A stretch of 64,000 nt of DNA, from positions 744,001 through 808,000 of the forward strand of contig NZ_LT906443.1 in NCBI RefSeq assembly GCF_900187135.1, read 5' to 3'. Numbering within the stretch: the stretch's first letter is position 1; each line of letters starts with the position of its first letter. The translations under genes and the position numbers were made by a program. Below the pieces are notes generated by a model that made no database searches, was not told the DNA's origin, and saw only the letters and a list, made by a program, of their open reading frames with translations. Of the stretch, positions 1 through 64,000 are shown one piece after another. The DNA is from Corynebacterium ulcerans. Its GTDB lineage: Bacteria; Actinomycetota; Actinomycetes; Mycobacteriales; Mycobacteriaceae.

Positions 1-1
1 G

Positions 2-694
2 GTCTCCTATGACCCCGCATTCTCCTATGAGATCGCGCACCTGCTGCGTGAGGGCATCGACCGCATGTACGGCCCAGGCCGTGGCGAAAACGTCATGTAC
101 TACCTGACCATCTACAACGAGCCTATCTCTCAGCCTGCAGAGCCTGAGGATCTCGATGTAGAGGGCCTCCACAAGGGTATTTACCTATATGAGAAGGCTC
201 AGGGTGGCGAGCATGAGGTTTCCTTGCTCGCTTCCGGTATCGGAATGCAGCAGGCGCTCCGTGCTCGGGATATTCTGCGCGATGAGTTCAACATCGGTGC
301 GAATATCTTCTCCGTCACTTCCTGGGTTGAGCTGGCACGAGAAGGCCAGGAAAAGAACCGTCAAGCGCTGCGCCACCCGGAAACTGATCCAGGCGAGGCC
401 TTCGCTACAACCCAGCTAAAGAAGGGCAACGGCCCTTACATAGCAGTCTCCGACTTTGCTACGGATCTCCAGGAGCAAATCCGCCGCTTTGTCCCAGGCC
501 ACTACACCACGTTGGGTGCAGACGGTTTCGGCTTCTCTGATACCCGTCCGGCTGCCCGTCGTTTCTTCAACATCGACGCAGAGTCTGTTGTTGTGGCTAC
601 CCTCAACGCACTTGCACATGAGGGCAAGATTGATCGTTCTGTTGCAGCCGAGGCTGCGCAGCGCTTCCATCTCACTGACCCGACTAAGGCATAA
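2..694 (+). CDS. aceE: Pyruvate dehydrogenase E1 component, C-terminal part
   Basis: This is the 3' part of the homodimeric E1 subunit of pyruvate dehydrogenase, which decarboxylates pyruvate with thiamine diphosphate and passes the acetyl group to the E2 lipoyl domain. The frame is open from base 2, so the gene begins before the window; about 230 of the roughly 910 residues usual for the family are present. Recognisable family stretches are YGPGRGENVMYYLT near the edge, NIFSVTSWVELAREG in the middle, and GADGFGFSDTRPAARRFF followed by a helical end. The last part corresponds to the transketolase C-terminal domain. A strong hairpin follows the stop codon, so the transcript probably ends here. 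Family identity is clear; the fragment carries no cofactor-binding residues. Confidence 0.95.
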   Translation, partial: VSYDPAFSYEIAHLLREGIDRMYGPGRGENVMYYLTIYNEPISQPAEPEDLDVEGLHKGIYLYEKAQGGEHEVSLLASGIGMQQALRARDILRDEFNIGANIFSVTSWVELAREGQEKNRQALRHPETDPGEAFATTQLKKGNGPYIAVSDFATDLQEQIRRFVPGHYTTLGADGFGFSDTRPAARRFFNIDAESVVVATLNALAHEGKIDRSVAAEAAQRFHLTDPTKA

Positions 695-714
695 TCACAC
701 GTCCTTATCGCGTT

Positions 715-758
715 AGGCCGGTGCCCGCACAGTATGTGCATGGCACCGGCCTTCGGTG
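715..758 (+). terminator. Rho-independent terminator after aceE
   Basis: A perfect 9-bp stem (GCCGGTGCC at 717 and GGCACCGGC at 742) is followed by a short T-rich stretch. It lies between aceE and the convergent alpha/beta hydrolase gene, whose stop is at 784. Confidence 0.8.
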
Positions 759-783
759 TTTTCTAAGACTAAAAGCGTTGGGG

Positions 784-1803
784 TCAAGCTGTGGGCAGTT
801 TCCCCACGGAGTGAGCGTGCTCGATCATCTGATCAATCGCCTTATTCACTATCGCAGGCTGCTCCAAAATGATCATGTGCCCGGTATCAGGCGCGACTTG
901 CAGGCCAGCATCTGGCCACAGACTGACAATCCTTTGCGCCTGGCTGAGCGGGGTGACCGAATCTTTTTCTCCTACGATAACTACGCCTTCTATCCCGCTA
1001 AGGAGTCTCGCCCCTTCCACTTCTTCATGCTCTTGCAAATCATCGAGGAACCCCACGAATGTGGAAAGAGGGGTCTCGTTAATCAGCTGAGCATGAAAAT
1101 CGATGACGCTAGGAGGCATAGGAGTCTGGAATACCGTTACTGCCAGCGTGGGAGCCACCAAAGCGGCTATAGATTCTCTGAGCGTGGCGGTCTCTGCCGG
1201 AGACGCTTCCACTGCATTACGGATTTTCTCTGCCACAGGTAGGGCTAAGACCTGAGGCACTCCTTGGCTGGCAAAGGAGTCTACGGCTGTGGCTACCAAA
1301 ACTAACCCTGCAGTATGCGTCCGAAATTCGGGATAGCGACGCAAGAAATTAATCGCCACCATTCCACCGAGTGAGTGCCCCACTATAACAAGGGGACCAT
1401 TGGGCTTCACCGCTTCTAAAACCCGCGCTACATCATCAGCAGCGCCGTCGAGAGTGCAATCTTCTACGGAGTATTCCCCCGTGCTCCCGTGTCCACGTAA
1501 GTCCATGAGAACGCAGCGGGCTTCATGCGCAACGTGAGCTACCTGTAGATGCCACGCTGAGGCCGCCAATGTAAAGCCATGGATAAAGACGACGGTAACG
1601 TCAGCATCTTCAGGCCCGTCTAGGTAATAACGGATTCTGCCGGTTGTGCGGGACTCGCTATAAAACCTTTCATGTACTGTGTTGTGTTTCTTTGCGTGGG
1701 CAAGAGCTTGTCGACGCCGGCCCTTGCGCGTCAATCGAGGCAGTCGCATGCGTTTGAGCCTACGCCTGCGTAAAGTCGGAATTGTTCTTAGCCCCTCCCT
1801 CAT
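784..1803 (-). CDS. Alpha/beta-fold hydrolase
   Basis: The protein has an alpha/beta-hydrolase fold: an HGF oxyanion motif near residue 75, the nucleophile elbow GHSLGG with Ser at about 144, and a late DTGHM motif that supplies the catalytic His. The N-terminus (about residues 1-45) is very basic and unlike the rest. The ATG at 1803 lies only 17 bp from the divergent acyl carrier protein start, which would leave almost no room for two promoters; the internal ATG at 1749 (MRLPRLTR) is a reasonable alternative. The substrate cannot be told. A lipid or ester substrate is suggested only by the neighbouring acyl carrier protein. One copy of the dispersed 10-mer TTCCCCACGG lies at the 3' end (800-809). 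Confidence 0.85.
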   Translation of the reverse strand: MREGLRTIPTLRRRRLKRMRLPRLTRKGRRRQALAHAKKHNTVHERFYSESRTTGRIRYYLDGPEDADVTVVFIHGFTLAASAWHLQVAHVAHEARCVLMDLRGHGSTGEYSVEDCTLDGAADDVARVLEAVKPNGPLVIVGHSLGGMVAINFLRRYPEFRTHTAGLVLVATAVDSFASQGVPQVLALPVAEKIRNAVEASPAETATLRESIAALVAPTLAVTVFQTPMPPSVIDFHAQLINETPLSTFVGFLDDLQEHEEVEGARLLSGIEGVVIVGEKDSVTPLSQAQRIVSLWPDAGLQVAPDTGHMIILEQPAIVNKAIDQMIEHAHSVGKLPTA

Positions 1804-1820
1804 CTCAAGGAGCTCTACCT

Positions 1821-2129
1821 GTGTCCTCGCTTCAAGACCAGCTTCTCAAGCTGCAAGACAGCACTTCCGATTCTTCTCAACCAGGTGTAGATGCTTCGAC
1901 CAGGGAAAAAGTCATCGCAGTACTCGCACTTTTAGGGGTAGAAAAAGAAAAGGCAGATCCGTCTTCTCGCCTCGATTCCCTCGGAATAACCTCTCTCGAC
2001 CGCATCGAACTTACTATTCGGGTAGAGGAACACTGTGGGTTCCGCACGACGGATACTGCGATTTTTGCGCTTGAAACGGTACAGGATCTCATCGATTATG
2101 CGGAACGCAAAGGAGAGCAACAGAAATGA
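1821..2129 (+). CDS. Acyl carrier protein
   Basis: A small acidic protein of about 102 residues with the phosphopantetheine attachment motif SLGITSLDRIEL; the Ser after Thr in that motif would carry the prosthetic group. Such proteins hold growing acyl chains as thioesters for fatty-acid or polyketide-type synthesis. I chose the GTG at 1821 because AAGGAG lies eight bases upstream (1807-1812); the longer in-frame ATG at 1782 falls inside the divergent hydrolase and has no such site. The stop overlaps the start of the following HAD hydrolase (ATGA), so the two are probably translationally coupled. Actinobacterial AcpM proteins look similar, but the partner enzyme is not in the window. Confidence 0.88.
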   Translation: MSSLQDQLLKLQDSTSDSSQPGVDASTREKVIAVLALLGVEKEKADPSSRLDSLGITSLDRIELTIRVEEHCGFRTTDTAIFALETVQDLIDYAERKGEQQK

Positions 2130-2947
2130 CCATTTCCTATCTCACAGACATGGACGGAGTCCTTATCAGGGAAGGTGAGATCATCCCTGGGGCAGATCGT
2201 TTCCTCAACAACCTCATGGACAATGATATTAACTTCATGGTCCTCACCAATAACTCGATACACACGCCCCGTGATCTTTCCGCACGGCTGCGTCACATTG
2301 GTCTGAGCATCCCGCCCGAGCGCATCTGGACTTCTGCTAAGGCAACTGCCACGTTCCTGAGCAGCCAGGCTGGCGGGCACGACAAGGAAAGAACTGCCTA
2401 TGTTGTGGGCGAATCTGGTTTAACTACTGAGTTGCACGATAATGGCTGGATACTTACCACTTCGCATCCAGATTTTGTTGTTTTGGGAGAAACCCGAACC
2501 TATTCCTTTGAGGCTATTACCACCGCAATCAATCTGATTTTGGAGGGTGCACGGTTTATCTGCACTAATCCAGATGTCACAGGCCCCGCACCTCAAGGAA
2601 TTTTGCCAGCTACCGGAGCGGTAGCGCAGCTGATCACAGCTGCGACAGGCAAGGAGCCTTACTTCGTGGGGAAACCGAATCCCGTCATGATGCGTTCTGC
2701 GTTGAATAACATCGGTGCTCATTCCGAGAACACAGTGATGATCGGCGACAGGATGGACACAGACGTGCGCTGTGGACTTGAGGCGGGCATGCGCACAGTC
2801 CTCGTCCGCACAGGTATCTCTGACGATGCAGAGATCTCTAAGTATCCGTTCCGCCCCACTAAGGTCATAGACTCGATTGCAGACCTAACCGAGTCGTTCC
2901 TTGACCCCTTCGGCGACGGATATTACGTCTCTAGCGCAGAGGACTGA
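2126..2947 (+). CDS. HAD-IIA family phosphatase (NagD-like)
   Basis: A 273-residue hydrolase of the haloacid dehalogenase superfamily, subclass IIA. Motif I is TDMDGVL at residues 6-12, with the nucleophile Asp first and the acid/base Asp two residues later. Motif II is LTNNS near residue 40, and motifs III and IV appear as GKPNP and MIGDRMDTDV. Family members dephosphorylate sugar phosphates, nucleotides or damaged metabolites; the substrate here is unknown. The start overlaps the stop of the acyl carrier protein gene by four bases, so the two genes form an operon. It converges on the small unknown gene on the other strand one base after its stop. Confidence 0.9.
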   Translation: MTISYLTDMDGVLIREGEIIPGADRFLNNLMDNDINFMVLTNNSIHTPRDLSARLRHIGLSIPPERIWTSAKATATFLSSQAGGHDKERTAYVVGESGLTTELHDNGWILTTSHPDFVVLGETRTYSFEAITTAINLILEGARFICTNPDVTGPAPQGILPATGAVAQLITAATGKEPYFVGKPNPVMMRSALNNIGAHSENTVMIGDRMDTDVRCGLEAGMRTVLVRTGISDDAEISKYPFRPTKVIDSIADLTESFLDPFGDGYYVSSAED

Positions 2948-2948
2948 T

Positions 2949-3332
2949 TTAGACGTATTCCCCGGCGCGCACGGACGTTCGGGGGTGCGTCGCAAAGCTT
3001 TTTGCCCCGTTGGTGTAAAAAATCTCGACATCGGCATAGAAGCCCTCGTCTGTGGATAGCTGCACAAGGGCATCCCGAAGTTTCTCAAATTCTTCAGCCG
3101 TGCCGTTGAGCACCTCCCTGCAGTCGACTGCACGCGGATACAACGCATTGCGCCGCCAGGTCGTGCACCAAGCTGCGTTGAGCTCGTCCACGCCGGGTAA
3201 CGCATCAATCGGTTCCGTCGCAATATTTTCTACCATCGCAGATTCCACGGTCAGCCGCCATTTTTTTGGCATTCCTTCCACGCGGAGAACCGCAAAAACC
3301 TGTTCTTGCATGAGCACCGTTTCACAACTCAA
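2949..3332 (-). CDS. Conserved-looking protein of unknown function
   Basis: A 127-residue soluble protein that I do not recognise. It has no signal peptide or membrane segment. The composition (mixed charge, DELNAAW, REVLNGTAEEFEKLRDAL) suggests a compact alpha/beta fold. Another ATG at residue 8 (3311) could be the true start, beginning MQEQVFAVLRVEG. It ends one base from the HAD hydrolase stop on the other strand and is followed upstream by about 155 bp without a gene. No operon partner is evident. Confidence 0.6.
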   Translation of the reverse strand: MSCETVLMQEQVFAVLRVEGMPKKWRLTVESAMVENIATEPIDALPGVDELNAAWCTTWRRNALYPRAVDCREVLNGTAEEFEKLRDALVQLSTDEGFYADVEIFYTNGAKSFATHPRTSVRAGEYV

Positions 3333-3488
3333 CGTCGATACGTATCAACGTAAGACGGGTTTCGTCTTCCCCAACGACCCCGCGTGATGCTGCTCAATAC
3401 GGCGATTTTCACGCATCACACGCCCCATGCTCAACTCTCAATAACTGGTTTATCCCCCGACACACAGCCCCATTTATTCAACATAAAG

Positions 3489-4298
3489 TTAAGGTTGAAC
3501 CATGCGCCACACCGCATCGTTAGCCTGTGCCCAGGGCTCTTTAGCCCACGGACCAAAGGGACGATCCGTTAATGCGATCATCGCCACACCAGATCCGGGG
3601 ACCAGCCACAGGTATGTCCCCGACTGACCAAAGTGCCCTACCGTATTCGCCGGCATTTGAGCTCCCGTCCAATGCGGATCTTTCTTGCCCTTAATCTCAA
3701 ACCCCAGCCCCCACGGACATGGTTTGTACATTCCATATCCTGGAACAACGCCGTTAAGGTCCGGGAATTGAACACTAAAGGCCTCGGAAAGGGTCTCAGG
3801 GGCCAGCAATCGGGGGTTAAGAAGCTCGCGAGCAAAAGAGACGAGGTCGGATACCGACGACCTCCCCCCGTGTCCGGCAGATCCCCACAGCTGTGTTGAG
3901 CGCATCCCTAGGGGCTGAAAAACGGCTTCGTCGAGGTAATCCGCGAACGACATCCCGGACTCCTCTTCCACAGCCTGAGCCAAGAGCTCAAATCCATAAG
4001 ACGAATAGATACGGCGGATTCCCACCGGCCTTACCGGATCACTGGACTTAAAACCAACGCCAGACGCATGCGCCAGCATATGGCGTACCGTCGCCCCCTC
4101 GGGCCCCAGCTCTTGATCCAGCCCAAAGACCCCTTCTTCCACGGCGATAAGGAAACCATAGGCAGACAGCAGTTTTGTCACACTCGCCAGTTCAAACACG
4201 CGATCACAGTCACCTGCCGTAACCAGGTGGCTCCCCGAAATCACTGCACTCGCAACGTTATCCACCGGCCACGTGGCCACCAGCTGCTCTAGTTCCAT
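3489..4298 (-). CDS. Beta-lactamase-fold serine hydrolase
   Basis: A 269-residue member of the class C beta-lactamase / penicillin-binding-protein-like hydrolases. The SVTK tetrad at about residues 39-42 is the Ser-x-x-Lys active site; YSSYGFELLAQAVE supplies the Tyr motif, and HFGQSGTYLW towards the end resembles the third (KTG/HxG-type) motif. Other family marks are HMLAHASG and PLGMRSTQ. No signal peptide is visible, so it may act in the cytoplasm as an esterase or peptidase rather than on cell-wall peptides. It lies 5 bp after the TRIC channel gene on the same strand, suggesting cotranscription. The substrate is unknown. Confidence 0.82.
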   Translation of the reverse strand: MELEQLVATWPVDNVASAVISGSHLVTAGDCDRVFELASVTKLLSAYGFLIAVEEGVFGLDQELGPEGATVRHMLAHASGVGFKSSDPVRPVGIRRIYSSYGFELLAQAVEEESGMSFADYLDEAVFQPLGMRSTQLWGSAGHGGRSSVSDLVSFARELLNPRLLAPETLSEAFSVQFPDLNGVVPGYGMYKPCPWGLGFEIKGKKDPHWTGAQMPANTVGHFGQSGTYLWLVPGSGVAMIALTDRPFGPWAKEPWAQANDAVWRMVQP

Positions 4299-4303
4299 AC
4301 GTC

Positions 4304-5053
4304 CTATCCTAAGTCGAAGTCGCCCCCGATTTTTCGCTTTGAGCGCCGGCCGCGAATAAACCCACGACGCTCACTGCGCCGCACCAGCGCAGCCACCTGG
4401 GCAGCAGTCATATTAACCGGTGCCCACTCAGAATTTCGGAACAAAACCCATCCGCGCCAATACGCCACGATTGCCAGACCAGCGCCCAAGATCGGAGAAA
4501 CCACCATCCCCAATGCATAAAAACCAAAGTTACTAAAGGTCACCATGCTTATCGACGCCACCAAAGCCGGCACTGCATACAGCGGCCCACCTCCGAAAAT
4601 ACCCGGCACCTGCCCCGTACAAATATCCCTGATCATTCCGCCACCCACGGCCGTCAAGACTCCCATAAAAACCGCACTGGTAAGCGGCATATCAAAATTA
4701 AGAGCCTTGACCGCGCCAGTAACCGACCATACCCCCAGAACAATTGCATCGCCGTTGACCTTGAAAATTTCCCAAGCCCGTCCCTTGAAATTAATAACCA
4801 AGGCCAGCAGCGCACCCGCGATAGCCAACAAGAGATAACGAGAGTCCGCGATGGCCGCGGCTGTTCCTCGCTGCATGAGGACGTCGCGAAGCATACCGCC
4901 ACCAAGGGCAGAAAATAACGCTAGAAAGACAAAGCCAACAGCATCATAGTCACGTTGACGAGCAATCGTGCCGCCAATAATCCCGTTGAGCACGACACCG
5001 ATCAGGTCAAACGTGGCGTACATCGTCAAGATGTGGGGGTCAACCGTATTCAC
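4304..5053 (-). CDS. TRIC-type cation channel family membrane protein
   Basis: A 249-residue polytopic membrane protein of the bacterial TRIC (formerly UPF0126, YadS-like) family, potassium-permeable channels related to animal trimeric intracellular cation channels. The family's internal duplication is visible: ALGGGMLRDVL in the first half and AVGGGMIRDI in the second, each within three predicted membrane helices. The C-terminal tail is basic (RRSERRGFIRGRRSKRK) and probably cytoplasmic. It is first in a likely two-gene transcript with the serine hydrolase. A tRNA gene lies upstream on the same strand. Confidence 0.88.
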   Translation of the reverse strand: MNTVDPHILTMYATFDLIGVVLNGIIGGTIARQRDYDAVGFVFLALFSALGGGMLRDVLMQRGTAAAIADSRYLLLAIAGALLALVINFKGRAWEIFKVNGDAIVLGVWSVTGAVKALNFDMPLTSAVFMGVLTAVGGGMIRDICTGQVPGIFGGGPLYAVPALVASISMVTFSNFGFYALGMVVSPILGAGLAIVAYWRGWVLFRNSEWAPVNMTAAQVAALVRRSERRGFIRGRRSKRKIGGDFDLG

Positions 5054-5208
5054 TTAGACATCATAACGAGCGTAGGCATCCGCAGGGAAAAACGAGGCGC
5101 CTGGGAAATGACAATGAAGTGCCCTACTCACATGCGACTTCATATTCGACATAGATAGAACAAAAGCAGGTCAGGAGCTAAATAAATTGCACCTGACCTG
5201 CCGCTTTG

Positions 5209-5282
5209 TGGGGCCACGGGGGCTCGAACCCCGGACCAACGGATTATGAGTCCGTAGCTCTAACCGACTGAGCTATAGCCCC
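5209..5282 (-). tRNA. tRNA with CAU anticodon (Met elongator or Ile2)
   Basis: On the minus strand the 74-nt sequence folds as a cloverleaf: acceptor GGGGCTA pairs with TGGCCCC (one G-T pair), the D arm contains AGCTCAGTCGGTTAGAGCT, the anticodon loop is CTCATAA, and the T arm contains GGTTCGAGCC. CCA is not encoded. A CAU anticodon can mean elongator Met or lysidine-modified Ile2; I could not decide by eye, although annotation as Met is more usual for this form. Confidence 0.93.
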
Positions 5283-5508
5283 AACCGACCTACTAGCTTT
5301 TGGTCGCGACCATTATAAGCGGATGAAGTATAGAAAAGTCGAATCGAGCATTACCCCAATCAACTCCCATCAATCTCCGACATCATCCCGGCTACTTATT
5401 AGAACTTCCACAGCACTCTCAAACTGGTATCTACCTGGCGATTTGTACCAATCTACAAACCCCTATATAGTCTTTTCATGTCGCAAGGGAGACCTTGAGA
5501 ACAGATAA

Positions 5509-5581
5509 TCCTCCATAGCTCAATTGGCAGAGCATTCGACTGTTAATCGAAGGGTTACTGGTTCGAGTCCAGTTGGAGGAG
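5509..5581 (+). tRNA. tRNA-Asn (GUU)
   Basis: A 73-nt cloverleaf with acceptor stem TCCTCCA/TGGAGGA, D arm AGCTCAATTGGCAGAGC, anticodon loop CTGTTAA (anticodon GTT, Asn) and T arm GGTTCGAGTCC. CCA is not encoded in full. It is followed at once by a strong terminator. Confidence 0.96.
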
Positions 5582-5587
5582 CAAGAT

Positions 5588-5632
5588 AAGCCGGATGATG
5601 TAGCTAAGAAGCTACATCATCCGGCCTTTTGT
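5588..5632 (+). terminator. Terminator after tRNA-Asn
   Basis: A perfect 16-bp stem (5590-5605 with 5610-5625) around a 4-base loop, followed by CTTTTG. It ends the tRNA-Asn transcript. Confidence 0.92.
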
Positions 5633-5663
5633 CATATTTCAAGGCCGCCAACTTCACCTTATT

Positions 5664-5738
5664 GTCGTTTTTGAGAACGCTAGGAGCAACATCCCTGGCA
5701 AACCTCAGGTCATTATTTCTAACGTTCTCAAAAACGAC
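5664..5738. repeat. Dispersed 75-bp palindromic repeat, copy 1
   Basis: The ends are 16-bp inverted repeats: GTCGTTTTTGAGAACG at 5664 and its complement ending at 5738. The centre contains CTCAGGTC. Two relatives lie at 32965-33040 and 62747-62822. All three are intergenic. No transposase is present, so it is a non-coding repeat of MITE- or REP-like type, or a structured RNA element. Confidence 0.85.
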
Positions 5739-5868
5739 ATCTTCCCATTCCCACCGTTCCCCACGGGGATAGTTGGCGTTTACTCTCAGAGTTCTTAGGT
5801 AGGGTGGACACCAAGCATTACAGGTGATCAGTGTTCGCACTAAGACGAAGTGAGTAGGAAGAAAATCA

Positions 5869-6111
5869 ATGATCCAATTTGTGGTTGGCGCTGCTGCCGG
5901 ATACGTCTTTGGCACAAAAGCCGGTCGTAGGCGTTATGAGCAAATCAAAAAGGGTTATCAAGCGGCAGTTTCCTCGCCCGTGACTCAAAAAGCCGTGGAG
6001 GTAACCCGCAAAGCCATCGCTAATAAACTAGATCCGCAACCACGAATGAAAGAAGTAAAAAATTTAAAGCAAGCAGACGGATCAACCGTCCTGGAACCAG
6101 ATCGCGACTAG
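5869..6111 (+). CDS. Small membrane-anchored protein, YtxH-like
   Basis: An 80-residue protein. Residues 1-16 form a short glycine/alanine-rich hydrophobic segment (FVVGAAAGYVFGTKAG) followed by a basic, helical soluble part (RRRYEQIKKGYQAA). This layout resembles YtxH-type small proteins. AGGAAG lies upstream of the ATG at a normal distance. No function is known; similar small proteins are common in corynebacteria. The 5' flank contains the palindromic repeat. Confidence 0.7.
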   Translation: MIQFVVGAAAGYVFGTKAGRRRYEQIKKGYQAAVSSPVTQKAVEVTRKAIANKLDPQPRMKEVKNLKQADGSTVLEPDRD

Positions 6112-6203
6112 CCCACCCCACTCATAGAAGTTTAGCCTATCCTTGATATAGACTGCGGTACTTGAAGCCCGCTCATAATCGAAACCGAAAGGTTAAAAGC
6201 CCT

Positions 6204-6785
6204 ATGACTCGCAACTTCAAACGTTCCCTCACCGCGGCAGCAGGCGTCTTGCTGCTTGGCACGGCTCTTGCTGCTTGTTCCCCACCGAACGAGAACGATT
6301 CGCAGAAGAAAGTCGACACGGCAACGTCAGCAGCTGCCCCGAAGTCGCAAGCTCATGATCATTCGACGGAAAGCGCTGCAGCATCTACTTCTGCACAAGC
6401 TTCTGGCTCTGATCAGGAAGCCGCCATCGTAGCTTCCGCTACTCAGAACCTTGTTGAGGGACAAGAAATTACCCTCAATGTCAGCGGACTTAACCCGCAA
6501 GCCGGCTACTACGCAGCTATCTGCAGCACAGCTGCCCCTCACGGCGCCCCTGCCCCACTGTGCACTGGACAGCACTCTGACACAACTGCACAGGCGTGGA
6601 TTAAATCCGGCGGAATGGGCACTACCCCTCTCAACGCAGACGGAACAGCTACTGTCACTCTCCACGCAGCATCTACGGGCCAAGGCGTAGACTGCAAGAC
6701 AGATAAATGCGTGTTGAAGGTCTTTGGCGATCACACTGAGGGATTCCGCGACGTGGCCGAGGTTCCTGTCACGTTCGCTTCCTAA
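6204..6785 (+). CDS. Secreted lipoprotein with neocarzinostatin-like domain
   Basis: The start at 6204 gives a classical lipoprotein signal peptide (MTRNFKRSLTAAAGVLLLG, then a lipobox ending LAAC); the in-frame ATG at 6162 would add 14 charged residues and is less likely. After a Ser/Ala/Gln-rich linker, residues from about 75 on (NLVEGQEITLNVSGLNPQAGYY to the end) look like the immunoglobulin-like neocarzinostatin/macromomycin fold, including the pair of cysteines in VDCKTDKCVLKVFGDH and another pair earlier (ICSTAAP, LCTGQ). In streptomycetes such proteins carry enediyne chromophores, but corynebacterial relatives are cell-surface proteins of unknown role. It converges on dnaG with a shared hairpin between them. 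Confidence 0.8.
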   Translation: MTRNFKRSLTAAAGVLLLGTALAACSPPNENDSQKKVDTATSAAAPKSQAHDHSTESAAASTSAQASGSDQEAAIVASATQNLVEGQEITLNVSGLNPQAGYYAAICSTAAPHGAPAPLCTGQHSDTTAQAWIKSGGMGTTPLNADGTATVTLHAASTGQGVDCKTDKCVLKVFGDHTEGFRDVAEVPVTFAS

Positions 6786-6798
6786 AACCTCCTAGTAA

Positions 6799-6848
6799 AA
6801 CCACGGCATAGGCGTTGTTAATCGCTTATGCCGTGGTTCTATTTTTAT
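6799..6848 (+). terminator. Terminator between lipoprotein gene and dnaG
   Basis: The stem ACCACGGCATA / TATGCCGTGGT (6800-6810 with about 6827-6837) is followed by TCTATTTTTATT. The A-rich left flank may let it also work for dnaG on the other strand, whose stop codon overlaps the right edge. Confidence 0.85.
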
Positions 6849-8761
6849 TGGAAAACTCTCTTGAGCAACTCGCGACGAGACTGCTCCAAAGCCACCAGCT
6901 CAGCGAACATTGAGTTATATGTCACTTCATCATCGCTCGGACGCATCCGTTGAAGCTTCCCTTTCAGCAGGGCAATCTGGTTTCCTACACGTTGCTCTTG
7001 CAGCCGGGAAAGAGTCTTGTCTATGTGCTTGAGTAAACCGTTTTCCACTTCTTCTTCGGTTTCTATGTGAACTGGTTCCACGGCCAGCTCCGACACTAGC
7101 GATTTCCCCACGAGGTCATGAACACGATCGGATACTGCGGCAAGCCACGCCGGCCCCTCATCTGTGTGCGCGCATCCACCCGCTTGAGCAATAGCGGAAT
7201 TGAGCGCCGCATACGCTTCGTTGCTAAACGCATCATCTGGCAGGTCGTCAAAGTGCTGACCAGCCACTTGTGGATACTGAAGTGCGAGTTTCAAAGCTTC
7301 TCGCTGCGGCCATAACCGCGGATCTTTACGATCTGGCAACACCATAAGTGTGGTGGCTACGCCCGCAGCCGGGTCGTTGTTCGCATCAAATCGGGTGGCT
7401 CGCTTTGGCTTTGGGGCGTTCCTTGGACGACGCTCTGCAACGCGTACCTGTTGGATAACCTCGTTGGGGTCGGGCCAGCCTACCCAGCCGGAGAGCAAGC
7501 GCGCATATTCGGTTTTGAGCGCTTGATCTTTGATATCCGCGACGATGGGCACTGCGCGCCTTAAGGCTTGGAGCCGCCCTTCAACAGAGTCGAGAGAGTA
7601 TCCGGCTATAAGCGTCCGAATAATGAACTCGAACATGGGCACTCGATGGGCGACCAAGTCGCGGACGGCAGCATCTCCTTTGCGCAGGCGCAGATCGCAC
7701 GGGTCCATTCCATCAGGAGCCACCGCCACATAGGATTGACCCGTGAACTTCTGATCGCCCTCAAACGCCCTCATAGCGGCCTTCTGCCCGGCTTCATCGC
7801 CATCAAAGGTGTAGATGAGAGAGCCGGCAAAGTAGGAGTCATCGAGCATATAGCGCCGCAAGATTTGGAGGTGTTCCTCGCCAAAGGCGGTACCACATGC
7901 TGCAACAGCCGTAGTGATGCCGGCCGCATGCATAGCCATAACATCGGTATAGCCTTCTACCACCACGGCTTGGTGATTCTGCGCGATATCTTTCTTAGCG
8001 TTATCCAAGCCGAAAAGAACCTTGGATTTTTTATACAACAAGGTTTCGGGGGTGTTCATGTATTTGCCTAGCTTGTCGTCGTCGAAAAGCTTGCGCGCCC
8101 CGAACCCAATGACGTCGCCAGAGACGCTCTTGATCGGCCACAACAAACGACGATGGAACCTATCGATTGGCCCACGTCGGCCCATTGTGGATAACCCCGC
8201 GGCCTCAAGTTCTTTAAAATCAAAGCCCTTGCGCAGCAAATGTTTTGTAAGAATGTCCCAGCCATCGGGTGCATATCCACATTCAAACGCATAAATATGC
8301 TGCTGGGAAAACCCTCTGTCCAGCAGGAACTGACGCGCAGTGGCAGCCTCAGGGGTCTCTAGTTGCTCCCGATAAAAGGCATGAGCCGCCTTATTCGCCT
8401 CAATAAGACGACGACGCGTTCCCGGCTCTTCCCGGCGCGCACCGGTAGTGCCGCCCTGGTAATTGATCTGATAGTGGATCTTCTCTGCACAGGCTTCTAC
8501 GGCCTCGGGGAAGGTGAGGTGTTCCATCTCCATGAGAAAGCTGAATACATCGCCGCCTTTGCCGGTGGAAAAGCAGTGGAAATACCCGTGGTTAGGACGG
8601 ACGTGGAAGGACGGAGTTTTTTCCTCCTTAAAGGGGGACAGACCTTTCAGAGAATCCGCTCCGGCTGGCTTGAGCTGTACGTACTCCCCCACGATCTCTT
8701 CGATGGGTGTGCGCTCCCTGATCGCCTGAATATCACTGTCCGGTATCCGTCCCTTTGCCAT
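6845..8761 (-). CDS. dnaG: DNA primase, degenerate zinc-binding site
   Basis: Primase makes the short RNA primers that start DNA synthesis on the lagging strand. The domains are the N-terminal DnaG zinc-ribbon region (about residues 35-100), the catalytic core with the Toprim domain (VVVEGYTDVMAMHAAGI and YTFDGDEAGQKAA, about 255-345), and a C-terminal helicase-binding region. The zinc site is odd. Where the family has C-x2-H ... C-x2-C, this protein reads SPFK ... CFST, so only one of the four ligands is left, while the surrounding EEKTPSFHV and GGDVF motifs are intact. The ATG at 8761 (MAKGRIP) is preferred over the GTG two codons upstream; neither has a clear ribosome binding site. Confidence 0.95.
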   Translation of the reverse strand: MAKGRIPDSDIQAIRERTPIEEIVGEYVQLKPAGADSLKGLSPFKEEKTPSFHVRPNHGYFHCFSTGKGGDVFSFLMEMEHLTFPEAVEACAEKIHYQINYQGGTTGARREEPGTRRRLIEANKAAHAFYREQLETPEAATARQFLLDRGFSQQHIYAFECGYAPDGWDILTKHLLRKGFDFKELEAAGLSTMGRRGPIDRFHRRLLWPIKSVSGDVIGFGARKLFDDDKLGKYMNTPETLLYKKSKVLFGLDNAKKDIAQNHQAVVVEGYTDVMAMHAAGITTAVAACGTAFGEEHLQILRRYMLDDSYFAGSLIYTFDGDEAGQKAAMRAFEGDQKFTGQSYVAVAPDGMDPCDLRLRKGDAAVRDLVAHRVPMFEFIIRTLIAGYSLDSVEGRLQALRRAVPIVADIKDQALKTEYARLLSGWVGWPDPNEVIQQVRVAERRPRNAPKPKRATRFDANNDPAAGVATTLMVLPDRKDPRLWPQREALKLALQYPQVAGQHFDDLPDDAFSNEAYAALNSAIAQAGGCAHTDEGPAWLAAVSDRVHDLVGKSLVSELAVEPVHIETEEEVENGLLKHIDKTLSRLQEQRVGNQIALLKGKLQRMRPSDDEVTYNSMFAELVALEQSRRELLKRVFQ

Positions 8762-8915
8762 AGCCACTACATTAGCGGTCTATCCAAACGGGAAACCATC
8801 TGAGCAGCACAATGCCCAGCTCGAAAAAGAATTTCGTAGCTGGGCAGAGCTTGTCACAGGCGCGATAAGGCCAACGACGCACAACCGGAGTATTCCGGTG
8901 AGTTATCCCTCCGGT

Positions 8916-10790
8916 TTATTCCACGGTCACTGACTTGGCCAGGTTGCGCGGCTGATCCACGTCAAAACCTTTTGCCGCGGCGACTGCGCAAGCAAAAATC
9001 TGCAGAGGCACCGTGGCTAGCAGTGGCTGCATCAGGGTCGGTGACTGAGGGATGCGGATGATGTGGTTGGCGTAGGCCTCCACGGCGGTATCCCCTTCCT
9101 CGGCGATGACAATTGTGATTGCACCGCGTGCGCGAATCTCTTGGATATTGGAAACGATCTTCGCATGCAGGGAGTCGCGTCCCCGTGGGGAAGGAACAAC
9201 CACAAAAACGGGCTGACCTTCCTCAATAAGCGCGATAGGACCATGTTTGAGCTCACCAGCAGCGAATCCCTCTGCGTGAAGGTATGCGAGTTCCTTCAGC
9301 TTGAGTGCGCCTTCCAACGCTACGGGGAAGCCCACATGGCGCCCAAGGAAGAGCACCGACTTCACATCTTTCAGGTCTTGTGCCAGGGCTTTCACATCGT
9401 CTTCCTTCCCCAGCACCTCCTCGACCTTCTCTGGAATTGCGCGCAGTTCAGCTACCACTGCGTTAACTTCATCCGCAAACATATTGCCCCGCAGCTGCGC
9501 TAGGTACAGCCCTAGGAGGTAGGTAGCGGTGATCTGAGCTAGGAAGGCCTTTGTGGAAGCCACTGCTATCTCGGGGCCCGCGTGAGTGTACAGCGAAGCG
9601 TCCGATTCCCGGGGGATGGATGAACCGTGGGTGTTACAGATCGCTATGACCTTGGCGCCTTGTTCCCGAGCATGGCGTACGGCCATGAGCGTATCCATTG
9701 TCTCACCAGACTGAGATAGCGCCACGACCAGTGTCTTTTCGTTGACAATCGGGTCCCGGTAGCGGAACTCATGGGCCAATTCCACCTCGGTCGGAATGCG
9801 GCACCAATGCTCGATTGCGTAGCGTGCCACGTGTCCCGCGTATGCGGCGGTGCCGCAGGCAATAACGATAATCTTGTCTACGCTGCGCAACAGCGACTCC
9901 TCGATGCGCACTTCGTCGAGGGTGAGCTTGCCGTTTTCGTCGAAACGCCCCATGAGGGTATCGCGGATAGCTGCCGGCTGCTCGTGAATCTCCTTCTCCA
10001 TGAAGAACTGATAGCCGCCTTTTTCCGCCGCTGCCGCATCCCACTCCACGGTAAATGGCTTGCCCTCTGCCGGGGTGCCACTGAAGTCAGTAATCGCGTA
10101 AGAGTTCGGCGTGATGGTTACAATCTGATCGTTGTCCATCTCCACGGCATTCTTGGTGTAGTCGATGAAACCAGAGACATCCGACCCCAAGAAGTTCTCA
10201 CCTTCGCCCAGGCCGATGACCAGCGGCGAGTTACGACGCGCAGCCACAATACGATCAGGGCTATCAGCGTGGATGGCCAAAAGCGTGAACGCGCCTTCCA
10301 GACGTGTACAGGTCAACTGCATTGCCCGTGTGAGGTCGCCCTGTGCATCGCCCGCCAGGATACTGCCCAACAACACTGCTGCTACTTCGGTGTCCGTATC
10401 CGAAACAAAGTTGTGACCTTGTGCTACGAGCTCGCTTTTCAGCTCAGCGAAATTCTCAATGATTCCGTTGTGAACTACGGCCAATCGACCGTTGTCCACC
10501 ACATGCGGGTGGGCGTTCGCGTCTGTTGGGCCACCGTGAGTCGCCCAACGAGTGTGTCCAATACCAAGCACGGAATCAGGCATTGGGCTCTTGTCCAGTT
10601 CCTGTTCCAGGGCCGAAACCTTGCCCGCTTTCTTGCGGAAGTTGATCTCCCCATTTGCAAGGACCGCTACTCCCGCAGAATCGTACCCACGATATTCGAG
10701 CCGCCGCATCCCTTCAAGAACCACTTCAAGAGCATAATATTCACGCCCAGACGCACTGGGAGTGCCAACAAATCCTACGATTCCACACAT
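8916..10790 (-). CDS. glmS: Glutamine-fructose-6-phosphate aminotransferase
   Basis: GlmS makes glucosamine-6-phosphate from fructose-6-phosphate and glutamine, the first step towards UDP-GlcNAc for cell wall. The start must be the ATG at 10790, because the mature enzyme needs Cys directly after the initiator Met (MCGIVGFVG). Seen in order: the class II glutamine amidotransferase domain with GIGHTRWATHG and GDLTRAMQ, then two SIS domains (VIACGTAAYAG, SQSGETMDT, STKAFLAQ, ELKHGPIALIEEGQPV) and the C-terminal PRNLAKSVTVE signature. One copy of the dispersed 10-mer (9183-9192) is read as PSPRG within the second SIS domain. No glmS ribozyme or other leader element was recognised in the 150 bp upstream. 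Confidence 0.97.
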   Translation of the reverse strand: MCGIVGFVGTPSASGREYYALEVVLEGMRRLEYRGYDSAGVAVLANGEINFRKKAGKVSALEQELDKSPMPDSVLGIGHTRWATHGGPTDANAHPHVVDNGRLAVVHNGIIENFAELKSELVAQGHNFVSDTDTEVAAVLLGSILAGDAQGDLTRAMQLTCTRLEGAFTLLAIHADSPDRIVAARRNSPLVIGLGEGENFLGSDVSGFIDYTKNAVEMDNDQIVTITPNSYAITDFSGTPAEGKPFTVEWDAAAAEKGGYQFFMEKEIHEQPAAIRDTLMGRFDENGKLTLDEVRIEESLLRSVDKIIVIACGTAAYAGHVARYAIEHWCRIPTEVELAHEFRYRDPIVNEKTLVVALSQSGETMDTLMAVRHAREQGAKVIAICNTHGSSIPRESDASLYTHAGPEIAVASTKAFLAQITATYLLGLYLAQLRGNMFADEVNAVVAELRAIPEKVEEVLGKEDDVKALAQDLKDVKSVLFLGRHVGFPVALEGALKLKELAYLHAEGFAAGELKHGPIALIEEGQPVFVVVPSPRGRDSLHAKIVSNIQEIRARGAITIVIAEEGDTAVEAYANHIIRIPQSPTLMQPLLATVPLQIFACAVAAAKGFDVDQPRNLAKSVTVE

Positions 10791-10940
10791 GCGCCTCATG
10801 CTACCGCATCGCCGCTGGTAGCGACGTTTGCACTGTTCACAACAATTTTTCCCCGCTCTCTACGGCTGATAATGCAAAAGCGCGTAAAAGCTTGCCGACG
10901 CCTCCCGCAATCCAATCCAACGACATGACAGAATAAGTCC

Positions 10941-11477
10941 ATGCCTGCTTCTTCACCGTCCCCTAAAAAAGCTCTTCCCACCGCGATCGCAGGGGTGCTC
11001 ATCGCGATTGTTGCGGGGGCACTGGGATTAAATCTGTCCTCGCATGATTCCTCCGTGGGGAAAAACGACAGTAGTCGCACTCCAGTGTCCACGTCTGCTG
11101 CTTCTCAGGCTCAAGAACGCACAGCTGCTCCGGCTAAAAACACCTCTGCTAAAAACACCGTTGTGCCAGACTCTGGTCTGCGCTCTTGTACCGTGGACTC
11201 GCTCCCCAAAGAAGCCGAAGAAACCATCACCACAATTCTTTCGGGTGGTCCCTTCCCTTATCCAGATAATGACGGCGTGAGATTTGGCAACTATGAAGGT
11301 CTTCTCCCTCGCCAATCTCGTAACTATTACCGCGAATACACAGTGGACACGCCTGGGTTACGTCACCGTGGCGAGCGCCGCGTTATCACCGGCGGTGGTT
11401 CCCAACGCGATCCAGACACGTGGTACTACACCGACGATCACTACGAAAGCTTCTGTGAGATCCCTGATGCCGAATAA
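10941..11477 (+). CDS. Secreted guanyl-specific ribonuclease (RNase Sa/barnase superfamily)
   Basis: A 178-residue exported nuclease. Residues 1-35 are a signal peptide or anchor (KKALPTAIAGVLIAIVAGALGL), followed by a Ser/Thr/Ala-rich linker. From about residue 80 the mature domain matches the Streptomyces RNase Sa pattern: LPKEAEETI, GGPFPYPDNDGVRFGNYEGLLP, YYREYTVDTPGLRHRGERRVI and DHYESF. The Glu in REYTV, the two Arg in RGERR and the His in DHY correspond to the catalytic Glu, Arg, Arg and His of this family, so it should be active and cut RNA after G. Its 3' end overlaps the barstar-like gene by 11 bp, giving an RNase/inhibitor pair. Confidence 0.9.
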   Translation: MPASSPSPKKALPTAIAGVLIAIVAGALGLNLSSHDSSVGKNDSSRTPVSTSAASQAQERTAAPAKNTSAKNTVVPDSGLRSCTVDSLPKEAEETITTILSGGPFPYPDNDGVRFGNYEGLLPRQSRNYYREYTVDTPGLRHRGERRVITGGGSQRDPDTWYYTDDHYESFCEIPDAE

Positions 11478-11724
11478 TCACAACACCATTCGTGTTCATA
11501 ACGTTCACAGCCGGAAGGCACTCTACGAGCAGGCTGCATCCCAGCTCTACACGCCTGATCGTAAACCACCTCGCACTATCGACGCTTTTGTGGATATGCT
11601 GCGCGAATTCCGCGTCACCCGAATCCACTGCGCTGGATGGCACATGCCAACGCAGGAGGCTACCTCGCTCCTCGCAGCTTTGGTTTCTGAGCGCGTTACT
11701 GTGGCTATCACCCAGGGAAATTAA
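11467..11724 (+). CDS. Barstar-like ribonuclease inhibitor
   Basis: An 85-residue cytoplasmic protein without a signal peptide. The stretch RTIDAFVDMLREF corresponds in position and pattern to the barstar helix that plugs the RNase active site (Asp residues at the positions of barstar Asp35 and Asp39), and the C-terminal SERVTVAI resembles the last barstar strand. The ATG at 11467 lies inside the end of the RNase gene, so the two are translationally coupled; longer in-frame extensions upstream belong to a shadow frame. The likely job is to protect the producer from its own RNase before export. The stop shares the bases TTAA with the convergent dgt stop. Confidence 0.82.
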   Translation: MPNNHNTIRVHNVHSRKALYEQAASQLYTPDRKPPRTIDAFVDMLREFRVTRIHCAGWHMPTQEATSLLAALVSERVTVAITQGN

Positions 11725-12995
11725 CCAAAAAATCCTGCAAGATCAGCGGATTGTTTAGCCATCCGCTCCAACCTGGATTCGGTCATCGAAGCAATCTGAT
11801 CAATAATCACACGCTGCTGTTCAGCTGGGGTGTTCGCTTGCTCCCACCAGGTCCGGAACATAGGGTCCAAAGCTCCGCATCCGCCGGCAGTTAAATACTC
11901 AAACACCCGATAGATGCGCTCGCGTTGCCGGTCTTGCCGACTCAAGTGAGCGGGAGCATCCATCACATAGAGGACAGCGATTGTTTTAAGCAGGGTCACC
12001 TCCGCCATGACATCAGCAGGTATAACGATTCTCCCGGTGCCACGCCCTAAAGGATGCTTCTCAGTATTGCCGCTACGGGATGCTTCAATGACCGCTCCGA
12101 TATATCGTCCCACCAGCTCAGAGGTCATGGATTTAAGCGTGGTAAAGCCCCTGAGAGTACCAGAGAAATCCGCAGCGGCAGCGACAACGGGGAGGTCACG
12201 TAGACGGTCGGCGGCGTCGATAAGCGCGGCGGGGTCACCGCCGAATGCGCGCGCGCCTTTTTCCGCGAGCTCGGCAAGCTCCACAAAATCCCATAACACG
12301 CTGAGGTTGACGCGACCAGAGACGATCCCATCCTCAACGTCATGTACCGAATAAGCGATGTCATCAGAAAAATCCATGGCTTGTGCTTCCACTGGAGGTG
12401 TCTGGTCGCTATGTCCGTGCCTAATCCAATCGAGAATCTCACGGTCCTCGTCATAACACCCGTATTTCCGATTAACGCTGCCATCAGGATTGGTTTTTGT
12501 ACGCGGGTATTTGCACGCGGCGTCCAATGACGCACGAGTAAGGTTTAAGCCAAAAGATTCTCCTTGGAGAGATAAGATTTTGGGCTCAAGCTTGGTCAGG
12601 ATTCGCAATGTTTGGGCATTTCCTTCAAACCCACCGCACTCCGTGGCTATTTCATTAAGCGCAGTCTCCCCGTTGTGTCCATACGGCGGATGCCCGATGT
12701 CATGAGTAAGACCTGCCATCTCGCAGAGATCGGGGTTAAGCCCCAGACCAGCTCCTATCCCCCGCGCGATCTGAGCGACTTCCAAAGAATGCGTCAGACG
12801 AGTACGCGGAGTATCCCCGTCTCGCGGACCCACCACCTGAGTTTTATCCGCCAGGCGGCGCAGCGCAGCCGAATGCAGCACTCGCGCGCGGTCCCGAGCA
12901 AAGGGCCCTCGCTCATCATTATGGTGTAGCATCTGGCTTTTCTTTCCAGGCTCTACACACCGACGAGCGGCATCCTCCAGCGAATACTCATACAT
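11721..12995 (-). CDS. dgt: Deoxyguanosinetriphosphate triphosphohydrolase
   Basis: A 424-residue HD-domain enzyme that releases triphosphate from dGTP or other dNTPs and so affects the DNA precursor pool. Metal-binding motifs are visible: TRLTHSLEVAQIARGIG near residue 65 (the first His), LTHDIGHPPYGHNGE around 95-109 (the HD pair and phosphate contacts) and DFSDDIAYSVHDVEDG around 208 (the second Asp). RDRARVLHSAALRRLADKTQV is the usual family start. It follows the DUF218 gene with a 2-bp gap on the same strand, so they form an operon; in many actinobacteria dgt lies next to dnaG, as here. Confidence 0.93.
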   Translation of the reverse strand: MYEYSLEDAARRCVEPGKKSQMLHHNDERGPFARDRARVLHSAALRRLADKTQVVGPRDGDTPRTRLTHSLEVAQIARGIGAGLGLNPDLCEMAGLTHDIGHPPYGHNGETALNEIATECGGFEGNAQTLRILTKLEPKILSLQGESFGLNLTRASLDAACKYPRTKTNPDGSVNRKYGCYDEDREILDWIRHGHSDQTPPVEAQAMDFSDDIAYSVHDVEDGIVSGRVNLSVLWDFVELAELAEKGARAFGGDPAALIDAADRLRDLPVVAAAADFSGTLRGFTTLKSMTSELVGRYIGAVIEASRSGNTEKHPLGRGTGRIVIPADVMAEVTLLKTIAVLYVMDAPAHLSRQDRQRERIYRVFEYLTAGGCGALDPMFRTWWEQANTPAEQQRVIIDQIASMTESRLERMAKQSADLAGFFG

Positions 12996-12997
12996 CT

Positions 12998-13768
12998 TTA
13001 TCTCTTCCGCGTTTCTTGTAAGAATCGAATCCTGGCGCGTCTCGACGGCCGCGCTTTGGCTTGAAGGTCTCTCAACCTAGCCTCCACTTCAACTGACACA
13101 GACCGACCGAACAACGCAGACACTGCCACCACCAGCAAGCCTCCGTTTTCATGAAGAAATGTAAGCCACCACGGCTTAGAAGGAAAGCGGGTAGGACTGT
13201 ACGGAGTCGGCGATGCAACCGCCTTCATCCCCTGCAATCGAGCAATAAGCTCAGATCGCAGCGCATGGTTGGGGTCCGTCACGATGAGAACGGGCTCTTT
13301 GACAACCTCTTGAACGGCTTTGAGGGAACTCCAGGTGTCATTACCGTGGGGAACTTCAACCAAAAGATCCGAATCGACGTGCGCCTTTAACAGATATTCA
13401 CGCCCAACATGAGCCTCTGTAAAACGATCACCGGGCAGCTTCCCACCCACCGTAATCACCTTTTGTACTCGCGTTGTCGCCCATTGATCTGCGGCCCACT
13501 GTAAACGGGCCGCAAACTGCCGTGACGGCACACCATCGTATTGCGCTGTCCCAAGAACCACGATTGATCCAAAGCGCCCCCGCTTATTTTTTGGACGAAT
13601 CCGGCCACGGATCGCCATCGCAATCGACGGCAACGCCGCTACACCAAGAAGACACCCCAGCGAACACAACGCCTTTTTCCGCGAATGAGGACGCTGAGGA
13701 TGCTGTGTTGCGTTACTGCCACCATGAATGCGGCGCAGGAAGCGCTTTCCCGGAAGTCTGGTGTTCAT
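12998..13768 (-). CDS. DUF218 (YdcF/ElyC-like) protein
   Basis: A 256-residue protein with an N-terminal basic stretch and one hydrophobic segment (ALCSLGCLLGVAALPSIAMAI), followed by a DUF218 domain: SIVVLGTAQYDG, ITVGGKLPGDRFTEAHVGREYL, TWSSLKAVQEV and VLIVTDPNHALR. The domain occurs in membrane-associated proteins of envelope metabolism such as ElyC and SanA, but the reaction is unsettled. I chose the ATG at 13768; the frame stays open upstream to 13918, but that part is rich in Arg/Trp and unlike a signal sequence. The stop is 2 bp before dgt. A copy of the dispersed 10-mer lies at 13344-13353. Confidence 0.85.
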   Translation of the reverse strand: MNTRLPGKRFLRRIHGGSNATQHPQRPHSRKKALCSLGCLLGVAALPSIAMAIRGRIRPKNKRGRFGSIVVLGTAQYDGVPSRQFAARLQWAADQWATTRVQKVITVGGKLPGDRFTEAHVGREYLLKAHVDSDLLVEVPHGNDTWSSLKAVQEVVKEPVLIVTDPNHALRSELIARLQGMKAVASPTPYSPTRFPSKPWWLTFLHENGGLLVVAVSALFGRSVSVEVEARLRDLQAKARPSRRARIRFLQETRKR

Positions 13769-13947
13769 AGAACCTAGTCTGCCAAAAAGCTTGGGATGAC
13801 CAACAGATCCACGCCAAAAATAGAAATATGGTCTTGGCACGAGGTCTTTCCATAATCTCTCTTCGCATCCCTCACCCTTTGGTTTTCTAGCTCGCAAGCC
13901 ACGCGGTTCAGAGCACAATGTGAGCTAAGACGACTAAACTGGCTCTC

Positions 13948-16026
13948 ATGCACACGCGCGTGAAAACCACTTGGGGTCCATCAGTCCGACGCTCCGCTGC
14001 TGCCGCCTGCGGCAGCGCTCTACTTTTAACGCCACTATTAGGGATAGGCTCGCTAGCGTTGATGACTCCACTAGCAGCCGCGGAACACGTTCACGTGCAT
14101 GCTGAAGCGCCGCAAAAATATACCCAGCCGGTTACAGACACCACAGGAACCCTTACCAAGGCGCAGATGAAAGAAATCTCTGCTGCTATCTCTGACTTTC
14201 AAAAAGCTCATCGCAGGCAGATTAGGGTCGTCTTTGTTCATACCTTTGATGGCTTAACGCCTGAAGCATGGACTAAAAAAGCAGTGAATTCTAGCGGCGG
14301 AGGCAATGTTGCTGTCTATGCGGTGGCTCTAGACAGCCGTGAGTTTGGGGTCAATGCTGGAGATCAGTGGCCTAAGAAGCCACTCGATAATATGTATAAC
14401 GCTGCCTACGACAAGCTTCAGCAGCAAGATTGGGCGGGTTCCGCACTGGCGCTTATAGCCAATGCAAACAATACGTCGTCCGGTGCTAGTTCTAGCGGTG
14501 GCGCTTCCACAAACACCAGTGGACAATCCGTGGCATGGCTCGGCGCCGGGGCCGTGGGTCTTGCCGGCGCAGGAGGAGGCCTCTGGGTATGGTCACGGCG
14601 CAAGCGCAAGGCCGACGACCAAGCTGTTCTCGAGCAAGGACGCGCCATTGAACCAGGGGATGCCGCTAGCCTGTCTCAGCTTCCCACGCCGGCTCTTGAG
14701 ACACTCGCGCACGAAGAACTGGTAAGTACCGATGAGTCGATCCAAAGAGGTAAAGAGGAACTCAGCATCGCGGTAGCTGAATTCGGCGCAGAGCGCACCA
14801 GAAGTTTTAACCGCGCTATGAATGAGTCCACCACCACGTTGCAACGAGCTTTCCAGCTCAAACACCAACTAGACACTGCATCCACCATTGATGAACTCGA
14901 GCGACGCTCCCTTTTGATCGAGATCATTTCCAGCTGTGGCACCGCCGATGCTGCACTCGATGCCGAAGCAGCTAATTTTGCTGAGCTGCGCAACCTCTTG
15001 GTCAATGCTCCCCAGCAGATCCTTAAACTCACGCAATCAACCGTTGATATACGTGCCCGTATCCCCGCCGCAGAGCAGACACTAAGCGAGCTAAAAGCGA
15101 AGTATTCCCCGACAATGGTCGCTTCGATCGAGCACAACACCGAGATGGCTAAGGTTAGTGTCACCGAGGCAGAACGTTGCCTCGATGCTGCGGGGGAAAT
15201 ACAAAACCGTCCCGCCGGTGAACAAAGCGGCATGGTGGATGCGATTCGAGGCGCCGAAAATGCTCTGGCTAATGCTGAGAAACTGATCGCCGCAATCGAA
15301 CGCGCAGAGTCCACCATCGTAACCGCCCAAACTGGGATCCCCGCACTGATCGCAGAAATCGACGATGAGATCGCTGAGGCCACTCAGCTGCGGGAACAGG
15401 GCATGCAGCAGGGCACCCAAGTAGACTGGGACTCTTTAGACAACGCTGTTGCGCATGCGCGTGAAGCAGTGCGTCAAGCGCAATCTCAAGGCGCCACAGA
15501 TCCCCTCGGCACGTGGTCCACGCTCACCGATGCAGACACCCATCTTGATGACCAGCTTGATATCGTTCGTAAGACCACGACAGATCACGCACGGCAACTA
15601 CAGCTGTTCAACCAGCAGTTCAGTGCTGCTTCTGCAAGCATCCAAGCCGCACAAGACTTCATTAGTACCCGTGGTCGAGTGATCGGCGCAGAAGCCCGCA
15701 CAAAGCTTGCCGACGCCCAACGGCTCATCGCGCTCGCGCAGCAAGCACAGGGACAGGACCTTCGCATCGCCACGAACCATGCTCGACAGGCTGGTGCCTC
15801 TGCGAGGTCTGCTCTCGAAAAAGCTCAACGCGACGTAGACCGCTATCAGCAGCGCAACAACAACAGCTCAGGCGGTACGGGCGCGCTCGTCGCAGGAATG
15901 GTGCTTAATGAGATTCTTTCCAATGGACGCCGAGGCGGCTTCGGCGGCGGTTTTGGAGGCTTTGGTGGCGGGGGTGGCGGTTTCTCCGGCGGAGGCGGCG
16001 GAGGCTTCCGTGGAGGCGCCTTCTAA
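13948..16026 (+). CDS. Secreted/membrane TPM-domain protein with coiled coil and Gly-rich tail
   Basis: A 692-residue protein. A signal peptide covers about residues 1-46 (up to PLAAAEHVHV). The TPM domain follows (about 58-175: VTDTTGTLTKAQMKEISAAISDFQ, QIRVVFVHTF, NVAVYAVAL), then a membrane helix around residues 194-214 (AWLGAGAVGLAGAGGGLWVW) and the stop-transfer RRKRK. After it comes a long Ala/Glu-rich helical region (about 240-650) likely to form coiled coil on the cytoplasmic side, and a tail of almost only Gly and Phe. TPM domains were linked to photosystem repair in plants, but their bacterial function is unknown; in actinobacteria they accompany envelope proteins. A perfect terminator follows. 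Confidence 0.87.
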   Translation: MHTRVKTTWGPSVRRSAAAACGSALLLTPLLGIGSLALMTPLAAAEHVHVHAEAPQKYTQPVTDTTGTLTKAQMKEISAAISDFQKAHRRQIRVVFVHTFDGLTPEAWTKKAVNSSGGGNVAVYAVALDSREFGVNAGDQWPKKPLDNMYNAAYDKLQQQDWAGSALALIANANNTSSGASSSGGASTNTSGQSVAWLGAGAVGLAGAGGGLWVWSRRKRKADDQAVLEQGRAIEPGDAASLSQLPTPALETLAHEELVSTDESIQRGKEELSIAVAEFGAERTRSFNRAMNESTTTLQRAFQLKHQLDTASTIDELERRSLLIEIISSCGTADAALDAEAANFAELRNLLVNAPQQILKLTQSTVDIRARIPAAEQTLSELKAKYSPTMVASIEHNTEMAKVSVTEAERCLDAAGEIQNRPAGEQSGMVDAIRGAENALANAEKLIAAIERAESTIVTAQTGIPALIAEIDDEIAEATQLREQGMQQGTQVDWDSLDNAVAHAREAVRQAQSQGATDPLGTWSTLTDADTHLDDQLDIVRKTTTDHARQLQLFNQQFSAASASIQAAQDFISTRGRVIGAEARTKLADAQRLIALAQQAQGQDLRIATNHARQAGASARSALEKAQRDVDRYQQRNNNSSGGTGALVAGMVLNEILSNGRRGGFGGGFGGFGGGGGGFSGGGGGGFRGGAF

Positions 16027-16035
16027 GCACGCTAC

Positions 16036-16080
16036 GTCTAGGGCCCACTCGTGATTTTTATTACGAGTGGGCCCTAGCTT
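16036..16080 (+). terminator. Terminator after TPM-domain gene
   Basis: A perfect 15-bp stem (CTAGGGCCCACTCGT at 16038 and its complement ending at 16077) around a loop containing a T run. It overlaps the stop codon of the convergent gene, so it may serve both directions. Confidence 0.82.
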
Positions 16081-16502
16081 CGCACCTCGCGTGGGGCGTC
16101 GATAAGCCTGCACGCGTAGCTTAAAAAGGCAAGGAATTCAGTAGGGAGCCGTTGTTCTACGGCAATCTGGCCGGTACCAGTACGCGAAAATGCGAGTGTC
16201 CCGATCGTCTCACCCGCACGGATTATCTTCCGATGAGTGCTTAGCGCTGACGACCGATCAAGACGATATAACGCTTCACCACAGTGTGCTTTCAGCCTGT
16301 GCACACTCAGTCCTGCGTTTGTAAGCATGTATCTTTGGCCAGACGACGACTCCCCGCGTACCACTATCCCCGTGGGGAATCTTCGCTCTATGCTCACCTG
16401 AATCTGGGAATGTGCAAGCACCACGCGATCGTGGCGTACATGCGCAAGCGCCTCCCCGGTGTCGTCGAAAAGAACATCGTTCTTCCATAACGCTTTGTTC
16501 AT
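16074..16502 (-). CDS. Protein of unknown function, paired with the next gene
   Basis: A 142-residue soluble protein that I do not recognise. It is beta-rich by appearance (VLFDDTGEALAHVRHDRVVLAHSQIQVSIERR). It lies 19 bp after the membrane protein at 16522 on the same strand. The two have a similar layout in their first 110 residues (short strands with alternating charged and hydrophobic residues), so they may be distant paralogues, one without the membrane anchor. The 10-mer at 16370-16379 is read as FPTG here. Confidence 0.6.
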   Translation of the reverse strand: MNKALWKNDVLFDDTGEALAHVRHDRVVLAHSQIQVSIERRFPTGIVVRGESSSGQRYMLTNAGLSVHRLKAHCGEALYRLDRSSALSTHRKIIRAGETIGTLAFSRTGTGQIAVEQRLPTEFLAFLSYACRLIDAPREVRS

Positions 16503-16521
16503 GGGAGGCGCTTTGAGCTGA

Positions 16522-17049
16522 TCAGAGGAGCGAGAGTATGACCACAGGAATCAGCAGGATCAGGAAAGCAATAAGCATCAAGGTAAAGCTGCTTAATTTT
16601 GCTTCCAAGACCGTCCGCGTGACGAGGGAGAGGAAGGCCTTCTGATCGTTGGTCAAAGCGCTAGCTGGCTCGAACTCGGTATAGCTCTTCCGAACACCGT
16701 TGTTGCCCCCGGAGAACTGTCCTAGCTTGGTCTCCTCTGGATCTGCGTCTACATAGACCCAGTCGTTTTTGTCTTCATTGATTGCGCGCATTTTACGGCC
16801 AGCAGCATCAATATCGATAGCTTTGGCACGACCAAAGCCCTTTGGTGAAGCATCCGCTACAAAAGCGCTCCCGTCAGGCAACTGAGCTGTGATCTGCTGT
16901 TTCGATCGACTCACTACCCAGTCCACTCCGCGGACGTTCACGTGCTCAGACTCACAGTTATCTGCGGGGAAGGTGGCTAGGGTGTTGTTGGCGTCGTCGA
17001 GAAGCTCTACGGTGCCTTTAGCCCGGTTTCCCCAAGCTGTGTAATCCAT
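16522..17049 (-). CDS. Membrane-anchored protein of unknown function
   Basis: A 175-residue protein with a soluble N-terminal part of beta-rich appearance (GTVELLDDANNTLATF, VNVRGVDWVVSRSKQQITAQL) and a single C-terminal membrane helix (SFTLMLIAFLILLIPVVILSLL). The helix at the extreme end makes it a tail-anchored candidate. AAGGA precedes the ATG at 17049 at a usual distance; the in-frame TTG at 17058 is less likely. The soluble part recalls the LURP-one/Tubby-like C-terminal fold in a loose way, but I cannot support that. It lies between glyS (41 bp upstream stop) and the 16074 gene on the same strand. Confidence 0.65.
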   Translation of the reverse strand: MDYTAWGNRAKGTVELLDDANNTLATFPADNCESEHVNVRGVDWVVSRSKQQITAQLPDGSAFVADASPKGFGRAKAIDIDAAGRKMRAINEDKNDWVYVDADPEETKLGQFSGGNNGVRKSYTEFEPASALTNDQKAFLSLVTRTVLEAKLSSFTLMLIAFLILLIPVVILSLL

Positions 17050-17099
17050 TGAACTCAATCCTTATAAGCGGTAGTGAACTGGGAATCTAAGAGATGAGG

Positions 17100-18485
17100 C
17101 TAGCAGCCAAGCAGACGAGCTGCGAGGTAGGACTCAAGCTGATCAAGGGCTACGCGCTCTTGGGACATCGTGTCACGCTCACGAACGGTCACCGCGTTGT
17201 CCTCAAGAGTGTCAAAGTCGACGGTAACGCAGAACGGGGTACCGATCTCGTCCTGACGACGATAGCGGCGTCCAATCGCTCCAGAGGTGTCATAATCAAC
17301 ATTCCAGAACTTACGCAGCTTGGCGGCAACGTCTTCCGCCACAGGCGTCAGCGTGTCTTTCTTAGACAACGGAAGAACCGCTACCTTCACCGGCGACAGA
17401 CGCGGATCCAGCTTGAGCACTACGCGCTTATCGACGCCACCCTTAGCGTTGGGAGCCTCATCCTCGCAATATGCATCCACCAAGAAGGCCATCAACGCAC
17501 GAGTCAGACCGAAGGAAGGCTCGATAACCCATGGGACATAACGCTCGCCGGTCGCTTGGTCGAAGTAGCTTAGATCCTCACCAGATTCCTTGATGTGGCA
17601 GCCAAGATCGTAGTCTGTGCGGTTAGCCACACCCATGAGCTCGCCCCAGGGGTTGCCCTGGAAGCCGAACTTATACTCCATGTCGATGGTGCCCTTGGAG
17701 TAGTGCGCACGCTCTTCTTCCGGTACATCAAACTGACGCATATTCTCCGGGTTAATACCCAGGTCCACAAACCAATTCCAACAGGCCTCAACCCACTCAC
17801 GGAATTTCTCGTCTGCTTGATCCTCTGGGACGAAATACTCGATCTCCATCTGTTCAAACTCACGAGTACGGAAGATGAAGTTTCCCGGAGTGATCTCATT
17901 GCGGAAGGACTTGCCCACCTGTGCGATACCAAACGGCGGTTTCATACGCGCGGTGGTCATCACATTCTTGAAGTTAACAAAGATGCCCTGCGCAGTCTCA
18001 GGACGCAGGTAGTGCAATCCCTGCTCGTTGTCCACAGGCCCCAGGAAAGTCTTCATCAGGCCAGAGAACATTTGCGGCTCAGTCCAGTTGCCGGGCTGCC
18101 CGGTCTCTGGATCTGGCACATCTGCCAAACCATTTTCTGGGGCATGTCCGTGCTTTGCCTCATAGGCTTCAAGCAAGTGGTCTGCGCGGTAGCGCTTGTG
18201 AGTGTGTAGAGACTCCACCAGAGGGTCAGTAAAGGTTGCAACGTGTCCGGATGCATTCCACACCTGACGCGGAAGAATGATGGAAGAGTCTAGACCGACC
18301 ACATCCGCACGCCCTTGCACAAAGGTGCGCCACCATTGCTTCTTAATGTTCTCCTTGAGCTCTGTGCCCAACGGACCGTAGTCCCATGCAGATCGCGTTC
18401 CACCGTAAATCTCACCACAGGGGTAAACGAGTCCACGTCGCTTACACAGATTGACGACGGTGTCGATGACATTGTTCTGAGCCAC
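17100..18485 (-). CDS. glyS: Glycyl-tRNA synthetase, class II dimeric type
   Basis: Charges tRNA-Gly. The protein shows class II motifs: [25 protein letters not shown] near the start, [25 protein letters not shown] (motif 2), and [13 protein letters not shown] (motif 3). [16 protein letters not shown] starts the anticodon-binding domain. I chose GTG at 18485 (read [18 protein letters not shown]), because AAGGAG lies 12 bases upstream and the family begins here; the open frame up to 18554 has no family similarity. About 461 residues is normal for the bacterial single-chain type. Placement next to two metal regulators matches what I recall for C. glutamicum. Confidence 0.96.
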
Positions 18486-18955
18486 GAGGTTGAACAACTC
18501 CTTTAAATAGATCCTAGGCACAATGGCTTTGTACCCAGTACGGCTAGCCGGCATGGCTTATCGACGCTCAAAAACATCGATACTCCAACTAGTAAACCCT
18601 GAAAAAAACTCTCTATGCAACACCGTAGCCTCCCCCGCTCCTGCAATACGTTTTGCAGAACCATGCCAGGCTGCAAATCTGCGTCTTCTTTTGAAGTTTC
18701 CGCCAGTCTGACCCATTTAATTCATCTTGCTCACGTCCAGTTTGATGCTCCCCTATGCAGCAAAAAATCGATTTGGTCAATCAACTGCACTACCCAATTA
18801 GGGTGAAGCAATTTAGGTTGGAAAAACAATGTGGCATAGTTGAACCATAGGTCGCATAACTGCTACATAGGTTTTTTCTGAGGTTTCGTTCATCACAATC
18901 CCCTCAAGATGAAACGAAAAAATCAGAATTGGAACATTAGGAAGGTTAGGCGGAA
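18486..18955. other. 470-bp intergenic region between glyS and the ArsR-type gene
   Basis: No convincing gene is present. It must hold the divergent promoters of glyS and the ArsR-type regulator. The part before 18956 is AT-rich and contains an imperfect inverted repeat at 18884-18919 (TTTCGTTCATC and GATGAAACGAAA, one-base bulge), which could be an operator or a transcript structure. One copy of GCTTATCGAC lies at 18556-18565. Confidence 0.5.
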
Positions 18956-19357
18956 ATGGACAGTAGCCCGCGGCTTTCCACTTTCATAGCTTCATCGTCG
19001 GATCAGATCAACGCGCAGACCCCTCGTGCCATTGGCGTAGGTCAGCCGTTTGATCCATCCCTCGATTACGTGGGAGTGGCATCGTTGTTTGGGTCCTTTG
19101 ATTCACCTCTTCGTCTCCAGATTCTTGGACTCTTGGCGGAGCGCGATCATTTTGTATTCGAACTTGTGGATGCGCTTAAGTGCAGCCAGCCCTTGATTAG
19201 TCAACACTTACGAGTTTTGAAGAAATCAGGGTTAATTACTAGCGAGCGTCGTGGTCGTCAGATCATCTATCGCTTGCTTCAACCTGAAGCCATGCTCATT
19301 GTGGAACAAACGCTTAGGCTTTTTGAAAAAATAGCCATTGATAAGCAGTCGGCGTAG
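18956..19357 (+). CDS. znr: ArsR/SmtB-family metal-sensing repressor (Znr-like)
   Basis: A 133-residue winged-helix regulator. The recognition region is FELVDALKCSQPLISQHLRVLKKSGLITSERRGRQIIYRL (about residues 63-103), typical of ArsR-type repressors. The Asp/His-rich helix-5 metal site common in SmtB is not obvious; the single Cys in the recognition region (LKCSQ) and residues before it might bind metal instead. The position, downstream of glyS and before zur, matches my recollection of the zinc regulator pair znr-zur of C. glutamicum, and the symbol rests on that. Here a strong terminator separates it from zur. AGGCGG precedes the ATG. Confidence 0.85.
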   Translation: MDSSPRLSTFIASSSDQINAQTPRAIGVGQPFDPSLDYVGVASLFGSFDSPLRLQILGLLAERDHFVFELVDALKCSQPLISQHLRVLKKSGLITSERRGRQIIYRLLQPEAMLIVEQTLRLFEKIAIDKQSA

Positions 19358-19370
19358 CAAACCGACGACT

Positions 19371-19420
19371 AAAGCCAGTCTAAGGTCCTTCTTTAAGGGC
19401 CTTAGACTGGCTTTTTTCAT
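19371..19420 (+). terminator. Terminator between znr and zur
   Basis: A long stem, AGCCAGTCTAAGG paired with CCTTAGACTGGCT plus an inner CCTT/AAGG, is followed by TTTTTT. It should end most znr transcripts before zur. Confidence 0.9.
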
Positions 19421-19636
19421 TAGTGCACGAATATGAAAGATCCCCCACATGGACTATATTGTCATTAGGAGGAAAAATTCACAGCTTATTGACAACGCCA
19501 ATGCAGCCAGCAGGCATTTCCAGTCCTTAATATGTGCCCTGGCTGTCCTCCCACAACTGCCACACCACCCGCGGGTGCATGCCCAAAAGCATTCCGCTTT
19601 TCGCTCTCGGTTCTCACCGAGAAAGGAAGACAAGAT

Positions 19637-20062
19637 ATGAATCGCGCTATCGACCGAAACGTACCCAAGCTAGGGGTACGTAGTACTCGCCAACGGACCG
19701 CCGTTGTCAGCGTCCTCAAAGACCTTGATTACTTTGCCTCAGCCAAAGCCATTCACCAAGAGCTTACAAAGCGAGACCTCAAAGTTGGCCTCACCACGGT
19801 CTACCGCACGCTCCAATCGCTTTCAGATATTGAAGCTGTCGACGTCCTCCATATGTCCAACGGCGAGACCCTATACCGCCATTGTCTCAGCAACGACCAC
19901 CACCATCACCTCGTCTGTGCGCATTGTGGCAAAACCGTAGAAATCGACGGAGGCCCCGTGGAGAAATGGGCCAAAGAGATCGCGGCTGCTCACGGATTTG
20001 AACTCACAGGACATGACGCAGAAATCTACGGACTCTGCCAGAAATGCAAGCTCAGCGCTTAA
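19637..20062 (+). CDS. zur: Fur-family zinc uptake regulator
   Basis: A 141-residue Fur-family repressor. The N-terminal winged helix contains RSTRQRTAVVSVL and VGLTTVYRTLQSLSDIEAVD (recognition helix). The metal-sensing region has the His cluster SNDHHHHLVCAHCGKTVEI, and two CxxC pairs (CAHC and CQKC) build the structural zinc site. Start at 19637 is supported by AAAGGAAG upstream; the open frame further upstream covers the leader. Zur represses zinc uptake genes when zinc is plentiful. Context next to the ArsR-type gene fits zinc homeostasis. No binding site could be identified by eye. Confidence 0.92.
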   Translation: MNRAIDRNVPKLGVRSTRQRTAVVSVLKDLDYFASAKAIHQELTKRDLKVGLTTVYRTLQSLSDIEAVDVLHMSNGETLYRHCLSNDHHHHLVCAHCGKTVEIDGGPVEKWAKEIAAAHGFELTGHDAEIYGLCQKCKLSA

Positions 20063-20068
20063 TAAAAT

Positions 20069-20116
20069 ACAAAAAGTGACCCTCATAATCCGGATTATGA
20101 GGGTCACTTTTTATTT
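20069..20116. terminator. Bidirectional terminator between zur and the VIT1-type gene
   Basis: A perfect palindrome of about 42 bp (AAAAAGTGACCCTCATAATCC and its complement, 20071-20112) with an A run on the left and a T run on the right, placed between two convergent genes. Confidence 0.92.
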
Positions 20117-20134
20117 GGCGCTGCTTATGGCGTT

Positions 20135-21235
20135 TTAGCCTAAGGCCACGCCAAAAAGCTTTCCTAAAGCATAGGTAACGGCTGCTGCAATAAAACCAAC
20201 CGCCAGCTGCCTCAATGCTCGCTTCAGCGGTGGTTTTCCGGATAGAATCCCCGTGATACCACCGGTTGCCATCAACGCAATTCCCACCAGTACCAAGGCA
20301 GTTATGCCTGCTGCTGCGCTGGAAAGACCAAAGAAAAATGGCACAATCGGCACCAAAGCTCCCGCTCCAAAACACAGGAAACTAGATACCGCCGCGGACC
20401 ATGCTCCATTGTTTGAGAGATCCTTGGAGTCATGCAACTCGCCAAAATACTTTTCTGGCACGTTTCCTGTGTTTCCTTGGGCCTCGAGCACCCTGAATAC
20501 CTCAGCAGCCTTATTTTCTGCTTCTTCATGGTTCATGCCTCTCGCTCTATAAACGAGGGCTAACTCATTGGCATCCACGTCGAGCTGCGGAATAACTGAT
20601 TTAGTTCCGGGATGCGGCGAGGAGGCGTCGAGAAGCTCGTTTTGGCTCTTCACTGAAATATACTCGCCGGCCCCCATCGACAAAGCACCAGATAATAGGC
20701 CAGATATTCCAGTAAGCAGCACAATATGCGAGCTCACCCCTGAGGCCATCACGCCAAGAACGAGAGCCAGATTAGAGACAAGTCCATCATTGGCTCCGAA
20801 AATTGCGGCACGGAAATTGCCACTCATTTGTTCCCGGCCACGCGCTGCCAAACCACGCACAATCTCAGCGTGAATAGCCTCATCGGCTTTCATCTGCGCT
20901 GTGGCGTCCTCATCATCCGCGTAGGGGCTTCGTTGTTCTGCAGATTGCATCAAAGCAAGAGCAAATACCGAGCCAAAATGCTCCGCAAGAAAAGCCAAGG
21001 TCCGTGTTGAACGATCTGGGCGCTGCGGCATGCCGACGTCATCGCCCAACAAATCACGCCAATGTTGCTCATGGCGAGCCTCTGCCTCAGCGATAGAAAG
21101 AAGAATCTCTCGTTCCTCGCCATCTTTTCGTTTGGCGAGTTCCCGGTACACGGCGGCCTCGGCACGCTCATTGGCCAAATACTGGCGCCATTTTCTCAGC
21201 TGCTTAGCCGTAGGCTGCGTGGAGTCGATTGTCAC
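20135..21235 (-). CDS. VIT1/CCC1-family transporter with N-terminal ferritin-like domain
   Basis: A 366-residue fusion. Residues 1-140 form a rubrerythrin-like four-helix part with metal-binding ExxH patterns ([34 protein letters not shown]). From about 150 on it is a VIT1/CCC1 iron/manganese transporter ([36 protein letters not shown], then three more membrane helices). The ferritin-like part probably handles Fe(II) before transport. I chose GTG at 21235, because GGAGG lies six bases upstream and the start overlaps the uppS stop as GTGA. It is last in the minus-strand core cluster. Confidence 0.88.
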
Positions 21236-21969
21236 TTGGTTCCTCCAAACCGACGGTCCCTGCGGGCATATTCCTCCACAGCACAATACAGGTCATTCGC
21301 AGTGTAGTCCGGGAATAATTTATTTTGATAAACCATCTCAGCATAAGCCGACTGCCAGAGCAGGAAATTCGAGGTGCGCTTTTCTCCCGACGGCCGCAAG
21401 AAAAGATCGACGTCGGGCATATCTGGTTCGTCGAGAAACTGCGAGAATGATGCTTCCGTAATGTCTTGTGGTCGCAGCTCCCCGTAGGCAGCGAGCCTTG
21501 CAATCTCCCTGGCTGCATCCACAATTTCCGCGCGACCGCCATAATTCACGCACATCGCGAGCGTCATATTCGTGTTGTTCTTGGTCAGCTCTTCTGCCGA
21601 TTCCAGTTCTTTGATCACGCTGCGCCACAGACGCGGACGACGCCCCGCCCATCGGATCCGCACCCCAAGCTCGTGCAACCGTTCTTTTTGCCGCTGCAAA
21701 ACATCCCGGTTAAACCCCATGAGGAAGCGCACCTCATCTGTGGAACGCCGCCAATTCTCTGTAGAAAATGCATACGCAGACAAGTAGGGAACTCCCATAG
21801 CAAGGCAGGCCTCGACCATCTCCAACAAGACAGCCTCACCCCGCTTGTGTCCCTCAGTTCGTTTCAAACCTCGCTGGGTAGCCCAGCGCCCATTGCCATC
21901 CATGACAAGAGCAATGTGACGAGGAAGAAATTCCGCAGGAATATTTGGCGGCGCAGGTAGCTGATTCAC
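21232..21969 (-). CDS. uppS: Isoprenyl (undecaprenyl/decaprenyl) diphosphate synthase, cis type
   Basis: A cis-prenyltransferase that makes the C50/C55 lipid carrier for cell wall. The catalytic motif is [18 protein letters not shown] (Asp at about residue 23); others are [39 protein letters not shown] and [25 protein letters not shown]. Length (245) is normal. In mycolata two such enzymes occur, and I cannot tell from this which chain length this one makes. Its stop overlaps the start of the VIT1-type gene; recO is 19 bp upstream. Confidence 0.95.
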
Positions 21970-21988
21970 GGCCTATATTCTGCCATCA

Positions 21989-22717
21989 TCACACCTGATC
22001 CAAAACATTGAGGCTTGCCAGCCCTCGCTCAAGGTGAAAATAAAGATACGAACGCACGAGCCGATGCGCCTGGAGAAATCTCTCCTGATTCCCCACGGAA
22101 AGGGCCGATTCTCGGAATCCTCCAGCCATCAGCCACATCATATGCAGCGTCTCAGGATCAACTTCCACGGCTCCCGGCGGCCTGCAGTGCACACATACCG
22201 CTCCCCCTGCGACGGGGTGAAAAGCATGATGTGGGCCGGAGGTACCACACTGAGCGCAGTCGAAAAGGCTAGGTGCCCATCCAGCGAAGTTCATGGCCTG
22301 CAACAAGAAGGCATCTAAGTCATACAGTGGTTGTTCTGTGGTCTGCAAGCCTCGCAATGCTTCCACTGCGAGGTCAAAGAGCTGGGGCTCTGCCCCGATG
22401 GACATCTTTTCCACGGATTCTAAGACGACACAGGCTGCGGCGTAGCGGGTGGGGTCGTCGATAAGCTGCGAACCAAAGTATGCCACTGTATCCGCTGAGG
22501 TAATCGAATCAAGCGTTCTTCCGACATAGAGTTGAACATCAAGCTCAACAAAAGGCTGTAAACGCGAGCCGAAACGACTTTTCGCCCGTCGCACTCCTTT
22601 GGCTACGGCGCGGACAATGCCTCGGCCACGGGTGAGGAGAACAACGATGCGGTCGGCCTCCCCAAAATCGTAAGTACGAACCACCAAGGCCCGTTCCCGA
22701 TAGCTGTCTCGGCGCAC
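21989..22717 (-). CDS. recO: DNA repair protein RecO
   Basis: RecO helps load RecA onto SSB-coated DNA in the RecFOR pathway. The N-terminal OB fold starts RERALVVRTYDFGEADRIVVLLTRGRGIVRAVAKGVRR. A zinc site is present as CAQC ... CVHC around residues 155-180, usual for the longer RecO forms. Start is the GTG at 22717, whose G overlaps the era stop (TAGTG); the open frame to 22759 runs into era and is not needed. The order era-recO-uppS is conserved in actinobacteria. Confidence 0.93.
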   Translation of the reverse strand: MRRDSYRERALVVRTYDFGEADRIVVLLTRGRGIVRAVAKGVRRAKSRFGSRLQPFVELDVQLYVGRTLDSITSADTVAYFGSQLIDDPTRYAAACVVLESVEKMSIGAEPQLFDLAVEALRGLQTTEQPLYDLDAFLLQAMNFAGWAPSLFDCAQCGTSGPHHAFHPVAGGAVCVHCRPPGAVEVDPETLHMMWLMAGGFRESALSVGNQERFLQAHRLVRSYLYFHLERGLASLNVLDQV

Positions 22718-23634
22718 TAGAAGCCTAGTCGTCCCAACTGCTTGGGGTCTTGCTGCCAATTCTTTAAGACCTTGATACGCAGATCAAGGAAGACGTTCTG
22801 TCCCAGAATCTTGATGACTTCCGGTCGAGCGTTATGGATAATGCGACCGAGTCGTCGTCCATCTTTACCAATGATGATCGACTTTTGTCCTGGCCTTTCC
22901 ACATAAATCACTGCATGGACGTCTAAGACATCCTCGCGTTCCTCATTGGGCAGAATCTCATCTATCTGAACGGCAACAGAGTGCGGAAGCTCATCCTTGA
23001 GGCCTGCCAGAGCCGCTTCGCGAATAAGCTCCGCGATGCGGGTCTCTGTGTCATCATCAGTCACATGGTCATCTGGATAGAACTTTGGGCCTTCAGGTAG
23101 TAGCCCTGTGATGACGTCGAGAAGCACATCGCGTTGCTCGCCTGTGACGGCCGAGACTGGGACGACCTCGCTCTCCCCTCCCAGCAGCTCGTGAAGCGCC
23201 ATCAGCTGTACCGCGACCTGATCCCGAGACACTTTGTCTGCCTTTGTGACAATGCCCAAGATCGGAGTCTTGGGGGCAACCTTTTTCACGGCGTCAAGGA
23301 TCCAACGATCACCCGGACCGATTTTCTCATCGGCTGGAATGGTCAAGCCGATTAAATCCATATCGGCATAGGTGTCCTTGACCACCTCATTAAGGCGTTC
23401 ACCGAGGAGAGTCCGGGGTCGGTGCAAACCTGGGGTATCCACCACGATGATCTGTGCGTCGGGGCGATGCACAATACCGCGGATAGGATGGCGGGTGGTC
23501 TCTGGCTGGTTAGCCGTAATCGCGATTTTCTCGCCGACCAGAGCATTGGTCAACGTCGACTTGCCTGTGTTAGGTCGGCCAACAAAGCTGATGAATCCCG
23601 AACGGAATCCTTCGGGGGTCTCGGTGAAACTCAC
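22717..23634 (-). CDS. era: GTPase Era
   Basis: A 305-residue Ras-like GTPase with a C-terminal KH domain, which binds the 3' end of 16S rRNA during assembly of the small ribosomal subunit. G motifs: GRPNTGKST (G1), PIRG with upstream TTRH (G2), DTPG (G3), TKAD (G4) and SAVTG (G5). The KH domain has YVERPGQKSIIIGKDGRRLGRIIHNAR. Translational overlap with recO is seen at the stop. A 97-bp gap with sequence related to the 10-mer separates it from pdxY. Confidence 0.96.
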   Translation of the reverse strand: MSFTETPEGFRSGFISFVGRPNTGKSTLTNALVGEKIAITANQPETTRHPIRGIVHRPDAQIIVVDTPGLHRPRTLLGERLNEVVKDTYADMDLIGLTIPADEKIGPGDRWILDAVKKVAPKTPILGIVTKADKVSRDQVAVQLMALHELLGGESEVVPVSAVTGEQRDVLLDVITGLLPEGPKFYPDDHVTDDDTETRIAELIREAALAGLKDELPHSVAVQIDEILPNEEREDVLDVHAVIYVERPGQKSIIIGKDGRRLGRIIHNARPEVIKILGQNVFLDLRIKVLKNWQQDPKQLGRLGF

Positions 23635-23731
23635 CTGTCTCCTTCTACGTGGGGAAATCCAAAGTTAATCTCTCCCCATAGTAAGCCATGGGGCAAGCGT
23701 TCTTACACTACGCGGCGTAATTCCCCACGGG

Positions 23732-24583
23732 TTATCCGACTTGTTCCACGGTGAACTGCATCCGAGGATTCGCATAAGCCTCTTGAGCCTCAATCAATTG
23801 CAGCTCGCGTGAGCCTGAGCGATAGGTGGTCTCAATAAGATCAAAGACAGACGATGCGGTGCGGGCTAATGCCGAGGCAGCGTCATGGTCTCGGATGTAG
23901 TGACCTGTGAACAAGGCAGCGGTGACGTCACCTGAGCCATTGCGTTTAAAGTCCAGGAATGGGGTCTGAACGAGCCATGCACCTTTGTCATCGACGGCGA
24001 GCATCTCGATGGCGTCGGCAGGAGTTTCTGGCCTGCGCACCGAGGTTACCAACACGGTATTGGGCCCCATGGCGCGGGCGGCGGCAACGGCTTCTAGCGT
24101 GGAGTCCAGGTCATGTGCGGGGACCTTGGTGAGGTACTCCAACTCGAATTGGTTGGGGGTAATGATGTCTGCGACGGGTACTACACGGTCGCGCAGAAGT
24201 GGCGGGATGAGCTCTGAAACAAAGCAACCCGATTTGGCATTTCCCATCACAGGATCACACGCATAAAGAGCATCAGGGTTGGCAGCTTTAATCTGTGCAA
24301 CGGTGTCAATGATCACGTCTGCGATATCCGAGCCACCTTGATAGCCAGAGAGCACCGCATCAATGTGGGGAAAAGCCCCGCGGGCAGCAACGCCATCGAT
24401 AACGCTTTTAGCCTGTGCTGCGGGGATCAATTCGCCTCCCCATTCGCCGTAGCCAGTGTGATTGGAAAAGTTCACCGTGTGGACGGGCCAGACTTCGTGA
24501 CCGATGCGCTGTAGCGGGAAAACGGCGGCCGAGTTCCCCACGTGGCCGTACGAGACATGAGACTGGATGGAGAGGATATTCAT
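23732..24583 (-). CDS. pdxY: Pyridoxal kinase
   Basis: A ribokinase-superfamily enzyme that phosphorylates pyridoxal for vitamin B6 salvage. It starts MNILSIQSHVSYGHVGNSAAVFPLQRIG, the typical PdxY/PdxK opening; CDPVMGN, ITPNQFELEYLT and the late KRNGSGDVTAALFTG (anion-hole and catalytic Asp) follow. The ATG at 24583 starts the family match, and the open frame up to 24661 overlaps the end of the CNNM gene and is likely untranslated. No ribosome binding site is evident. It sits inside an otherwise conserved phoH-ybeY-CNNM-era-recO cluster, so it looks like an insertion. Confidence 0.93.
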   Translation of the reverse strand: MNILSIQSHVSYGHVGNSAAVFPLQRIGHEVWPVHTVNFSNHTGYGEWGGELIPAAQAKSVIDGVAARGAFPHIDAVLSGYQGGSDIADVIIDTVAQIKAANPDALYACDPVMGNAKSGCFVSELIPPLLRDRVVPVADIITPNQFELEYLTKVPAHDLDSTLEAVAAARAMGPNTVLVTSVRRPETPADAIEMLAVDDKGAWLVQTPFLDFKRNGSGDVTAALFTGHYIRDHDAASALARTASSVFDLIETTYRSGSRELQLIEAQEAYANPRMQFTVEQVG

Positions 24584-24644
24584 GTGTTTAATCATGCGCG
24601 TAGCGCAACAGATTACAAAACTTGTTGTACCCCCGCGTGGCGTG

Positions 24645-25976
24645 TCAGGGTGATTCCACACCTGGATCTTCTGGCAAAACTGAGACGACCACAGACCTTA
24701 CTTGAATCCGCCCACGACGATCCCGTCCGCCTTCTGCGCGTAGTTGGATTGCGCTCGTGCTTACTACAGACCCGGGAAGGGGCACACGGCCCATTTCATA
24801 GGCAATAAGGCCACCCACTGTGTCCACCTGATCACGGATGTCTTCAGAGAACTCGATCTCTCTGCCGAGGTCATCCTTGATGGTTTCCATCAGGTCTTCT
24901 AAGGAAAGGCGTGAGACTACGCGATACGTAGGTAAAGACTCGTTATCAAGACGCTCAATCGGGGCGATTTCTCGGTCGTCGTATTCATCCGCGATTTCAC
25001 CGACGATTTCTTCCAAGATATCTTCGATGGATACCAGGCCGGCGATTCCACCGAACTCGTCGACAAGCATGGCGATATGGTTACGGTCGCGCTGCATCTC
25101 ATGCAGCAAAGTGTCAAGGTTTTTAGAGTCTGGGACAAAAGTCGCTGGACGCATGACCTCGTCGACGGTAACGCTGCGCCCGCCGTCCGTGGAATAGTAC
25201 GTTCTTTGCACGAGGTCTTTAAGAAAGACCACCCCTATGATGTCATCGACGGTATCGCCGATCACGGGAATCCGAGAGAAGCCTGATCTCACGCACAGGC
25301 TCGTTGCTTGCCCTGCGGTCTTTCCAGATTCGATCCATACCATATCTGTACGGGGAACCATGACTGAGCGAGCTGTGGTAGAAGCAAGGTCAAAAACGGA
25401 TTGGATCATCCGCCGTTCCTCAATTTCCACGACCCCATGTTCCTGGGCTATATCGACCATTTCGCGCAACTCCACCTCGGTGGAATACGGTCCGTCTTGG
25501 AACCCCGGGCCGGGCGCAATGATATTGCCGATCTTAATGAGCAGCCTCGGGATCGGCCCCAAGACTGTAGATAGCGCTCTAAGTAACCATGCGGAGGATA
25601 AGGAGACTGTATAGGGGTTCTTTCGGCCTACGGTCCGGGAGAACACCCCGATGACAGTAAACGTGATAAGCGATACCCCCACAATCGCTGCGGTCAGAGC
25701 CCACGCGCTTGATTCAATGAGGTCAATGGCTAACAGTGCCGCGAAGGCAGCCGCGGTGACGTCGAGAAGCGTGCGCAATAAAACAAGGAGGTTGATGTGT
25801 TCGGCACGGTTGTCCAGCACATGCAATAATGTGCGCGAAGCACGTGACTCCGTGTCTTTGTTGATCTGCTCAACCCGCGCCACAGAGATTGAGCTGACAG
25901 CGGCTTCCACCGCGCCCAAAAAACCGGAGAGAAGAAGCGCCCCTAGAGTCGCAACCCCGCATATGAGGGGGGTCAT
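24645..25976 (-). CDS. CNNM/CorC-type membrane protein with CBS pair
   Basis: A 443-residue protein with an N-terminal CNNM (DUF21) transmembrane domain (about residues 1-170, starting [27 protein letters not shown]), two CBS domains ([16 protein letters not shown] and [14 protein letters not shown] with [24 protein letters not shown] between and after), and a C-terminal CorC/HlyC domain ([16 protein letters not shown] ... [19 protein letters not shown]). Such proteins act in magnesium export or cobalt/magnesium balance. The label hemolysin is common in annotations but unsupported. The start overlaps ybeY's stop (ATGA). Confidence 0.92.
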
Positions 25977-26563
25977 CGTGGCTCTCCGATAGCGGGTATA
26001 CCACCACCGGGCACCTGTTTATCCAGTTCAGCCCGTTCTGCTGCTGTGGGGAATGCCCCAGCGTTGGAAGGCTTTGGCTGAAACTCCACACCGCGCTTTT
26101 CACAGAACGCATACCAGTCGGAGAGCAGCTCATTTTGCAGAGAAAACATCGTCTGCTCGTCTGCAGGCTCAATATGGTCGTAGCCCAAAAGATGCAGACA
26201 CCCGTGAGTGGTGAGCAATGCGAGCTCATGCCCGAGATCATGTCCGGCTTTCTCTGCCTGCTTCATCGCAAAATCCGGGCAGAGGATAATGTCTCCAAGC
26301 AAGGCTGGACCGGGGGTCTCTGCGTCAGGACGCCCCATCCCGGGGGTCAGCTCATCCATAGGAAAACTCATCACGTCCGTAGGGCCTTCAATGTCCATCC
26401 AGCGCACATGAAGGTCACTCATGGTGGGAACATCGACGACAGAGATAGTGGCCTCCGCATCTGGATGCACATCCATCTCTCCCAAAACAAACGTGGCTAC
26501 GTCGATAAGAGCTTCCTCATTCACCCCGTCGAAACCTGATTCATTAACGACTTCGATGCTCAC
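25973..26563 (-). CDS. ybeY: Endoribonuclease YbeY
   Basis: Zinc-dependent RNase for 16S rRNA 3'-end maturation and ribosome quality control. The metal site [11 protein letters not shown] fits H-x3-H-x5-H exactly. [22 protein letters not shown] is the conserved substrate-binding region. A C-terminal tail after residue 160 is longer than in E. coli, as usual for corynebacteria. It follows phoH without a gap and overlaps the CNNM gene by four bases. Confidence 0.95.
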
Positions 26564-27601
26564 TTAGCTCTCGCTTTCTGCTTCTCGACGCGCCCGCGCC
26601 GCGCGCTCCAGGTTTTCTTCATAGTCGTCGTAGGCTTCTACGATGCGTCCCACCAGCTGATGTCTGACCACATCCGCTGACGTAAGCTCGCAGAAATCCA
26701 CGTCTTCCACGCCACGAAGGATATCGCGTACCAGTCTCAGGCCCGATTTTTGGCCTCCCGGGAGGTCTACCTGAGTGATGTCTCCGGTAACCACCATCTT
26801 CGACCCAAAGCCCAGACGTGTCAGGAACATCTTCATCTGAGCCGCAGTCGTATTCTGTGCCTCGTCGAGAATCACAAAAGCGTCGTTGAGCGTACGGCCT
26901 CGCATGTAAGCGAGAGGGGCGACCTCAACAATGCCGGCTTCCATGAGCTTCGGAATGATCTCTGGATCAACCATGTCTCTTAGTGCGTCATGGAGCGGGC
27001 GCAAATATGGGTCGATCTTCTCGTTGAGCGTTCCGGGAAGAAATCCAAGCTTCTCCCCCGCTTCCACCGCAGGACGCGTGAGGATGATGCGGCTGACCTG
27101 TTTGGTTTGCAGCGCTTGGACGGCCTTGGCCATAGCAAGGTAAGTCTTTCCAGAACCCGCCGGCCCCAGACCAAAGACAATAGTGTTGTCGTCTATAGCA
27201 TCGACATAGTGCTTCTGCCCTAGCGTCTTTGCCCGAATCACTTTTCCGCGGCGCGCAATGATGTCGCTTGCAAGTACCTGTGACACTGATTGGGGAGCCT
27301 CGACCGTCACAATTCCTATGGCATGTTTCACGGAGGCCGGGCTAATCACGTGCCCCCGTCTAGCGATAGATTGCAGTTCTTTGAGCACTTTGACTGCACG
27401 AGCGACCTCATAATCGGGGCCTGTGAGCGTGACCTGAGTACCACGAACAAAGATGGAGCAGTCGAGCTGATTCTCTAGTACTTTCAGGTTCTCGTCGGTG
27501 ACCCCGAGCACCGTCTGTGAGTGCTGCTCATCTAGTTCAACAGTTTTGGTGATGATGCCAGCATCTCTGCGGACCCGCACGGTTTGTTGCTCACTAGCCA
27601 C
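26564..27601 (-). CDS. phoH: PhoH-family ATPase
   Basis: A 345-residue protein with an N-terminal KH-like part (QTVLGVTDENLKVLENQLDCSIFVRGTQVTLTG) and a PhoH P-loop domain: FGLGPAGSGKTYLAMAKAV (Walker A) and FVILDEAQNTTAAQMKMFLTRLG (Walker B). PhoH proteins are linked to RNA metabolism; the steady pairing with ybeY supports a role in rRNA processing. It opens the ybeY-CNNM part of the cluster. rsmE lies 47 bp upstream on the same strand. Confidence 0.93.
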   Translation of the reverse strand: MASEQQTVRVRRDAGIITKTVELDEQHSQTVLGVTDENLKVLENQLDCSIFVRGTQVTLTGPDYEVARAVKVLKELQSIARRGHVISPASVKHAIGIVTVEAPQSVSQVLASDIIARRGKVIRAKTLGQKHYVDAIDDNTIVFGLGPAGSGKTYLAMAKAVQALQTKQVSRIILTRPAVEAGEKLGFLPGTLNEKIDPYLRPLHDALRDMVDPEIIPKLMEAGIVEVAPLAYMRGRTLNDAFVILDEAQNTTAAQMKMFLTRLGFGSKMVVTGDITQVDLPGGQKSGLRLVRDILRGVEDVDFCELTSADVVRHQLVGRIVEAYDDYEENLERAARARREAESES

Positions 27602-27648
27602 TATGTTGATTCAACCTATCTCTAGTTGTTATCTGTCTGTACTGGATT

Positions 27649-28419
27649 CTACCAGCGCGAAGTCAGTGCGCCGATTGCCGCGAGCGCGACGATTCCAGCC
27701 GAGGCGGTTCGCAGAACTTCAGGCCCCAGCTTGGTCAATAGCGCCCCGGCGGCTTGCAACTCGGCGGCCTCCTCTTGGCCGATGCCGCCCTCAGGCCCAA
27801 TAATCAAGGCAATCGAGGCGGCCTCACGCAGCGGAAGAGCCGCAAAAGGCTGCTGTGCATCCTCATGCAGCATCACAACCATGTCAAAGCCCTCTGTTGC
27901 CAGCCGCCGCGCCAACTCCGATGTAGTGACGGGAGAGTCAATCGTCGGTATAGCAGAACGCCGTGACTGTTTGGCCGCCGCAACCGCAGCCGCCCGCCAC
28001 TTGTGTACGCTTTTCTCGCGTTTAGCGCCCGTCCATTTGGCAACGCACCGCTGGGCTTCCCACGGGACTATCGCATCCGCTCCACCCTGGGTAAGCAAAT
28101 CAACAGCCAATTCCGAACGCTCCGACTTAGGAATCGCCTGGAAAACCGTGACGGATGGAGTCGCAGCCTCTTGCACGCCGCTAGATTCAACGCGCGCTGT
28201 GAGCTTGTCTTTCCCAGACGTTTCCGTTACGAGCGCTTCAACGTGGGCACCGTGGGCGTCGATAAGCTTGATGCGCTCCCCGACAACAATGCGCTTCACG
28301 CTCACAGCATGGCGTCCCTCAGCACCGTCCAAGCGAACGGCCTCCCCCACGTGGGGAAGGTGGGGGCGCTGGCCTTGGAGGACAGAGTCAAGGTCGTACA
28401 CAAAGGTAGGCAGCGACAT
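27649..28419 (-). CDS. rsmE: 16S rRNA (uracil(1498)-N(3))-methyltransferase
   Basis: A 256-residue SPOUT-class methyltransferase that modifies U1498 of 16S rRNA. The N-terminal PUA-like part is ATVRLDGAEGRHAVSVKRIVVGERIKLIDAHG-like in pattern (GRHAVSVKRI), and the knotted C-terminal part holds LIIGPEGGIGQEEAAELQAAG and LGPEVLRTASAGIVALAAIG, both diagnostic. It starts 17 bp after the dnaJ stop on the same strand. One copy of GTCGATAAGC lies at 28258-28267, and a copy related to the 10-mer is at about 28355. Confidence 0.94.
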   Translation of the reverse strand: MSLPTFVYDLDSVLQGQRPHLPHVGEAVRLDGAEGRHAVSVKRIVVGERIKLIDAHGAHVEALVTETSGKDKLTARVESSGVQEAATPSVTVFQAIPKSERSELAVDLLTQGGADAIVPWEAQRCVAKWTGAKREKSVHKWRAAAVAAAKQSRRSAIPTIDSPVTTSELARRLATEGFDMVVMLHEDAQQPFAALPLREAASIALIIGPEGGIGQEEAAELQAAGALLTKLGPEVLRTASAGIVALAAIGALTSRW

Positions 28420-28436
28420 TAGGTTAATTCCTCACA

Positions 28437-29573
28437 TTATCTGCGGAACTTATTACGTATACGGCCAAACAGCGACTCCTCGCCGTCCTCGGCGTGCGAG
28501 ACTTTTGAAACCTCATCGCGGTGTTCACGCAACTGGGTGAGCAAGCTTCTCGACGTCTCATCCAACGCCGTAGGCACAGTCACATCAACGTGGGCAATCA
28601 TATTTCCGTTGCCTGTGTTGCGTAGCTGTGGCATGCCTTTACCTTCCACAACAATACGCTCAGCAGGCTGTGTACCTGCAGGTATAGTAAACTCCACGGT
28701 TTTCCCGTCCAGAGATTCCACGTTGATCTCAGCGCCCAAAGCGGCATCGACCATAGGAACATGAACCGTCAGATGTAAGTCATTTCCTTCTCGCTGGAAC
28801 ACGGCATGCGGCCGAATATGAATCTCCACATAGAGATCGCCCGCAGGTCCACCACCGTGGCCCACCTCACCTTGGCCCGCCATGCGAATACGCATGCCAT
28901 CAGAAATGCCTGCTGGAACATTAACCACGAGGTCGCGCTGTGCTTTCACACGACCGTCGCCTGCGCATTTATCGCAGGGATCAGGAATAACTTCGCCGGT
29001 TCCCTGGCACACAGGGCAGGGGGCAGAAGTCATCACGTTGCCCAAGAAGGAGCGTTGGACCTGCTGAATCTCACCTGTTCCACCACAGTGACCACATGGG
29101 TTCGGCTTTGCTTTGGTTTTGGAGCCTGTTCCCTCGCACAGATCGCACAGAATGGCAGTATCAATGGTGATGGGCTTCTTCACGCCAGAAAATGCTTCTT
29201 CCAACGTCAACGAGGAACGAAGGAGGGCATCATTCCCTGGCTGAACACGTGAGCGAGGGCCACGCGACGCACCCGCACCGCCAAAAAATGCCTCAAAGAT
29301 GTCGCCCAGGCCACCACCGCCAAAGCCGCCGGCGCCATAGCCTCCGCCATCGCCTTGCTCCATGGGGTCTCCACCCATGTCCACAATGCGGCGCTTGTCG
29401 GGGTCTAGCAACACTTCTTGGGCGATTGAGAGCTCGCTGAATTTCTCCGCGGCCTCGTCCGACCCGTTAACGTCCGGGTGGTACTTACGCGCAAGCTTGC
29501 GGTATGCCTTCTTAATCTCGTTATCAGTGGCGTCACGTTCGACGCCAAGGATTGCGTAATAGTCACGAGCCAC
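28437..29573 (-). CDS. dnaJ: Chaperone DnaJ (second, HrcA-linked type)
   Basis: A type I J-protein of 378 residues: J domain ([34 protein letters not shown] with the HPD triad), Gly-rich region with [23 protein letters not shown], and four CxxCxGxG zinc repeats ([32 protein letters not shown]). The client-binding C-terminal domains follow. It delivers unfolded proteins to DnaK. Placement downstream of hrcA identifies it as the dnaJ2 type of actinobacteria. No CIRCE-like operator was found in the 232 bp towards hrcA. Confidence 0.95.
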
Positions 29574-29805
29574 AGTAAAAGAATTCTTCCTTCAGCTATT
29601 TTTTGAGAAATATCCAACCCAGCCAAGCTCAATCATTTTCTTGGCATTCACATCTGGCTATCTAAAACAACAGCGCAAACACCATGATATGAACTGAAAG
29701 GACCGAAACAACAATGATAACGATGCGCACGCTAAGGAGGGAAAACTAGGGCTCCTAATTCGCTAGCGGCGAACGGTACTGAAAAGAGAAACCGCCCCAC
29801 GGGGA

Positions 29806-30852
29806 TTATTCTCCGCTCAAGACCCTCGATACATATTGAGCCACCGCGTAGACCTTGGACATCGTTCCGGAATAATCCATGAACGTGGGGCCCACTACCC
29901 CCAAGCCACCTAGGGTTTCTCCCTGTGCACCATAGCCGGTAGTCACGACCGATGTCCCACGTAGTTGTTCGTCTTCATTCTCCCGGCCGATCAAAACGCT
30001 CACGTGGCCTAGGTCTTGAACGTTGGTGAGCAGCTTCAGCACCACTACTTGTTCTTCCAACGCCTCCAGCATGGAAGGCAACGCCGCGGGCAAGTCGCGG
30101 GCGATCCGGGTGAGGTTAGATGCCCCAGCAAGGATAAGACGATCATTCGGCTGTTCCACCAAAGTCTCAATGAGCACGGTTGCGCATCTGAGCACCATCG
30201 GTTGGATTTCCGGTGATACTAAGATGTCCGTATTCGTGGGGTCTGCAAGTTCTGCCAAAGAAACAGAGGCATCACTGAGGGTTTTACCGTCTAAGGCCCG
30301 GTTGAGGACGTCGCGAAGCTTCAGAACGTGCTCCTGCTCGCATACCTGATCGAGTTCCACGTTGCGCTGCTCTACTCGCCCATTATCAGTGATGAGAACA
30401 AGCAAAAGCCGCACAGGGCTCAGCAGCACAACTTCGCAGTGTTTAACCCGAGAAACCTTAAGATTAGGCAGCTGGATCACTGATGCTTGACGCGTCAACT
30501 GGCTCAGCAATTGCACGGAACGGCGCAAAACGTCCTCAAGGTCCACCCCGCCTTCAAGGAAATTTAAGATGGCACGTCGCTCCGCTGCCGACATGGGTTT
30601 AATGTCGCTCAAGGAATCCACGAACGCACGGTATGCCTTTTCCGTGGGGATCCGCCCTGAGCTTGCGTGCTGCTGGATGATAAACCCTTCAGACTCCAGC
30701 ACAGCCATATCATTGCGGATGGTAGCCGAGCTGACGTTGAGATTATGCCGCTCTAACAGCGCCTTTGATCCCACAGGTTCCTGAGACTGAATGTAGTCCG
30801 CCACTATCGCGCGAAGTACTTCACGTCTGCGTTTTTCAGTAGATCCCGCCAT
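29806..30852 (-). CDS. hrcA: Heat-inducible transcription repressor HrcA
   Basis: A 348-residue repressor of class I heat-shock genes. Winged-helix region: [67 protein letters not shown]. The rest is the GAF-like and dimerisation domain with SEIQPMV-like and LIGREN motifs ([20 protein letters not shown]). It represses by binding CIRCE elements, with GroE as co-factor. The 232-bp gap to dnaJ, with AT-rich sequence, probably holds a dnaJ promoter, so the two may not be strictly cotranscribed. Confidence 0.94.
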
Positions 30853-30925
30853 GGTGGTTTCCCTCCTCGTGGATGCCTCGACTCGCCATTACCGCACACC
30901 AGCTTAACTGTTGCCCCGGCGGGTA

Positions 30926-32080
30926 TCAGTCTGCAACCAAGATGTCGGCGATAATCCCGTCCGCCAAGAGCCTGCTTTTCGACGTCACCCGCACCCGCCC
31001 CGCTTCAACGCGCAGCAGCCCTTGCTGAACCCGCGCCTCGATCACAGACAACTCACCGGCAGAGAACTCCGAAATACTCACGCCTTCTTTAAGACGCAAG
31101 CCCAGCATGATTTTCTCCTCATGCCGTTCAACGTCGCTCAAGGTCTCTTCTTCCTTGACCGGCAATTCTCCGCCTAGGAGGGCCTGGGCATAGCGAGCTG
31201 GATGCTTAATGTTATGGAAACGGCGTTGCGCAATATGCGAATGCGCGCCAGGGCCCGCACCCCACCAATCCCCATCGCGCCAGTACCCCATATTATGTTG
31301 GCACTCGCCACCCTCACGTGCCCAGTTAGACACCTCGTACCAAGAGAAGCCTTCCTGGCGTAGGGCCTGATCGATCATCCAATAACGATCCGCATATGTG
31401 TCTTCATCAGGAGGCGGTAATTCCCCACGGCGCACTTTACGAGCCATCGCCGTACCATCCTCCACGATCAGCGAATACGCACTCACATGGTCCACGCCCG
31501 TGTCTACGACGCGAGCGAGAGTCTCACGAACATCCTCATCTGTTTCTGTGGGGGTTCCATAAATCATGTCGAGATTGACATGCTGAAAACCAGCGGAGAG
31601 TGCTTCTTTAGCCGCAGAAAAGGCTCTTCCAGGGGTGTGCTTGCGTTCGAGCACTTTCAGCACACTCGAAGAAGCCGATTGCATACCCAGAGAGATCCGG
31701 GTAAAGCCCGAGTTCAGCAAGGCATCAAAAAACTCAGGACTAGTCGATTCCGGGTTTGACTCCGTAGTCACTTCTGCGCCAGGTGCTATACCTGTGGAAT
31801 TACGTACGGCGCGCAACAAACGATCCAGGCCAGCGGCCCCAAGCATCGACGGAGTACCACCGCCGACAAAAACCGTACTGGCTTGTCTAGTATCACCCGA
31901 ATCTGCCCGAATCTGCGCGGCTAAGGCCAGCTCTATTTCTAGAGCATCCAGATAGCTTTCCGGAGAAGCAGAACTCCCTAGCTCGCCGGGTGTGTACGTA
32001 TTGAAGTCACAGTACCCACAACGAGAAGAACAAAACGGCACATGGACGTACACCCCAAAAGGCGTATCTTTTTGGCTCAT
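30926..32080 (-). CDS. hemW: Radical SAM heme chaperone HemW (HemN-like)
   Basis: A 384-residue radical SAM protein. The cluster motif is VPFCSSRCGYCDFNTY (C-x3-C-x2-C). VFVGGGTPSMLG and EVTTESNPES bind SAM. The C-terminal region is HemN-like. It lacks the N-terminal extension with the extra Cys typical of true coproporphyrinogen III dehydrogenase HemN, so HemW, which delivers heme, is the better name; older annotations call it HemN. It follows the unknown 32084 gene with a 3-bp gap. Confidence 0.91.
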   Translation of the reverse strand: MSQKDTPFGVYVHVPFCSSRCGYCDFNTYTPGELGSSASPESYLDALEIELALAAQIRADSGDTRQASTVFVGGGTPSMLGAAGLDRLLRAVRNSTGIAPGAEVTTESNPESTSPEFFDALLNSGFTRISLGMQSASSSVLKVLERKHTPGRAFSAAKEALSAGFQHVNLDMIYGTPTETDEDVRETLARVVDTGVDHVSAYSLIVEDGTAMARKVRRGELPPPDEDTYADRYWMIDQALRQEGFSWYEVSNWAREGGECQHNMGYWRDGDWWGAGPGAHSHIAQRRFHNIKHPARYAQALLGGELPVKEEETLSDVERHEEKIMLGLRLKEGVSISEFSAGELSVIEARVQQGLLRVEAGRVRVTSKSRLLADGIIADILVAD

Positions 32081-32083
32081 GAT

Positions 32084-32764
32084 CTAGCCAACATACTCGC
32101 CGGATCCCGCACGCTTAGCGATGACCCTAGCCACGACGGCGTCGATACGCGCGCGCTCATTGAGAAACGCCGGCGGCTGCGCACCACGCATTGTTCGTGT
32201 GTACCCCGGGTGTTCCGTCGCCACGGCTTCAGTCCATGCTCGCGCTGCTGCAAACACGATCTCAGCCGTACGGGAATACAGCATCGGCAAATTAAGCGCA
32301 TCCAAATCTCGCGCCGCTTTTTCCGTCTCCAACAATTCCCACGACACAATGTGAGCAAGGTACTCGCCCACCAAGTCAGTTCGCGCTTCCAAAGCTTGCG
32401 AAAGCTCACGAACGATAACAGGAGAATTCTGAATCGGGAACCTCTCCCGCAAAGACTCCGCGTTGAGCACAACCGGACGATCGACCGCATCCTCCATAGC
32501 AGCCGACGCCGCCACAGTCCCCGAAGCCAATCCCGATGTCAGCGCCTGACGCAGGCCGACAAGCTCCCGAACTACGGCCCGGGAATCCCGGCGCGCATCT
32601 TCAAAGATCTCTTCCAGCTCGGCGACGCAATCATCAACCAGCTCTGCATCCCAATCCGCGATGGCCTCAGCGAGATTCTCGATGTAGGTTGCAACCTCAT
32701 CGCCAATATTAAAAATCTCTTGGGTCAGCTCACGATGACGCAGCGTAGCATCAAAAACTTGCAT
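32084..32764 (-). CDS. Helical protein of unknown function, upstream of hemW
   Basis: A 226-residue acidic, helix-rich cytoplasmic protein without membrane segments (IGDEVATYIENLAEAIADWDAELVDDCVAELEEIFEDARRD). I do not recognise the family. It is cotranscribed with hemW, and a helical partner next to hemN/hemW appears in corynebacteria as far as I recall. No motif suggests an enzyme. Internal ATGs exist, but the start at 32764 is preferred because acidic helix periodicity begins there. Confidence 0.7.
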   Translation of the reverse strand: MQVFDATLRHRELTQEIFNIGDEVATYIENLAEAIADWDAELVDDCVAELEEIFEDARRDSRAVVRELVGLRQALTSGLASGTVAASAAMEDAVDRPVVLNAESLRERFPIQNSPVIVRELSQALEARTDLVGEYLAHIVSWELLETEKAARDLDALNLPMLYSRTAEIVFAAARAWTEAVATEHPGYTRTMRGAQPPAFLNERARIDAVVARVIAKRAGSGEYVG

Positions 32765-32964
32765 TCAGCTGACCCCCTTCCCAGGCATATATAGACATCC
32801 GTCATCATCGCTGCTGCTAGACATCTGAGGGAACCCAGTAGCAGCGATGCGTTACGAGTGATGACTTTAAAACAGGAATCGATGAAAGCGGTGGCGCCCC
32901 GCCGAACAGAACCAAAATCCCGTGGGGAAAAGAGACTTCTTTCTCCTCTCGGCGGGGAGTCATT

Positions 32965-33040
32965 GTCGTTTTTGAGAACGCTAGCCGGCGCACGCGCTGT
33001 AAAACACCAGGACGGAATTTCTAGTGTTCTCAAAAACGAC
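32965..33040. repeat. Dispersed palindromic repeat, copy 2 (76 bp)
   Basis: The same ends as copy 1: GTCGTTTTTGAGAACGCTAG at 32965 and TTCTCAAAAACGAC ending at 33040; the right arm has one G-T wobble. The centre has CCAGGACG, as in copy 3. It lies in the 349-bp gap between the fadD15 terminator and the 32084 gene, next to a copy of the 10-mer (32920-32929). Nothing else is recognised in that gap. Confidence 0.85.
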
Positions 33041-33055
33041 AAAATAAGCGGAAGA

Positions 33056-33106
33056 AATAAAAAACGCCCCTTCTTCCCTGAAGGCACAAGGAAAAAGGGG
33101 GCGAAA
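33056..33106 (-). terminator. Terminator of fadD15
   Basis: On the minus strand the stem CGCCCCCTTTTTCC / GGAAGAAGGGGCG is followed by TTTTTTATTT. It lies directly after the fadD15 stop. Confidence 0.85.
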
Positions 33107-33113
33107 AACGCGT

Positions 33114-34949
33114 CTAGCGCTTGGTGTATAACGCATCGATCTCGTCAGAGTACCGACGCGCCACCACGTTGCGTTTCACTTTCATGGTGGGCGTGAGCTC
33201 GTTGTCTTCCTCGGTGAGATCACGATCCAAGATATAGAACTTCTTAATGGACTCCGCGTGGGAAACCGTAGAGTTGGCGTCGTTGATCGCGTCTTGAATC
33301 TCAGCCCTTAAGACTGGGTCCTGTGCCAGTTCGCGGATCGAGCGTCCTTCCGGAATGTTTCGATTGAGTTTCCAGCGTTTCAGGGCGTCGTCGTCAAGTG
33401 TCACAAGCAAGCCAATAAATGGTTTTCCGTCTCCGACCACCATCGCTTGACTGATAAGCGGATGCGAACGCAGTTTGTCTTCCAGAGGACCCGGTGAAAC
33501 ATTCTTTCCACCTGCAGTAACAATCAGATCCTTCTTCCGGCCAGTGATGATGAGATGGCCGGAATCGAGGATTTCGCCAAGATCTCCGGTGTTAAACCAA
33601 CCATTTTCCATTGAGGATTCGGTGGCTTCATCATTCTTCCAGTATCCGTCGAAAAGGGTGGATCCTTTCACCAGAATCTCGCCGTCGTCGTTAATGCGTA
33701 TCGACGCACCTCCAACGGGCGGCCCAACCGTCCCAATCTTCTGATTAGCAAAGTCCACGGTGGCGGCAGCGGTGGTTTCGGTCAAACCATAGCCTTCATA
33801 AATCGGGACGCCAATGCCTCGGAAAAAGTGCATCAAATCTGGGCTCATCGCAGAACCACCCGAGATGCAGTATTTCACTGCATTACCCATCGCTGCGCGA
33901 ATCTTTGAGTACACCAACTTGTCAAAGGTCTTGTGCTTAAGGGTAAGAGCCCGGCTTGGCCCTTCTGCGGTGTCGAGTGCCCGTGAGTATTCTTGCGCAG
34001 TCAGCTCTGCTTGATGGAAGATTGCGGCCTTGAGTGGCCCATCGGCCTGAGCATTAGCAGCAGCGCCATTCCGAACTTTTTCAAAGACACGCGGCACACC
34101 CAAAATCAGATTTGGCCGAGCACGCTGGAACTCCACTGCGATCGTGGAGAAATCAGACCAATGCGACTGGGTGGCTCCGCCAATGGCCATAGCCAAGGAG
34201 ACTGCGCGAGCCAAAACGTGAGCTAGTGGCAAGAACGTCAAAACGCGCGAACCGGGGATTGCGATAGCTCCGATGTCGTTGGTCAGAAGCGCGCGCACTT
34301 CTGAGAGCCAGTTTGAATGAGTGAGTCGGCAGCCTTTGGGGCGGCCCGTAGTTCCAGATGTATAAACCAGCGACGCAAGGTCTGAGCCCTTGGTATGAGC
34401 AATGCGCTCGTTTACCTCAGAGTCCTCAACGGAACGCCCTTCAAACTTGAGCGTTGTCACTGCTGACGAATTAATCTCAAGGATCCTTCGCAACTGCGAC
34501 GGCGAACCACTCAATGCTGGTTTCCCATCCGCGCCCAGAACCAGGTTCTTCATCAATTCCGTGTGCTCGCGGGTTTCGGTGATGGCAAAGACTGCTCCAG
34601 AGTCTTCGATGATCCACTCGATTTGGCTAATCGACGATGATCCGTAGATCGGAACCGACACGGCACCAGCAGCCCAAATGGCAAAGTCCAGCAGAGACCA
34701 CTCGTAGCGGGTCTCCGAGAGCAAAGCCACTCGATCCCCTTGCTGCACGCCTGCGTTGATGAGGCCTTTGGCAACTTCATAGACTTCTTCCACGAACTCT
34801 TTGGACGTGACGTTGACCCACTCGTAGTTTTTCGGCCGGGTGTACATCACTCCAAAAGGACGCGCTTTAGCCGTATCCAGCAACGCAGTTAGGCAGGTTT
34901 CATTTTCGCCTACCTCGTATATGGCCTCGGTGGTCGACTCTTGAACCAC
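33114..34949 (-). CDS. fadD15: Long-chain fatty-acid-CoA ligase (FadD15 type)
   Basis: A 611-residue AMP-forming ligase that activates fatty acids to acyl-CoA. Adenylation motifs are clear: ASLVYTSGTTGRPKGCRLTH (P-loop, about residues 190-210), YEGYGLTETTAAATV, GWFNTGDLGEI and GRKKDLIVTAGGKNVSPGPLED. The C-terminal Lys for catalysis lies in PTMKVKRN. The symbol follows the actinobacterial fadD15 placement next to malQ. A 229-bp divergent promoter region separates it from malQ and contains a 10-mer copy (35008-35017). Confidence 0.92.
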   Translation of the reverse strand: MVQESTTEAIYEVGENETCLTALLDTAKARPFGVMYTRPKNYEWVNVTSKEFVEEVYEVAKGLINAGVQQGDRVALLSETRYEWSLLDFAIWAAGAVSVPIYGSSSISQIEWIIEDSGAVFAITETREHTELMKNLVLGADGKPALSGSPSQLRRILEINSSAVTTLKFEGRSVEDSEVNERIAHTKGSDLASLVYTSGTTGRPKGCRLTHSNWLSEVRALLTNDIGAIAIPGSRVLTFLPLAHVLARAVSLAMAIGGATQSHWSDFSTIAVEFQRARPNLILGVPRVFEKVRNGAAANAQADGPLKAAIFHQAELTAQEYSRALDTAEGPSRALTLKHKTFDKLVYSKIRAAMGNAVKYCISGGSAMSPDLMHFFRGIGVPIYEGYGLTETTAAATVDFANQKIGTVGPPVGGASIRINDDGEILVKGSTLFDGYWKNDEATESSMENGWFNTGDLGEILDSGHLIITGRKKDLIVTAGGKNVSPGPLEDKLRSHPLISQAMVVGDGKPFIGLLVTLDDDALKRWKLNRNIPEGRSIRELAQDPVLRAEIQDAINDANSTVSHAESIKKFYILDRDLTEEDNELTPTMKVKRNVVARRYSDEIDALYTKR

Positions 34950-35177
34950 TTTCTCAACACCTCATTTGTTTTGATCGTGCATTGCCAGCGTGCACCATGC
35001 GCCGCAGTTCCCCACGGGGCCGGTGCATCGCAAAACCTGATGTTTTACTCACATCCGTTGATAGACTTTGAATTTACAGCCTTTATGCGCCCAGAGTCAT
35101 CACTGGGGTAGACGTGTTCCAAATTAAACTACGGACTACGGGACAGAGAGGTAGCCGCAATGGCAGAATAAAGTCTC

Positions 35178-37364
35178 GTGGGTTATACAGATTCGCTGCG
35201 CGAACTCGCAGCAGCACATGCAGTTTCTTGGTCATTTACCGGATTCGGCGGCGAAGTAACCGAAGTCAGCGAAGATACGCTGGTAAAAACACTTCGTGCG
35301 TTGGGCGTTCGCTTTGGAAATGAGCCCGAGGACAGTCCGAACGATCATATGCCGCTCGACGCACCTATGCCGAGCGAGGAACAGATCCGTACCGCTCTTC
35401 AGAAGCGTCACGACGAAGAAGGCACGCGTCCGCTGCCCCGTTGCGTCGTCGCAACGCAAGGAGACCCTTACGTCTTCAACGTGCACGTCCATGACGGTGC
35501 CCCCGCGGACATCACGATTACGCTGGAAGACGGCTCAGTCGCAGCCGACGTCACCCAAGTTGAAAACTGGACGCCACCGCGCACTGTCGACGGCATCACC
35601 TGGGGTGAGGCCTCCTTCCAGATCCCCAATGATCTTCCGCTCGGTTGGCACACCATCACGCTAACCTCCGACACACTCACTGCCAGCTGTTTCCTCATCA
35701 TTACTCCGCAGCAACTCTCCACAGCACGCACATTTGTGGATAATCCGGCTACCGGAGTGATGGCTCAGCTCTACTCTGTACGCAGCAACGACTCGTGGGG
35801 AATGGGAGACTTTCATGACCTCGGCGAACTGGCTAAAGTCGTGGCCAACAAAGCCGGGGCAGACTACATCCTGGTCAACCCGATGCACGCAGCCGAGCCT
35901 TTTCCACCCGTCGAGGACTCCCCTTATCTGCCCACCACGCGACGCTTTATCAATCCCATCTATATTCGCATCGAGGACATACCCGAGCACCTCAGTCTCA
36001 GCGACGAGCTGCAAGAGGAAATCGCGGAGATTTCTTCTACGTTTAAAACTCTCAACCATTCCAGCGACAAAATCGAACGAAACCCGATTTACGACGCAAA
36101 GCTCCAAGTACTTCATGCGATTTTTGAGGCCGAGCGCGATCCCGCTCGTGAACAGGACTTCCGCGACTTTGTAGCCTCTGAAGGTGACGGCCTTTACGAC
36201 TTCGCTCTGTGGTGTGCACACCAAGAAATCGCCCATCTCACGGAGTCCAGCTCCCATGCTGCGATACCGACGCCCGAGGATGCTGCAGAATTCTACATGT
36301 GGCTTCAGTGGATCTGTGACCAGCAACTGGGCGCAGCACAATCTGCTGCTATCGACGCCGGCATGAGCATCGGAATCATCGCCGACCTCGCCGTGGGGAT
36401 CCACCCCGGCGGTGCCGACGCCCAAAGTCTCGCAGATTCCCTAGCACCGCGTGCATCCGTTGGCGCTCCACCAGATAACTACAACCAGCAAGGGCAAGAC
36501 TGGTCTCAGCCACCATGGCACCCCGACCGTCTCGCCGAGGCCGGCTACGTGCCGTGGCGCGATCTGCTTCGCACTGTCCTACGGCACGCTGGTGGCATCC
36601 GCGTAGACCACATTCTGGGGCTTTTCCGGCTCTTCTGGATCCCTCGCATGCAGTCCCCTGCCACCGGAGCGTACGTCAACTATGACCACAACGCCCTGGT
36701 TGGAGTTCTAGCGCTCGAAGCCGAGCGTGCCGGCGCAGTAGTCATCGGTGAAGACCTCGGAACGTATGAACCGTGGGTTCAAGAATTCCTCGCACAACGC
36801 GGCATCATGGGCACGTCGGTGCTCTGGTTCGAAAGTTCCCCCATGGGAGGGCCGAGGCACCAAAATGAGTACCGCGAACTCGCACTCACCTCTGTGACCA
36901 CGCACGACCTTCCCCCCACCGCGGGGCTCCTTGCCGGCGAACACATCGAGTTGCGTAAAGATCTCGGTATTCTCACCGTCGATCCGGAGCAAGAACACGA
37001 ACAAGATATTCGTTGGCAAAGCGAGATTCTCGACGAAATCAAAAATTCCGGCGCCTTCTCCGGCGACACGGTGCCAGAAACTTTCCAGGGGCTTACGCGG
37101 GAAGAGCGCGGTACTGCAGACACCCTTCTACCGGCTATCCACAAGTTCCTAGCCAGCACACCTTCTGCGCTCACGTGCACCGCTCTCGTGGATCTTGTCG
37201 GCGACCGTCGAGCTCAAAACCAGCCCGGCACAACCTCCGACATGTATCCCAACTGGTGTATCCCACTGTGCGATGGCAATACCCAAGCCCTCACTATTGA
37301 AGACATCGCTGATCTTCCCTTATTCCAAGCAGTAGCGGAAGCATCAAAGAGAAACAAGCGCTAA
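35178..37364 (+). CDS. malQ: 4-alpha-glucanotransferase (amylomaltase)
   Basis: A GH77 enzyme that transfers glucan chains between maltodextrins, used in maltose metabolism. The 728 residues include an actinobacterial N-terminal domain (about 1-165). Catalytic residues: nucleophile Asp in GGIRVDHILGLFRLFWIP, acid/base Glu in VIGEDLGTYEPWV, and the third Asp in SVTTHDLPPTAG. LYSVRSNDSWGMGDFHDLGELAK is another GH77 signature. The start is a GTG at 35178; no clear ribosome binding site is seen near it, so a few codons either way are possible. A terminator built from the 10-mer follows. Confidence 0.94.
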   Translation: MGYTDSLRELAAAHAVSWSFTGFGGEVTEVSEDTLVKTLRALGVRFGNEPEDSPNDHMPLDAPMPSEEQIRTALQKRHDEEGTRPLPRCVVATQGDPYVFNVHVHDGAPADITITLEDGSVAADVTQVENWTPPRTVDGITWGEASFQIPNDLPLGWHTITLTSDTLTASCFLIITPQQLSTARTFVDNPATGVMAQLYSVRSNDSWGMGDFHDLGELAKVVANKAGADYILVNPMHAAEPFPPVEDSPYLPTTRRFINPIYIRIEDIPEHLSLSDELQEEIAEISSTFKTLNHSSDKIERNPIYDAKLQVLHAIFEAERDPAREQDFRDFVASEGDGLYDFALWCAHQEIAHLTESSSHAAIPTPEDAAEFYMWLQWICDQQLGAAQSAAIDAGMSIGIIADLAVGIHPGGADAQSLADSLAPRASVGAPPDNYNQQGQDWSQPPWHPDRLAEAGYVPWRDLLRTVLRHAGGIRVDHILGLFRLFWIPRMQSPATGAYVNYDHNALVGVLALEAERAGAVVIGEDLGTYEPWVQEFLAQRGIMGTSVLWFESSPMGGPRHQNEYRELALTSVTTHDLPPTAGLLAGEHIELRKDLGILTVDPEQEHEQDIRWQSEILDEIKNSGAFSGDTVPETFQGLTREERGTADTLLPAIHKFLASTPSALTCTALVDLVGDRRAQNQPGTTSDMYPNWCIPLCDGNTQALTIEDIADLPLFQAVAEASKRNKR

Positions 37365-37375
37365 CAACGCACGAA

Positions 37376-37412
37376 TAAAGGCCCATTTCCCCACGGGGAA
37401 ATGGGCCTTTGC
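37376..37412 (+). terminator. malQ terminator containing the dispersed 10-mer as an inverted pair
   Basis: AAAGGCCCATTTCCCC-ACGGGGAAATGGGCCTTT, about 37377-37410, is an almost perfect palindrome whose centre is TTTCCCCACGGGGAAA. The 10-mer TTCCCCACGG (37387-37396) forms the loop side. A T run follows. Confidence 0.85.
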
Positions 37413-37419
37413 GCACGGC

Positions 37420-37560
37420 CTATATCAGGCTGACTAACCAGGCGATCACGACTAACGCAATAAGCAGGTATAAAGCCTGAGTTACCCGAGACTGTGGATA
37501 CTTCCGCTTTCTACGCGGAAGCTGCTGGTCCCGTTTACGCAGCTCCTCTGGATTAGCCAT
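37420..37560 (-). CDS. Small single-helix membrane protein (46 aa)
   Basis: An uninterrupted ATG-to-TAG frame of 47 codons on the minus strand. The first 25 residues are polar and basic (ELRKRDQQLPRRKRKYPQS), followed by one strong membrane helix (ALYLLIALVVIAWLVSLI) that reaches the stop. Charge placement predicts the N-terminus inside. It lies between malQ's terminator and another small membrane protein on the same strand. Its clear protein-like pattern makes it a credible gene despite its size; function unknown. Confidence 0.65.
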   Translation of the reverse strand: MANPEELRKRDQQLPRRKRKYPQSRVTQALYLLIALVVIAWLVSLI

Positions 37561-37602
37561 TATTCACACTTTCCATATAGGCGGGACGTGCAAGCCCCTC
37601 AG

Positions 37603-37824
37603 TTACTTAGTTGACCTCATTCGAGCTTCTACTCTAGCCCGCACAACCGTGAGGATGCGAAGAATGCGGGCGCCCAGGACGTCGATAAGCCGAAGCCACG
37701 CTAAAGCCAGCACGCCGCACACCGGCACCACAACGATCAAAACGAGTGGTGCCTGCAGCCACAAAGGCGCTGACGTTAAAAACTGACTCACCGAGTCAAG
37801 AAAGCCCGTCACATGTTCCATCAC
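37603..37824 (-). CDS. Small membrane protein (73 aa)
   Basis: A protein with a hydrophobic centre of about 35 residues (SAPLWLQAPLVLIVVVPVCGVLALAWLRLIDVLG) that could form one long or two short membrane helices, then a basic amphipathic tail (RARVEARMRSTK). It follows the M3 peptidase by 3 bp, so it is cotranscribed with it. I do not know the family. The second Met (37821) is equally possible as start. One copy of GTCGATAAGC lies at 37681-37690. Confidence 0.68.
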   Translation of the reverse strand: MMEHVTGFLDSVSQFLTSAPLWLQAPLVLIVVVPVCGVLALAWLRLIDVLGARILRILTVVRARVEARMRSTK

Positions 37825-37827
37825 TCG

Positions 37828-39906
37828 TTATTGCACCGCCCCGGCTAAGCCACGACGACGCAACAACGGCCCAACATCTTTAGCACGGCCCCGCAACGAC
37901 TCGAATGCCGTGGTGAAGTCATCCGCACCGCCGCGCGACAACACGAGATCGCGGAACTTTTGCCCCGCGTCTCTGGCAGCACTTTCCGACGCCGCCACGC
38001 CTGCGGCTCCCTGCTCAGTGAACCAGTCAAAACCATCGGCATCCAGCGCCTCTGCCCACAAGTAGGAGTAATACCCCGCTGAATATCCACCAGCAAAAAT
38101 ATGGTTAAAGTAGGTGGACTTATACCGAGGTTCAACGTGCTCTACGTCTAATCCCGCTTCTTCCAAAGCCTTGCGTTCAAATTCTGCGATGTCCTCCGAG
38201 GACAGCTGCGCCGCTTCTTTCTTGGTCAATGAATGCCATGCGAGATCGATAACGGCAGCCGACAGGTACTCCGTTGTGGCGAATCCCTGCCCAAACTGAC
38301 GAGCCTTTCCAATCGCAGCAACCAGTTCGTCCGGGATGACCTCACCAGTGTCCACGTGGCGCGCAAAATTCTTCAAAATGGCGGGATCAAACGCCCAGTT
38401 TTCATTAATTTGAGAAGGGAACTCAACATAATCTCGCGGAACATTAGTCCCCGAGAACGTGGGATAACGCACCTGAGACAGCAGACCATGTAATGCGTGG
38501 CCAAATTCGTGGAACACCGTCCGCAGAGAATCGATGCTGAGCAGAGCGTCAGAACCGTCTGCCGGCTTGGTAATACCCATCACGTTCACCACGACGGGCT
38601 TGGTTCCCAGCAAATCCGACTGATCCATAAAACTGCTCATCCACGCGCCACCGCGTTTCGACGGCCGCCCAAAATAGTCCGTCAAAAACAGACCAATGCC
38701 CTCACCGTTTGCATCTTTGACCTCCCACACGTCAACGCCTTCCGCATAGCCCTCCATATCCAAGCGCGGAATTACTGTAATTCCATACAGTCGGTTAGCT
38801 GCGTAGAAGACTCCGTCGCGTAGCACCTGTTGCAACGGAAAATACTGCGATAGTTCCTCTTCGTCTAAAGCGAAATCACGAGCGCGCACCTTCGACTCCC
38901 AATAAGGCCAATCCGCCCCATCCATCGTCGATTCCTGCACCCACTCCTCGGATTCCCCACGGGAGGCTTCATCGAGCAGCTTGTACTCACCACGCGCATT
39001 CGCCGCCGCTGCCGGAGCCAGATCAAACAGCAAATCTCGCGCAGCCGCAGCCGACCCCGCTGTTTCCTCCGCAATCACATAGTCGGCATGAGTCTCATAG
39101 CCCAATAGCGCAGCCCGCTCCGCCCGCAGCTGCACGGTCTCCACCACAATGCCCGCATTCGACTCAGCGCCCCTGCGTTGCGACGCCTCATACAACCGCG
39201 CCCGCGCCTCATGGCGGGCAAGGCTGCCCTGCTCCGCTTGCACAGTGGGAAGTTCAAGTGGGATGACAAACCCGTCCACGCCGGCCGACTGGGCATCCGC
39301 GGCTGCCGAGGCGAGGCGCCCGGGGCTCAGCCCCTCCAATTCCTCCCCGTGGGGAAACTGGACGGCAAGTGCTTTGGTATCGGCGAGTAGGTTGCGGCCA
39401 AAGGCGTCGGCAAGCACGGACAAGCGAGCATTAATCTCTCGTAACCGCGCCATGTCGGACTCATCTAAACCTGCGCCGTGTCGACGAAACGTCCTGAGCA
39501 GATGCGCATGCAGGCGCTTCGACTCGGCGTCTTCCGGCGCCACGACCGCTTCTAGACGTGCGAACAACGCAGAATTCAGATAGATCGCATCCGAATGCTC
39601 AGCCAGCAAAGGAGCGACCCGAGCCGCGATCTCATCCATGGCTTCAGAAGAGTCAGTCGTATGAAGATTAAAAAACACCGACGCCACGCGCTCTAAATCT
39701 CGCCCGCTGCGTTCCAGCGCTTCCACCGTGTTTTCCCACGACGGAGATTCTGGGTTGTCTGCTATCTGTGCGATTTCTCGGTCATGCGTGGCCAGCGCTG
39801 CCTCAAATGCCGGGAGGAAATGCTCCACTGAAATATCTCGGAATGGCGGAAGCTGGTACGGCAGCGAGGACTCTTTTAGCAAAGGATTCGATACAGGTAA
39901 CGTCAT
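37828..39906 (-). CDS. M3-family metallopeptidase (peptidyl-dipeptidase/oligopeptidase A-like)
   Basis: A 692-residue zinc peptidase that degrades peptides in the cytoplasm. The zinc motif is VFHEFGHALHG (HExxH) near residue 468, and the third ligand Glu follows in PSQINENWAFD. The opening (NPLLKESSLPYQLPPFRDISVEHFLPAFEAAL) is typical for dipeptidyl carboxypeptidase Dcp and oligopeptidase A. No signal peptide is seen. Two 10-mer copies lie within (38953-38962 and 39346-39355), the second read as FPHG. Divergent from the carboxylesterase gene 33 bp away. Confidence 0.92.
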   Translation of the reverse strand: MTLPVSNPLLKESSLPYQLPPFRDISVEHFLPAFEAALATHDREIAQIADNPESPSWENTVEALERSGRDLERVASVFFNLHTTDSSEAMDEIAARVAPLLAEHSDAIYLNSALFARLEAVVAPEDAESKRLHAHLLRTFRRHGAGLDESDMARLREINARLSVLADAFGRNLLADTKALAVQFPHGEELEGLSPGRLASAAADAQSAGVDGFVIPLELPTVQAEQGSLARHEARARLYEASQRRGAESNAGIVVETVQLRAERAALLGYETHADYVIAEETAGSAAAARDLLFDLAPAAAANARGEYKLLDEASRGESEEWVQESTMDGADWPYWESKVRARDFALDEEELSQYFPLQQVLRDGVFYAANRLYGITVIPRLDMEGYAEGVDVWEVKDANGEGIGLFLTDYFGRPSKRGGAWMSSFMDQSDLLGTKPVVVNVMGITKPADGSDALLSIDSLRTVFHEFGHALHGLLSQVRYPTFSGTNVPRDYVEFPSQINENWAFDPAILKNFARHVDTGEVIPDELVAAIGKARQFGQGFATTEYLSAAVIDLAWHSLTKKEAAQLSSEDIAEFERKALEEAGLDVEHVEPRYKSTYFNHIFAGGYSAGYYSYLWAEALDADGFDWFTEQGAAGVAASESAARDAGQKFRDLVLSRGGADDFTTAFESLRGRAKDVGPLLRRRGLAGAVQ

Positions 39907-39938
39907 AGATCACAATCGTAGTTGCTAAAGTAACCGCT

Positions 39939-41210
39939 ATGTCTGAAAGCGCATCTTCGCAGCTCATTACCTGCCCCGGCGGTACCTTCACCGGCACGGT
40001 CCGCCAATACACCAATGGCAGCGTGGCGACCTATGACCCCATCGTCTATGGAGCGCTCACCAGCGAATTTGCCCCCGCACTTCACGTGTATTCCCCCACG
40101 GAGAGTGCAAATCCCGCAGCCCACAACAATCTGCGCACACAGCTTCACCTCACCGTCACAGCCCCGGCTCATGCCGCAAAGTTCAATGATCTTCCTGTTC
40201 TAGCGGTGATCCACGGCGGCGGATACGACTCCGGTTCCCGCAACGAAACCTCCTTCGACGGCGCCGAGCCAGCACAAGCCGGAGTCATCGTGGTCAGCAT
40301 CGACTACCGACTCGGTATCCAGGGCTTTGCACGCTTTCACGACGACGCCCCGCACCACTACCGAGGCATCGACGACTGTGCACTCGCCCTCGAATGGATT
40401 CAAACCCACATCGAGGACTTTGGCGGCGACCCCACCAATGTCACCCTCTTCGGTCAATCCGCAGGGGCTGGAATCGCACTCTGGCTCGCCCGGCGCGACC
40501 ACTATCGAGGGATGTTTCGGCGGGTGTGGGCGGCGTCGCCAAGCTTCCCCCGTGGGGAAATGAAACGCCGCAAAGCAACCCTCCGATGGGCACTATCCGC
40601 ACCAATCACTCAATCCGGACTTGAAGAGTTACGTCGCAAACACCTCGACAAAGGCTACAAACGCTATAAACGCTACTTCCCCACCGATTTGGCGCTAGGC
40701 CCCTGGGACTACGACGCCAACGAACTCACAGCAATCCCCATCATCGTCAGTTCCACCGATCGCGAGCTCTACCAACTGCCCGCCGCACAACAAGCCGATG
40801 CAGCATCATGGCTACACCCGCTGCGCCCGCGCATCGCCCGGCATATGGGGGCCACAGCCGACTACATTCAACAAAAATCCACTCAACCCGACTTTTTTCG
40901 CGCTCTCACCGGAGCTTCGCTCATCCACCGCTGGGTCAAGCAAACGCTCAAACGCACATACGGCGACACCTGGTACATCCATTACACCAGCTCAAACAAT
41001 CACGAAGCCACCCACTGCAGCGACCTCAGTCTCCTCTTTCATTCCAGAGACAACCAGCCAGATTCCCCACGGGGGATACTTCTGGCCTTCGCCCGCGGCG
41101 CTACGCCGGATTGGCCTCGGTATCGCAAAGGTGCCAGCGGGCTGGGGATCTGTGTTGATGGGGCGGGTGCCCAGCTGCTTACTGACCCCCTCCGTGGGGA
41201 ATTTGAGTAA
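39939..41210 (+). CDS. Type-B carboxylesterase
   Basis: A 423-residue alpha/beta hydrolase of the carboxylesterase/lipase type-B family. The nucleophile elbow is VTLFGQSAGAGIALWLAR (Ser near residue 173), the oxyanion-hole region VIHGGGYDSGS, and IDYRLGIQGFARF precedes it as in family members. It is shorter than the usual 500 residues; the C-terminal His region (NNHEATHCSDLSLLF) is plausible. No signal peptide is seen. Three 10-mer copies are within it (40550, 41063, 41192), the last at its very end and part of an inverted pair across the stop codon. Confidence 0.86.
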   Translation: MSESASSQLITCPGGTFTGTVRQYTNGSVATYDPIVYGALTSEFAPALHVYSPTESANPAAHNNLRTQLHLTVTAPAHAAKFNDLPVLAVIHGGGYDSGSRNETSFDGAEPAQAGVIVVSIDYRLGIQGFARFHDDAPHHYRGIDDCALALEWIQTHIEDFGGDPTNVTLFGQSAGAGIALWLARRDHYRGMFRRVWAASPSFPRGEMKRRKATLRWALSAPITQSGLEELRRKHLDKGYKRYKRYFPTDLALGPWDYDANELTAIPIIVSSTDRELYQLPAAQQADAASWLHPLRPRIARHMGATADYIQQKSTQPDFFRALTGASLIHRWVKQTLKRTYGDTWYIHYTSSNNHEATHCSDLSLLFHSRDNQPDSPRGILLAFARGATPDWPRYRKGASGLGICVDGAGAQLLTDPLRGEFE

Positions 41211-41224
41211 GTAATCCCCACGGA
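41191..41224. repeat. Inverted pair of the dispersed 10-mer across the esterase stop
   Basis: TCCGTGGGGA (41191-41200) and TCCCCACGGA (41215-41224) are perfect inverted copies around the stop codon and could form a stem-loop. No T run follows, so termination is uncertain. Confidence 0.75.
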
Positions 41225-41344
41225 TCAGATAATCCTTCACTCGGCCTAGTTCGCATTCTGAGAGCTCCATCCCGTTTCAAATACTGACGGCGAAAGCAAT
41301 CCGCTTACCGAGCCTTCAGTTCTGTTCTTGTTATAAAAGCGCAT

Positions 41345-41390
41345 ACAAAACGGCACCGCCCATCGTGAGGCAGGTGCCGTTGTAAAAAAC
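41345..41390 (-). terminator. Terminator after idi
   Basis: A stem AACGGCACC / GGTGCCGTT (41349-41357 with 41373-41381). On the minus strand it is followed by TTTTG; on the plus strand by GTAAAAAAC, so it is more likely to serve idi. Confidence 0.75.
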
Positions 41391-41397
41391 TGACGAA

Positions 41398-41961
41398 CTA
41401 TGTGCCGATTAGTTTGTGCCGTAATTCTTCATGCTCAAGTTGTTCCACCATCCAGGGACTAAAGGCGAAAGGCGCGGCGTCCACGGCATTAAAAAGGTCT
41501 TCGGGTTTCATCCACGCCAGTGAATCTATCTCGTCTGGTCTAGGTTGCAAAAGAAGAGGATCATCAATGTACGCGATAAAAACAGGGCAGATTTCCCACT
41601 CAACGGTTCCCTGAGAATCAATTGCTCGGTACCGAAAATCTGGCAAAACGCACTCCAAATTCTTTAGTTCCCCACGGGAGAGACCGATCTCGTGGGGAAC
41701 CCTACGAATGGCGGCTTCAGCTGATGTTTCGTTGGGAAGTAAATGCCCGCAGGCTGAATTAGTCCACACGCCTGGCCACGTTTTTTTGCTCAGTGCTCGC
41801 CGAGTCACCAAGATTTTTCCATCAGGGCCCAGGACGTAGCAGGAAAATGCCAGGTGAAGAGGCGTATCGTGGGTATGGACTGTAGATTTGGGAGCGGTGC
41901 CGGTCGGGTTACCTTGTGCGTCGACAAGCACGACGAGATCGACGTCGTTCATTCCTCCCAC
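41398..41961 (-). CDS. idi: Isopentenyl-diphosphate delta-isomerase, type I
   Basis: Interconverts IPP and DMAPP for isoprenoid synthesis. Typical motifs: LHLAFSCYVLGPDGKILVTRRALSKKTWPGVWTNSACGHL, with the catalytic Cys in NSACGH, and DFRYRAIDSQGTVEWEICPVFIAY. Start: GTG at 41961 has GGGAG eight to nine bases upstream; ATG at 41952 is also possible. In the Nudix-box region it reads RRVPHEIGLSRGELKN; PHE and SRGE are encoded by two inverted 10-mer-like copies (41667-41676 and 41691-41700), so the DNA word seems to have shaped this stretch while keeping the Glu of the box. Confidence 0.93.
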   Translation of the reverse strand: MGGMNDVDLVVLVDAQGNPTGTAPKSTVHTHDTPLHLAFSCYVLGPDGKILVTRRALSKKTWPGVWTNSACGHLLPNETSAEAAIRRVPHEIGLSRGELKNLECVLPDFRYRAIDSQGTVEWEICPVFIAYIDDPLLLQPRPDEIDSLAWMKPEDLFNAVDAAPFAFSPWMVEQLEHEELRHKLIGT

Positions 41962-41985
41962 ATTATCCGCTCCCGGGCCAAAATC

Positions 41986-43533
41986 TTATTGCCTCACCCA
42001 GCTCCCGATGACTCCAGGGACTACGGCATCGCGTTCTCCTATAAGAGCGGCAATATTTTTATCGGCTTCAACCGAACTCGTCACTGACTTAATTTTTCCG
42101 CGCTTATTGCCCTGCGATATGCCGGTTGGCGTTGCCATCATTGACATCATGCGGCCTCCTGCTTGGTTTTGGCGGGTGACGCTGCCAGGAGATTCGCCGT
42201 GCATTGCATGCCCCGCCCACTGGTGTCTGGCTCCGGTCTGGCGTAAAGAGTCTCCAGTGTGATGGATGCCATGGGGAATGTGGTTCTTTCCACCCACGGC
42301 GAAACGCGATGTACCCGGTGTCCCACTCTTATGCGCGTTCATACCCGCAAGTGGCAAACCTAACGCATTCAATCCATTGTTTGTAGTCGCACCCCCGACC
42401 GCATGCGGGATGGTGTGAGCAGCTCCAAATCGAGGTGCCTCGTGGGGAAAACCTGTCGCATGCGCCATGTGTGTTCCCACGCTGTCTGCCCCTACTTTTT
42501 CTAACTGGCGCTGAGCATCATGCACAGATTCAAACGACGGCGATGCAAAATGCGTACTTTGCGTATCGACGCGACCTCCCGCATTAATTCCTGTCGCGCC
42601 AAGTCCAGCTGTAGAGGCTCTCCCGTTACCGGCAATATCATCCATCCCGATTTCAGTTCCGCCCCCACCACCCGCAGTAGAAGTATTCATGTTCATCAAG
42701 TTGCGGATGTCCGGCACTGAACGATCGACGATACGTTGAAGTTTCTGTTGGAAATGTAAAAGAGCTGCTCTTTCCGACGCCACTCTCGCAGCAGGATCTG
42801 TTATGGCTTTGATGCCTGAATTCGCCGTTGCAGCTTCCAACCACAGCATTGTTTTAATACCAATAAGCTTAGAAACTTCCCCCGCCATGACTTTCGCGTT
42901 GCCAGAGAAAATCTCGCTGGTCTGAGCTACCTCGTTGATCCGCTCAACAGCCCGATCAATCACCTGACCCTTATTTCCCTCAGCCAAATCTGTTGCCACT
43001 TTACGAAGGCGCATCGCAACTTCTAAAGCCAATCGAGACATATCTGACCAGCTTTGCATCCCGAAAAACACCTCTTGTTCTTGGGTAGCTGCTAACCCTT
43101 GGACAAGAGCATCCATTGTCGCTGGCTGTACGACTATCGGATGCGAAAAAGAGAAATCTTCATAAGCTGTCTCTGGTCTCGTGGGGAAACGGACTGTCTC
43201 ACCCCCTACAGAACCACCTTCATCTGCAATATCTATTCCTCGACGAGCATGATCTTCCTGCCCAGTCAATGCCCCATGGCTTGCGCGGAGCGCATCGTGT
43301 AGCCAGCCGATCTGCTGCGTCATCGATTGCAACACTGTGGACGCCGACCCAGCTCCCCCTTTAAGCACGATCCCGTGATTTGCTCCGATCTGATCAAGCC
43401 CGATAAGCGGAGAATACGCACCAGAAATATTGGCTTTTGCTAGATGACTCTTAATTTCTCCCGCAACTAAAGTTATTTCCTTTAGCTCCTGACAAAGTCG
43501 ATCTAACAAAACCTTGTTTACCTGTATATCCAT
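41986..43533 (-). CDS. Large helical protein, possible ESX/PPE-like secreted protein
   Basis: A 515-residue protein with an N-terminal helical part (about 1-110: DRLCQELKEITLVAGEIKSHLAK ... IGWLHDALRASHGALTGQEDHARRGIDIADE) that recalls WXG100/PPE-type helical hairpins, a second helical region (about 140-280), and a long low-complexity C-terminal half rich in Gly, Ala, His and Thr. No Sec signal is present. The layout resembles ESX-associated effectors of mycolata, but no clear YxxxD/E signal was found. It follows a DUF3558 lipoprotein by 3 bp. The identification is by pattern only; a large surface-directed helical protein is the safe description. Confidence 0.6.
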   Translation of the reverse strand: MDIQVNKVLLDRLCQELKEITLVAGEIKSHLAKANISGAYSPLIGLDQIGANHGIVLKGGAGSASTVLQSMTQQIGWLHDALRASHGALTGQEDHARRGIDIADEGGSVGGETVRFPTRPETAYEDFSFSHPIVVQPATMDALVQGLAATQEQEVFFGMQSWSDMSRLALEVAMRLRKVATDLAEGNKGQVIDRAVERINEVAQTSEIFSGNAKVMAGEVSKLIGIKTMLWLEAATANSGIKAITDPAARVASERAALLHFQQKLQRIVDRSVPDIRNLMNMNTSTAGGGGGTEIGMDDIAGNGRASTAGLGATGINAGGRVDTQSTHFASPSFESVHDAQRQLEKVGADSVGTHMAHATGFPHEAPRFGAAHTIPHAVGGATTNNGLNALGLPLAGMNAHKSGTPGTSRFAVGGKNHIPHGIHHTGDSLRQTGARHQWAGHAMHGESPGSVTRQNQAGGRMMSMMATPTGISQGNKRGKIKSVTSSVEADKNIAALIGERDAVVPGVIGSWVRQ

Positions 43534-43536
43534 TTT

Positions 43537-44214
43537 TTAGATCCCCCTTGTTATTTCTTTTAATATTTCCCATGCTTTAGGGCAAGCATCTTCTTGAGTG
43601 AAGTCTCCAGCTCCAAAAAATAAATGGGAAACCCAAATTCGACCTCGAGCTGTTGGCATTATTGCAGTGCACTCATAATCTTCTCCCCCTAATTTCGCAG
43701 AAGTGAAATAAACCCCATCCGGAGCTCCTTTAATGTTCTTAATATCAAGCAGGATGTCGTTACCTTTATTGACATCTAAGCGTGTAAGAACGTCCGCACC
43801 TATTTGGAGTACAGCAGCAGGATCAGGCGTGACTTTAAACCTATAATGACAATACGATCTTTTATAGCCTTTTAGCTGCGGGGAACGTGACCCCGAAGCA
43901 ACGATCCCAGCCCGCTCATAAATTTCCACCGGCACATCCGTACACGGGTCAAAAAATGAGAAATTGGGGTCTGCTGGATTCGGTTCCATGACTTCAGGAA
44001 AATCCGGATGCGCATTTTCCGTTGTTGGAGTTGTTGGATTGGTGTGGAGCGCCGCTACAGATTCTTTAACAGTATTCCGTGCACATGCAGTGAACGTGAG
44101 CGCACAGATAATCATGAACGTTAGTAGCAATAAACATCGACGCATGAAAGAGTACGACTGCTGCGAATCAGTCCCAAGGTTTAGCCAGTGCATGAGAAAA
44201 CCCCCTATGCCCAT
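43537..44214 (-). CDS. DUF3558-like lipoprotein
   Basis: Exported lipoprotein: MRRCLLLLTFMIICALTFTAC is a signal peptide with lipobox LTFTAC. The strong ribosome binding site GGGGGAG lies before the ATG at 44214, which adds 23 residues ahead of this signal peptide; the internal ATG at 44145 would give a standard one, but lacks such a site. The mature part has FSFFDPCTDVPVEIYERAGI, RSYCHYRF and a late Cys (EDACPKAWEIL), fitting the DUF3558 pattern of actinobacterial lipoproteins, which often neighbour ESX-related genes. It is first in a two-gene unit with the 515-residue protein, behind a structured leader. The region is visibly AT-richer than the flanks. Confidence 0.72.
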   Translation of the reverse strand: MGIGGFLMHWLNLGTDSQQSYSFMRRCLLLLTFMIICALTFTACARNTVKESVAALHTNPTTPTTENAHPDFPEVMEPNPADPNFSFFDPCTDVPVEIYERAGIVASGSRSPQLKGYKRSYCHYRFKVTPDPAAVLQIGADVLTRLDVNKGNDILLDIKNIKGAPDGVYFTSAKLGGEDYECTAIMPTARGRIWVSHLFFGAGDFTQEDACPKAWEILKEITRGI

Positions 44215-44231
44215 GTCGGACTCCCCCTTCG

Positions 44232-44348
44232 CGCTGTCACCCTGAGGTCCTCCAACTCAGAGTGAGGGCGCTGCCCGGAGGCGGTCACCACGGTGTAACT
44301 TGTGCGGTCCGCCGGCCACCGGCCTCCTTGTGGAAACCCGCAACAGCC
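44232..44348 (-). ncRNA. Candidate structured leader RNA
   Basis: A GC-rich block between AT-rich flanks, ending about 11 bases before the ribosome binding site of the DUF3558 gene. On the minus strand a closing stem GCTGT/ACAGC encloses two arms: GGAGGC-CGGTG ... CACCG-...-GCCTCC and CTCTGAG ... CTCAGGG. The last arm has a U-G pair only on the minus strand, which supports transcription in that direction. It fits no riboswitch class that I can recall. Confidence 0.4.
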
Positions 44349-44456
44349 GTACTCAGATTATTTAGACTACAGAAGGACCCTAGTCGGTTCCGCTATTTGA
44401 ATAATTAACCTTTAGGCATCTAAAAAACACAGCTAAAAGGCATATTTTCCCGTTCC

Positions 44457-44495
44457 CTACAAAAAATACACTCCACCCAAACGGGGGAGTGTAAA
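44457..44495 (-). terminator. Terminator after the 44518 lipoprotein gene
   Basis: On the minus strand ACACTCC-CCC ... GGGT-GGAGTGT is followed by ATTTTTTG. It separates this lipoprotein from the downstream leader and DUF3558 gene. Confidence 0.82.
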
Positions 44496-44517
44496 CCAAG
44501 AGAAATATAATATATTA

Positions 44518-45024
44518 CTAAATACTATTGAGATTTCCTTCAAAAATTGCGTTGCCGATCTGGAAGGTGGCGTCGTAAAGCGTGCCATAGGACGTATTGA
44601 ATGCGTACTGCAGATTGGTCGACGCACCAGCACCCAGCGGCAGATCCAGCCCCACCGTGCCGGCGTCTACTTGCGACATATCCGCCCCACTCACACGCAA
44701 GGTAGGAGCAGGGAATGCATCTTTGGGCAGTGCAAGATCATTAAGGTTAGTAACCTTCACATAGATCACCGAACCCGACCCCTGACTATTAGCGCTGGTA
44801 CCAAGGATTTCCCACTTCACATTCAGGCCCGGATCAGTCTCGGGAGCATTGATATGATCAACCTTGATTGGCGCAACTTGCTTGGGCTGGAATTGAACGG
44901 GTGTCGTCGTCGTTGGAGTAACCGAGACGTTCGTTGATACGTCATCACCACCACAAGCGCTTAAAGTTAGCGTTGCGACGCCCACCATGGCACCAGCAAC
45001 AAGCTGAGATCGGGAAATACGCAT
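44518..45024 (-). CDS. Lipoprotein of unknown function (DUF4352-like fold)
   Basis: A 168-residue lipoprotein: signal peptide with lipobox TLSAC, a Thr/Pro/Val linker, then one beta-rich domain (INAPETDPGLNVKWEILGTSANSQGSGSVIYVKVTNLNDLALPKDAF ... TNLQYAFNTSYGTLYDATFQIGNAIFEGNL). The pattern of a strand, a variable loop and VYVKVTNLND resembles the DUF4352/Ig-like family of surface lipoproteins. Start at the second ATG (45024) is equally good as the first. It has its own terminator. It is divergent from the ABC exporter, with 120 bp between. Confidence 0.72.
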   Translation of the reverse strand: MRISRSQLVAGAMVGVATLTLSACGGDDVSTNVSVTPTTTTPVQFQPKQVAPIKVDHINAPETDPGLNVKWEILGTSANSQGSGSVIYVKVTNLNDLALPKDAFPAPTLRVSGADMSQVDAGTVGLDLPLGAGASTNLQYAFNTSYGTLYDATFQIGNAIFEGNLNSI

Positions 45025-45147
45025 CAAATATCCTCACGCTTACGACGAATAACGAACAACTTCCCACAATTTTAACAACGGAGACGATATGAGAGCATTA
45101 ATCGTCCCCCAACCAGCCATTTTATTCAGAGAGCAGTCACCCTACCC

Positions 45148-46995
45148 GTGCGATCCATTCTTAGAATCCTCCGCAGCGCTTCCGCCCTTTGGCCCTTTTA
45201 CCTGGGGGTTATCCTCTCCGCAGTATTTGTTGCCATACTCGCGCTAGCCACCCCCTTCATCATCAAAGACGCCACCGACACTATCGTTTCTGCAGTAAAC
45301 GGCGAGATGAGCGTCGAAAAAGCTACTCCGCACGTCATTTGGCTTGCCATTGCATTGCTCGTCACACAACTCGCGAACACTGCGTTTACAAATGTCGGAG
45401 GCTATATCGGCGATGTAATGGCCGCACGGCTGCGGCAAATCTTGTCCACGCGCTACTTTGCCAAGCTTCTAGGCATGCCCCAGCGATATTTTGACGACCA
45501 AGTCACCGGCACAATAATCGCGCGCCTCGACCGCTCTATCACATCAATCACTCAAGCGCTGCAAGCAATGTCCAACAACTTCTTCCCCATGATCATCACC
45601 GTGGTGGCAGTGCTGGGCATTTCTGCAAGCTACTACTGGCCACTGGCAGTCCTTCTAGCCATCATCATCCCCGTCTACATGTGGCTGACATCATTGACCA
45701 GTAAAAAATGGCAAGTTATCGAGGGACAAAAGAATGAACAAGTCGATCTCGCAGGCGGACGCTTCGCCGAAGTCGTAAGCCAAGTCAAAGTAGTCAAAAG
45801 CTTTGTCGCTGAGGTTCGCGAGCTCAAAGGTTTTAGCCACAAATACGCCAAAACCGTTGAGTTCACTCGCAAGCAATCAACCTTCTGGCACTTCATGGAC
45901 GCCCTCCGCAGCGGCGCAATGAACGTTATTTTCTTCGGAATTTACCTCGTTCTCTTCTACAGAACTCTCCACGGACACTTCTCCCTCGGCGATATGGTTT
46001 TGCTCATCCAACTCGTCAACATGGCCCGCATGCCCATGACAATGATGAGCTGGGTCGTAGACACAACGCAGCGCGCCATCGCCGGGTCTAAAGATTACTT
46101 CGAGGTCATGGAAAAGGACCTCGAAGCGACCGTCAATCCCGACATCGCAGCTGCCACAACAGCCTCCGACGAACCAGTCCTTCATGACAACACCATCCCG
46201 CCACTTTCCCCACGGGGAGAGCAACCGGTGGTTAAGTTCTCAAATGTGTCCTTCTCCTACAACGAAGGCGAACAGGTCCTCAACGCCGTGTCCTTTGCGG
46301 CCGATCAAGGGCAGCGCATTGCCCTCGTGGGGGAATCGGGCGGCGGTAAATCGACAATCGTTAACTTGCTGCTCGGCCTTTACCAGCCGAGCGCAGGCCG
46401 TTTATCGGTATGTGGTGAAGATGTCTCCGAATTGTCTTCAGAGCAACTACGAGCATCGGTCGGTGTGGTCTTCCAAGAATCGAGCCTCTTCTCCGGGACA
46501 ATTAGAGAAAATATTGCGTATTCCCGTCCCGATGCGACGTTGGAGGAAGTGGTGGACGTCGCAAAGCGTGCAAATGCACATGACTTTATTAGCGCATTTC
46601 CCCACGGGTACGACACACTGATTGGCGAGCGCGGACTGCGCCTCTCCGGCGGCCAAAAGCAAAGAATCGCAGTCGCCCGCGCAATGCTCAAAGACGCTCC
46701 CGTACTAGTTCTCGATGAAGCCACCTCCGCGCTGGATACAAAGTCAGAGATCGCGGTTCAGGCAGGACTTGAACAGCTCATGGTGGGACGCACCACGATC
46801 ATCATTGCCCACAGGCTCTCCACGATTGCGGATGTGGACACCATCATCACGCTTCGCGACGGCACTGTCGACGAAATCGGCTCCCCCGCAGAGCTCGCAC
46901 ATTCCGGCGGTATCTACGCCGAACTACTCGCGTTGACATCCGATGCCAGTGAGGCAAACAAGGAGAAACTGAAAAAATTCGGTTTCCAGGCGTAA
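45148..46995 (+). CDS. ABC exporter, fused transmembrane and ATP-binding protein
   Basis: A 615-residue half-transporter of the MsbA/multidrug type. Six membrane helices lie in residues 1-300 (WPFYLGVILSAVFVAILALATPF and so on). The nucleotide-binding domain has Walker A GESGGGKST near 402, the Q-loop GVVFQESSLFSGT, the signature LSGGQKQRIAVARAML, Walker B VLVLDEATSALD and the H-loop IIAHRLST. The linker between the two domains contains a 10-mer copy read as LSPRGEQ (46206), and a second copy is read as FPHG before the signature (46598). Start is a GTG. The substrate is unknown. Confidence 0.92.
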   Translation: MRSILRILRSASALWPFYLGVILSAVFVAILALATPFIIKDATDTIVSAVNGEMSVEKATPHVIWLAIALLVTQLANTAFTNVGGYIGDVMAARLRQILSTRYFAKLLGMPQRYFDDQVTGTIIARLDRSITSITQALQAMSNNFFPMIITVVAVLGISASYYWPLAVLLAIIIPVYMWLTSLTSKKWQVIEGQKNEQVDLAGGRFAEVVSQVKVVKSFVAEVRELKGFSHKYAKTVEFTRKQSTFWHFMDALRSGAMNVIFFGIYLVLFYRTLHGHFSLGDMVLLIQLVNMARMPMTMMSWVVDTTQRAIAGSKDYFEVMEKDLEATVNPDIAAATTASDEPVLHDNTIPPLSPRGEQPVVKFSNVSFSYNEGEQVLNAVSFAADQGQRIALVGESGGGKSTIVNLLLGLYQPSAGRLSVCGEDVSELSSEQLRASVGVVFQESSLFSGTIRENIAYSRPDATLEEVVDVAKRANAHDFISAFPHGYDTLIGERGLRLSGGQKQRIAVARAMLKDAPVLVLDEATSALDTKSEIAVQAGLEQLMVGRTTIIIAHRLSTIADVDTIITLRDGTVDEIGSPAELAHSGGIYAELLALTSDASEANKEKLKKFGFQA

Positions 46996-47101
46996 TGGCG
47001 TAATACTGCAAAGGTAAAGCCCCATAAAATTGTGACTTACATCCCAGATTACCCCTTTTTTGATACTAGGATTCCACCATGTGGGAAAAGAGGTTGTAGG
47101 G

Positions 47102-47138
47102 TATGGATCATCCATTAGATAAGAAGGATGATCCATAT
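47102..47138 (+). promoter_or_regulatory. Stem-loop overlapping the brnQ ribosome binding site
   Basis: TATGGATCATCC (47102-47113) and GGATGATCCATA (47127-47138) are perfect 12-bp inverted repeats. The right arm begins inside the ribosome binding site AAGAAGG and ends one base before the brnQ ATG, so the folded RNA would hide it; a DNA operator is the alternative. Confidence 0.65.
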
Positions 47139-47139
47139 C

Positions 47140-48459
47140 ATGACGCTCCCTACGAAGGAAAGTAAGCTCACCACCGGCGCTATCGTCGCGACTGCGCTCA
47201 TGCTCTTCTCGATGTTCTTCGGCGCTGGAAATCTCATTTTCCCGCCGGTCCTCGGCACGAGCTCTGGCGAAAATTTCACGCCAGCAATCATTGGCTTCCT
47301 TCTCGGAGGCGTAGCGCTACCCGCCGTCACCATCATTGCAATGACAATGTCGGGAAGCGACATCCGGGATCTCGGCGTCCGCGCTGGAAACTGGTTCAAT
47401 ATCTCATTTGCCGTCATCGTCTATCTCTCCATCGGCGCTTTCTACGCAATACCGCGTACAAGCGCTGTGAGCTACTCGATGATCGTCCAGCCCGTACTTG
47501 AGCAAGATTCCACTCTCGCTTCCGTGGGGTTCAACGCATTATTCTTCGCCGTGGCGTTACTCCTGGCACTTAACCCCACGGGGATCGTGGACAAACTCGG
47601 TAAATTCCTCACTCCCGCGCTCCTGGTCTTGCTGGCTGTGTTAGTGGTGCTGGCTATCGCCAACCTGCGCAGCGACGTCTCTCCTGCCACGGAAAAATAC
47701 GCCACCGCGCCACTGACCACCGGCCTCCTCGAGGGCTACATGACGATGGACTCACTCGCCGCGCTTGCATTCGGCATCCTCGTTATTTCTTCGCTCAAAT
47801 ATAAGAGCGGCCACGAAGGCAAAGCGCTCGTCAAACCAGCCATCATTGCTTCGCTGATAGCATCTGCGTTGCTCGCAATCATCTACCTTGGACTCGGCTA
47901 CGTGGGGCGTATCATGCCCGATGGCCAAAGCTACCAAGATGGTGCATCTCTGCTCTCTGGTGCAGCACGACTCACCATGGGAACTCCCGGCCAGGTCGTC
48001 TTCGGACTCATCGTCCTGCTTGCCTGCATGACCACAGCAGTAGGCCTACTCGCAGCCACAAGCGAATTCTTTAACCGTCTGCTCCCCGGCATCTCGTACA
48101 AAGCATGGCTAGTGATCTTCTCACTGATCTCCTTCTTTGTAGGCAGCATGGGTCTCTCTAAAGTTCTGAGTATCGCAGCCCCGCTCATCACCTTCATCTA
48201 TCCGGTGGCGATTACCTTGGTAGCACTCACCATCCTCGAACTCTCCGTGGGGAAACTGAAACTCCTGTGGGGTTTCCGACTCCCAGTCTGGGCAGTCACC
48301 ATCTGGTCAGCACTTACCACCCTGGGTGCTCAAGGCATCACCGCAGCAGAAAGCCTCGTCAGCTGGGCCCCGCTTCACGACGTCAGCCTCGCCTGGCTAC
48401 TCCCCGCCTTCACGTTCCTCGCAATCGGCGGAATAATCGACTACACGCGAAGAAGCTAA
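47140..48459 (+). CDS. brnQ: Branched-chain amino acid carrier (LIVCS family)
   Basis: A 439-residue sodium-coupled uptake carrier for Ile, Leu and Val with 12 predicted helices. The family opening is GAIVATALMLFSMFFGAGNLIFPPVLG; NPTGIVDKLGKFLTPALL and FFNRLLPGISYKAW are further conserved parts. I chose ATG at 47140, because AAGAAGG lies 12 bases upstream; the ATG at 47128 would touch that site. The gene is preceded by a 12-bp stem-loop. It is followed 7 bp later by the flavin-dependent oxidoreductase gene on the same strand. Two 10-mer relatives lie around 47522 and 47575, and a full copy at 48245. Confidence 0.93.
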   Translation: MTLPTKESKLTTGAIVATALMLFSMFFGAGNLIFPPVLGTSSGENFTPAIIGFLLGGVALPAVTIIAMTMSGSDIRDLGVRAGNWFNISFAVIVYLSIGAFYAIPRTSAVSYSMIVQPVLEQDSTLASVGFNALFFAVALLLALNPTGIVDKLGKFLTPALLVLLAVLVVLAIANLRSDVSPATEKYATAPLTTGLLEGYMTMDSLAALAFGILVISSLKYKSGHEGKALVKPAIIASLIASALLAIIYLGLGYVGRIMPDGQSYQDGASLLSGAARLTMGTPGQVVFGLIVLLACMTTAVGLLAATSEFFNRLLPGISYKAWLVIFSLISFFVGSMGLSKVLSIAAPLITFIYPVAITLVALTILELSVGKLKLLWGFRLPVWAVTIWSALTTLGAQGITAAESLVSWAPLHDVSLAWLLPAFTFLAIGGIIDYTRRS

Positions 48460-48466
48460 TTCCCAT

Positions 48467-49453
48467 ATGAAAACCCCAGTACCGCTCTCAATCCTTGACT
48501 TCGCCACGATCCCCCGTGGGGAAACAGCACGAAAAAGTTTCACTAGATCAGTACAACTGGCTCGTGCCGCAGAGCGGCTGGGGTTTTCGCGCATTTGGTA
48601 CGCCGAACACCACAATGTGCCGACGATCGCTTCGTCGGCACCTGCGATCCTTATCGCCCACGTCGCCAACCACACCGATCGCATCCGACTCGGCGCTGGC
48701 GGAATCATGTTGCCTAACCACTCGCCCTATGTTGTGGCCGAACAATTTGGCACCCTCGCTGAGCTCCACCCCGGACGCATAGATTTAGGCCTCGGACGCG
48801 CTCCGGGGACGGATCAAAACACAGTTGGCAAAGCCCTTCGACGCTCACCTCACGCCGCGAACTCATTTCCCCACGATGTGGCCGAGCTCCAGGGTTATCT
48901 CTCAGACCAATCTCCAATTCCAGGCATTCGCGCAATCCCTGGAGCCGGAACACAAGTACCTCTCTATATTTTGGGCTCGTCATTATTTGGTGCCCGCCTT
49001 GCCGCAGAAATGGGTCTTCCATACGCCTTTGCGTCTCATTTCGCTCCCAAGTATCTCGATGAGGCAATTCGCACCTATCGTGGGGAATTTCGCCCTTCAG
49101 CGCATCTAGATAAACCGTATGTAATCGCTGGAGTAAACGTCACGTGGGCAGAAACTATGCAAAAAGCCCACGAAGAGTTTGATGAGGTCTTCCGCAGCAC
49201 CCTTCGCTCAATCTCACCCCGTGGGGAATCTCTTAGCGATTCTCAACTGGACGCATTAGCCAACACTCACGCCGGAGATAACGTCCGCGAAATGCTGCGT
49301 TTCAGCGCTATCGGCACGACCCAAACAGTGACGGATTATTTGCAGCAATTTGTTGCACGTGCAAATGCCGATGAGCTGATGCTCTTATTCCGCGCTTCTT
49401 CGTGGGACAACCAGCTACGAGCTGTGGAAGAGCTCGGTAACACATGGACTTAG
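48467..49453 (+). CDS. LLM-class flavin-dependent oxidoreductase
   Basis: A 328-residue luciferase-like monooxygenase-family protein. It opens PLSILDFATIPRGETARKSF, and FSRIWYAEHHNVPTIASSAPAILIAHVANHT with IRLGAGGIMLPNHSPYVVAEQFGTLAELHPGRIDLGLGRAPG are strong family marks. These enzymes use FMN to oxidise organic substrates; the substrate is unknown. It is cotranscribed with brnQ. Two exact 10-mer copies are read as IPRGE (48514) and SPRGE (49220), the first only 14 codons from the start. Confidence 0.9.
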   Translation: MKTPVPLSILDFATIPRGETARKSFTRSVQLARAAERLGFSRIWYAEHHNVPTIASSAPAILIAHVANHTDRIRLGAGGIMLPNHSPYVVAEQFGTLAELHPGRIDLGLGRAPGTDQNTVGKALRRSPHAANSFPHDVAELQGYLSDQSPIPGIRAIPGAGTQVPLYILGSSLFGARLAAEMGLPYAFASHFAPKYLDEAIRTYRGEFRPSAHLDKPYVIAGVNVTWAETMQKAHEEFDEVFRSTLRSISPRGESLSDSQLDALANTHAGDNVREMLRFSAIGTTQTVTDYLQQFVARANADELMLLFRASSWDNQLRAVEELGNTWT

Positions 49454-49477
49454 TGAGGTAAATATCCTGGCCCACGC

Positions 49478-49526
49478 CTGTGGATAACTCCGGTTACTTC
49501 CCTCTCGAAAAACAAGTTATCCACAG
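49478..49526. promoter_or_regulatory. Inverted pair of consensus DnaA boxes
   Basis: CTGTGGATAAC (49478-49488) and GTTATCCACAG (49516-49526) are perfect inverted copies separated by 27 bp; each contains the consensus DnaA box TTATCCACA. They lie in the 95-bp gap between the oxidoreductase and the HNH gene. They may bind DnaA or form a stem-loop. Confidence 0.7.
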
Positions 49527-49548
49527 CATTATCGCTCGTCCCTAGATT

Positions 49549-50766
49549 TTGACACCTTCACCTTTTAGTTTCCAAGACATGAACGTCAAGGAATGCCTCG
49601 AGTTTTTAGCCGCAAACGGAGTTGCATTAGCTGAATATATCTTTTCGGTCTCCCAAAAACCTCGGGCAAAGGTGGAGCTTTCTGCGCTTTTTGGCATTGA
49701 TCCCACGACTATGGGCAGATACATCAAAACTGCAAAAGCTCTGTTTGGCCCCACGAGAGACAAAGCTATGCGAGAAGAAGCCCTGGCTATTGCTCGACAA
49801 GGAAATCTAGGGCTAGACACAATCGCACTGATCAACACAAAAGTCTCACGCCTACGCGACCCTGATAACCAAGAAGCGTTTCGAGTTGAGCTCCTATTAT
49901 TCGCGTGCAAACACCCGTTTACAGTCCTGAAGCAGCACGCCGACATTCGCCTCCAGGAAGAAAACAGCGCTTCTGCTTCACATTCCCACGCGCTGCGCTA
50001 CGCACGTTTCTCCCATGCCCCAGACGCCAACAATATGCGGTATTTATTCTTATCTCTCCCCGAAGAACTCATGACCGCAATCGAATCCCGCATGGTTGAC
50101 TACGCACGCCGTTTTAAAAGCACAACCGTATCAAGCCAACAAACACTCGCTGATGCTATCACTGGCACTTTGCTTCACGACGACTCCCGCTCCCCCGACG
50201 GCAACGCTCTTCGCGAAGGCCTTATCCTCTTGCCTGCGGACGGTTGGAAAAATAATGGCGGCAGCGAACTAGTCACCATTGACGGGGCCACAATCAAAGC
50301 CGCCGAACTTGCTAATCATCTTCTCGCTGATTTTGGCTATGCCGTGCTATACGACGAAAACGCCGAACCTGTTGACCTCTTTCGAACCCAACGCTTAGCA
50401 AACACAAAACAACGCATCATCCTTACCGCCGACCAGCTTCTTTGCACTGATCCTTCCTGCAGTCGTGCAGCTTTTCGAGCACAATGCCATCACATTGACG
50501 CATGGAAACACGGAGGAAACACAAACCTGGAAAATTTAGCCATGGTATGTGGTTCTCATAATGCGCAAAACGACGACGATCACATCCTCGGCAAGCATCG
50601 CAATGGACACTACGCAAAATGCCCCACGACCGGGCGTGTTGGCTGGCAACCACCCGACCCCGAGGCACCTCTGCAATTTAACCAGCATCCTTTAGCTAAC
50701 AAATCAGCCAGGATGTGGGCACTTCGCCACTTCTCCCGTGGGGAAATTACTCCCAGTTCTCCTTAG
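49549..50766 (+). CDS. HNH-nuclease-motif protein
   Basis: A 405-residue protein with a C-terminal HNH region: LLCTDPSCSRAAFRAQCHHIDAWKHGGNTNLENLAMVCGSHN, with paired cysteines, the HH/ID core and the final HN. The N-terminal 280 residues are helical and variable, as in the numerous DUF222-like HNH proteins of actinobacteria. Such proteins exist in many copies per genome and their role is unclear. Start is uncertain: TTG at 49549 or ATG at 49579 (MNVKECLEF). Its end overlaps the end of the BCCT gene by 20 bp, and a 10-mer copy is read as SRGE there. Confidence 0.82.
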   Translation: MTPSPFSFQDMNVKECLEFLAANGVALAEYIFSVSQKPRAKVELSALFGIDPTTMGRYIKTAKALFGPTRDKAMREEALAIARQGNLGLDTIALINTKVSRLRDPDNQEAFRVELLLFACKHPFTVLKQHADIRLQEENSASASHSHALRYARFSHAPDANNMRYLFLSLPEELMTAIESRMVDYARRFKSTTVSSQQTLADAITGTLLHDDSRSPDGNALREGLILLPADGWKNNGGSELVTIDGATIKAAELANHLLADFGYAVLYDENAEPVDLFRTQRLANTKQRIILTADQLLCTDPSCSRAAFRAQCHHIDAWKHGGNTNLENLAMVCGSHNAQNDDDHILGKHRNGHYAKCPTTGRVGWQPPDPEAPLQFNQHPLANKSARMWALRHFSRGEITPSSP

Positions 50767-52579
50767 GCTGGGGCCGGGAATGCTCTACGATTTTAACTCC
50801 CGCAGTATTTTCTTGATCATCGACAACATCACCGGTAATCCCGAGATCTCCTTCGATGACTACGCTTCCTGGAATAACAATGTTCCCGTCCTCATCGTGT
50901 GCCAATGAAACAACAGGCAACTCATTGCCGTCTTCGTCGTACCCCGGAGCAGGCATAGCCTCATGTGCTTCTAGCTTCTCCGCAGTATCTGTCTTCCGCC
51001 ACTGACGAGTCTGAATTCTTCGCTCCGCAGCTGAATCGTCCATCATCCCTTTCATCAGTGAATACATCATGATGAACTGCGTAATAAAAAACGGGAAGGC
51101 AACAATAATTACGACTTCTTGGAGCGTCGCTATGCCTGAAGAAGGAGAAACAATCAATAGCGCGCCTGCAACAGCGCCAATAGCCACTACCCACAGAATT
51201 CTATAACCTACGGGCGATACTTCTTCTTCTCCGGTAGAAAACATGTCGTTCACCATGCCGGCGGAATCAATAGACGTAATAAAGAAAATCACCACAATTA
51301 CAAGAGCCAACGTCGATACAGCACTTGTCCAAGGATATTCTTGGAAAAACCCAAACAGAGCAAAGGGAACATTCCCATCGTGAACGACGGGACCAGATAA
51401 CTTGCCTGGCTCATTTAACTCAATTTCTATTCCTGCGCGTCCAAAAACCGCGAACCAGATCACAGAGAAAATAGCAGGTAAGGCTAGCACCCCACCAATG
51501 TACTCACGGACAGTTCGCCCACGGGAGATACGTGCTACGAACATCCCCACGTAGGGAGACCAACAGATCGTCCATGCCCAATAGAACACGGTCCATTTTC
51601 CCTGCCATCCTGGATTATCTCCGTAAGAGTCAGCCCAAAACATCATGTCAGGAAGCGCTTTAGCGTAAATTCCGAATGACTCAGTGGCAAAACGTAACAG
51701 CGTCAGTGTCGGGCCAGAAACTAAGACAAAAAGCATCAGCAGCACAGCGAGTGCAATGTTGACATTCGACAGAATTTTGATGCCCTTCTCCAGCCCAGAG
51801 GCAACGGACACGCATGCAATTGCTGTGATGATCAAAATGATAAGCAACTGCGCCCAACTTACTTCTGGTAAACCCCACAGGCGTTGGAGTCCAGAGTTGA
51901 TTTGCAGTACGCCTAAACCAACAGAGACTGCGATGCCGAAGGTCGTTGCGATGATGGAGAGGGCGTCGATAAGCTTTCCGGGGATGTCATAGATACGTGA
52001 GCCCAGAATCGGCGCGAATACAGAACTCACCCGTGGGGGAAGCTTGCGCTTGTAAATGAAATAGCCGAGTGCAAGTCCAGGCAAAGCAAAAATAGCCCAC
52101 ATATGAATACCGAAATGGTAGAAAGTGAAAGCAAACGCTTCAGTTATCGCTTTCTCCGATAGCGGCTCTGCATCCTGTCGTGGGACGTTAACTGCGTGGT
52201 TCAGCGGCTCAGCCACGCCCCAGAACATTAGTACCGCACCTACTCCACCTGCGAAAAGCATGCAAAACCAGGCAATAAGGCCATGCTCGGGTTCATCGTT
52301 GTCATCGCCAAGGCGCAACCGACCAAACCGTGAGATGAACACTCCAACCAAGAAAAGGAAAATAAAGCTCACACCACCGATGTAAAGCCATCCCGTTCCG
52401 GTAAGGAGTCCTTGGGCTACTCGGGTAAAGGAGTCTCGCGCAGCGCTTCCTAGAGCGATCGTCCCGATGACGAACACCGTGACAAAACCTAGTGATACGA
52501 GAAAGATAAAGGGATCAGTCTTAAGTCCTAAAAAGGGCTTTCTTTGCGATATTGGCTCCGAAGAAATCGGGGAATTCAT
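50747..52579 (-). CDS. BCCT-family transporter (betaine/ectoine/carnitine type)
   Basis: A 610-residue sodium-coupled compatible-solute carrier with 12 predicted membrane helices. The diagnostic region is TVFYWAWTICWSPYVGMFVARISRGRTVREYIGG. The FFITSIDSAGMVNDM stretch also fits. A C-terminal cytoplasmic tail of about 110 acidic residues (ending KENWE) follows the last helix, as in osmosensing corynebacterial members such as EctP and LcoP. I chose ATG at 52579 (MNSPISSEP); upstream residues are unlike a transporter start. The substrate is not determined. Confidence 0.9.
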   Translation of the reverse strand: MNSPISSEPISQRKPFLGLKTDPFIFLVSLGFVTVFVIGTIALGSAARDSFTRVAQGLLTGTGWLYIGGVSFIFLFLVGVFISRFGRLRLGDDNDEPEHGLIAWFCMLFAGGVGAVLMFWGVAEPLNHAVNVPRQDAEPLSEKAITEAFAFTFYHFGIHMWAIFALPGLALGYFIYKRKLPPRVSSVFAPILGSRIYDIPGKLIDALSIIATTFGIAVSVGLGVLQINSGLQRLWGLPEVSWAQLLIILIITAIACVSVASGLEKGIKILSNVNIALAVLLMLFVLVSGPTLTLLRFATESFGIYAKALPDMMFWADSYGDNPGWQGKWTVFYWAWTICWSPYVGMFVARISRGRTVREYIGGVLALPAIFSVIWFAVFGRAGIEIELNEPGKLSGPVVHDGNVPFALFGFFQEYPWTSAVSTLALVIVVIFFITSIDSAGMVNDMFSTGEEEVSPVGYRILWVVAIGAVAGALLIVSPSSGIATLQEVVIIVAFPFFITQFIMMYSLMKGMMDDSAAERRIQTRQWRKTDTAEKLEAHEAMPAPGYDEDGNELPVVSLAHDEDGNIVIPGSVVIEGDLGITGDVVDDQENTAGVKIVEHSRPQPKENWE

Positions 52580-52624
52580 GAGACAAACATTTCCGGTAGT
52601 CCTACAGGTACCGGTCACACGTTA

Positions 52625-53173
52625 CTAATTTCGTGGGGGATTTCGAACTTCATTTCCCCACGGGGGAAGCAGGCCGACTTTATCAACCACAACCCCATCA
52701 TTCCTCTGCCCCAGTACATCAGCTATTTCGTAGGGCCTCGGCGTCGCTCCTGCGGGAAATTCGACTGTGTAGAGTTTTTCGCTTCTTCTTTGTTGGATGG
52801 CATTGGTCGGCAGCATCGTAAGAAAGCTAGTTTTTGCATCACTCCAGATCCGGATATGGGCAAGATCCTCGAGGGGAAAGGTCGCCCCGGAATGGGTTAC
52901 GTGCACTTTGTCGCTGATCGTGAGAATGGGGCGGCGTCGTCGGGCAAAGAAGGCCCCGAGCGAAGCCAGAGCGCTGATAATCCCCACGGCAGGCGCAACG
53001 GCGGAGGCGGCGTAGAGCATTCGCATGGTTCCTGTTGCGTTGTGATGCGCGACGAGGAGCACACCAAGAAGGCTCGTCATGAGAATCACAAAAAGCACGC
53101 ACGTGATCGTGGCCTTTGATTGGGCCAAAGCGCGGTAGGAAGTTCTCACTGTTATCGACATCAAGCACATCAT
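52625..53173 (-). CDS. Membrane protein with PH-like soluble domain, function unknown
   Basis: A 182-residue protein with two predicted membrane helices (ATITCVLFVILMTSLLGVLLVAHH and MLYAASAVAPAVGIISALASLGAFF), then a soluble domain (RPILTISDKVHVTHSGATFPLEDLAHIRIW) that recalls bacterial PH-like domains. ATGs at 53173, 53170 and 53161 are alternative starts. A 10-mer copy at its end is read as PPWG. It lies 15 bp after the AEC carrier gene on the same strand and 45 bp before the BCCT gene, so it may share their transcript. Confidence 0.65.
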   Translation of the reverse strand: MMCLMSITVRTSYRALAQSKATITCVLFVILMTSLLGVLLVAHHNATGTMRMLYAASAVAPAVGIISALASLGAFFARRRRPILTISDKVHVTHSGATFPLEDLAHIRIWSDAKTSFLTMLPTNAIQQRRSEKLYTVEFPAGATPRPYEIADVLGQRNDGVVVDKVGLLPPWGNEVRNPPRN

Positions 53174-53188
53174 AGTTTCTTCACAGGT

Positions 53189-54109
53189 TTATCCCAACAA
53201 AGACATGATTGCGATGAGCACCGGCAAAGAGACGAGAGTGCTTATAACGCCGCTGTTTCTGGCCAAGCTTTCCGACGTTCCATGCCTCAACGCATACGCA
53301 TACACATTTTGTGCGGTAGGCAGCGCACCCAGGAACGTCGCGACAAGCAGGGCCCGGCCCGTCAGCCCCATCGCCGAAGCAATTCCCCACGCCAATGTGG
53401 GGTGCGCAAAGTTCTTAAGCCCGCACGCCACGATGGTGTCCATCACCTTTGTTTCCCCACGGGGGAAAGTGGTGGATAGGGACATCCCAAAGAGGATCAA
53501 CGCCAGCGGCACGGAGGATTCGCCAAGCAGATGGATTGGTTGGGCAAGGACTGCGGGCATGTGCAGTCCGGCGGCTGCAATCGTTAGGCCGGTTATTGAT
53601 GCAAGGAACATTGTGTTGCACAGCGGCGCCCGTACGAGATTCCCCAGGAGTTTGGTCTCCTTTTTGTTGTGGAGAAAATCTAGCCAGGTCATGGCTAGCG
53701 GCGCGTAGAAAGCAATTTGGAAGAGCATGAGCGGGATGACGAGGGTGGCGTCGTCAAGCACATAGGTAGCGATGGGGATTCCAAGATTGCCGCCATTTGC
53801 ATAGCTTGCCGCCAGTGCCCCGATTATGGCGTCGTCGATGCGGCGGCGCAGAAGCACAGTGCTGATGCTGAAGGAGAGAAACGCAATGCCCGTAGCGCTG
53901 ACGCACACGACTATAAAGCTGCTCGACACAATCGCGGAGAGCTCGGAGTGCATGATTTTGTCGAACAATAGCGCTGGGGTGGCAACAACGTAGACAAAGT
54001 TCCCTAGCGAAGCGGCGGCGCCTTTGCCTAATACGTTTTTCTTGCCGAGGACAGCGCCTAAACCGATCACAAGGAAAATCACAAAGAACCCACGGAAAAT
54101 GCTCTCCAT
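53189..54109 (-). CDS. AEC-family transporter (auxin-efflux-carrier type)
   Basis: A 306-residue membrane protein with ten predicted helices in two inverted halves. Family marks are FVYVVATPALLFDKI, ANGGNLGIPIATYVL and the second-half LGESSVPLALILFGMSL and ATFLGALPTAQNVYAYALRHG. Bacterial members export or import small organic acids such as malonate or malate; the substrate here is not known. Start ATG at 54109; the open frame further upstream overlaps the divergent peptide-binding gene. A 10-mer copy is read as TFPRGE in the loop before the last helices. Confidence 0.88.
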   Translation of the reverse strand: MESIFRGFFVIFLVIGLGAVLGKKNVLGKGAAASLGNFVYVVATPALLFDKIMHSELSAIVSSSFIVVCVSATGIAFLSFSISTVLLRRRIDDAIIGALAASYANGGNLGIPIATYVLDDATLVIPLMLFQIAFYAPLAMTWLDFLHNKKETKLLGNLVRAPLCNTMFLASITGLTIAAAGLHMPAVLAQPIHLLGESSVPLALILFGMSLSTTFPRGETKVMDTIVACGLKNFAHPTLAWGIASAMGLTGRALLVATFLGALPTAQNVYAYALRHGTSESLARNSGVISTLVSLPVLIAIMSLLG

Positions 54110-54199
54110 AATTGTAGATTGTGCTCCATTTTCCCCACGGGAGGCACCCCCGCTAAAAACAAGTTTGCCCTCATGCATTCACGGGTTAGTCTGCTTGTC

Positions 54200-55741
54200 A
54201 TGTTCTCTTTCCCCCGGCGCGCGGTCGCGATGATGACTTTGGCGATCTTTGGTTTGAGTGCGTGCTCTGCTGGTTCGGCGGCGTCGCAAAATTCGTTGGT
54301 GCATGAGTCCAACGATCACAGTGTGACTCTTGGGTTGACGGCACCCCCCAGCTCCCTCGATTTCACTACTACCTCTGGCGCTGCCATTCCTCAGGCACTG
54401 ATGGGCAATGTGTATGAGGGTCTGGTTCGGGTTAATCAACGTGGTGAGGTGGAGCCGTTGCTTGCGTCATCATGGGAGGTGTCGGAGGACGGCACACAGT
54501 ATGTGTTTCACCTTCGCGAGGGCGTTCGCTTCTCCAACGGCGACGCTTTCACAGCGGACACTGCAAAGTTTTCCATCGATCGAGTGCTTTCCGACGCCTG
54601 GACTAATGGCTTGAAAGCCCAAATGTCCAAGGTGACCAACACCCGGGTTATCGATACCCACACCCTCGAAGTCACGCTCGCGCATCGCTCAAACACCTGG
54701 TTGTGGTCGATGGGCACGTTGATTGGTGCGATGATGTCGCCACGGGGGGTGTCGGACTTGGCCACTAAGCCGGTGGGCACCGGACCTTATGAGGTGGATA
54801 ACTGGGCGGTGGGAACGTCGCTATCCTTCACCTCCCGTGGGGAATATTGGGGTGAATCTCCCAAGAATAAGCGGGCTGTGCTGCGCTATTTCGCGGATGC
54901 GATTTCTCTGACTAATGCTGTGCGTTCCGGAGACGTTGACGCTGTTATCGGTTTGCAGTCTCCTGAGCTCTTGGAGTCCATACAGCGCGATGGTGACCTC
55001 AATGTCAACGTGGGCACGACCAACGGTGAGGTGCTGCTCACGATGAATCATGCGCGGGCGCCGTTCAATGATCTTCGCGTCCGGCAGGCGGTGATGTTTG
55101 GCGTCGATAGGCAGGCAATCATTGATACCACGTGGGAGGGCTACGGGATTGACACCGGGGGCGCGCCGGTGCCGCCGACGGATCCGTGGTATCAGAAGAC
55201 GGAGCAGTATCCGTTTGATCCTGACCGCGCGCGCCAGTTAATGAATGAGTCCGGGGCGACGGGGACCAAAATAACTATTTCGGTGCCGTCGTTACCCTAT
55301 GCTGCCACGGCTTCTGAGATTTTGTACTCGCAGCTTCGAGACATCGGCTTCGACGTGAGCATCGAATCCACCGAATTTCCGTCCGTGTGGTTGGCCAAAG
55401 TCTATAAGGGCCATGACTACGACATGTCGGTGATTGCCCACACCGAGGCCCGCGATATTCCCAATATTTTTGCTAACCCAAAGTATTACCTGGGTTACGA
55501 CGACAAAAAAGTTCAAGAGCTCATCGCCCAAGCGGACACCGTGAATGAAGCCGACTATGTCCCCACGATGAAAAAGGCAGTCACGCGGATCTTGGATCAG
55601 GCCGCGGCCGATAACTTGTTCAATCTTCCCAACATTGTGGTGACGGCGAAGAACGTCAGCGGAGTTCCCGTCAACGCTGTGGGCGACGGCCTCTTGCTGG
55701 CTGCTATCGCGAAAGAAGAACCAAGGAAGGTAACGCACTAG
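54200..55741 (+). CDS. dppA: Peptide ABC transporter substrate-binding lipoprotein (family 5)
   Basis: Solute-binding protein of a peptide/nickel-type importer. Signal peptide: MFSFPRRAVAMMTLAIFGLSAC, lipidated at the Cys; ATG at 54173 would give a longer n-region, and neither start has a clear ribosome binding site. The mature protein has the family-5 hallmark LLASSWEVSEDGTQYVFHLREGVRFSNGDAFTADTAKFSIDR and NDLRVRQAVMFGVDRQAI. It is the first gene of a complete importer with overlapping junctions. 10-mer copies at 54130 (leader) and 54835 (read as SRGEYW). The symbol is by class; the peptide specificity is unknown. Confidence 0.9.
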   Translation: MFSFPRRAVAMMTLAIFGLSACSAGSAASQNSLVHESNDHSVTLGLTAPPSSLDFTTTSGAAIPQALMGNVYEGLVRVNQRGEVEPLLASSWEVSEDGTQYVFHLREGVRFSNGDAFTADTAKFSIDRVLSDAWTNGLKAQMSKVTNTRVIDTHTLEVTLAHRSNTWLWSMGTLIGAMMSPRGVSDLATKPVGTGPYEVDNWAVGTSLSFTSRGEYWGESPKNKRAVLRYFADAISLTNAVRSGDVDAVIGLQSPELLESIQRDGDLNVNVGTTNGEVLLTMNHARAPFNDLRVRQAVMFGVDRQAIIDTTWEGYGIDTGGAPVPPTDPWYQKTEQYPFDPDRARQLMNESGATGTKITISVPSLPYAATASEILYSQLRDIGFDVSIESTEFPSVWLAKVYKGHDYDMSVIAHTEARDIPNIFANPKYYLGYDDKKVQELIAQADTVNEADYVPTMKKAVTRILDQAAADNLFNLPNIVVTAKNVSGVPVNAVGDGLLLAAIAKEEPRKVTH

Positions 55742-56691
55742 TGATTGCGGCGAAACTTGCACGAGGCGCAGCTAAGTACGCGCTTACGTTGTTTATTGCC
55801 AGCGTGGTCATTTTTGTCGCGCTTCGGATTGTTCCAGGGAACCCGGCAGAGGTGGCGCTCGGGGTGACTGCGACGCCGGAGGCCGTCGCAAAGCTAAGTG
55901 CGACGATGGGGATCGATAAGCCGCTGTGGGAGCAGTATGTGTCGTGGATCGGTGGCCTCCTCCGTGGGGAATTTGGGACTTCGTTGACCAGCTCGACGGA
56001 TATTTCGCCCATCGTCGCGGATCGGCTTCAGGTCAGTCTGATTCTCGTTGTTCTATCGATGCTGTTCGCCCTTATGCTCGCTGTCCCTTTGGGGTTGTGG
56101 GCGGCTAGGCGCTCAAGCCATATCGACGGCATCCTTATCTCCGCGCTCAGCCAGGTTGGAATTGCGGTTCCGAGTTTCCTTGCTGCGATACTGTTCATTT
56201 CTTTTTTTGCAGTTCGCTTGCGTTGGTTGCCCACCAACGGTTGGTCGGTGCCCGATGAGGATTTCAGCGGTTTTCTGGTGCGCCTTGTGCTGCCGGTGGT
56301 GTCCCTTGGGATTGTTCAGGCTGCGATTATGACTCGATATGTGCGGGCAGCTGTCATGGATGTGATGCGCGAAGATTTCATGCGCACCGCACGCGCTATT
56401 GGGTTGAGCTCATGGCAGGCCTTGCGCAGCCACGGATTACGCAATGCGGCCCTGCCAGTTCTGACAGTAACCGGTTTGCAGCTCACGTCCTTGTTGGTGG
56501 GTGCGGTTGTTATTGAACGGGTTTTTGTTATTCTGGGTCTGGGCAGCCTGCTGCTCACCGCTGTAACAAACCGCGATTTGCCCACGGTGCAGACGATCGT
56601 GATGATCCTCGTTGTCCTTGCCATCGTGGTCAACGCGATCGTGGATATGGCTTATGTTGTGGTGGACCCGCGCACTCGAAGGGAGGCCTAG
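55741..56691 (+). CDS. dppB: Peptide ABC transporter permease (DppB type)
   Basis: A 316-residue permease with six predicted helices and the inner-membrane permease motif EDFMRTARAIGLSSWQALRSHGLRNAALPVLT that contacts the ATPase. Its opening (LTLFIASVVIFVALRIVPGNPAEVALG) is typical for DppB/OppB. The GTG start shares a G with the stop of the preceding gene (TAGTG). The C-terminal ERVFVILGLGSLLLTAVTNRDLPTVQTIVMILV is also typical. One 10-mer copy at 55962 is read as LRGEFG, a place where DppB proteins commonly have a similar RGDFG, so here the word fits existing sequence. Confidence 0.93.
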   Translation: MIAAKLARGAAKYALTLFIASVVIFVALRIVPGNPAEVALGVTATPEAVAKLSATMGIDKPLWEQYVSWIGGLLRGEFGTSLTSSTDISPIVADRLQVSLILVVLSMLFALMLAVPLGLWAARRSSHIDGILISALSQVGIAVPSFLAAILFISFFAVRLRWLPTNGWSVPDEDFSGFLVRLVLPVVSLGIVQAAIMTRYVRAAVMDVMREDFMRTARAIGLSSWQALRSHGLRNAALPVLTVTGLQLTSLLVGAVVIERVFVILGLGSLLLTAVTNRDLPTVQTIVMILVVLAIVVNAIVDMAYVVVDPRTRREA

Positions 56692-56695
56692 GTTC

Positions 56696-57547
56696 ATGCG
56701 TAGTAGTCGTTTTTCGCTCGGCGGCAAGATCGGGCTGGGGATCGTTATCGTCGTTGCTGTTCTTGCGTTGGTTTCCTTAGTGTGGACGCCTTATGATCCG
56801 CTCCGGGTTATGCCGGGGTCGCGGTTGGAGGGGCCGTCGATAAGCCATCTTTTGGGCACGGATCGCTATGGCAGGGATGTGTTGTCGCAGGTGATGGTGG
56901 GATCTCGTATCACGCTCCTCGTGGGGATTGTCGCGGTGTCTGTGGCAGCGCTCGTGGGGGTGCCGCTCGGTGTGTGGGCAGGTATGAGGCGCGGCTGGAT
57001 AGATTCGGTGATCATGCGCGGCGCAGATCTGCTGCTTGCGTTTCCAGGTCTGCTTCTGGCGATTGTGGCCACCGCGATGTTTTCGGCCACCACGTTGACC
57101 GCGATGATGGCTATTGGAGTGGCCAATATTCCGGCTTTTGCTCGTGTGGCGCGCGCGGCGACGATGCAGGTGATGGCGCAGGATTATGTTGCTGCAGCCC
57201 GCGACGCCTCCCGTGGGGAATTGAGTATTGCAGTGCGCCACGTGATCCCCAACATTTTGAGTGTGGTGGTGGTGCAGGCGTCGGTGGCTTTTGCCCTCGC
57301 CATTCTTGCCGAAGCCGGCCTGAGCTTCCTAGGCCTTGGCACTCCGCCGCCGGATCCCAGCTGGGGCCGAATGCTGCAGTCTGCGCAATCGTCGCTGGCC
57401 ACCGCGCCGCTGCTGGCAGTATGGCCGGGCCTTGCTATCGCGCTGACCGTTTTGGGCTTTAATTTGCTTGGCGACGGCCTCCGCGATCTCACCGACCCCC
57501 GTTCCACTCGCCGTACCGCAGGTTTTTCTAAGGAGTCTTCATCATGA
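56696..57547 (+). CDS. dppC: Peptide ABC transporter permease (DppC type)
   Basis: A 283-residue second permease of the importer. Start at 56696 has GGAGG nine bases upstream, at the end of dppB. GTDRYGRDVLSQVMVGSRITLLVG, DYVAAARDASRGELSIAVRHVIPN (the ATPase-contact loop) and LSFLGLGTPPPDPSWGRML are hallmarks of DppC/OppC. The 10-mer at 57211 supplies ASRGEL in the contact loop, where the family normally has a variable LGAS. One GTCGATAAGC copy lies at 56836. Confidence 0.93.
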   Translation: MRSSRFSLGGKIGLGIVIVVAVLALVSLVWTPYDPLRVMPGSRLEGPSISHLLGTDRYGRDVLSQVMVGSRITLLVGIVAVSVAALVGVPLGVWAGMRRGWIDSVIMRGADLLLAFPGLLLAIVATAMFSATTLTAMMAIGVANIPAFARVARAATMQVMAQDYVAAARDASRGELSIAVRHVIPNILSVVVVQASVAFALAILAEAGLSFLGLGTPPPDPSWGRMLQSAQSSLATAPLLAVWPGLAIALTVLGFNLLGDGLRDLTDPRSTRRTAGFSKESSS

Positions 57548-58977
57548 CGCTTCTCCAAGTCCGCAATCTCACTGCTGCGGGAATCCTGAAGGATGTGGCT
57601 CTGGCAGTCGACCATGGCGAGCGCGTCGGGCTGATCGGAGAATCCGGCTCCGGCAAAACGATGACTGCACTGTCCATCATGCGGCTCATTAACGCGTCAG
57701 GTTCCATTCAACTCGACGGACAAGAACTCACGGCGCTGTCGGAGAAAGCGATGTGCCGTATCCGGGGTCGCAAAATTGCCATGGTGTTCCAGGAACCCAT
57801 GACGGCTCTCGACCCGCTCATGCGAGTGGATAAGCAGATCGCTCAGGTGCTCAAAGTTCATTCTGTTTCCCCACGGGGGAAGGTTACGGAACTGCTGTCG
57901 AGCGTGGAACTCGACCCTGCACTCGGCAAGCGTTTTCCCCACGAGCTCTCGGGCGGGCAGCGCCAGCGCGTATTGATCGCCATGGCCCTGGCCCATGACC
58001 CCGACGTATTGATGTGCGATGAGCCAACAACTGCGTTAGACGTGACTTCTCAAAAGGCGATCGTCGACCTAATCTTGCGCCTGGTCGCCGAGCGCGGAAC
58101 TGGCCTGCTGTTTATCACTCATGATCTGGGGCTGGTGGCCGCCACGTGCCAACGCATTCTGGTGATGCAAGGCGGCGCAGTCATCGAGGAAGGAACCGTA
58201 GAGCAGGTTCTCCACTCCCCTGCGCACTCTTATACGCGCATGCTTATCGACGCCTCCCAGCTTCCTCCAGCCCGCCCCGCCATGATTACTGATGAGTCCA
58301 TGGTGCGGGCGCGGGGCGTCGAGAAGCATTATCGCCATCACAAAGCAGTCGATGGCATTGATCTCTACGTCTCCCGTGGGGAAAGAGTCGGCATCGTGGG
58401 CGGCTCGGGCTCGGGAAAGACAACGCTGCTGAAGATGATCGCGGGACTCATACGCCCCACGTCAGGCAGCATCTCTGTCTCCGGCACCAAAAAGATGGTC
58501 TTTCAAGACCCCATGCGGTCTCTGGACCCCCGCATGACCATCCGCGAGATCGTCGCCGAGCCGCTCCCGCGTGCCAGCGACGAGCGCATCGTTGAGGTTT
58601 TAGAAGAAGTCGGCCTCAGTGGGGAGATTCTCGACCGTTTTCCCCACGAGTTCTCGGGCGGGCAGCGCCAGCGCATTTCTATAGCTCGCGCGCTGATTGC
58701 GTCGCCGGATATTCTGCTTGCCGACGAACCCGTCTCAGCCCTCGACGTCTCAGTAAGAAAGAAGGTCCTCGCCCTCATAGACCGGCTGGTTCACGAGCGC
58801 CATCTCACCCTCTTGTTTGTCTCCCACGACCTCAACGTGATCCGCTCCGTGTGCTCGTCTGTGGTTGTGATGCACGAAGGTCGTATCGTGGAGGCCGGCC
58901 CTGTGGACGAGGTGTTTGCCAACCCCAAGGCCGAATACACCAAGCAACTCTTGGCGGCGATCCCCCACTTAGGATGA
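57544..58977 (+). CDS. dppD: Peptide ABC transporter, fused ATP-binding protein (DppD-DppF)
   Basis: A 477-residue fusion of two ATPase domains. The first (about 1-235) has [47 protein letters not shown] and ITHDLG. The second (about 255-477) has [48 protein letters not shown] and VSHDLN. Such fusions replace separate DppD and DppF. It overlaps dppC by four bases (ATGA). Two 10-mer copies are read as SVSPRGKV (57867) and SRGERVG (58374), with partial copies FPHE at 57936 and 58640 just before each signature motif, i.e. at equivalent places of both halves. Confidence 0.94.
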
Positions 58978-59103
58978 CGTTATATACAGCAACACACTGG
59001 GATCAAGAATGTGTTCCTCAGAATAGTTAAGCCCTCCTACCACGTGGGCCAGCTGATCAAACGCCTCGACTTCGTGGGCGGAAAGAACAACGGGATTATT
59101 CAT
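58969..59103 (-). CDS. Possible small protein (44 aa)
   Basis: An open frame of 45 codons on the minus strand, 29 bp after the peptidase stop: MNNPVVLSAHEVEAFDQLAHVV and onwards to TSS, then stop, overlapping the end of the ATPase gene by 9 bp. The sequence is well-composed (few rare residues, plausible helix) but has no ribosome binding site. It could be a real small gene or chance. Confidence 0.35.
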   Translation of the reverse strand: MNNPVVLSAHEVEAFDQLAHVVGGLNYSEEHILDPSVLLYITSS

Positions 59104-59132
59104 GAGAATGAGTGTAAACCACGTGGCTCACA

Positions 59133-60395
59133 TTAGTGATCCGCAACCTTGCTTTTGAGAAGCGCCAGGATTTCCTCGCCGGCCCAGTGGATGCCGTCGT
59201 GCTGATACTGGTTGGTGATGTGGAGGCGGGCGTCGCAAAGCTTATCTGCGGTGTGCAGCGAATACTCATAAGGCACAAACGCATCATCGACGTACACGCA
59301 CGCGGCTGCGACGGGGCTCTGCGCCAGCGCTTCCGGGCGATACGGTGACGCATCCCACCGACGCATGGCCAAGCCCTGCGCAGCCTGAGCAAACGGAACC
59401 AGGGCCGGATCCTCCTCAAAATGCCACGGATAAATGTGCTCGCCTGTGAGATAAAACTTCTCATTGGACCGTGGATCCGCATCCTGCGCAAACCCCTCTA
59501 TTTCCCCACGGAGGCGGTGGGCGGACCACGCCGTCTGCGGACCGCCAATCCCGCCATAAATTGACTCGTGGATCGCGGCGTAGAGCGGGGCACTCGCAAA
59601 ACTTACTTTTGCACCGATTTCTGCCAGGACATCAGTCTTAAGTTTCTTCTCTCCGTTTCTCTGAAACGGACTCTCAAGGAGATACGCCAAAGAATAGAAC
59701 CCCGCCGACCGGCCGAGGTCAATGCCAATGGTGCGGAATCTTCTTGAGCTAAGCCGCTCCCCCGTGGGGAGTTTCTCGTCGGAGTTATCAAGGTGATGGC
59801 AGATTTCCCTGATGCGCGCTTCGGCCCATGGGAATTGGCTATAGAATTCCTCGCTGCGGCGGGCGATGGCTGCGTAGGTGGCGCGATACACATCGTCCAC
59901 GTGGGCTTCAAGGGCTGGAAGACCACCGGTGATATATGATTCGGCAACCGATTCTGGGTAAAGGGAAAGATAAGAAGTAATGCAGAATCCGCCGAAGCTT
60001 TGCCCATACAGAGTCCATGCGGAGATTCCCAAAGCTTTACGCAATGCCTCGGCGTCATGGACGATGAATTCTTGGCGCAAAAGGTGCAGTTTGTCTGCGT
60101 CCGTGCCAAGGGTGTCGCAATCGATGCGATGCGAACGACCGGTTCCGCGTTGATCTAAAAGAACCACGCGATGTGTCTTCAACGCTTCCTTAATCACGCC
60201 GCTGATCGAAATCGGGCGTGGGGCCGGAAAACCGGGACCTCCTTGGAGATACAAAAAGGCCGGATAGTGTTCTCCTCCAGCGGGCACCAACTCGCGAGCA
60301 AAAAGCTCAAACGTTCCCAGTTCCGGATTCTGCGGATCCCAAGGGACCTCCAGGGTGTGTTCATAAACTGTGCATCCAAGGTAACGAGTCTTCAT
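59133..60395 (-). CDS. Proline iminopeptidase-like alpha/beta hydrolase (S33)
   Basis: A 420-residue peptidase-like protein that would remove N-terminal Pro from peptides. Marks are PAFLYLQGGPGFPAPRP (oxyanion region), VVLLDQRGTGRSHRID, and WTLYGQSFGGFCITSYLSLYPE (nucleophile Ser near residue 155). DAFVPYEYSLHTADKL and the late NQYQHDGIH supply Asp and His. ATG at 60395 starts the family match; the frame further upstream is Arg/Ala-rich shadow. Next to a peptide importer it could process imported peptides. Dispersed words at 59502 and a near copy at 59762. Confidence 0.9.
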   Translation of the reverse strand: MKTRYLGCTVYEHTLEVPWDPQNPELGTFELFARELVPAGGEHYPAFLYLQGGPGFPAPRPISISGVIKEALKTHRVVLLDQRGTGRSHRIDCDTLGTDADKLHLLRQEFIVHDAEALRKALGISAWTLYGQSFGGFCITSYLSLYPESVAESYITGGLPALEAHVDDVYRATYAAIARRSEEFYSQFPWAEARIREICHHLDNSDEKLPTGERLSSRRFRTIGIDLGRSAGFYSLAYLLESPFQRNGEKKLKTDVLAEIGAKVSFASAPLYAAIHESIYGGIGGPQTAWSAHRLRGEIEGFAQDADPRSNEKFYLTGEHIYPWHFEEDPALVPFAQAAQGLAMRRWDASPYRPEALAQSPVAAACVYVDDAFVPYEYSLHTADKLCDARLHITNQYQHDGIHWAGEEILALLKSKVADH

Positions 60396-60519
60396 GGCAC
60401 CCATCGTATTCGCAGGCACCCTATTCCTCGCCGTGCGCCTTAAACCGCACCCGCGCATGACTCGCACCTGCCCGTACCTGTGCACCGAGATCTCTTTTTC
60501 CCCACGATAGGATTGGGGC

Positions 60520-61218
60520 ATGGAAAACGTGGAAGCTCTCCGCCTCGCCCACGAGGCCGTCCTGGAAAGAATCGCCAATTCTGCCGAGCGCGCCGGCCGC
60601 GACGCCGCAGAGGTCCGTCTTATCGCGGTGACCAAGACTCACCCGGTGGAAACCGTACGAGATGCAGTGGCTGCCGGGATGACGGTGCTGGGAGAAAATA
60701 GGCCGCAGGAGCTTTCGGCTAAGGCCAGCGAGGTGTCGGGAGTGACGTGGTGCGCGATTGGCCGGCTGCAGCGCAATAAGGCCAAGGAAGTGGCGGCGTG
60801 GGCGCAGGAGTTCCATGCGTTGGATTCGATACGTCTGGCGGAGGCGTTGCAGCGAAGGCTAGAGTCCGCAGACCGCACGTTAGAAGTATTTGTACAGGTC
60901 AATACCTCCGGGGAGGTACAGAAAGGCGGCATTGCTCCGGCCGAGGCTGCGGAGTTTTTAGGGCAGCTAGCCGACTATGACCGCCTCCACGTACGCGGGC
61001 TGATGACGATGGCTCAGAATTCCCCCGAGGAAGCCATTGTGAGGTCGTCATTTGTGCAGCTGCGTGAGCTTCGCGATACCCTCCAGCCGGACTTTCCCAC
61101 CGCAACCGAATTATCGATGGGCATGTCCGGCGACTTTGAATGGGCAATCGAGGAGGGCGCAACGAGCGTGCGGGTAGGCAGCGCGCTGTTTGGCCCCCGT
61201 GGGGAATATCTGGGTTAG
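60520..61218 (+). CDS. PLP homeostasis protein (YggS/PROSC family)
   Basis: A 232-residue TIM-barrel protein that binds pyridoxal phosphate and regulates its supply. The PLP lysine lies in LIAVTKTHPVETV, and GENRPQELSAKA, HVRGLMTMA and LSMGMSGDFEWAIEEGATSVRVGSALFG are family motifs. The last bases include a 10-mer copy read as GPRGEYLG, replacing the usual GxR ending (FGPR is the expected family end), so the word extends the C-terminus. It ends 4 bp into the convergent thiosulfate permease gene. Confidence 0.94.
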   Translation: MENVEALRLAHEAVLERIANSAERAGRDAAEVRLIAVTKTHPVETVRDAVAAGMTVLGENRPQELSAKASEVSGVTWCAIGRLQRNKAKEVAAWAQEFHALDSIRLAEALQRRLESADRTLEVFVQVNTSGEVQKGGIAPAEAAEFLGQLADYDRLHVRGLMTMAQNSPEEAIVRSSFVQLRELRDTLQPDFPTATELSMGMSGDFEWAIEEGATSVRVGSALFGPRGEYLG

Positions 61219-62537
61219 GTGCGCAGGAGGGCGCCGTGTTTCACCACGGTGATCTGCCATCCGGCGCTGCCGACCTCATGGAAATCGGTGACGGCGTGGC
61301 CGTCGTCGGCGGCCCAGCGTGGAATGGTTTCGGTGGCTTGGGTGCAGTCGAAGTCAATGACGAGCGCTTCCCCGTCGCTGAGCTGGTTGATGGCGGTTTT
61401 TGCGTCGATAAGCGGGAACGGGCACACCGCGCCCAGCGTGTCTATCACGTATGTGCCCGGTGCGACTGCGCGCAATCCTTGCTTATCGACGCCCACCTTC
61501 ACCCCCGCCGGCGCCACCTCAAAGGCGCTGTTCACACGAGTTTTCTGCGTAGGCTTGAGCCATATCTTCGCAGCAGCGGCAACACCTAGACCGATGAACA
61601 GCAGCGCTACCCACCCCTGATAACTAAACAGACTGGTCTGTACCATACCATTGCCCACGGTGCATCCGCCGGCAAGCGCCGCGCCTATGCCCATGAGCGT
61701 GCCACCTGCGATCGAGCGTATCGAGGTTGTCGCATCCGGCACCCGCACCCGAAACTCACCCGTGGCCTTTGCTGAGGCAAACGACCCTACAAGGATTCCC
61801 ACAACAAGCAGCGTCCCCCAATTCAGGAATTTTGCGTCGCCCGTGGTGAGCCAGCTGGTCAAGTGTGCTGTTGGGGTGGTGATGCCGAGGCCGTCGTTAC
61901 GCCCAGTAACAGCCGACAGCGGCCATGCAATCACCCCGAGAATCCCCACGAGGAGACCAGCCGTGTTCAGACTCAGCGGGCGCTTCCATCCAGTGCGCCC
62001 CAACGTGGCCACGTTCGCCCCGTCTTTGCTGCGGTAATACCACACCGAATATGCCGTAAGCAGCGAAAGCCCAATCGCGAACCACCACGGGGAGAGCCCA
62101 AACGTATCAGGGATGGTGGTTGCGTTTATGGTAAATCCTTTGAGCCAGGCCGCTCCCCCGTGGAGAATTCCGGTCTTCATCGCAGCAGCCGATATGCCGT
62201 AGAAGAGCAGCGCAAACCAGGATCCAACCAATCCTTCTCCTGAGCGATACCACGTCCCGGAGGCACAACCACCGGCCAACACGATGCCGATACCGAAAAT
62301 AAAGCCACCTATAACAACGGCAAGAGGCGCGAACGCATCCACTGGAGTGGTAATAACACCGAGCGTGCGTAGCCCCGATAAGCCCACCGCGTGCACGGAA
62401 ATCACAATAAGAAGCGCAACAAAGCCACGCCACGTTTTTAAAAGATAAATATCTCTGAGCATTCCAGTGACACAGAAGCGACCACGCTGCAAAACAACGC
62501 CGAGCACTGCGCCAAGGAGAAGACCTGTTGCAATCAT
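61215..62537 (-). CDS. Thiosulfate permease TsuA (YeeE/YedE) fused to a TusA domain
   Basis: A 440-residue fusion. About residues 1-345 form a YeeE/YedE membrane domain with nine or so helices and the conserved cysteines in LAGGCASGTWYRSGEG and LAGGCTVGNGM, as well as one in LQRGRFCVTG. After a linker, residues 365-440 form a TusA-like sulfur-carrier domain with the active-site Cys in GAVCPFPLIDA. The fusion suggests that imported thiosulfate sulfur is passed straight to the carrier. Start ATG at 62537 has AAAGGA 11 bases upstream. GTCGATAAGC copies at 61404 and 61481 lie in opposite orientation. Confidence 0.92.
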   Translation of the reverse strand: MIATGLLLGAVLGVVLQRGRFCVTGMLRDIYLLKTWRGFVALLIVISVHAVGLSGLRTLGVITTPVDAFAPLAVVIGGFIFGIGIVLAGGCASGTWYRSGEGLVGSWFALLFYGISAAAMKTGILHGGAAWLKGFTINATTIPDTFGLSPWWFAIGLSLLTAYSVWYYRSKDGANVATLGRTGWKRPLSLNTAGLLVGILGVIAWPLSAVTGRNDGLGITTPTAHLTSWLTTGDAKFLNWGTLLVVGILVGSFASAKATGEFRVRVPDATTSIRSIAGGTLMGIGAALAGGCTVGNGMVQTSLFSYQGWVALLFIGLGVAAAAKIWLKPTQKTRVNSAFEVAPAGVKVGVDKQGLRAVAPGTYVIDTLGAVCPFPLIDAKTAINQLSDGEALVIDFDCTQATETIPRWAADDGHAVTDFHEVGSAGWQITVVKHGALLRT

Positions 62538-62746
62538 GAGGGGATATTCCTTTGGTCTGGGTTGCGTACCCCACACACGCTAGACCTATCCGTCTAGAAC
62601 TACAAGGATTTTAAAGACAATTCTGTCTATTTTGAATAAATAGGGATTTGCTGCGATTTTTTAAAATTCAGCTTTACCCCCGTGGGGAAACTGCGCAGCG
62701 TTCTCCTCCCCTTTGCCGAGTTCCATCCTCTTCCCCTCACCTGTTT

Positions 62747-62822
62747 GTCGCTTTTGAGAACGCTAGCGCGTACGCACCCTACAAAACCCCAGGACGCAAT
62801 TTTTAGCGTTCTCAAAAGCGAC
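62747..62822. repeat. Dispersed palindromic repeat, copy 3 (76 bp)
   Basis: Ends GTCGCTTTTGAGAACGCTAG and GCGTTCTCAAAAGCGAC. In both arms the fifth position has changed (T to C on the left, A to G on the right), keeping the pairing seen in copies 1 and 2. The centre has CCAGGACGC. It lies in the 300-bp gap after tsuA, next to a 10-mer copy (62680-62689), and directly before a truncated ATPase gene. Confidence 0.88.
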
Positions 62823-62840
62823 AATGTTGCGTAGATAAGC

Positions 62841-63056
62841 TTGTCAGTGGGTAGGAACACCGTGATGGACCTGCTCCGCGGGGTCACGTCGGCAGGCACA
62901 TCTTTAGTCATGGTCACCCATGATCTCGACATTGCGGCTTCCGCCGATCGCGTCATCGTCCTGGAAAACGGGCACAACAGTGCCGTCCTCAACGCGCCCT
63001 CTTCTGCCGAGCTTTTTGCGCGCATTCATGGGCAGACAGCGGATAAAGGCGTGTGA
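62841..63056 (+). pseudogene. C-terminal remnant of an ABC transporter ATPase
   Basis: The 71 residues match only the end of an ABC ATPase: MDLLRGVTSAGTSLVMVTHDLDIAASADRVIVLENG contains the H-loop (VTHDLD) and the final strand motif, while Walker A, signature and Walker B are missing. The missing part is not upstream; instead the palindromic repeat ends 18 bp before. It is probably a deletion remnant, perhaps of a FtsE/LolD-type ATPase, and not expected to function. Confidence 0.8.
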
Positions 63057-64000
63057 TCACCGCTTCCGCTCAAAAGTATCGGTTGCCACAGCCGCCACAA
63101 CTCCCAAACACACGAGGCACACCATCGGCCCCAACGCCATCCACGGAGCTCGTTCTAGATAACGCGTAGATTCTTCCAGGATCACGCCCCAATCAGGGCT
63201 TCCGACGCTGGCCCCCACGCCTAAGTATCCCAACGCCGCCAGCGAGATCGCATTGTGAGCTATTCTCCCCACGGAGTGGCGGATTACTGCCGGCGCAGTC
63301 CACGGCACAACATGGTGACGCAGCAGATGCCAGCGGGTGGCTCCCATCGTCGCGGCGAAACGATAATGCCCGCTGGCTTTGGCTTCTTGCACCACCGCTG
63401 CACAGTGAGCGGCCAGCGGAATCCATCCAACGGCTAGCACTGCAACTGCAGCCGTGGTGGTGGAAGGACCCAGGACACCTGCCAGAATGAGGCCGAGGAG
63501 GACGGCAGGAAAAGCGTTGAGAGCATCTCCGATGTGCAGCATCCACGACCCCACATGCCCAGCGATCAGCCCGATGAGCGCACAGGCGGCGGTCACTGCG
63601 ATGGCGACTCCTACGGAATAGGCAAAGCCGTCGGCAAGCCTGGCCCAGATGTCGCGGCCGAGCTGATCCGCTCCCAGCGGATGGCTGAGGGAATACCCAG
63701 CAAAGCGATCGTCGGTGTTAATCGCACCGCTACGTACAACGCCTACGCCCACTGCGATAAGCGGAAGCAACGCCACAACAAGGCTGATGCGATCGAACAT
63801 CGCGCTGGTCCCTGCGTTCACGCCTGTGCTTAACGACACCCCAGCCACGTCGCTTTCCAGACGTCGCAAGATGAAGCGACGCAGCCCATTCGCCACGATG
63901 CCGCTCACTGCGCCGACAACAAGCACCACAAACACCGCAGCTTGCAGCACAGGAAGATCGGAATTTAGTGCGGAGTCCACCACGGTGCGGCCAAAACCAG
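63057..64000 (-). CDS. Peptide ABC transporter permease, fused DppB-DppC type, partial
   Basis: The gene runs off the right edge. The first residues seen (GFGRTVVDSALNSDLPVLQAAVFVVLVVGAVSGIVANGLRRF) are the end of a DppB-type permease, and without a stop the frame continues into a DppC-type permease (HPLGADQLGRDIWARLADGFAYSVGVAIAV, ASGHYRFAATMGATRWHLLRHHVVPW, ISLAALGYLGVGASVGSPDWGVIL). So it is a fused pair of permeases; 314 residues lie in the window. It belongs to a second peptide or nickel importer, separate from the one at 54-59 kb. Its stop meets that of the ATPase remnant. Confidence 0.88.
   Translation of the reverse strand, partial: GFGRTVVDSALNSDLPVLQAAVFVVLVVGAVSGIVANGLRRFILRRLESDVAGVSLSTGVNAGTSAMFDRISLVVALLPLIAVGVGVVRSGAINTDDRFAGYSLSHPLGADQLGRDIWARLADGFAYSVGVAIAVTAACALIGLIAGHVGSWMLHIGDALNAFPAVLLGLILAGVLGPSTTTAAVAVLAVGWIPLAAHCAAVVQEAKASGHYRFAATMGATRWHLLRHHVVPWTAPAVIRHSVGRIAHNAISLAALGYLGVGASVGSPDWGVILEESTRYLERAPWMALGPMVCLVCLGVVAAVATDTFERKR

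Follow-up and report, generated by a model that had tools for sequence, protein, structure and literature searches.

The 10-bp word that occurs 35 times in the window (the whole 64-kb stretch of DNA analysed here) is probably the recognition, or docking, site of a predicted HTH-HNH nuclease encoded at positions 49549..50766; the protein itself would be the binder, presumably via its N-terminal helix-turn-helix (HTH). We assign the word to the nuclease because its copies cluster on the gene, recur round homologues of the gene, are restricted to few genomes and are maintained. Judging from the sequences, nuclease and word form one unit, and the family has many members with their own word and array. 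No published description of such a word array round nuclease genes was found in the literature searched.

Distribution of the word

The original prediction counted 18 copies in one orientation and 17 in the other, and we found the same numbers, 18 on the forward and 17 on the reverse strand; the absence of strand bias extends to the 2.45-Mb chromosome (G000), where 83 copies are split 46 to 37. Dinucleotide shuffles of the window give a mean of 0.13 copies and a maximum of 1, and an order-3 Markov model expects 0.35. Tolerating a single mismatch raises the count to 70, where 4.55 would be expected. These 10 bp are themselves the core of a longer sequence, roughly YYYCCGTGGGGAAWY, conserved between species from position -7 to +10. 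Coding sequence makes up 88.8% of the window and holds 29 of the 35 copies, with the remaining 6 intergenic or at gene boundaries. The words occur in and between ordinary metabolic genes. The coding copies use all six frame/strand combinations, the same-strand frame xxC CGT GGG GAA being the commonest (12/29). This rules out a codon-pair origin and bears out the view that the word is a real DNA-level signal.

The uneven density noticed earlier was also recovered. Twelve exact copies lie before 38 kb: 800..809 (the first), 5757..5766, 22089..22098, 23721..23730, 31421..31430, 35008..35017 and 37387..37396 (in the middle of a long, nearly perfect inverted repeat) on the reverse strand, and 9183..9192, 11053..11062, 13344..13353, 16370..16379 and 32920..32929 on the forward strand. 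The other 23 follow. On the forward strand they are at 39347..39356, 40550..40559, 41192..41201, 48245..48254, 48514..48523, 49219..49228 (320-350 bp upstream of the nuclease gene), 50736..50745 (within the 3' end of that gene), 54835..54844, 55962..55971, 57211..57220, 58374..58383, 61197..61206 and 62680..62689 (the last). On the reverse strand they are at 38953..38962, 41063..41072, 41668..41677, 46206..46215, 46598..46607, 52654..52663, 53453..53462, 54131..54140, 57867..57876 and 59502..59511. The copies at 41192..41201 and 41668..41677 each have a near copy 22 bp off, with which they form an inverted pair. The interval from 23.73 to 31.42 kb is free of exact copies, as claimed, and contains four copies with one mismatch.

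The unevenness is one flank of a peak. On the chromosome, 54 of the 83 copies are no more than 110 kb away from the nuclease gene; this region makes up about 9% of the chromosome, and the peak is at 794 kb. Density per kb is about 1.0 at 0-10 kb from the gene, 0.6 at 10-20 kb, 0.2 at 20-40 kb, 0.17 at 40-60 kb and 0.1 at 60-80 kb. It is similar to the left and to the right of the gene, falls symmetrically to background, and the median offset of the copies from the gene is 1.5 kb. The word is not genome-wide in G000. In the comparison with related species, 197 of the 201 sampled genomes of the genus had only 0-23 copies each, and the 29 copies of G000 outside the peak outnumber the total in any of these 197.

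The single peak and the low counts elsewhere in the genus contradict the idea that the word serves DNA uptake or the chromosome in general. Dispersed words of the uptake, Chi/KOPS or replication-terminus kind would indeed be short, exact, over-represented and present on both strands, but we regard this explanation as extremely unlikely. Most copies are confined to one small region, there is no strand bias, and other species have other words. Furthermore, the peak at 0.79 Mb is about 0.69 Mb from dnaA (1.484 Mb) and far from the sampled sign change of the skew (0.20-0.26 Mb). The position of dnaA and the skew rule out a terminus or origin site, and a dif-like pattern had no match in the window. 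Recombination or local chromosome organisation, also proposed for the word, are less indicated: the evidence points to nuclease recognition sites, the more specific reading.

The predicted nuclease gene and the maintenance of the words around it

The gene at the centre of the word density (49549..50766, forward strand) encodes a 405-aa HTH-HNH protein (P0001), identified from its ORF, a Pfam HNH match and alignment. A conserved Met11 suggests that the true start is at 49579. An AlphaFold2 model places helices at residues 40-48 and 52-66 (pLDDT of the block 93-96), and these helices together with the sequence predict an HTH at residues 40-66 (49666..49746, forward strand). The HNH nuclease motif, supported by Pfam and alignment (50443..50571, forward strand), matches PF01844 with E=4.8e-5 and 23.9 bits for a cut-off of 21.4; some other family members score just under the cut-off. 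Residues C299, C304, H314, H315, C334, H337 and N341 are invariant across 26 aligned homologues. L112 and L114 were omitted from alignment A1 owing to stops. The gene has a dN/dS of 0.062 (G000 vs G043), and its protein is under ordinary purifying selection. A Foldseek structure search gave no match at E<=0.001, i.e. no confident structural relative, and only weak similarity to the HNH domain of EcoKMcrA. Genomes carry several variable homologues, and full-length relatives were found only in Corynebacterium among the samples searched; in the plasmids and phages searched there were three partial plasmid matches and no full-length homologue. SOS (LexA) boxes were not above background upstream of homologues, and an Rfam scan returned two tRNAs and nothing else.

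The alignments indicate that the word copies are under strong maintenance. Between G000 and G043, with synonymous divergence of 0.58-0.86, 41 of 49 words are intact, vs 23.5% of control 10-mers; a second comparison of the same test gave 47 of 51 words, vs 45.1% of controls. Gene and words are at the same place in G000, G043 and G168. The G168 assembly has a disrupted gene, yet its words are lost no more often than those of G000 (2 vs 3); this disruption could be of recent date or stem from misassembly. When relatives without the nuclease gene were sought, the nearest match of a neighbouring gene outside G000 was 60% identical.

Twelve copies are not intact in G043 or G168; on our reading of the alignment, nine of them differ by substitution, and none of these nine corresponds to an empty site. 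These differences bear on a small mobile repeat (REP/MITE-like) with many insertions near one place. Such a repeat would explain the clustering, and some copies of the words of other members do form hairpins. It is nevertheless most improbable, given the prevalence of substitutions, the end of identity at a width of about 18 bp and the unrelated flanks.

Maintenance also bears on the possibility, which we judge unlikely but worth serious consideration, that the nuclease introduces nicks or cuts at words (or, in heteroduplex DNA, across from them) and thereby favours DNA carrying word and gene in recombination after transfer. Words would then be selfish tags on the flanks of the gene itself. 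The symmetric decay over tens of kb could be a recombination tract, homologues occur in unrelated neighbourhoods with several copies per genome, and words differ between species. However, if words were cleaved conventionally and then repaired from a partner lacking them, they would be erased, yet they are maintained. The shared place of gene and words in three genomes, the ordinary purifying selection and the results for plasmids and phages also speak against such a drive.

Homologues with their own words

We found the same word in G109, clustered at 1247-1258 kb round a nuclease that is 33% identical (E 1e-58). Three ORFs matched at E<=1e-15 when 80 kb of G109 were compared with the 308-kb region of G000, and the nuclease is the only one of them inside the G109 word cluster; its flanking genes are unrelated to the G000 neighbourhood. 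Among 79 homologue-centred loci (G000 and G109 included), 29 have an over-represented word with z of at least 9.3, the maximum in 35 controls being 7.9. Thirty-five of the 79 exceed the best control, and the two groups differ significantly (Mann-Whitney p 1.2e-8, orthologous loci counted apart). The controls, 24 from G000 (some in array tails) and 11 from eight other genomes, exclude L014 (parS-like) and L015 (DnaA-box-like), which are known kinds of site cluster, and L026-L032, which lie in the array. In all loci we filtered 9-mers with TCGA, CGACG, CGTCG, TCGTAA or TTACGA (the GCTTNNCGACG word and the like). Of the 29 word-bearing loci, 28 are distributed over 13 words; the word of L114, a low-complexity palindrome, is outside the 13 counted. 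The other 50 loci, including many from high-GC relatives, have no clear word.

Some of these words are informative individually. For example, the three genomes from whose own orthologous loci CTCCTAACTT was derived (G007, G085 and G187) contain 25-31 copies of it, and the other 198 genomes 0-4; restriction to few genomes was established for two words, across 201 genomes. The word ACTCCCGGAA clusters at the homologue of G068, with 10 of 13 copies within about 4 kb; the homologue was already listed, and the sequence of its locus was examined only after the pattern search. Another homologue in G000 is surrounded by a different word, with 17 of its 29 copies between 2,309 and 2,403 kb. Within 10 kb, word copies are nearer to the gene than under uniformity (ratio 0.38 vs 0.5 over 28 loci; below 0.5 in 20 of the 28, p 1e-4), and broad arrays have a flat density over this distance. 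A reversed control word, AAGGGGTGCC, is enriched in G063, G064, G081 and G124; where the places are listed, its copies come in pairs separated by about 45 bp. The single HNH match of G081 is on another contig than the cluster and the match of G064 is about 190 kb off; given these positions, the enrichment is treated as something else.

Some pairs of families suggest by eye that HTH and word covary. Across 18 word families, word similarity does not follow HTH similarity (Mantel r 0.07, p 0.25). Families closest in protein sequence have more similar words in nearest-neighbour tests (p 0.0006-0.023), while some tests of close pairs were not significant (p 0.05-0.20), and at close range words follow the remainder of the protein no less closely than they follow the HTH. 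We rejected HTH-word covariation: the whole-matrix test fails, and the close-range results are mixed and not HTH-specific.

Some inverted word pairs keep a constant spacing, which is 16 bp in L097 and, in two cases in the window, 22 bp. Together with purifying selection on gene and words, and with the metabolic genes among which the words lie, they would suit a host-serving local domain or regulon. The protein would be a DNA-binding organiser or regulator with a now structural HNH fold, and words would influence how the region is folded or expressed. We consider this improbable. The few intergenic or boundary sites (6/35) make promoter control unlikely for most words, the HNH residues are invariant, and the G109 nuclease is flanked by unrelated genes.

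Possible roles of the nuclease and known systems

Sequence comparisons leave docking in cis, biased recombination and defence as candidate roles of the bound nuclease; these functional readings overlap and their probabilities need not sum to one. In the docking reading, binding of chromosomal words would be non-destructive and the array would keep the resident nuclease, a potentially harmful enzyme, in its own vicinity; we give this combination a little less than an even chance. Docking alone predicts that distant sites are equally good. Hence, the decay requires a linkage argument or a cis-preference. Words would be selected wherever the nuclease gene is present and, if its presence varies in a recombining population, closely linked words would meet the nuclease most reliably, which would produce the symmetric decay with distance.

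More speculatively, each member and its array could be a toxin-antidote-like supergene written in DNA sites, which we consider improbable. The array in the flanking 10-100 kb would be the antidote or safe harbour, with the nuclease bound and harmless, and the enzyme would be freed to act when the chromosome is broken, degraded or replaced (phage attack, word-less incoming DNA). If true, such supergenes would be a kind of chromosomal unit where the reading code of a single enzyme is spread over dozens of flanking genes. Defence, in which the nuclease would act against incoming DNA, with words labelling or protecting the cell's own DNA or holding the enzyme inactive till needed, is in our view quite improbable. 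The intact nuclease residues and the several variable homologues per genome would fit it. However, a PADLOC scan of five members gave one weak match (E 0.015) and otherwise none, the 20 proteins scanned between 37.8 and 64 kb include no methylase, and the array spans only a small part of the chromosome.

With words as docking sites, an HNH family without known role would gain a testable partner, as array-bearing members predict their own DNA site from the genome sequence. The fall-off with distance suggests that tens of short sites, most of them in unrelated genes, are selected on behalf of one linked gene; we know of no description of such a selection pressure on bacterial chromosomes.

The uptake sequences of Neisseriaceae and Pasteurellaceae (DUS/USS) are short exact words on both strands, in and between genes, genome-wide and with dialects between species. 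The present word resembles them in its short exact form, use of both strands, placement inside as well as outside genes, and species dialects. It differs in forming a local array round one gene, with two words in one genome (G000), and in being tied to a nuclease gene, DUS/USS being tied to an uptake receptor; we rejected a DNA uptake sequence for want of dispersal over the whole genome. Free-standing HNH homing endonucleases share the HNH gene and a presumed sequence-specific reading of DNA. Homing enzymes recognise a single site or a few, which the gene-carrying allele lacks, whereas tens of words are kept here round the gene on its own chromosome; the about 54 words round the gene bear on homing only if the word is the cleavage target. 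The 13E12/DUF222 HNH proteins of Actinobacteria, which have many paralogues, are alike in their HNH end, similar length and numerous paralogues. P0001 is below the Pfam gathering score for DUF222 (14.1 vs 24.4 bits; 16.0 bits in L096), and its full-length relatives differ in being confined to Corynebacterium among the samples searched.

REP/MITE elements were rejected as there is no long inserted unit, conservation covering about 18 bp with mainly substitutions, and restriction-modification as the proteins scanned contain no partner methylase. The G-rich short words of C. ulcerans described in PMC3164646 are leading-strand-skewed over the whole chromosome; the present word is likewise short, G-rich and from this species, but local and unskewed. 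Chi, KOPS and architecture imparting sequences were rejected for lack of replichore strand bias (18/17 and 46/37) and because the peak is local.

The parS/ParB and matS/MatP systems consist of clusters of short sites in one chromosomal region, on both strands, and the present array is alike in both respects. L014, near dnaA, contains a cluster of the TTTCACGTGA type, separate from the word peak, which is elsewhere; this excludes parS, and the distance of the peak from both the skew sign change and dnaA excludes matS. In contrast to these systems, the array is at neither origin nor terminus, its sites differ between paralogues, and the presumed reader, a predicted nuclease, is encoded in the middle of the cluster.

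The word peak and the gene at its centre

The window contains 35 copies of the 10-bp word CCGTGGGGAA, 18 on one strand and 17 on the other; the coordinates and counts of the original prediction are thus exact. The over-representation holds against an order-3 Markov model (0.35 copies expected) and against dinucleotide shuffles (0.13 expected); with at most one mismatch there are 70 copies, for 4.55 expected, and four near copies fall in the 23.7–31.4 kb gap that lacks exact ones. The flanks extend the site, the three preceding bases being mostly C or T and the two following ones A/T and C/T. Coding sequence holds 29 of the 35 copies (88.8% of the window is coding by long-ORF calls), and all six frame and strand combinations are used. 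Hence, neither a promoter motif nor one common codon pair, an origin that the prediction itself had considered, explains the word.

The prediction had also proposed a dispersed word with an uptake-like, recombination-related or chromosome-organising role, and this distribution is not borne out. The C. ulcerans chromosome (G000; 2,453,761 bp, with the window at 744,001–808,000) carries 83 copies, 54 of them within 110 kb of position 794 kb, about 9% of the genome, and 29 elsewhere: a local peak and not a genome-wide word. Neither is it general in Corynebacterium: among 201 sampled genomes of the genus only four stand out (84 copies in C. silvaticum, G168; 83 in G000; 70 in G043; 27 in G109), and the other 197 have 0–23 each. 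Since dnaA lies at 1.484 Mb and the sign of the GC skew, as sampled, switches close to 1.48 Mb and again at 0.20–0.26 Mb, the peak is mid-replichore, at neither the origin nor the terminus.

A second word, GCTTNNCGACG, is truly genome-wide and behaves in a far more uptake-like manner than CCGTGGGGAA. It has 45 copies in the window (e.g. at 4547, 17426 and 18556) and 296 in the 644 kb of G000 sampled (L002–L034; 149 and 147 by strand), against a mean of 5.8 and a maximum of 16 for scrambled controls. Every 100 kb holds 31–85 copies in nine further Corynebacterium genomes that were sampled, but 0–2 in G082, G138 and G146 (20–80 kb sampled in each). One sense frame (x-Leu-x-Asp) accounts for 200 of 341 copies, the rest being in other frames, on the other strand or intergenic.

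The centre of the CCGTGGGGAA peak is an ORF at 49549–50766 (+). To its left, the successive bins at 0–2.5, 2.5–5, 5–10, 10–20, 20–40, 40–60, 60–80 and 80–100 kb hold 3, 2, 4, 6, 5, 3, 1 and 2 copies; to its right, they hold 2, 3, 5, 6, 4, 4, 3 and 0. The same word is dense around 1,247–1,258 kb of G109, in an 80-kb stretch of 65% GC without blastn similarity to the G000 region at E 1e-10. Three ORFs of at least 100 aa from this stretch have matches in the 308 kb of the G000 region at E ≤ 1e-15; just one of them falls within the dense cluster, and it is the homologue of the central ORF (33% identity, E 1e-58). The product is a predicted nuclease with an HNH match (Pfam, E 4.8e-5) and a sub-threshold match to DUF222. 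Residues C299, C304, H314, H315, C334, H337 and N341 are invariant in 26 aligned homologues. The AlphaFold2 model built from these sequences (mean pLDDT 82.6, pTM 0.52) has an all-helical N-terminal part, in which we read the helix pair 40–48 and 52–66 as a putative helix-turn-helix (HTH). A named database entry from C. pseudotuberculosis is 91% identical, and G043 is therefore probably this species.

Maintenance of the copies between species

Orthologous DNA is 85% identical to G000 in G043 and 90% in G168. Among the G000 copies that could be aligned, G043 keeps 41 of 49 intact and G168 keeps 47 of 51; the corresponding shares of control 10-mers, taken at nearby positions shifted by multiples of 3, are 23.5% and 45.1%. 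The copies are thus maintained, and conservation spans positions −7 to +10 of the site. By our reading of the alignments, the 12 non-intact copies have substitutions in nine cases and indels in three. Synonymous divergence between G000 and G043 is 0.58–0.86 across seven genes compared; dN/dS of the nuclease is 0.062. At 41986–44214, a 515-aa protein that has no Pfam match and adjoins a DUF3558 protein evolves fast: its dN/dS of 0.174 and its 76.7% amino-acid identity to G043 are the extremes among these genes. At around 62,830–62,860, the relatives have extra DNA: about 2.1 kb in G168, while in G043 the stretch left unaligned measures about 1.3 kb versus 0.3 kb in G000.

Homologues and their words

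Of the 201 Corynebacterium genomes, 155 have homologues (E ≤ 1e-15), and multiple homologues in one genome are common. In an order-level sample, seven of 150 genomes match, G000 included, the other six over the C-terminal part only. We read 79 loci (the surroundings of 77 homologues, together with the clusters of G000 and G109) as 20-kb stretches, two of them shortened at contig ends, and scored the best 9-mer of each, counting once any copies less than 200 bp apart. The controls were 35 loci, of which G000 supplied 24 and eight further genomes 11. They reach at most z = 7.9, which 35 of the 79 homologue loci exceed; 29 have z of at least 9.3. The difference is significant (Mann-Whitney p = 1.2e-8), a generous value because orthologous loci are counted apart. 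As an unplanned positive control, the statistic recovers parS-like GTTTCACGT (10 copies) and DnaA-box-like sites near dnaA (L014, L015).

One strong locus, L114, has a low-complexity palindrome as its word. The remaining 28 fall, in our grouping, into 13 words: TTCCCCACGG (G000, G109), TTCTGCACA (G082), TCCTAACTT (G085, G007, G187), ACTCCCGGA (G056, G148, G096, G068, G034), CTCTCCTAG (second homologue of G000, G043 and G168; in G000, L085 at 2,357,501–2,377,500), CTTCAGGAA (another homologue of G085, G007 and G187), CCCTTGAAG (G080), CCAATAAGA (G161, G094), TATTGGGGA (G159, G047), CTAATCTGG and CCCTCCGAG (G130, G026), CCTCATTGG (G146) and GGGGAAACC (G178). Orthologues have the same word, and two clear arrays in one genome have different ones. 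A second homologue of G109 has a similar word, TTCCGCACG (z = 8.2).

Two words obtained in this way were checked by searches across genomes, which found 25–31 copies of CTCCTAACTT in G007, G085 and G187 and 0–4 in the other 198. ACTCCCGGAA surrounds homologues of G056 and G096, and also one in G068, a locus read only after the search. Of the 29 copies of CTCTCCTAGS, the second word of G000, 17 lie at 2,309–2,403 kb, around the gene of the second homologue at 2,367 kb. Across 28 strong loci, copies are closer to the gene than under uniformity (mean ratio 0.38 vs 0.5; 20 of 28 below; p = 1e-4). Array width varies: that of G082 is narrow, its word not leading in the adjoining 20-kb stretches; those of G187, G007 and G000 span tens of kb, and broad arrays, those of G000 among them, show no gradient in the first 10 kb from the gene.

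Other arrangements were also seen. At L097 and L102, word copies are often paired as inverted repeats at a fixed 16-bp spacing, the loop measuring about 5 bp. AAGGGGTGCC forms inverted pairs about 45 bp apart in one region each of G081 (C1:110–315 kb) and G064 (C2:444–615 kb); it has many copies in G063 and G124 too, and in G127 on one strand. The sole HNH match of G081 is on a different contig from the cluster.

Proposed pairing of protein and word

Protein and word co-occur, the word changes with the protein branch, and words are more alike between the families nearest in sequence (p = 0.0006 to 0.023 in nearest-neighbour tests). The simplest account of these sequence patterns is that the protein would recognise its word. 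Word similarity is not significantly related to HTH similarity over the whole matrix (r = 0.07, p = 0.25), and some top-pair tests are not significant either (p = 0.05 to 0.20): the link is one of close range only, and nothing singles out the HTH.

A site that matters only in nuclease-bearing cells would be worth most if inherited with the gene. If the population recombines, such selected sites would thin out with distance on both sides of it, matching the observed decay. Routine cutting of its own words by the nuclease is unlikely, as dozens of sites are kept on its chromosome. This leads us to favour docking, where the words would be a safe harbour holding the enzyme in cis; biased recombination is the main rival to docking. 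In G168, the nuclease gene is interrupted in the assembly (L050–L051 / L125, two frames) and the word array is kept, with losses no faster than in G000 (two vs three). Whether this is neutral or counts mildly against recognition of the word by the protein depends on how old the break is.

No such arrangement of words was found among the matches listed in the open-access literature, by title and start of abstract, and an HNH endonuclease with motif clustering in Corynebacterium gave no match there. The matches listed for CCGTGGGGAA and GCTTNNCGACG themselves are unrelated by title. One paper describes architecture imparting sequences in C. ulcerans and yields no hit for HNH or endonuclease (PMC3164646). 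Another counts REP13E12/HNH/DUF222 as mycobacterial repetitive elements, and its matching passages contain no word arrays (PMC10589994).
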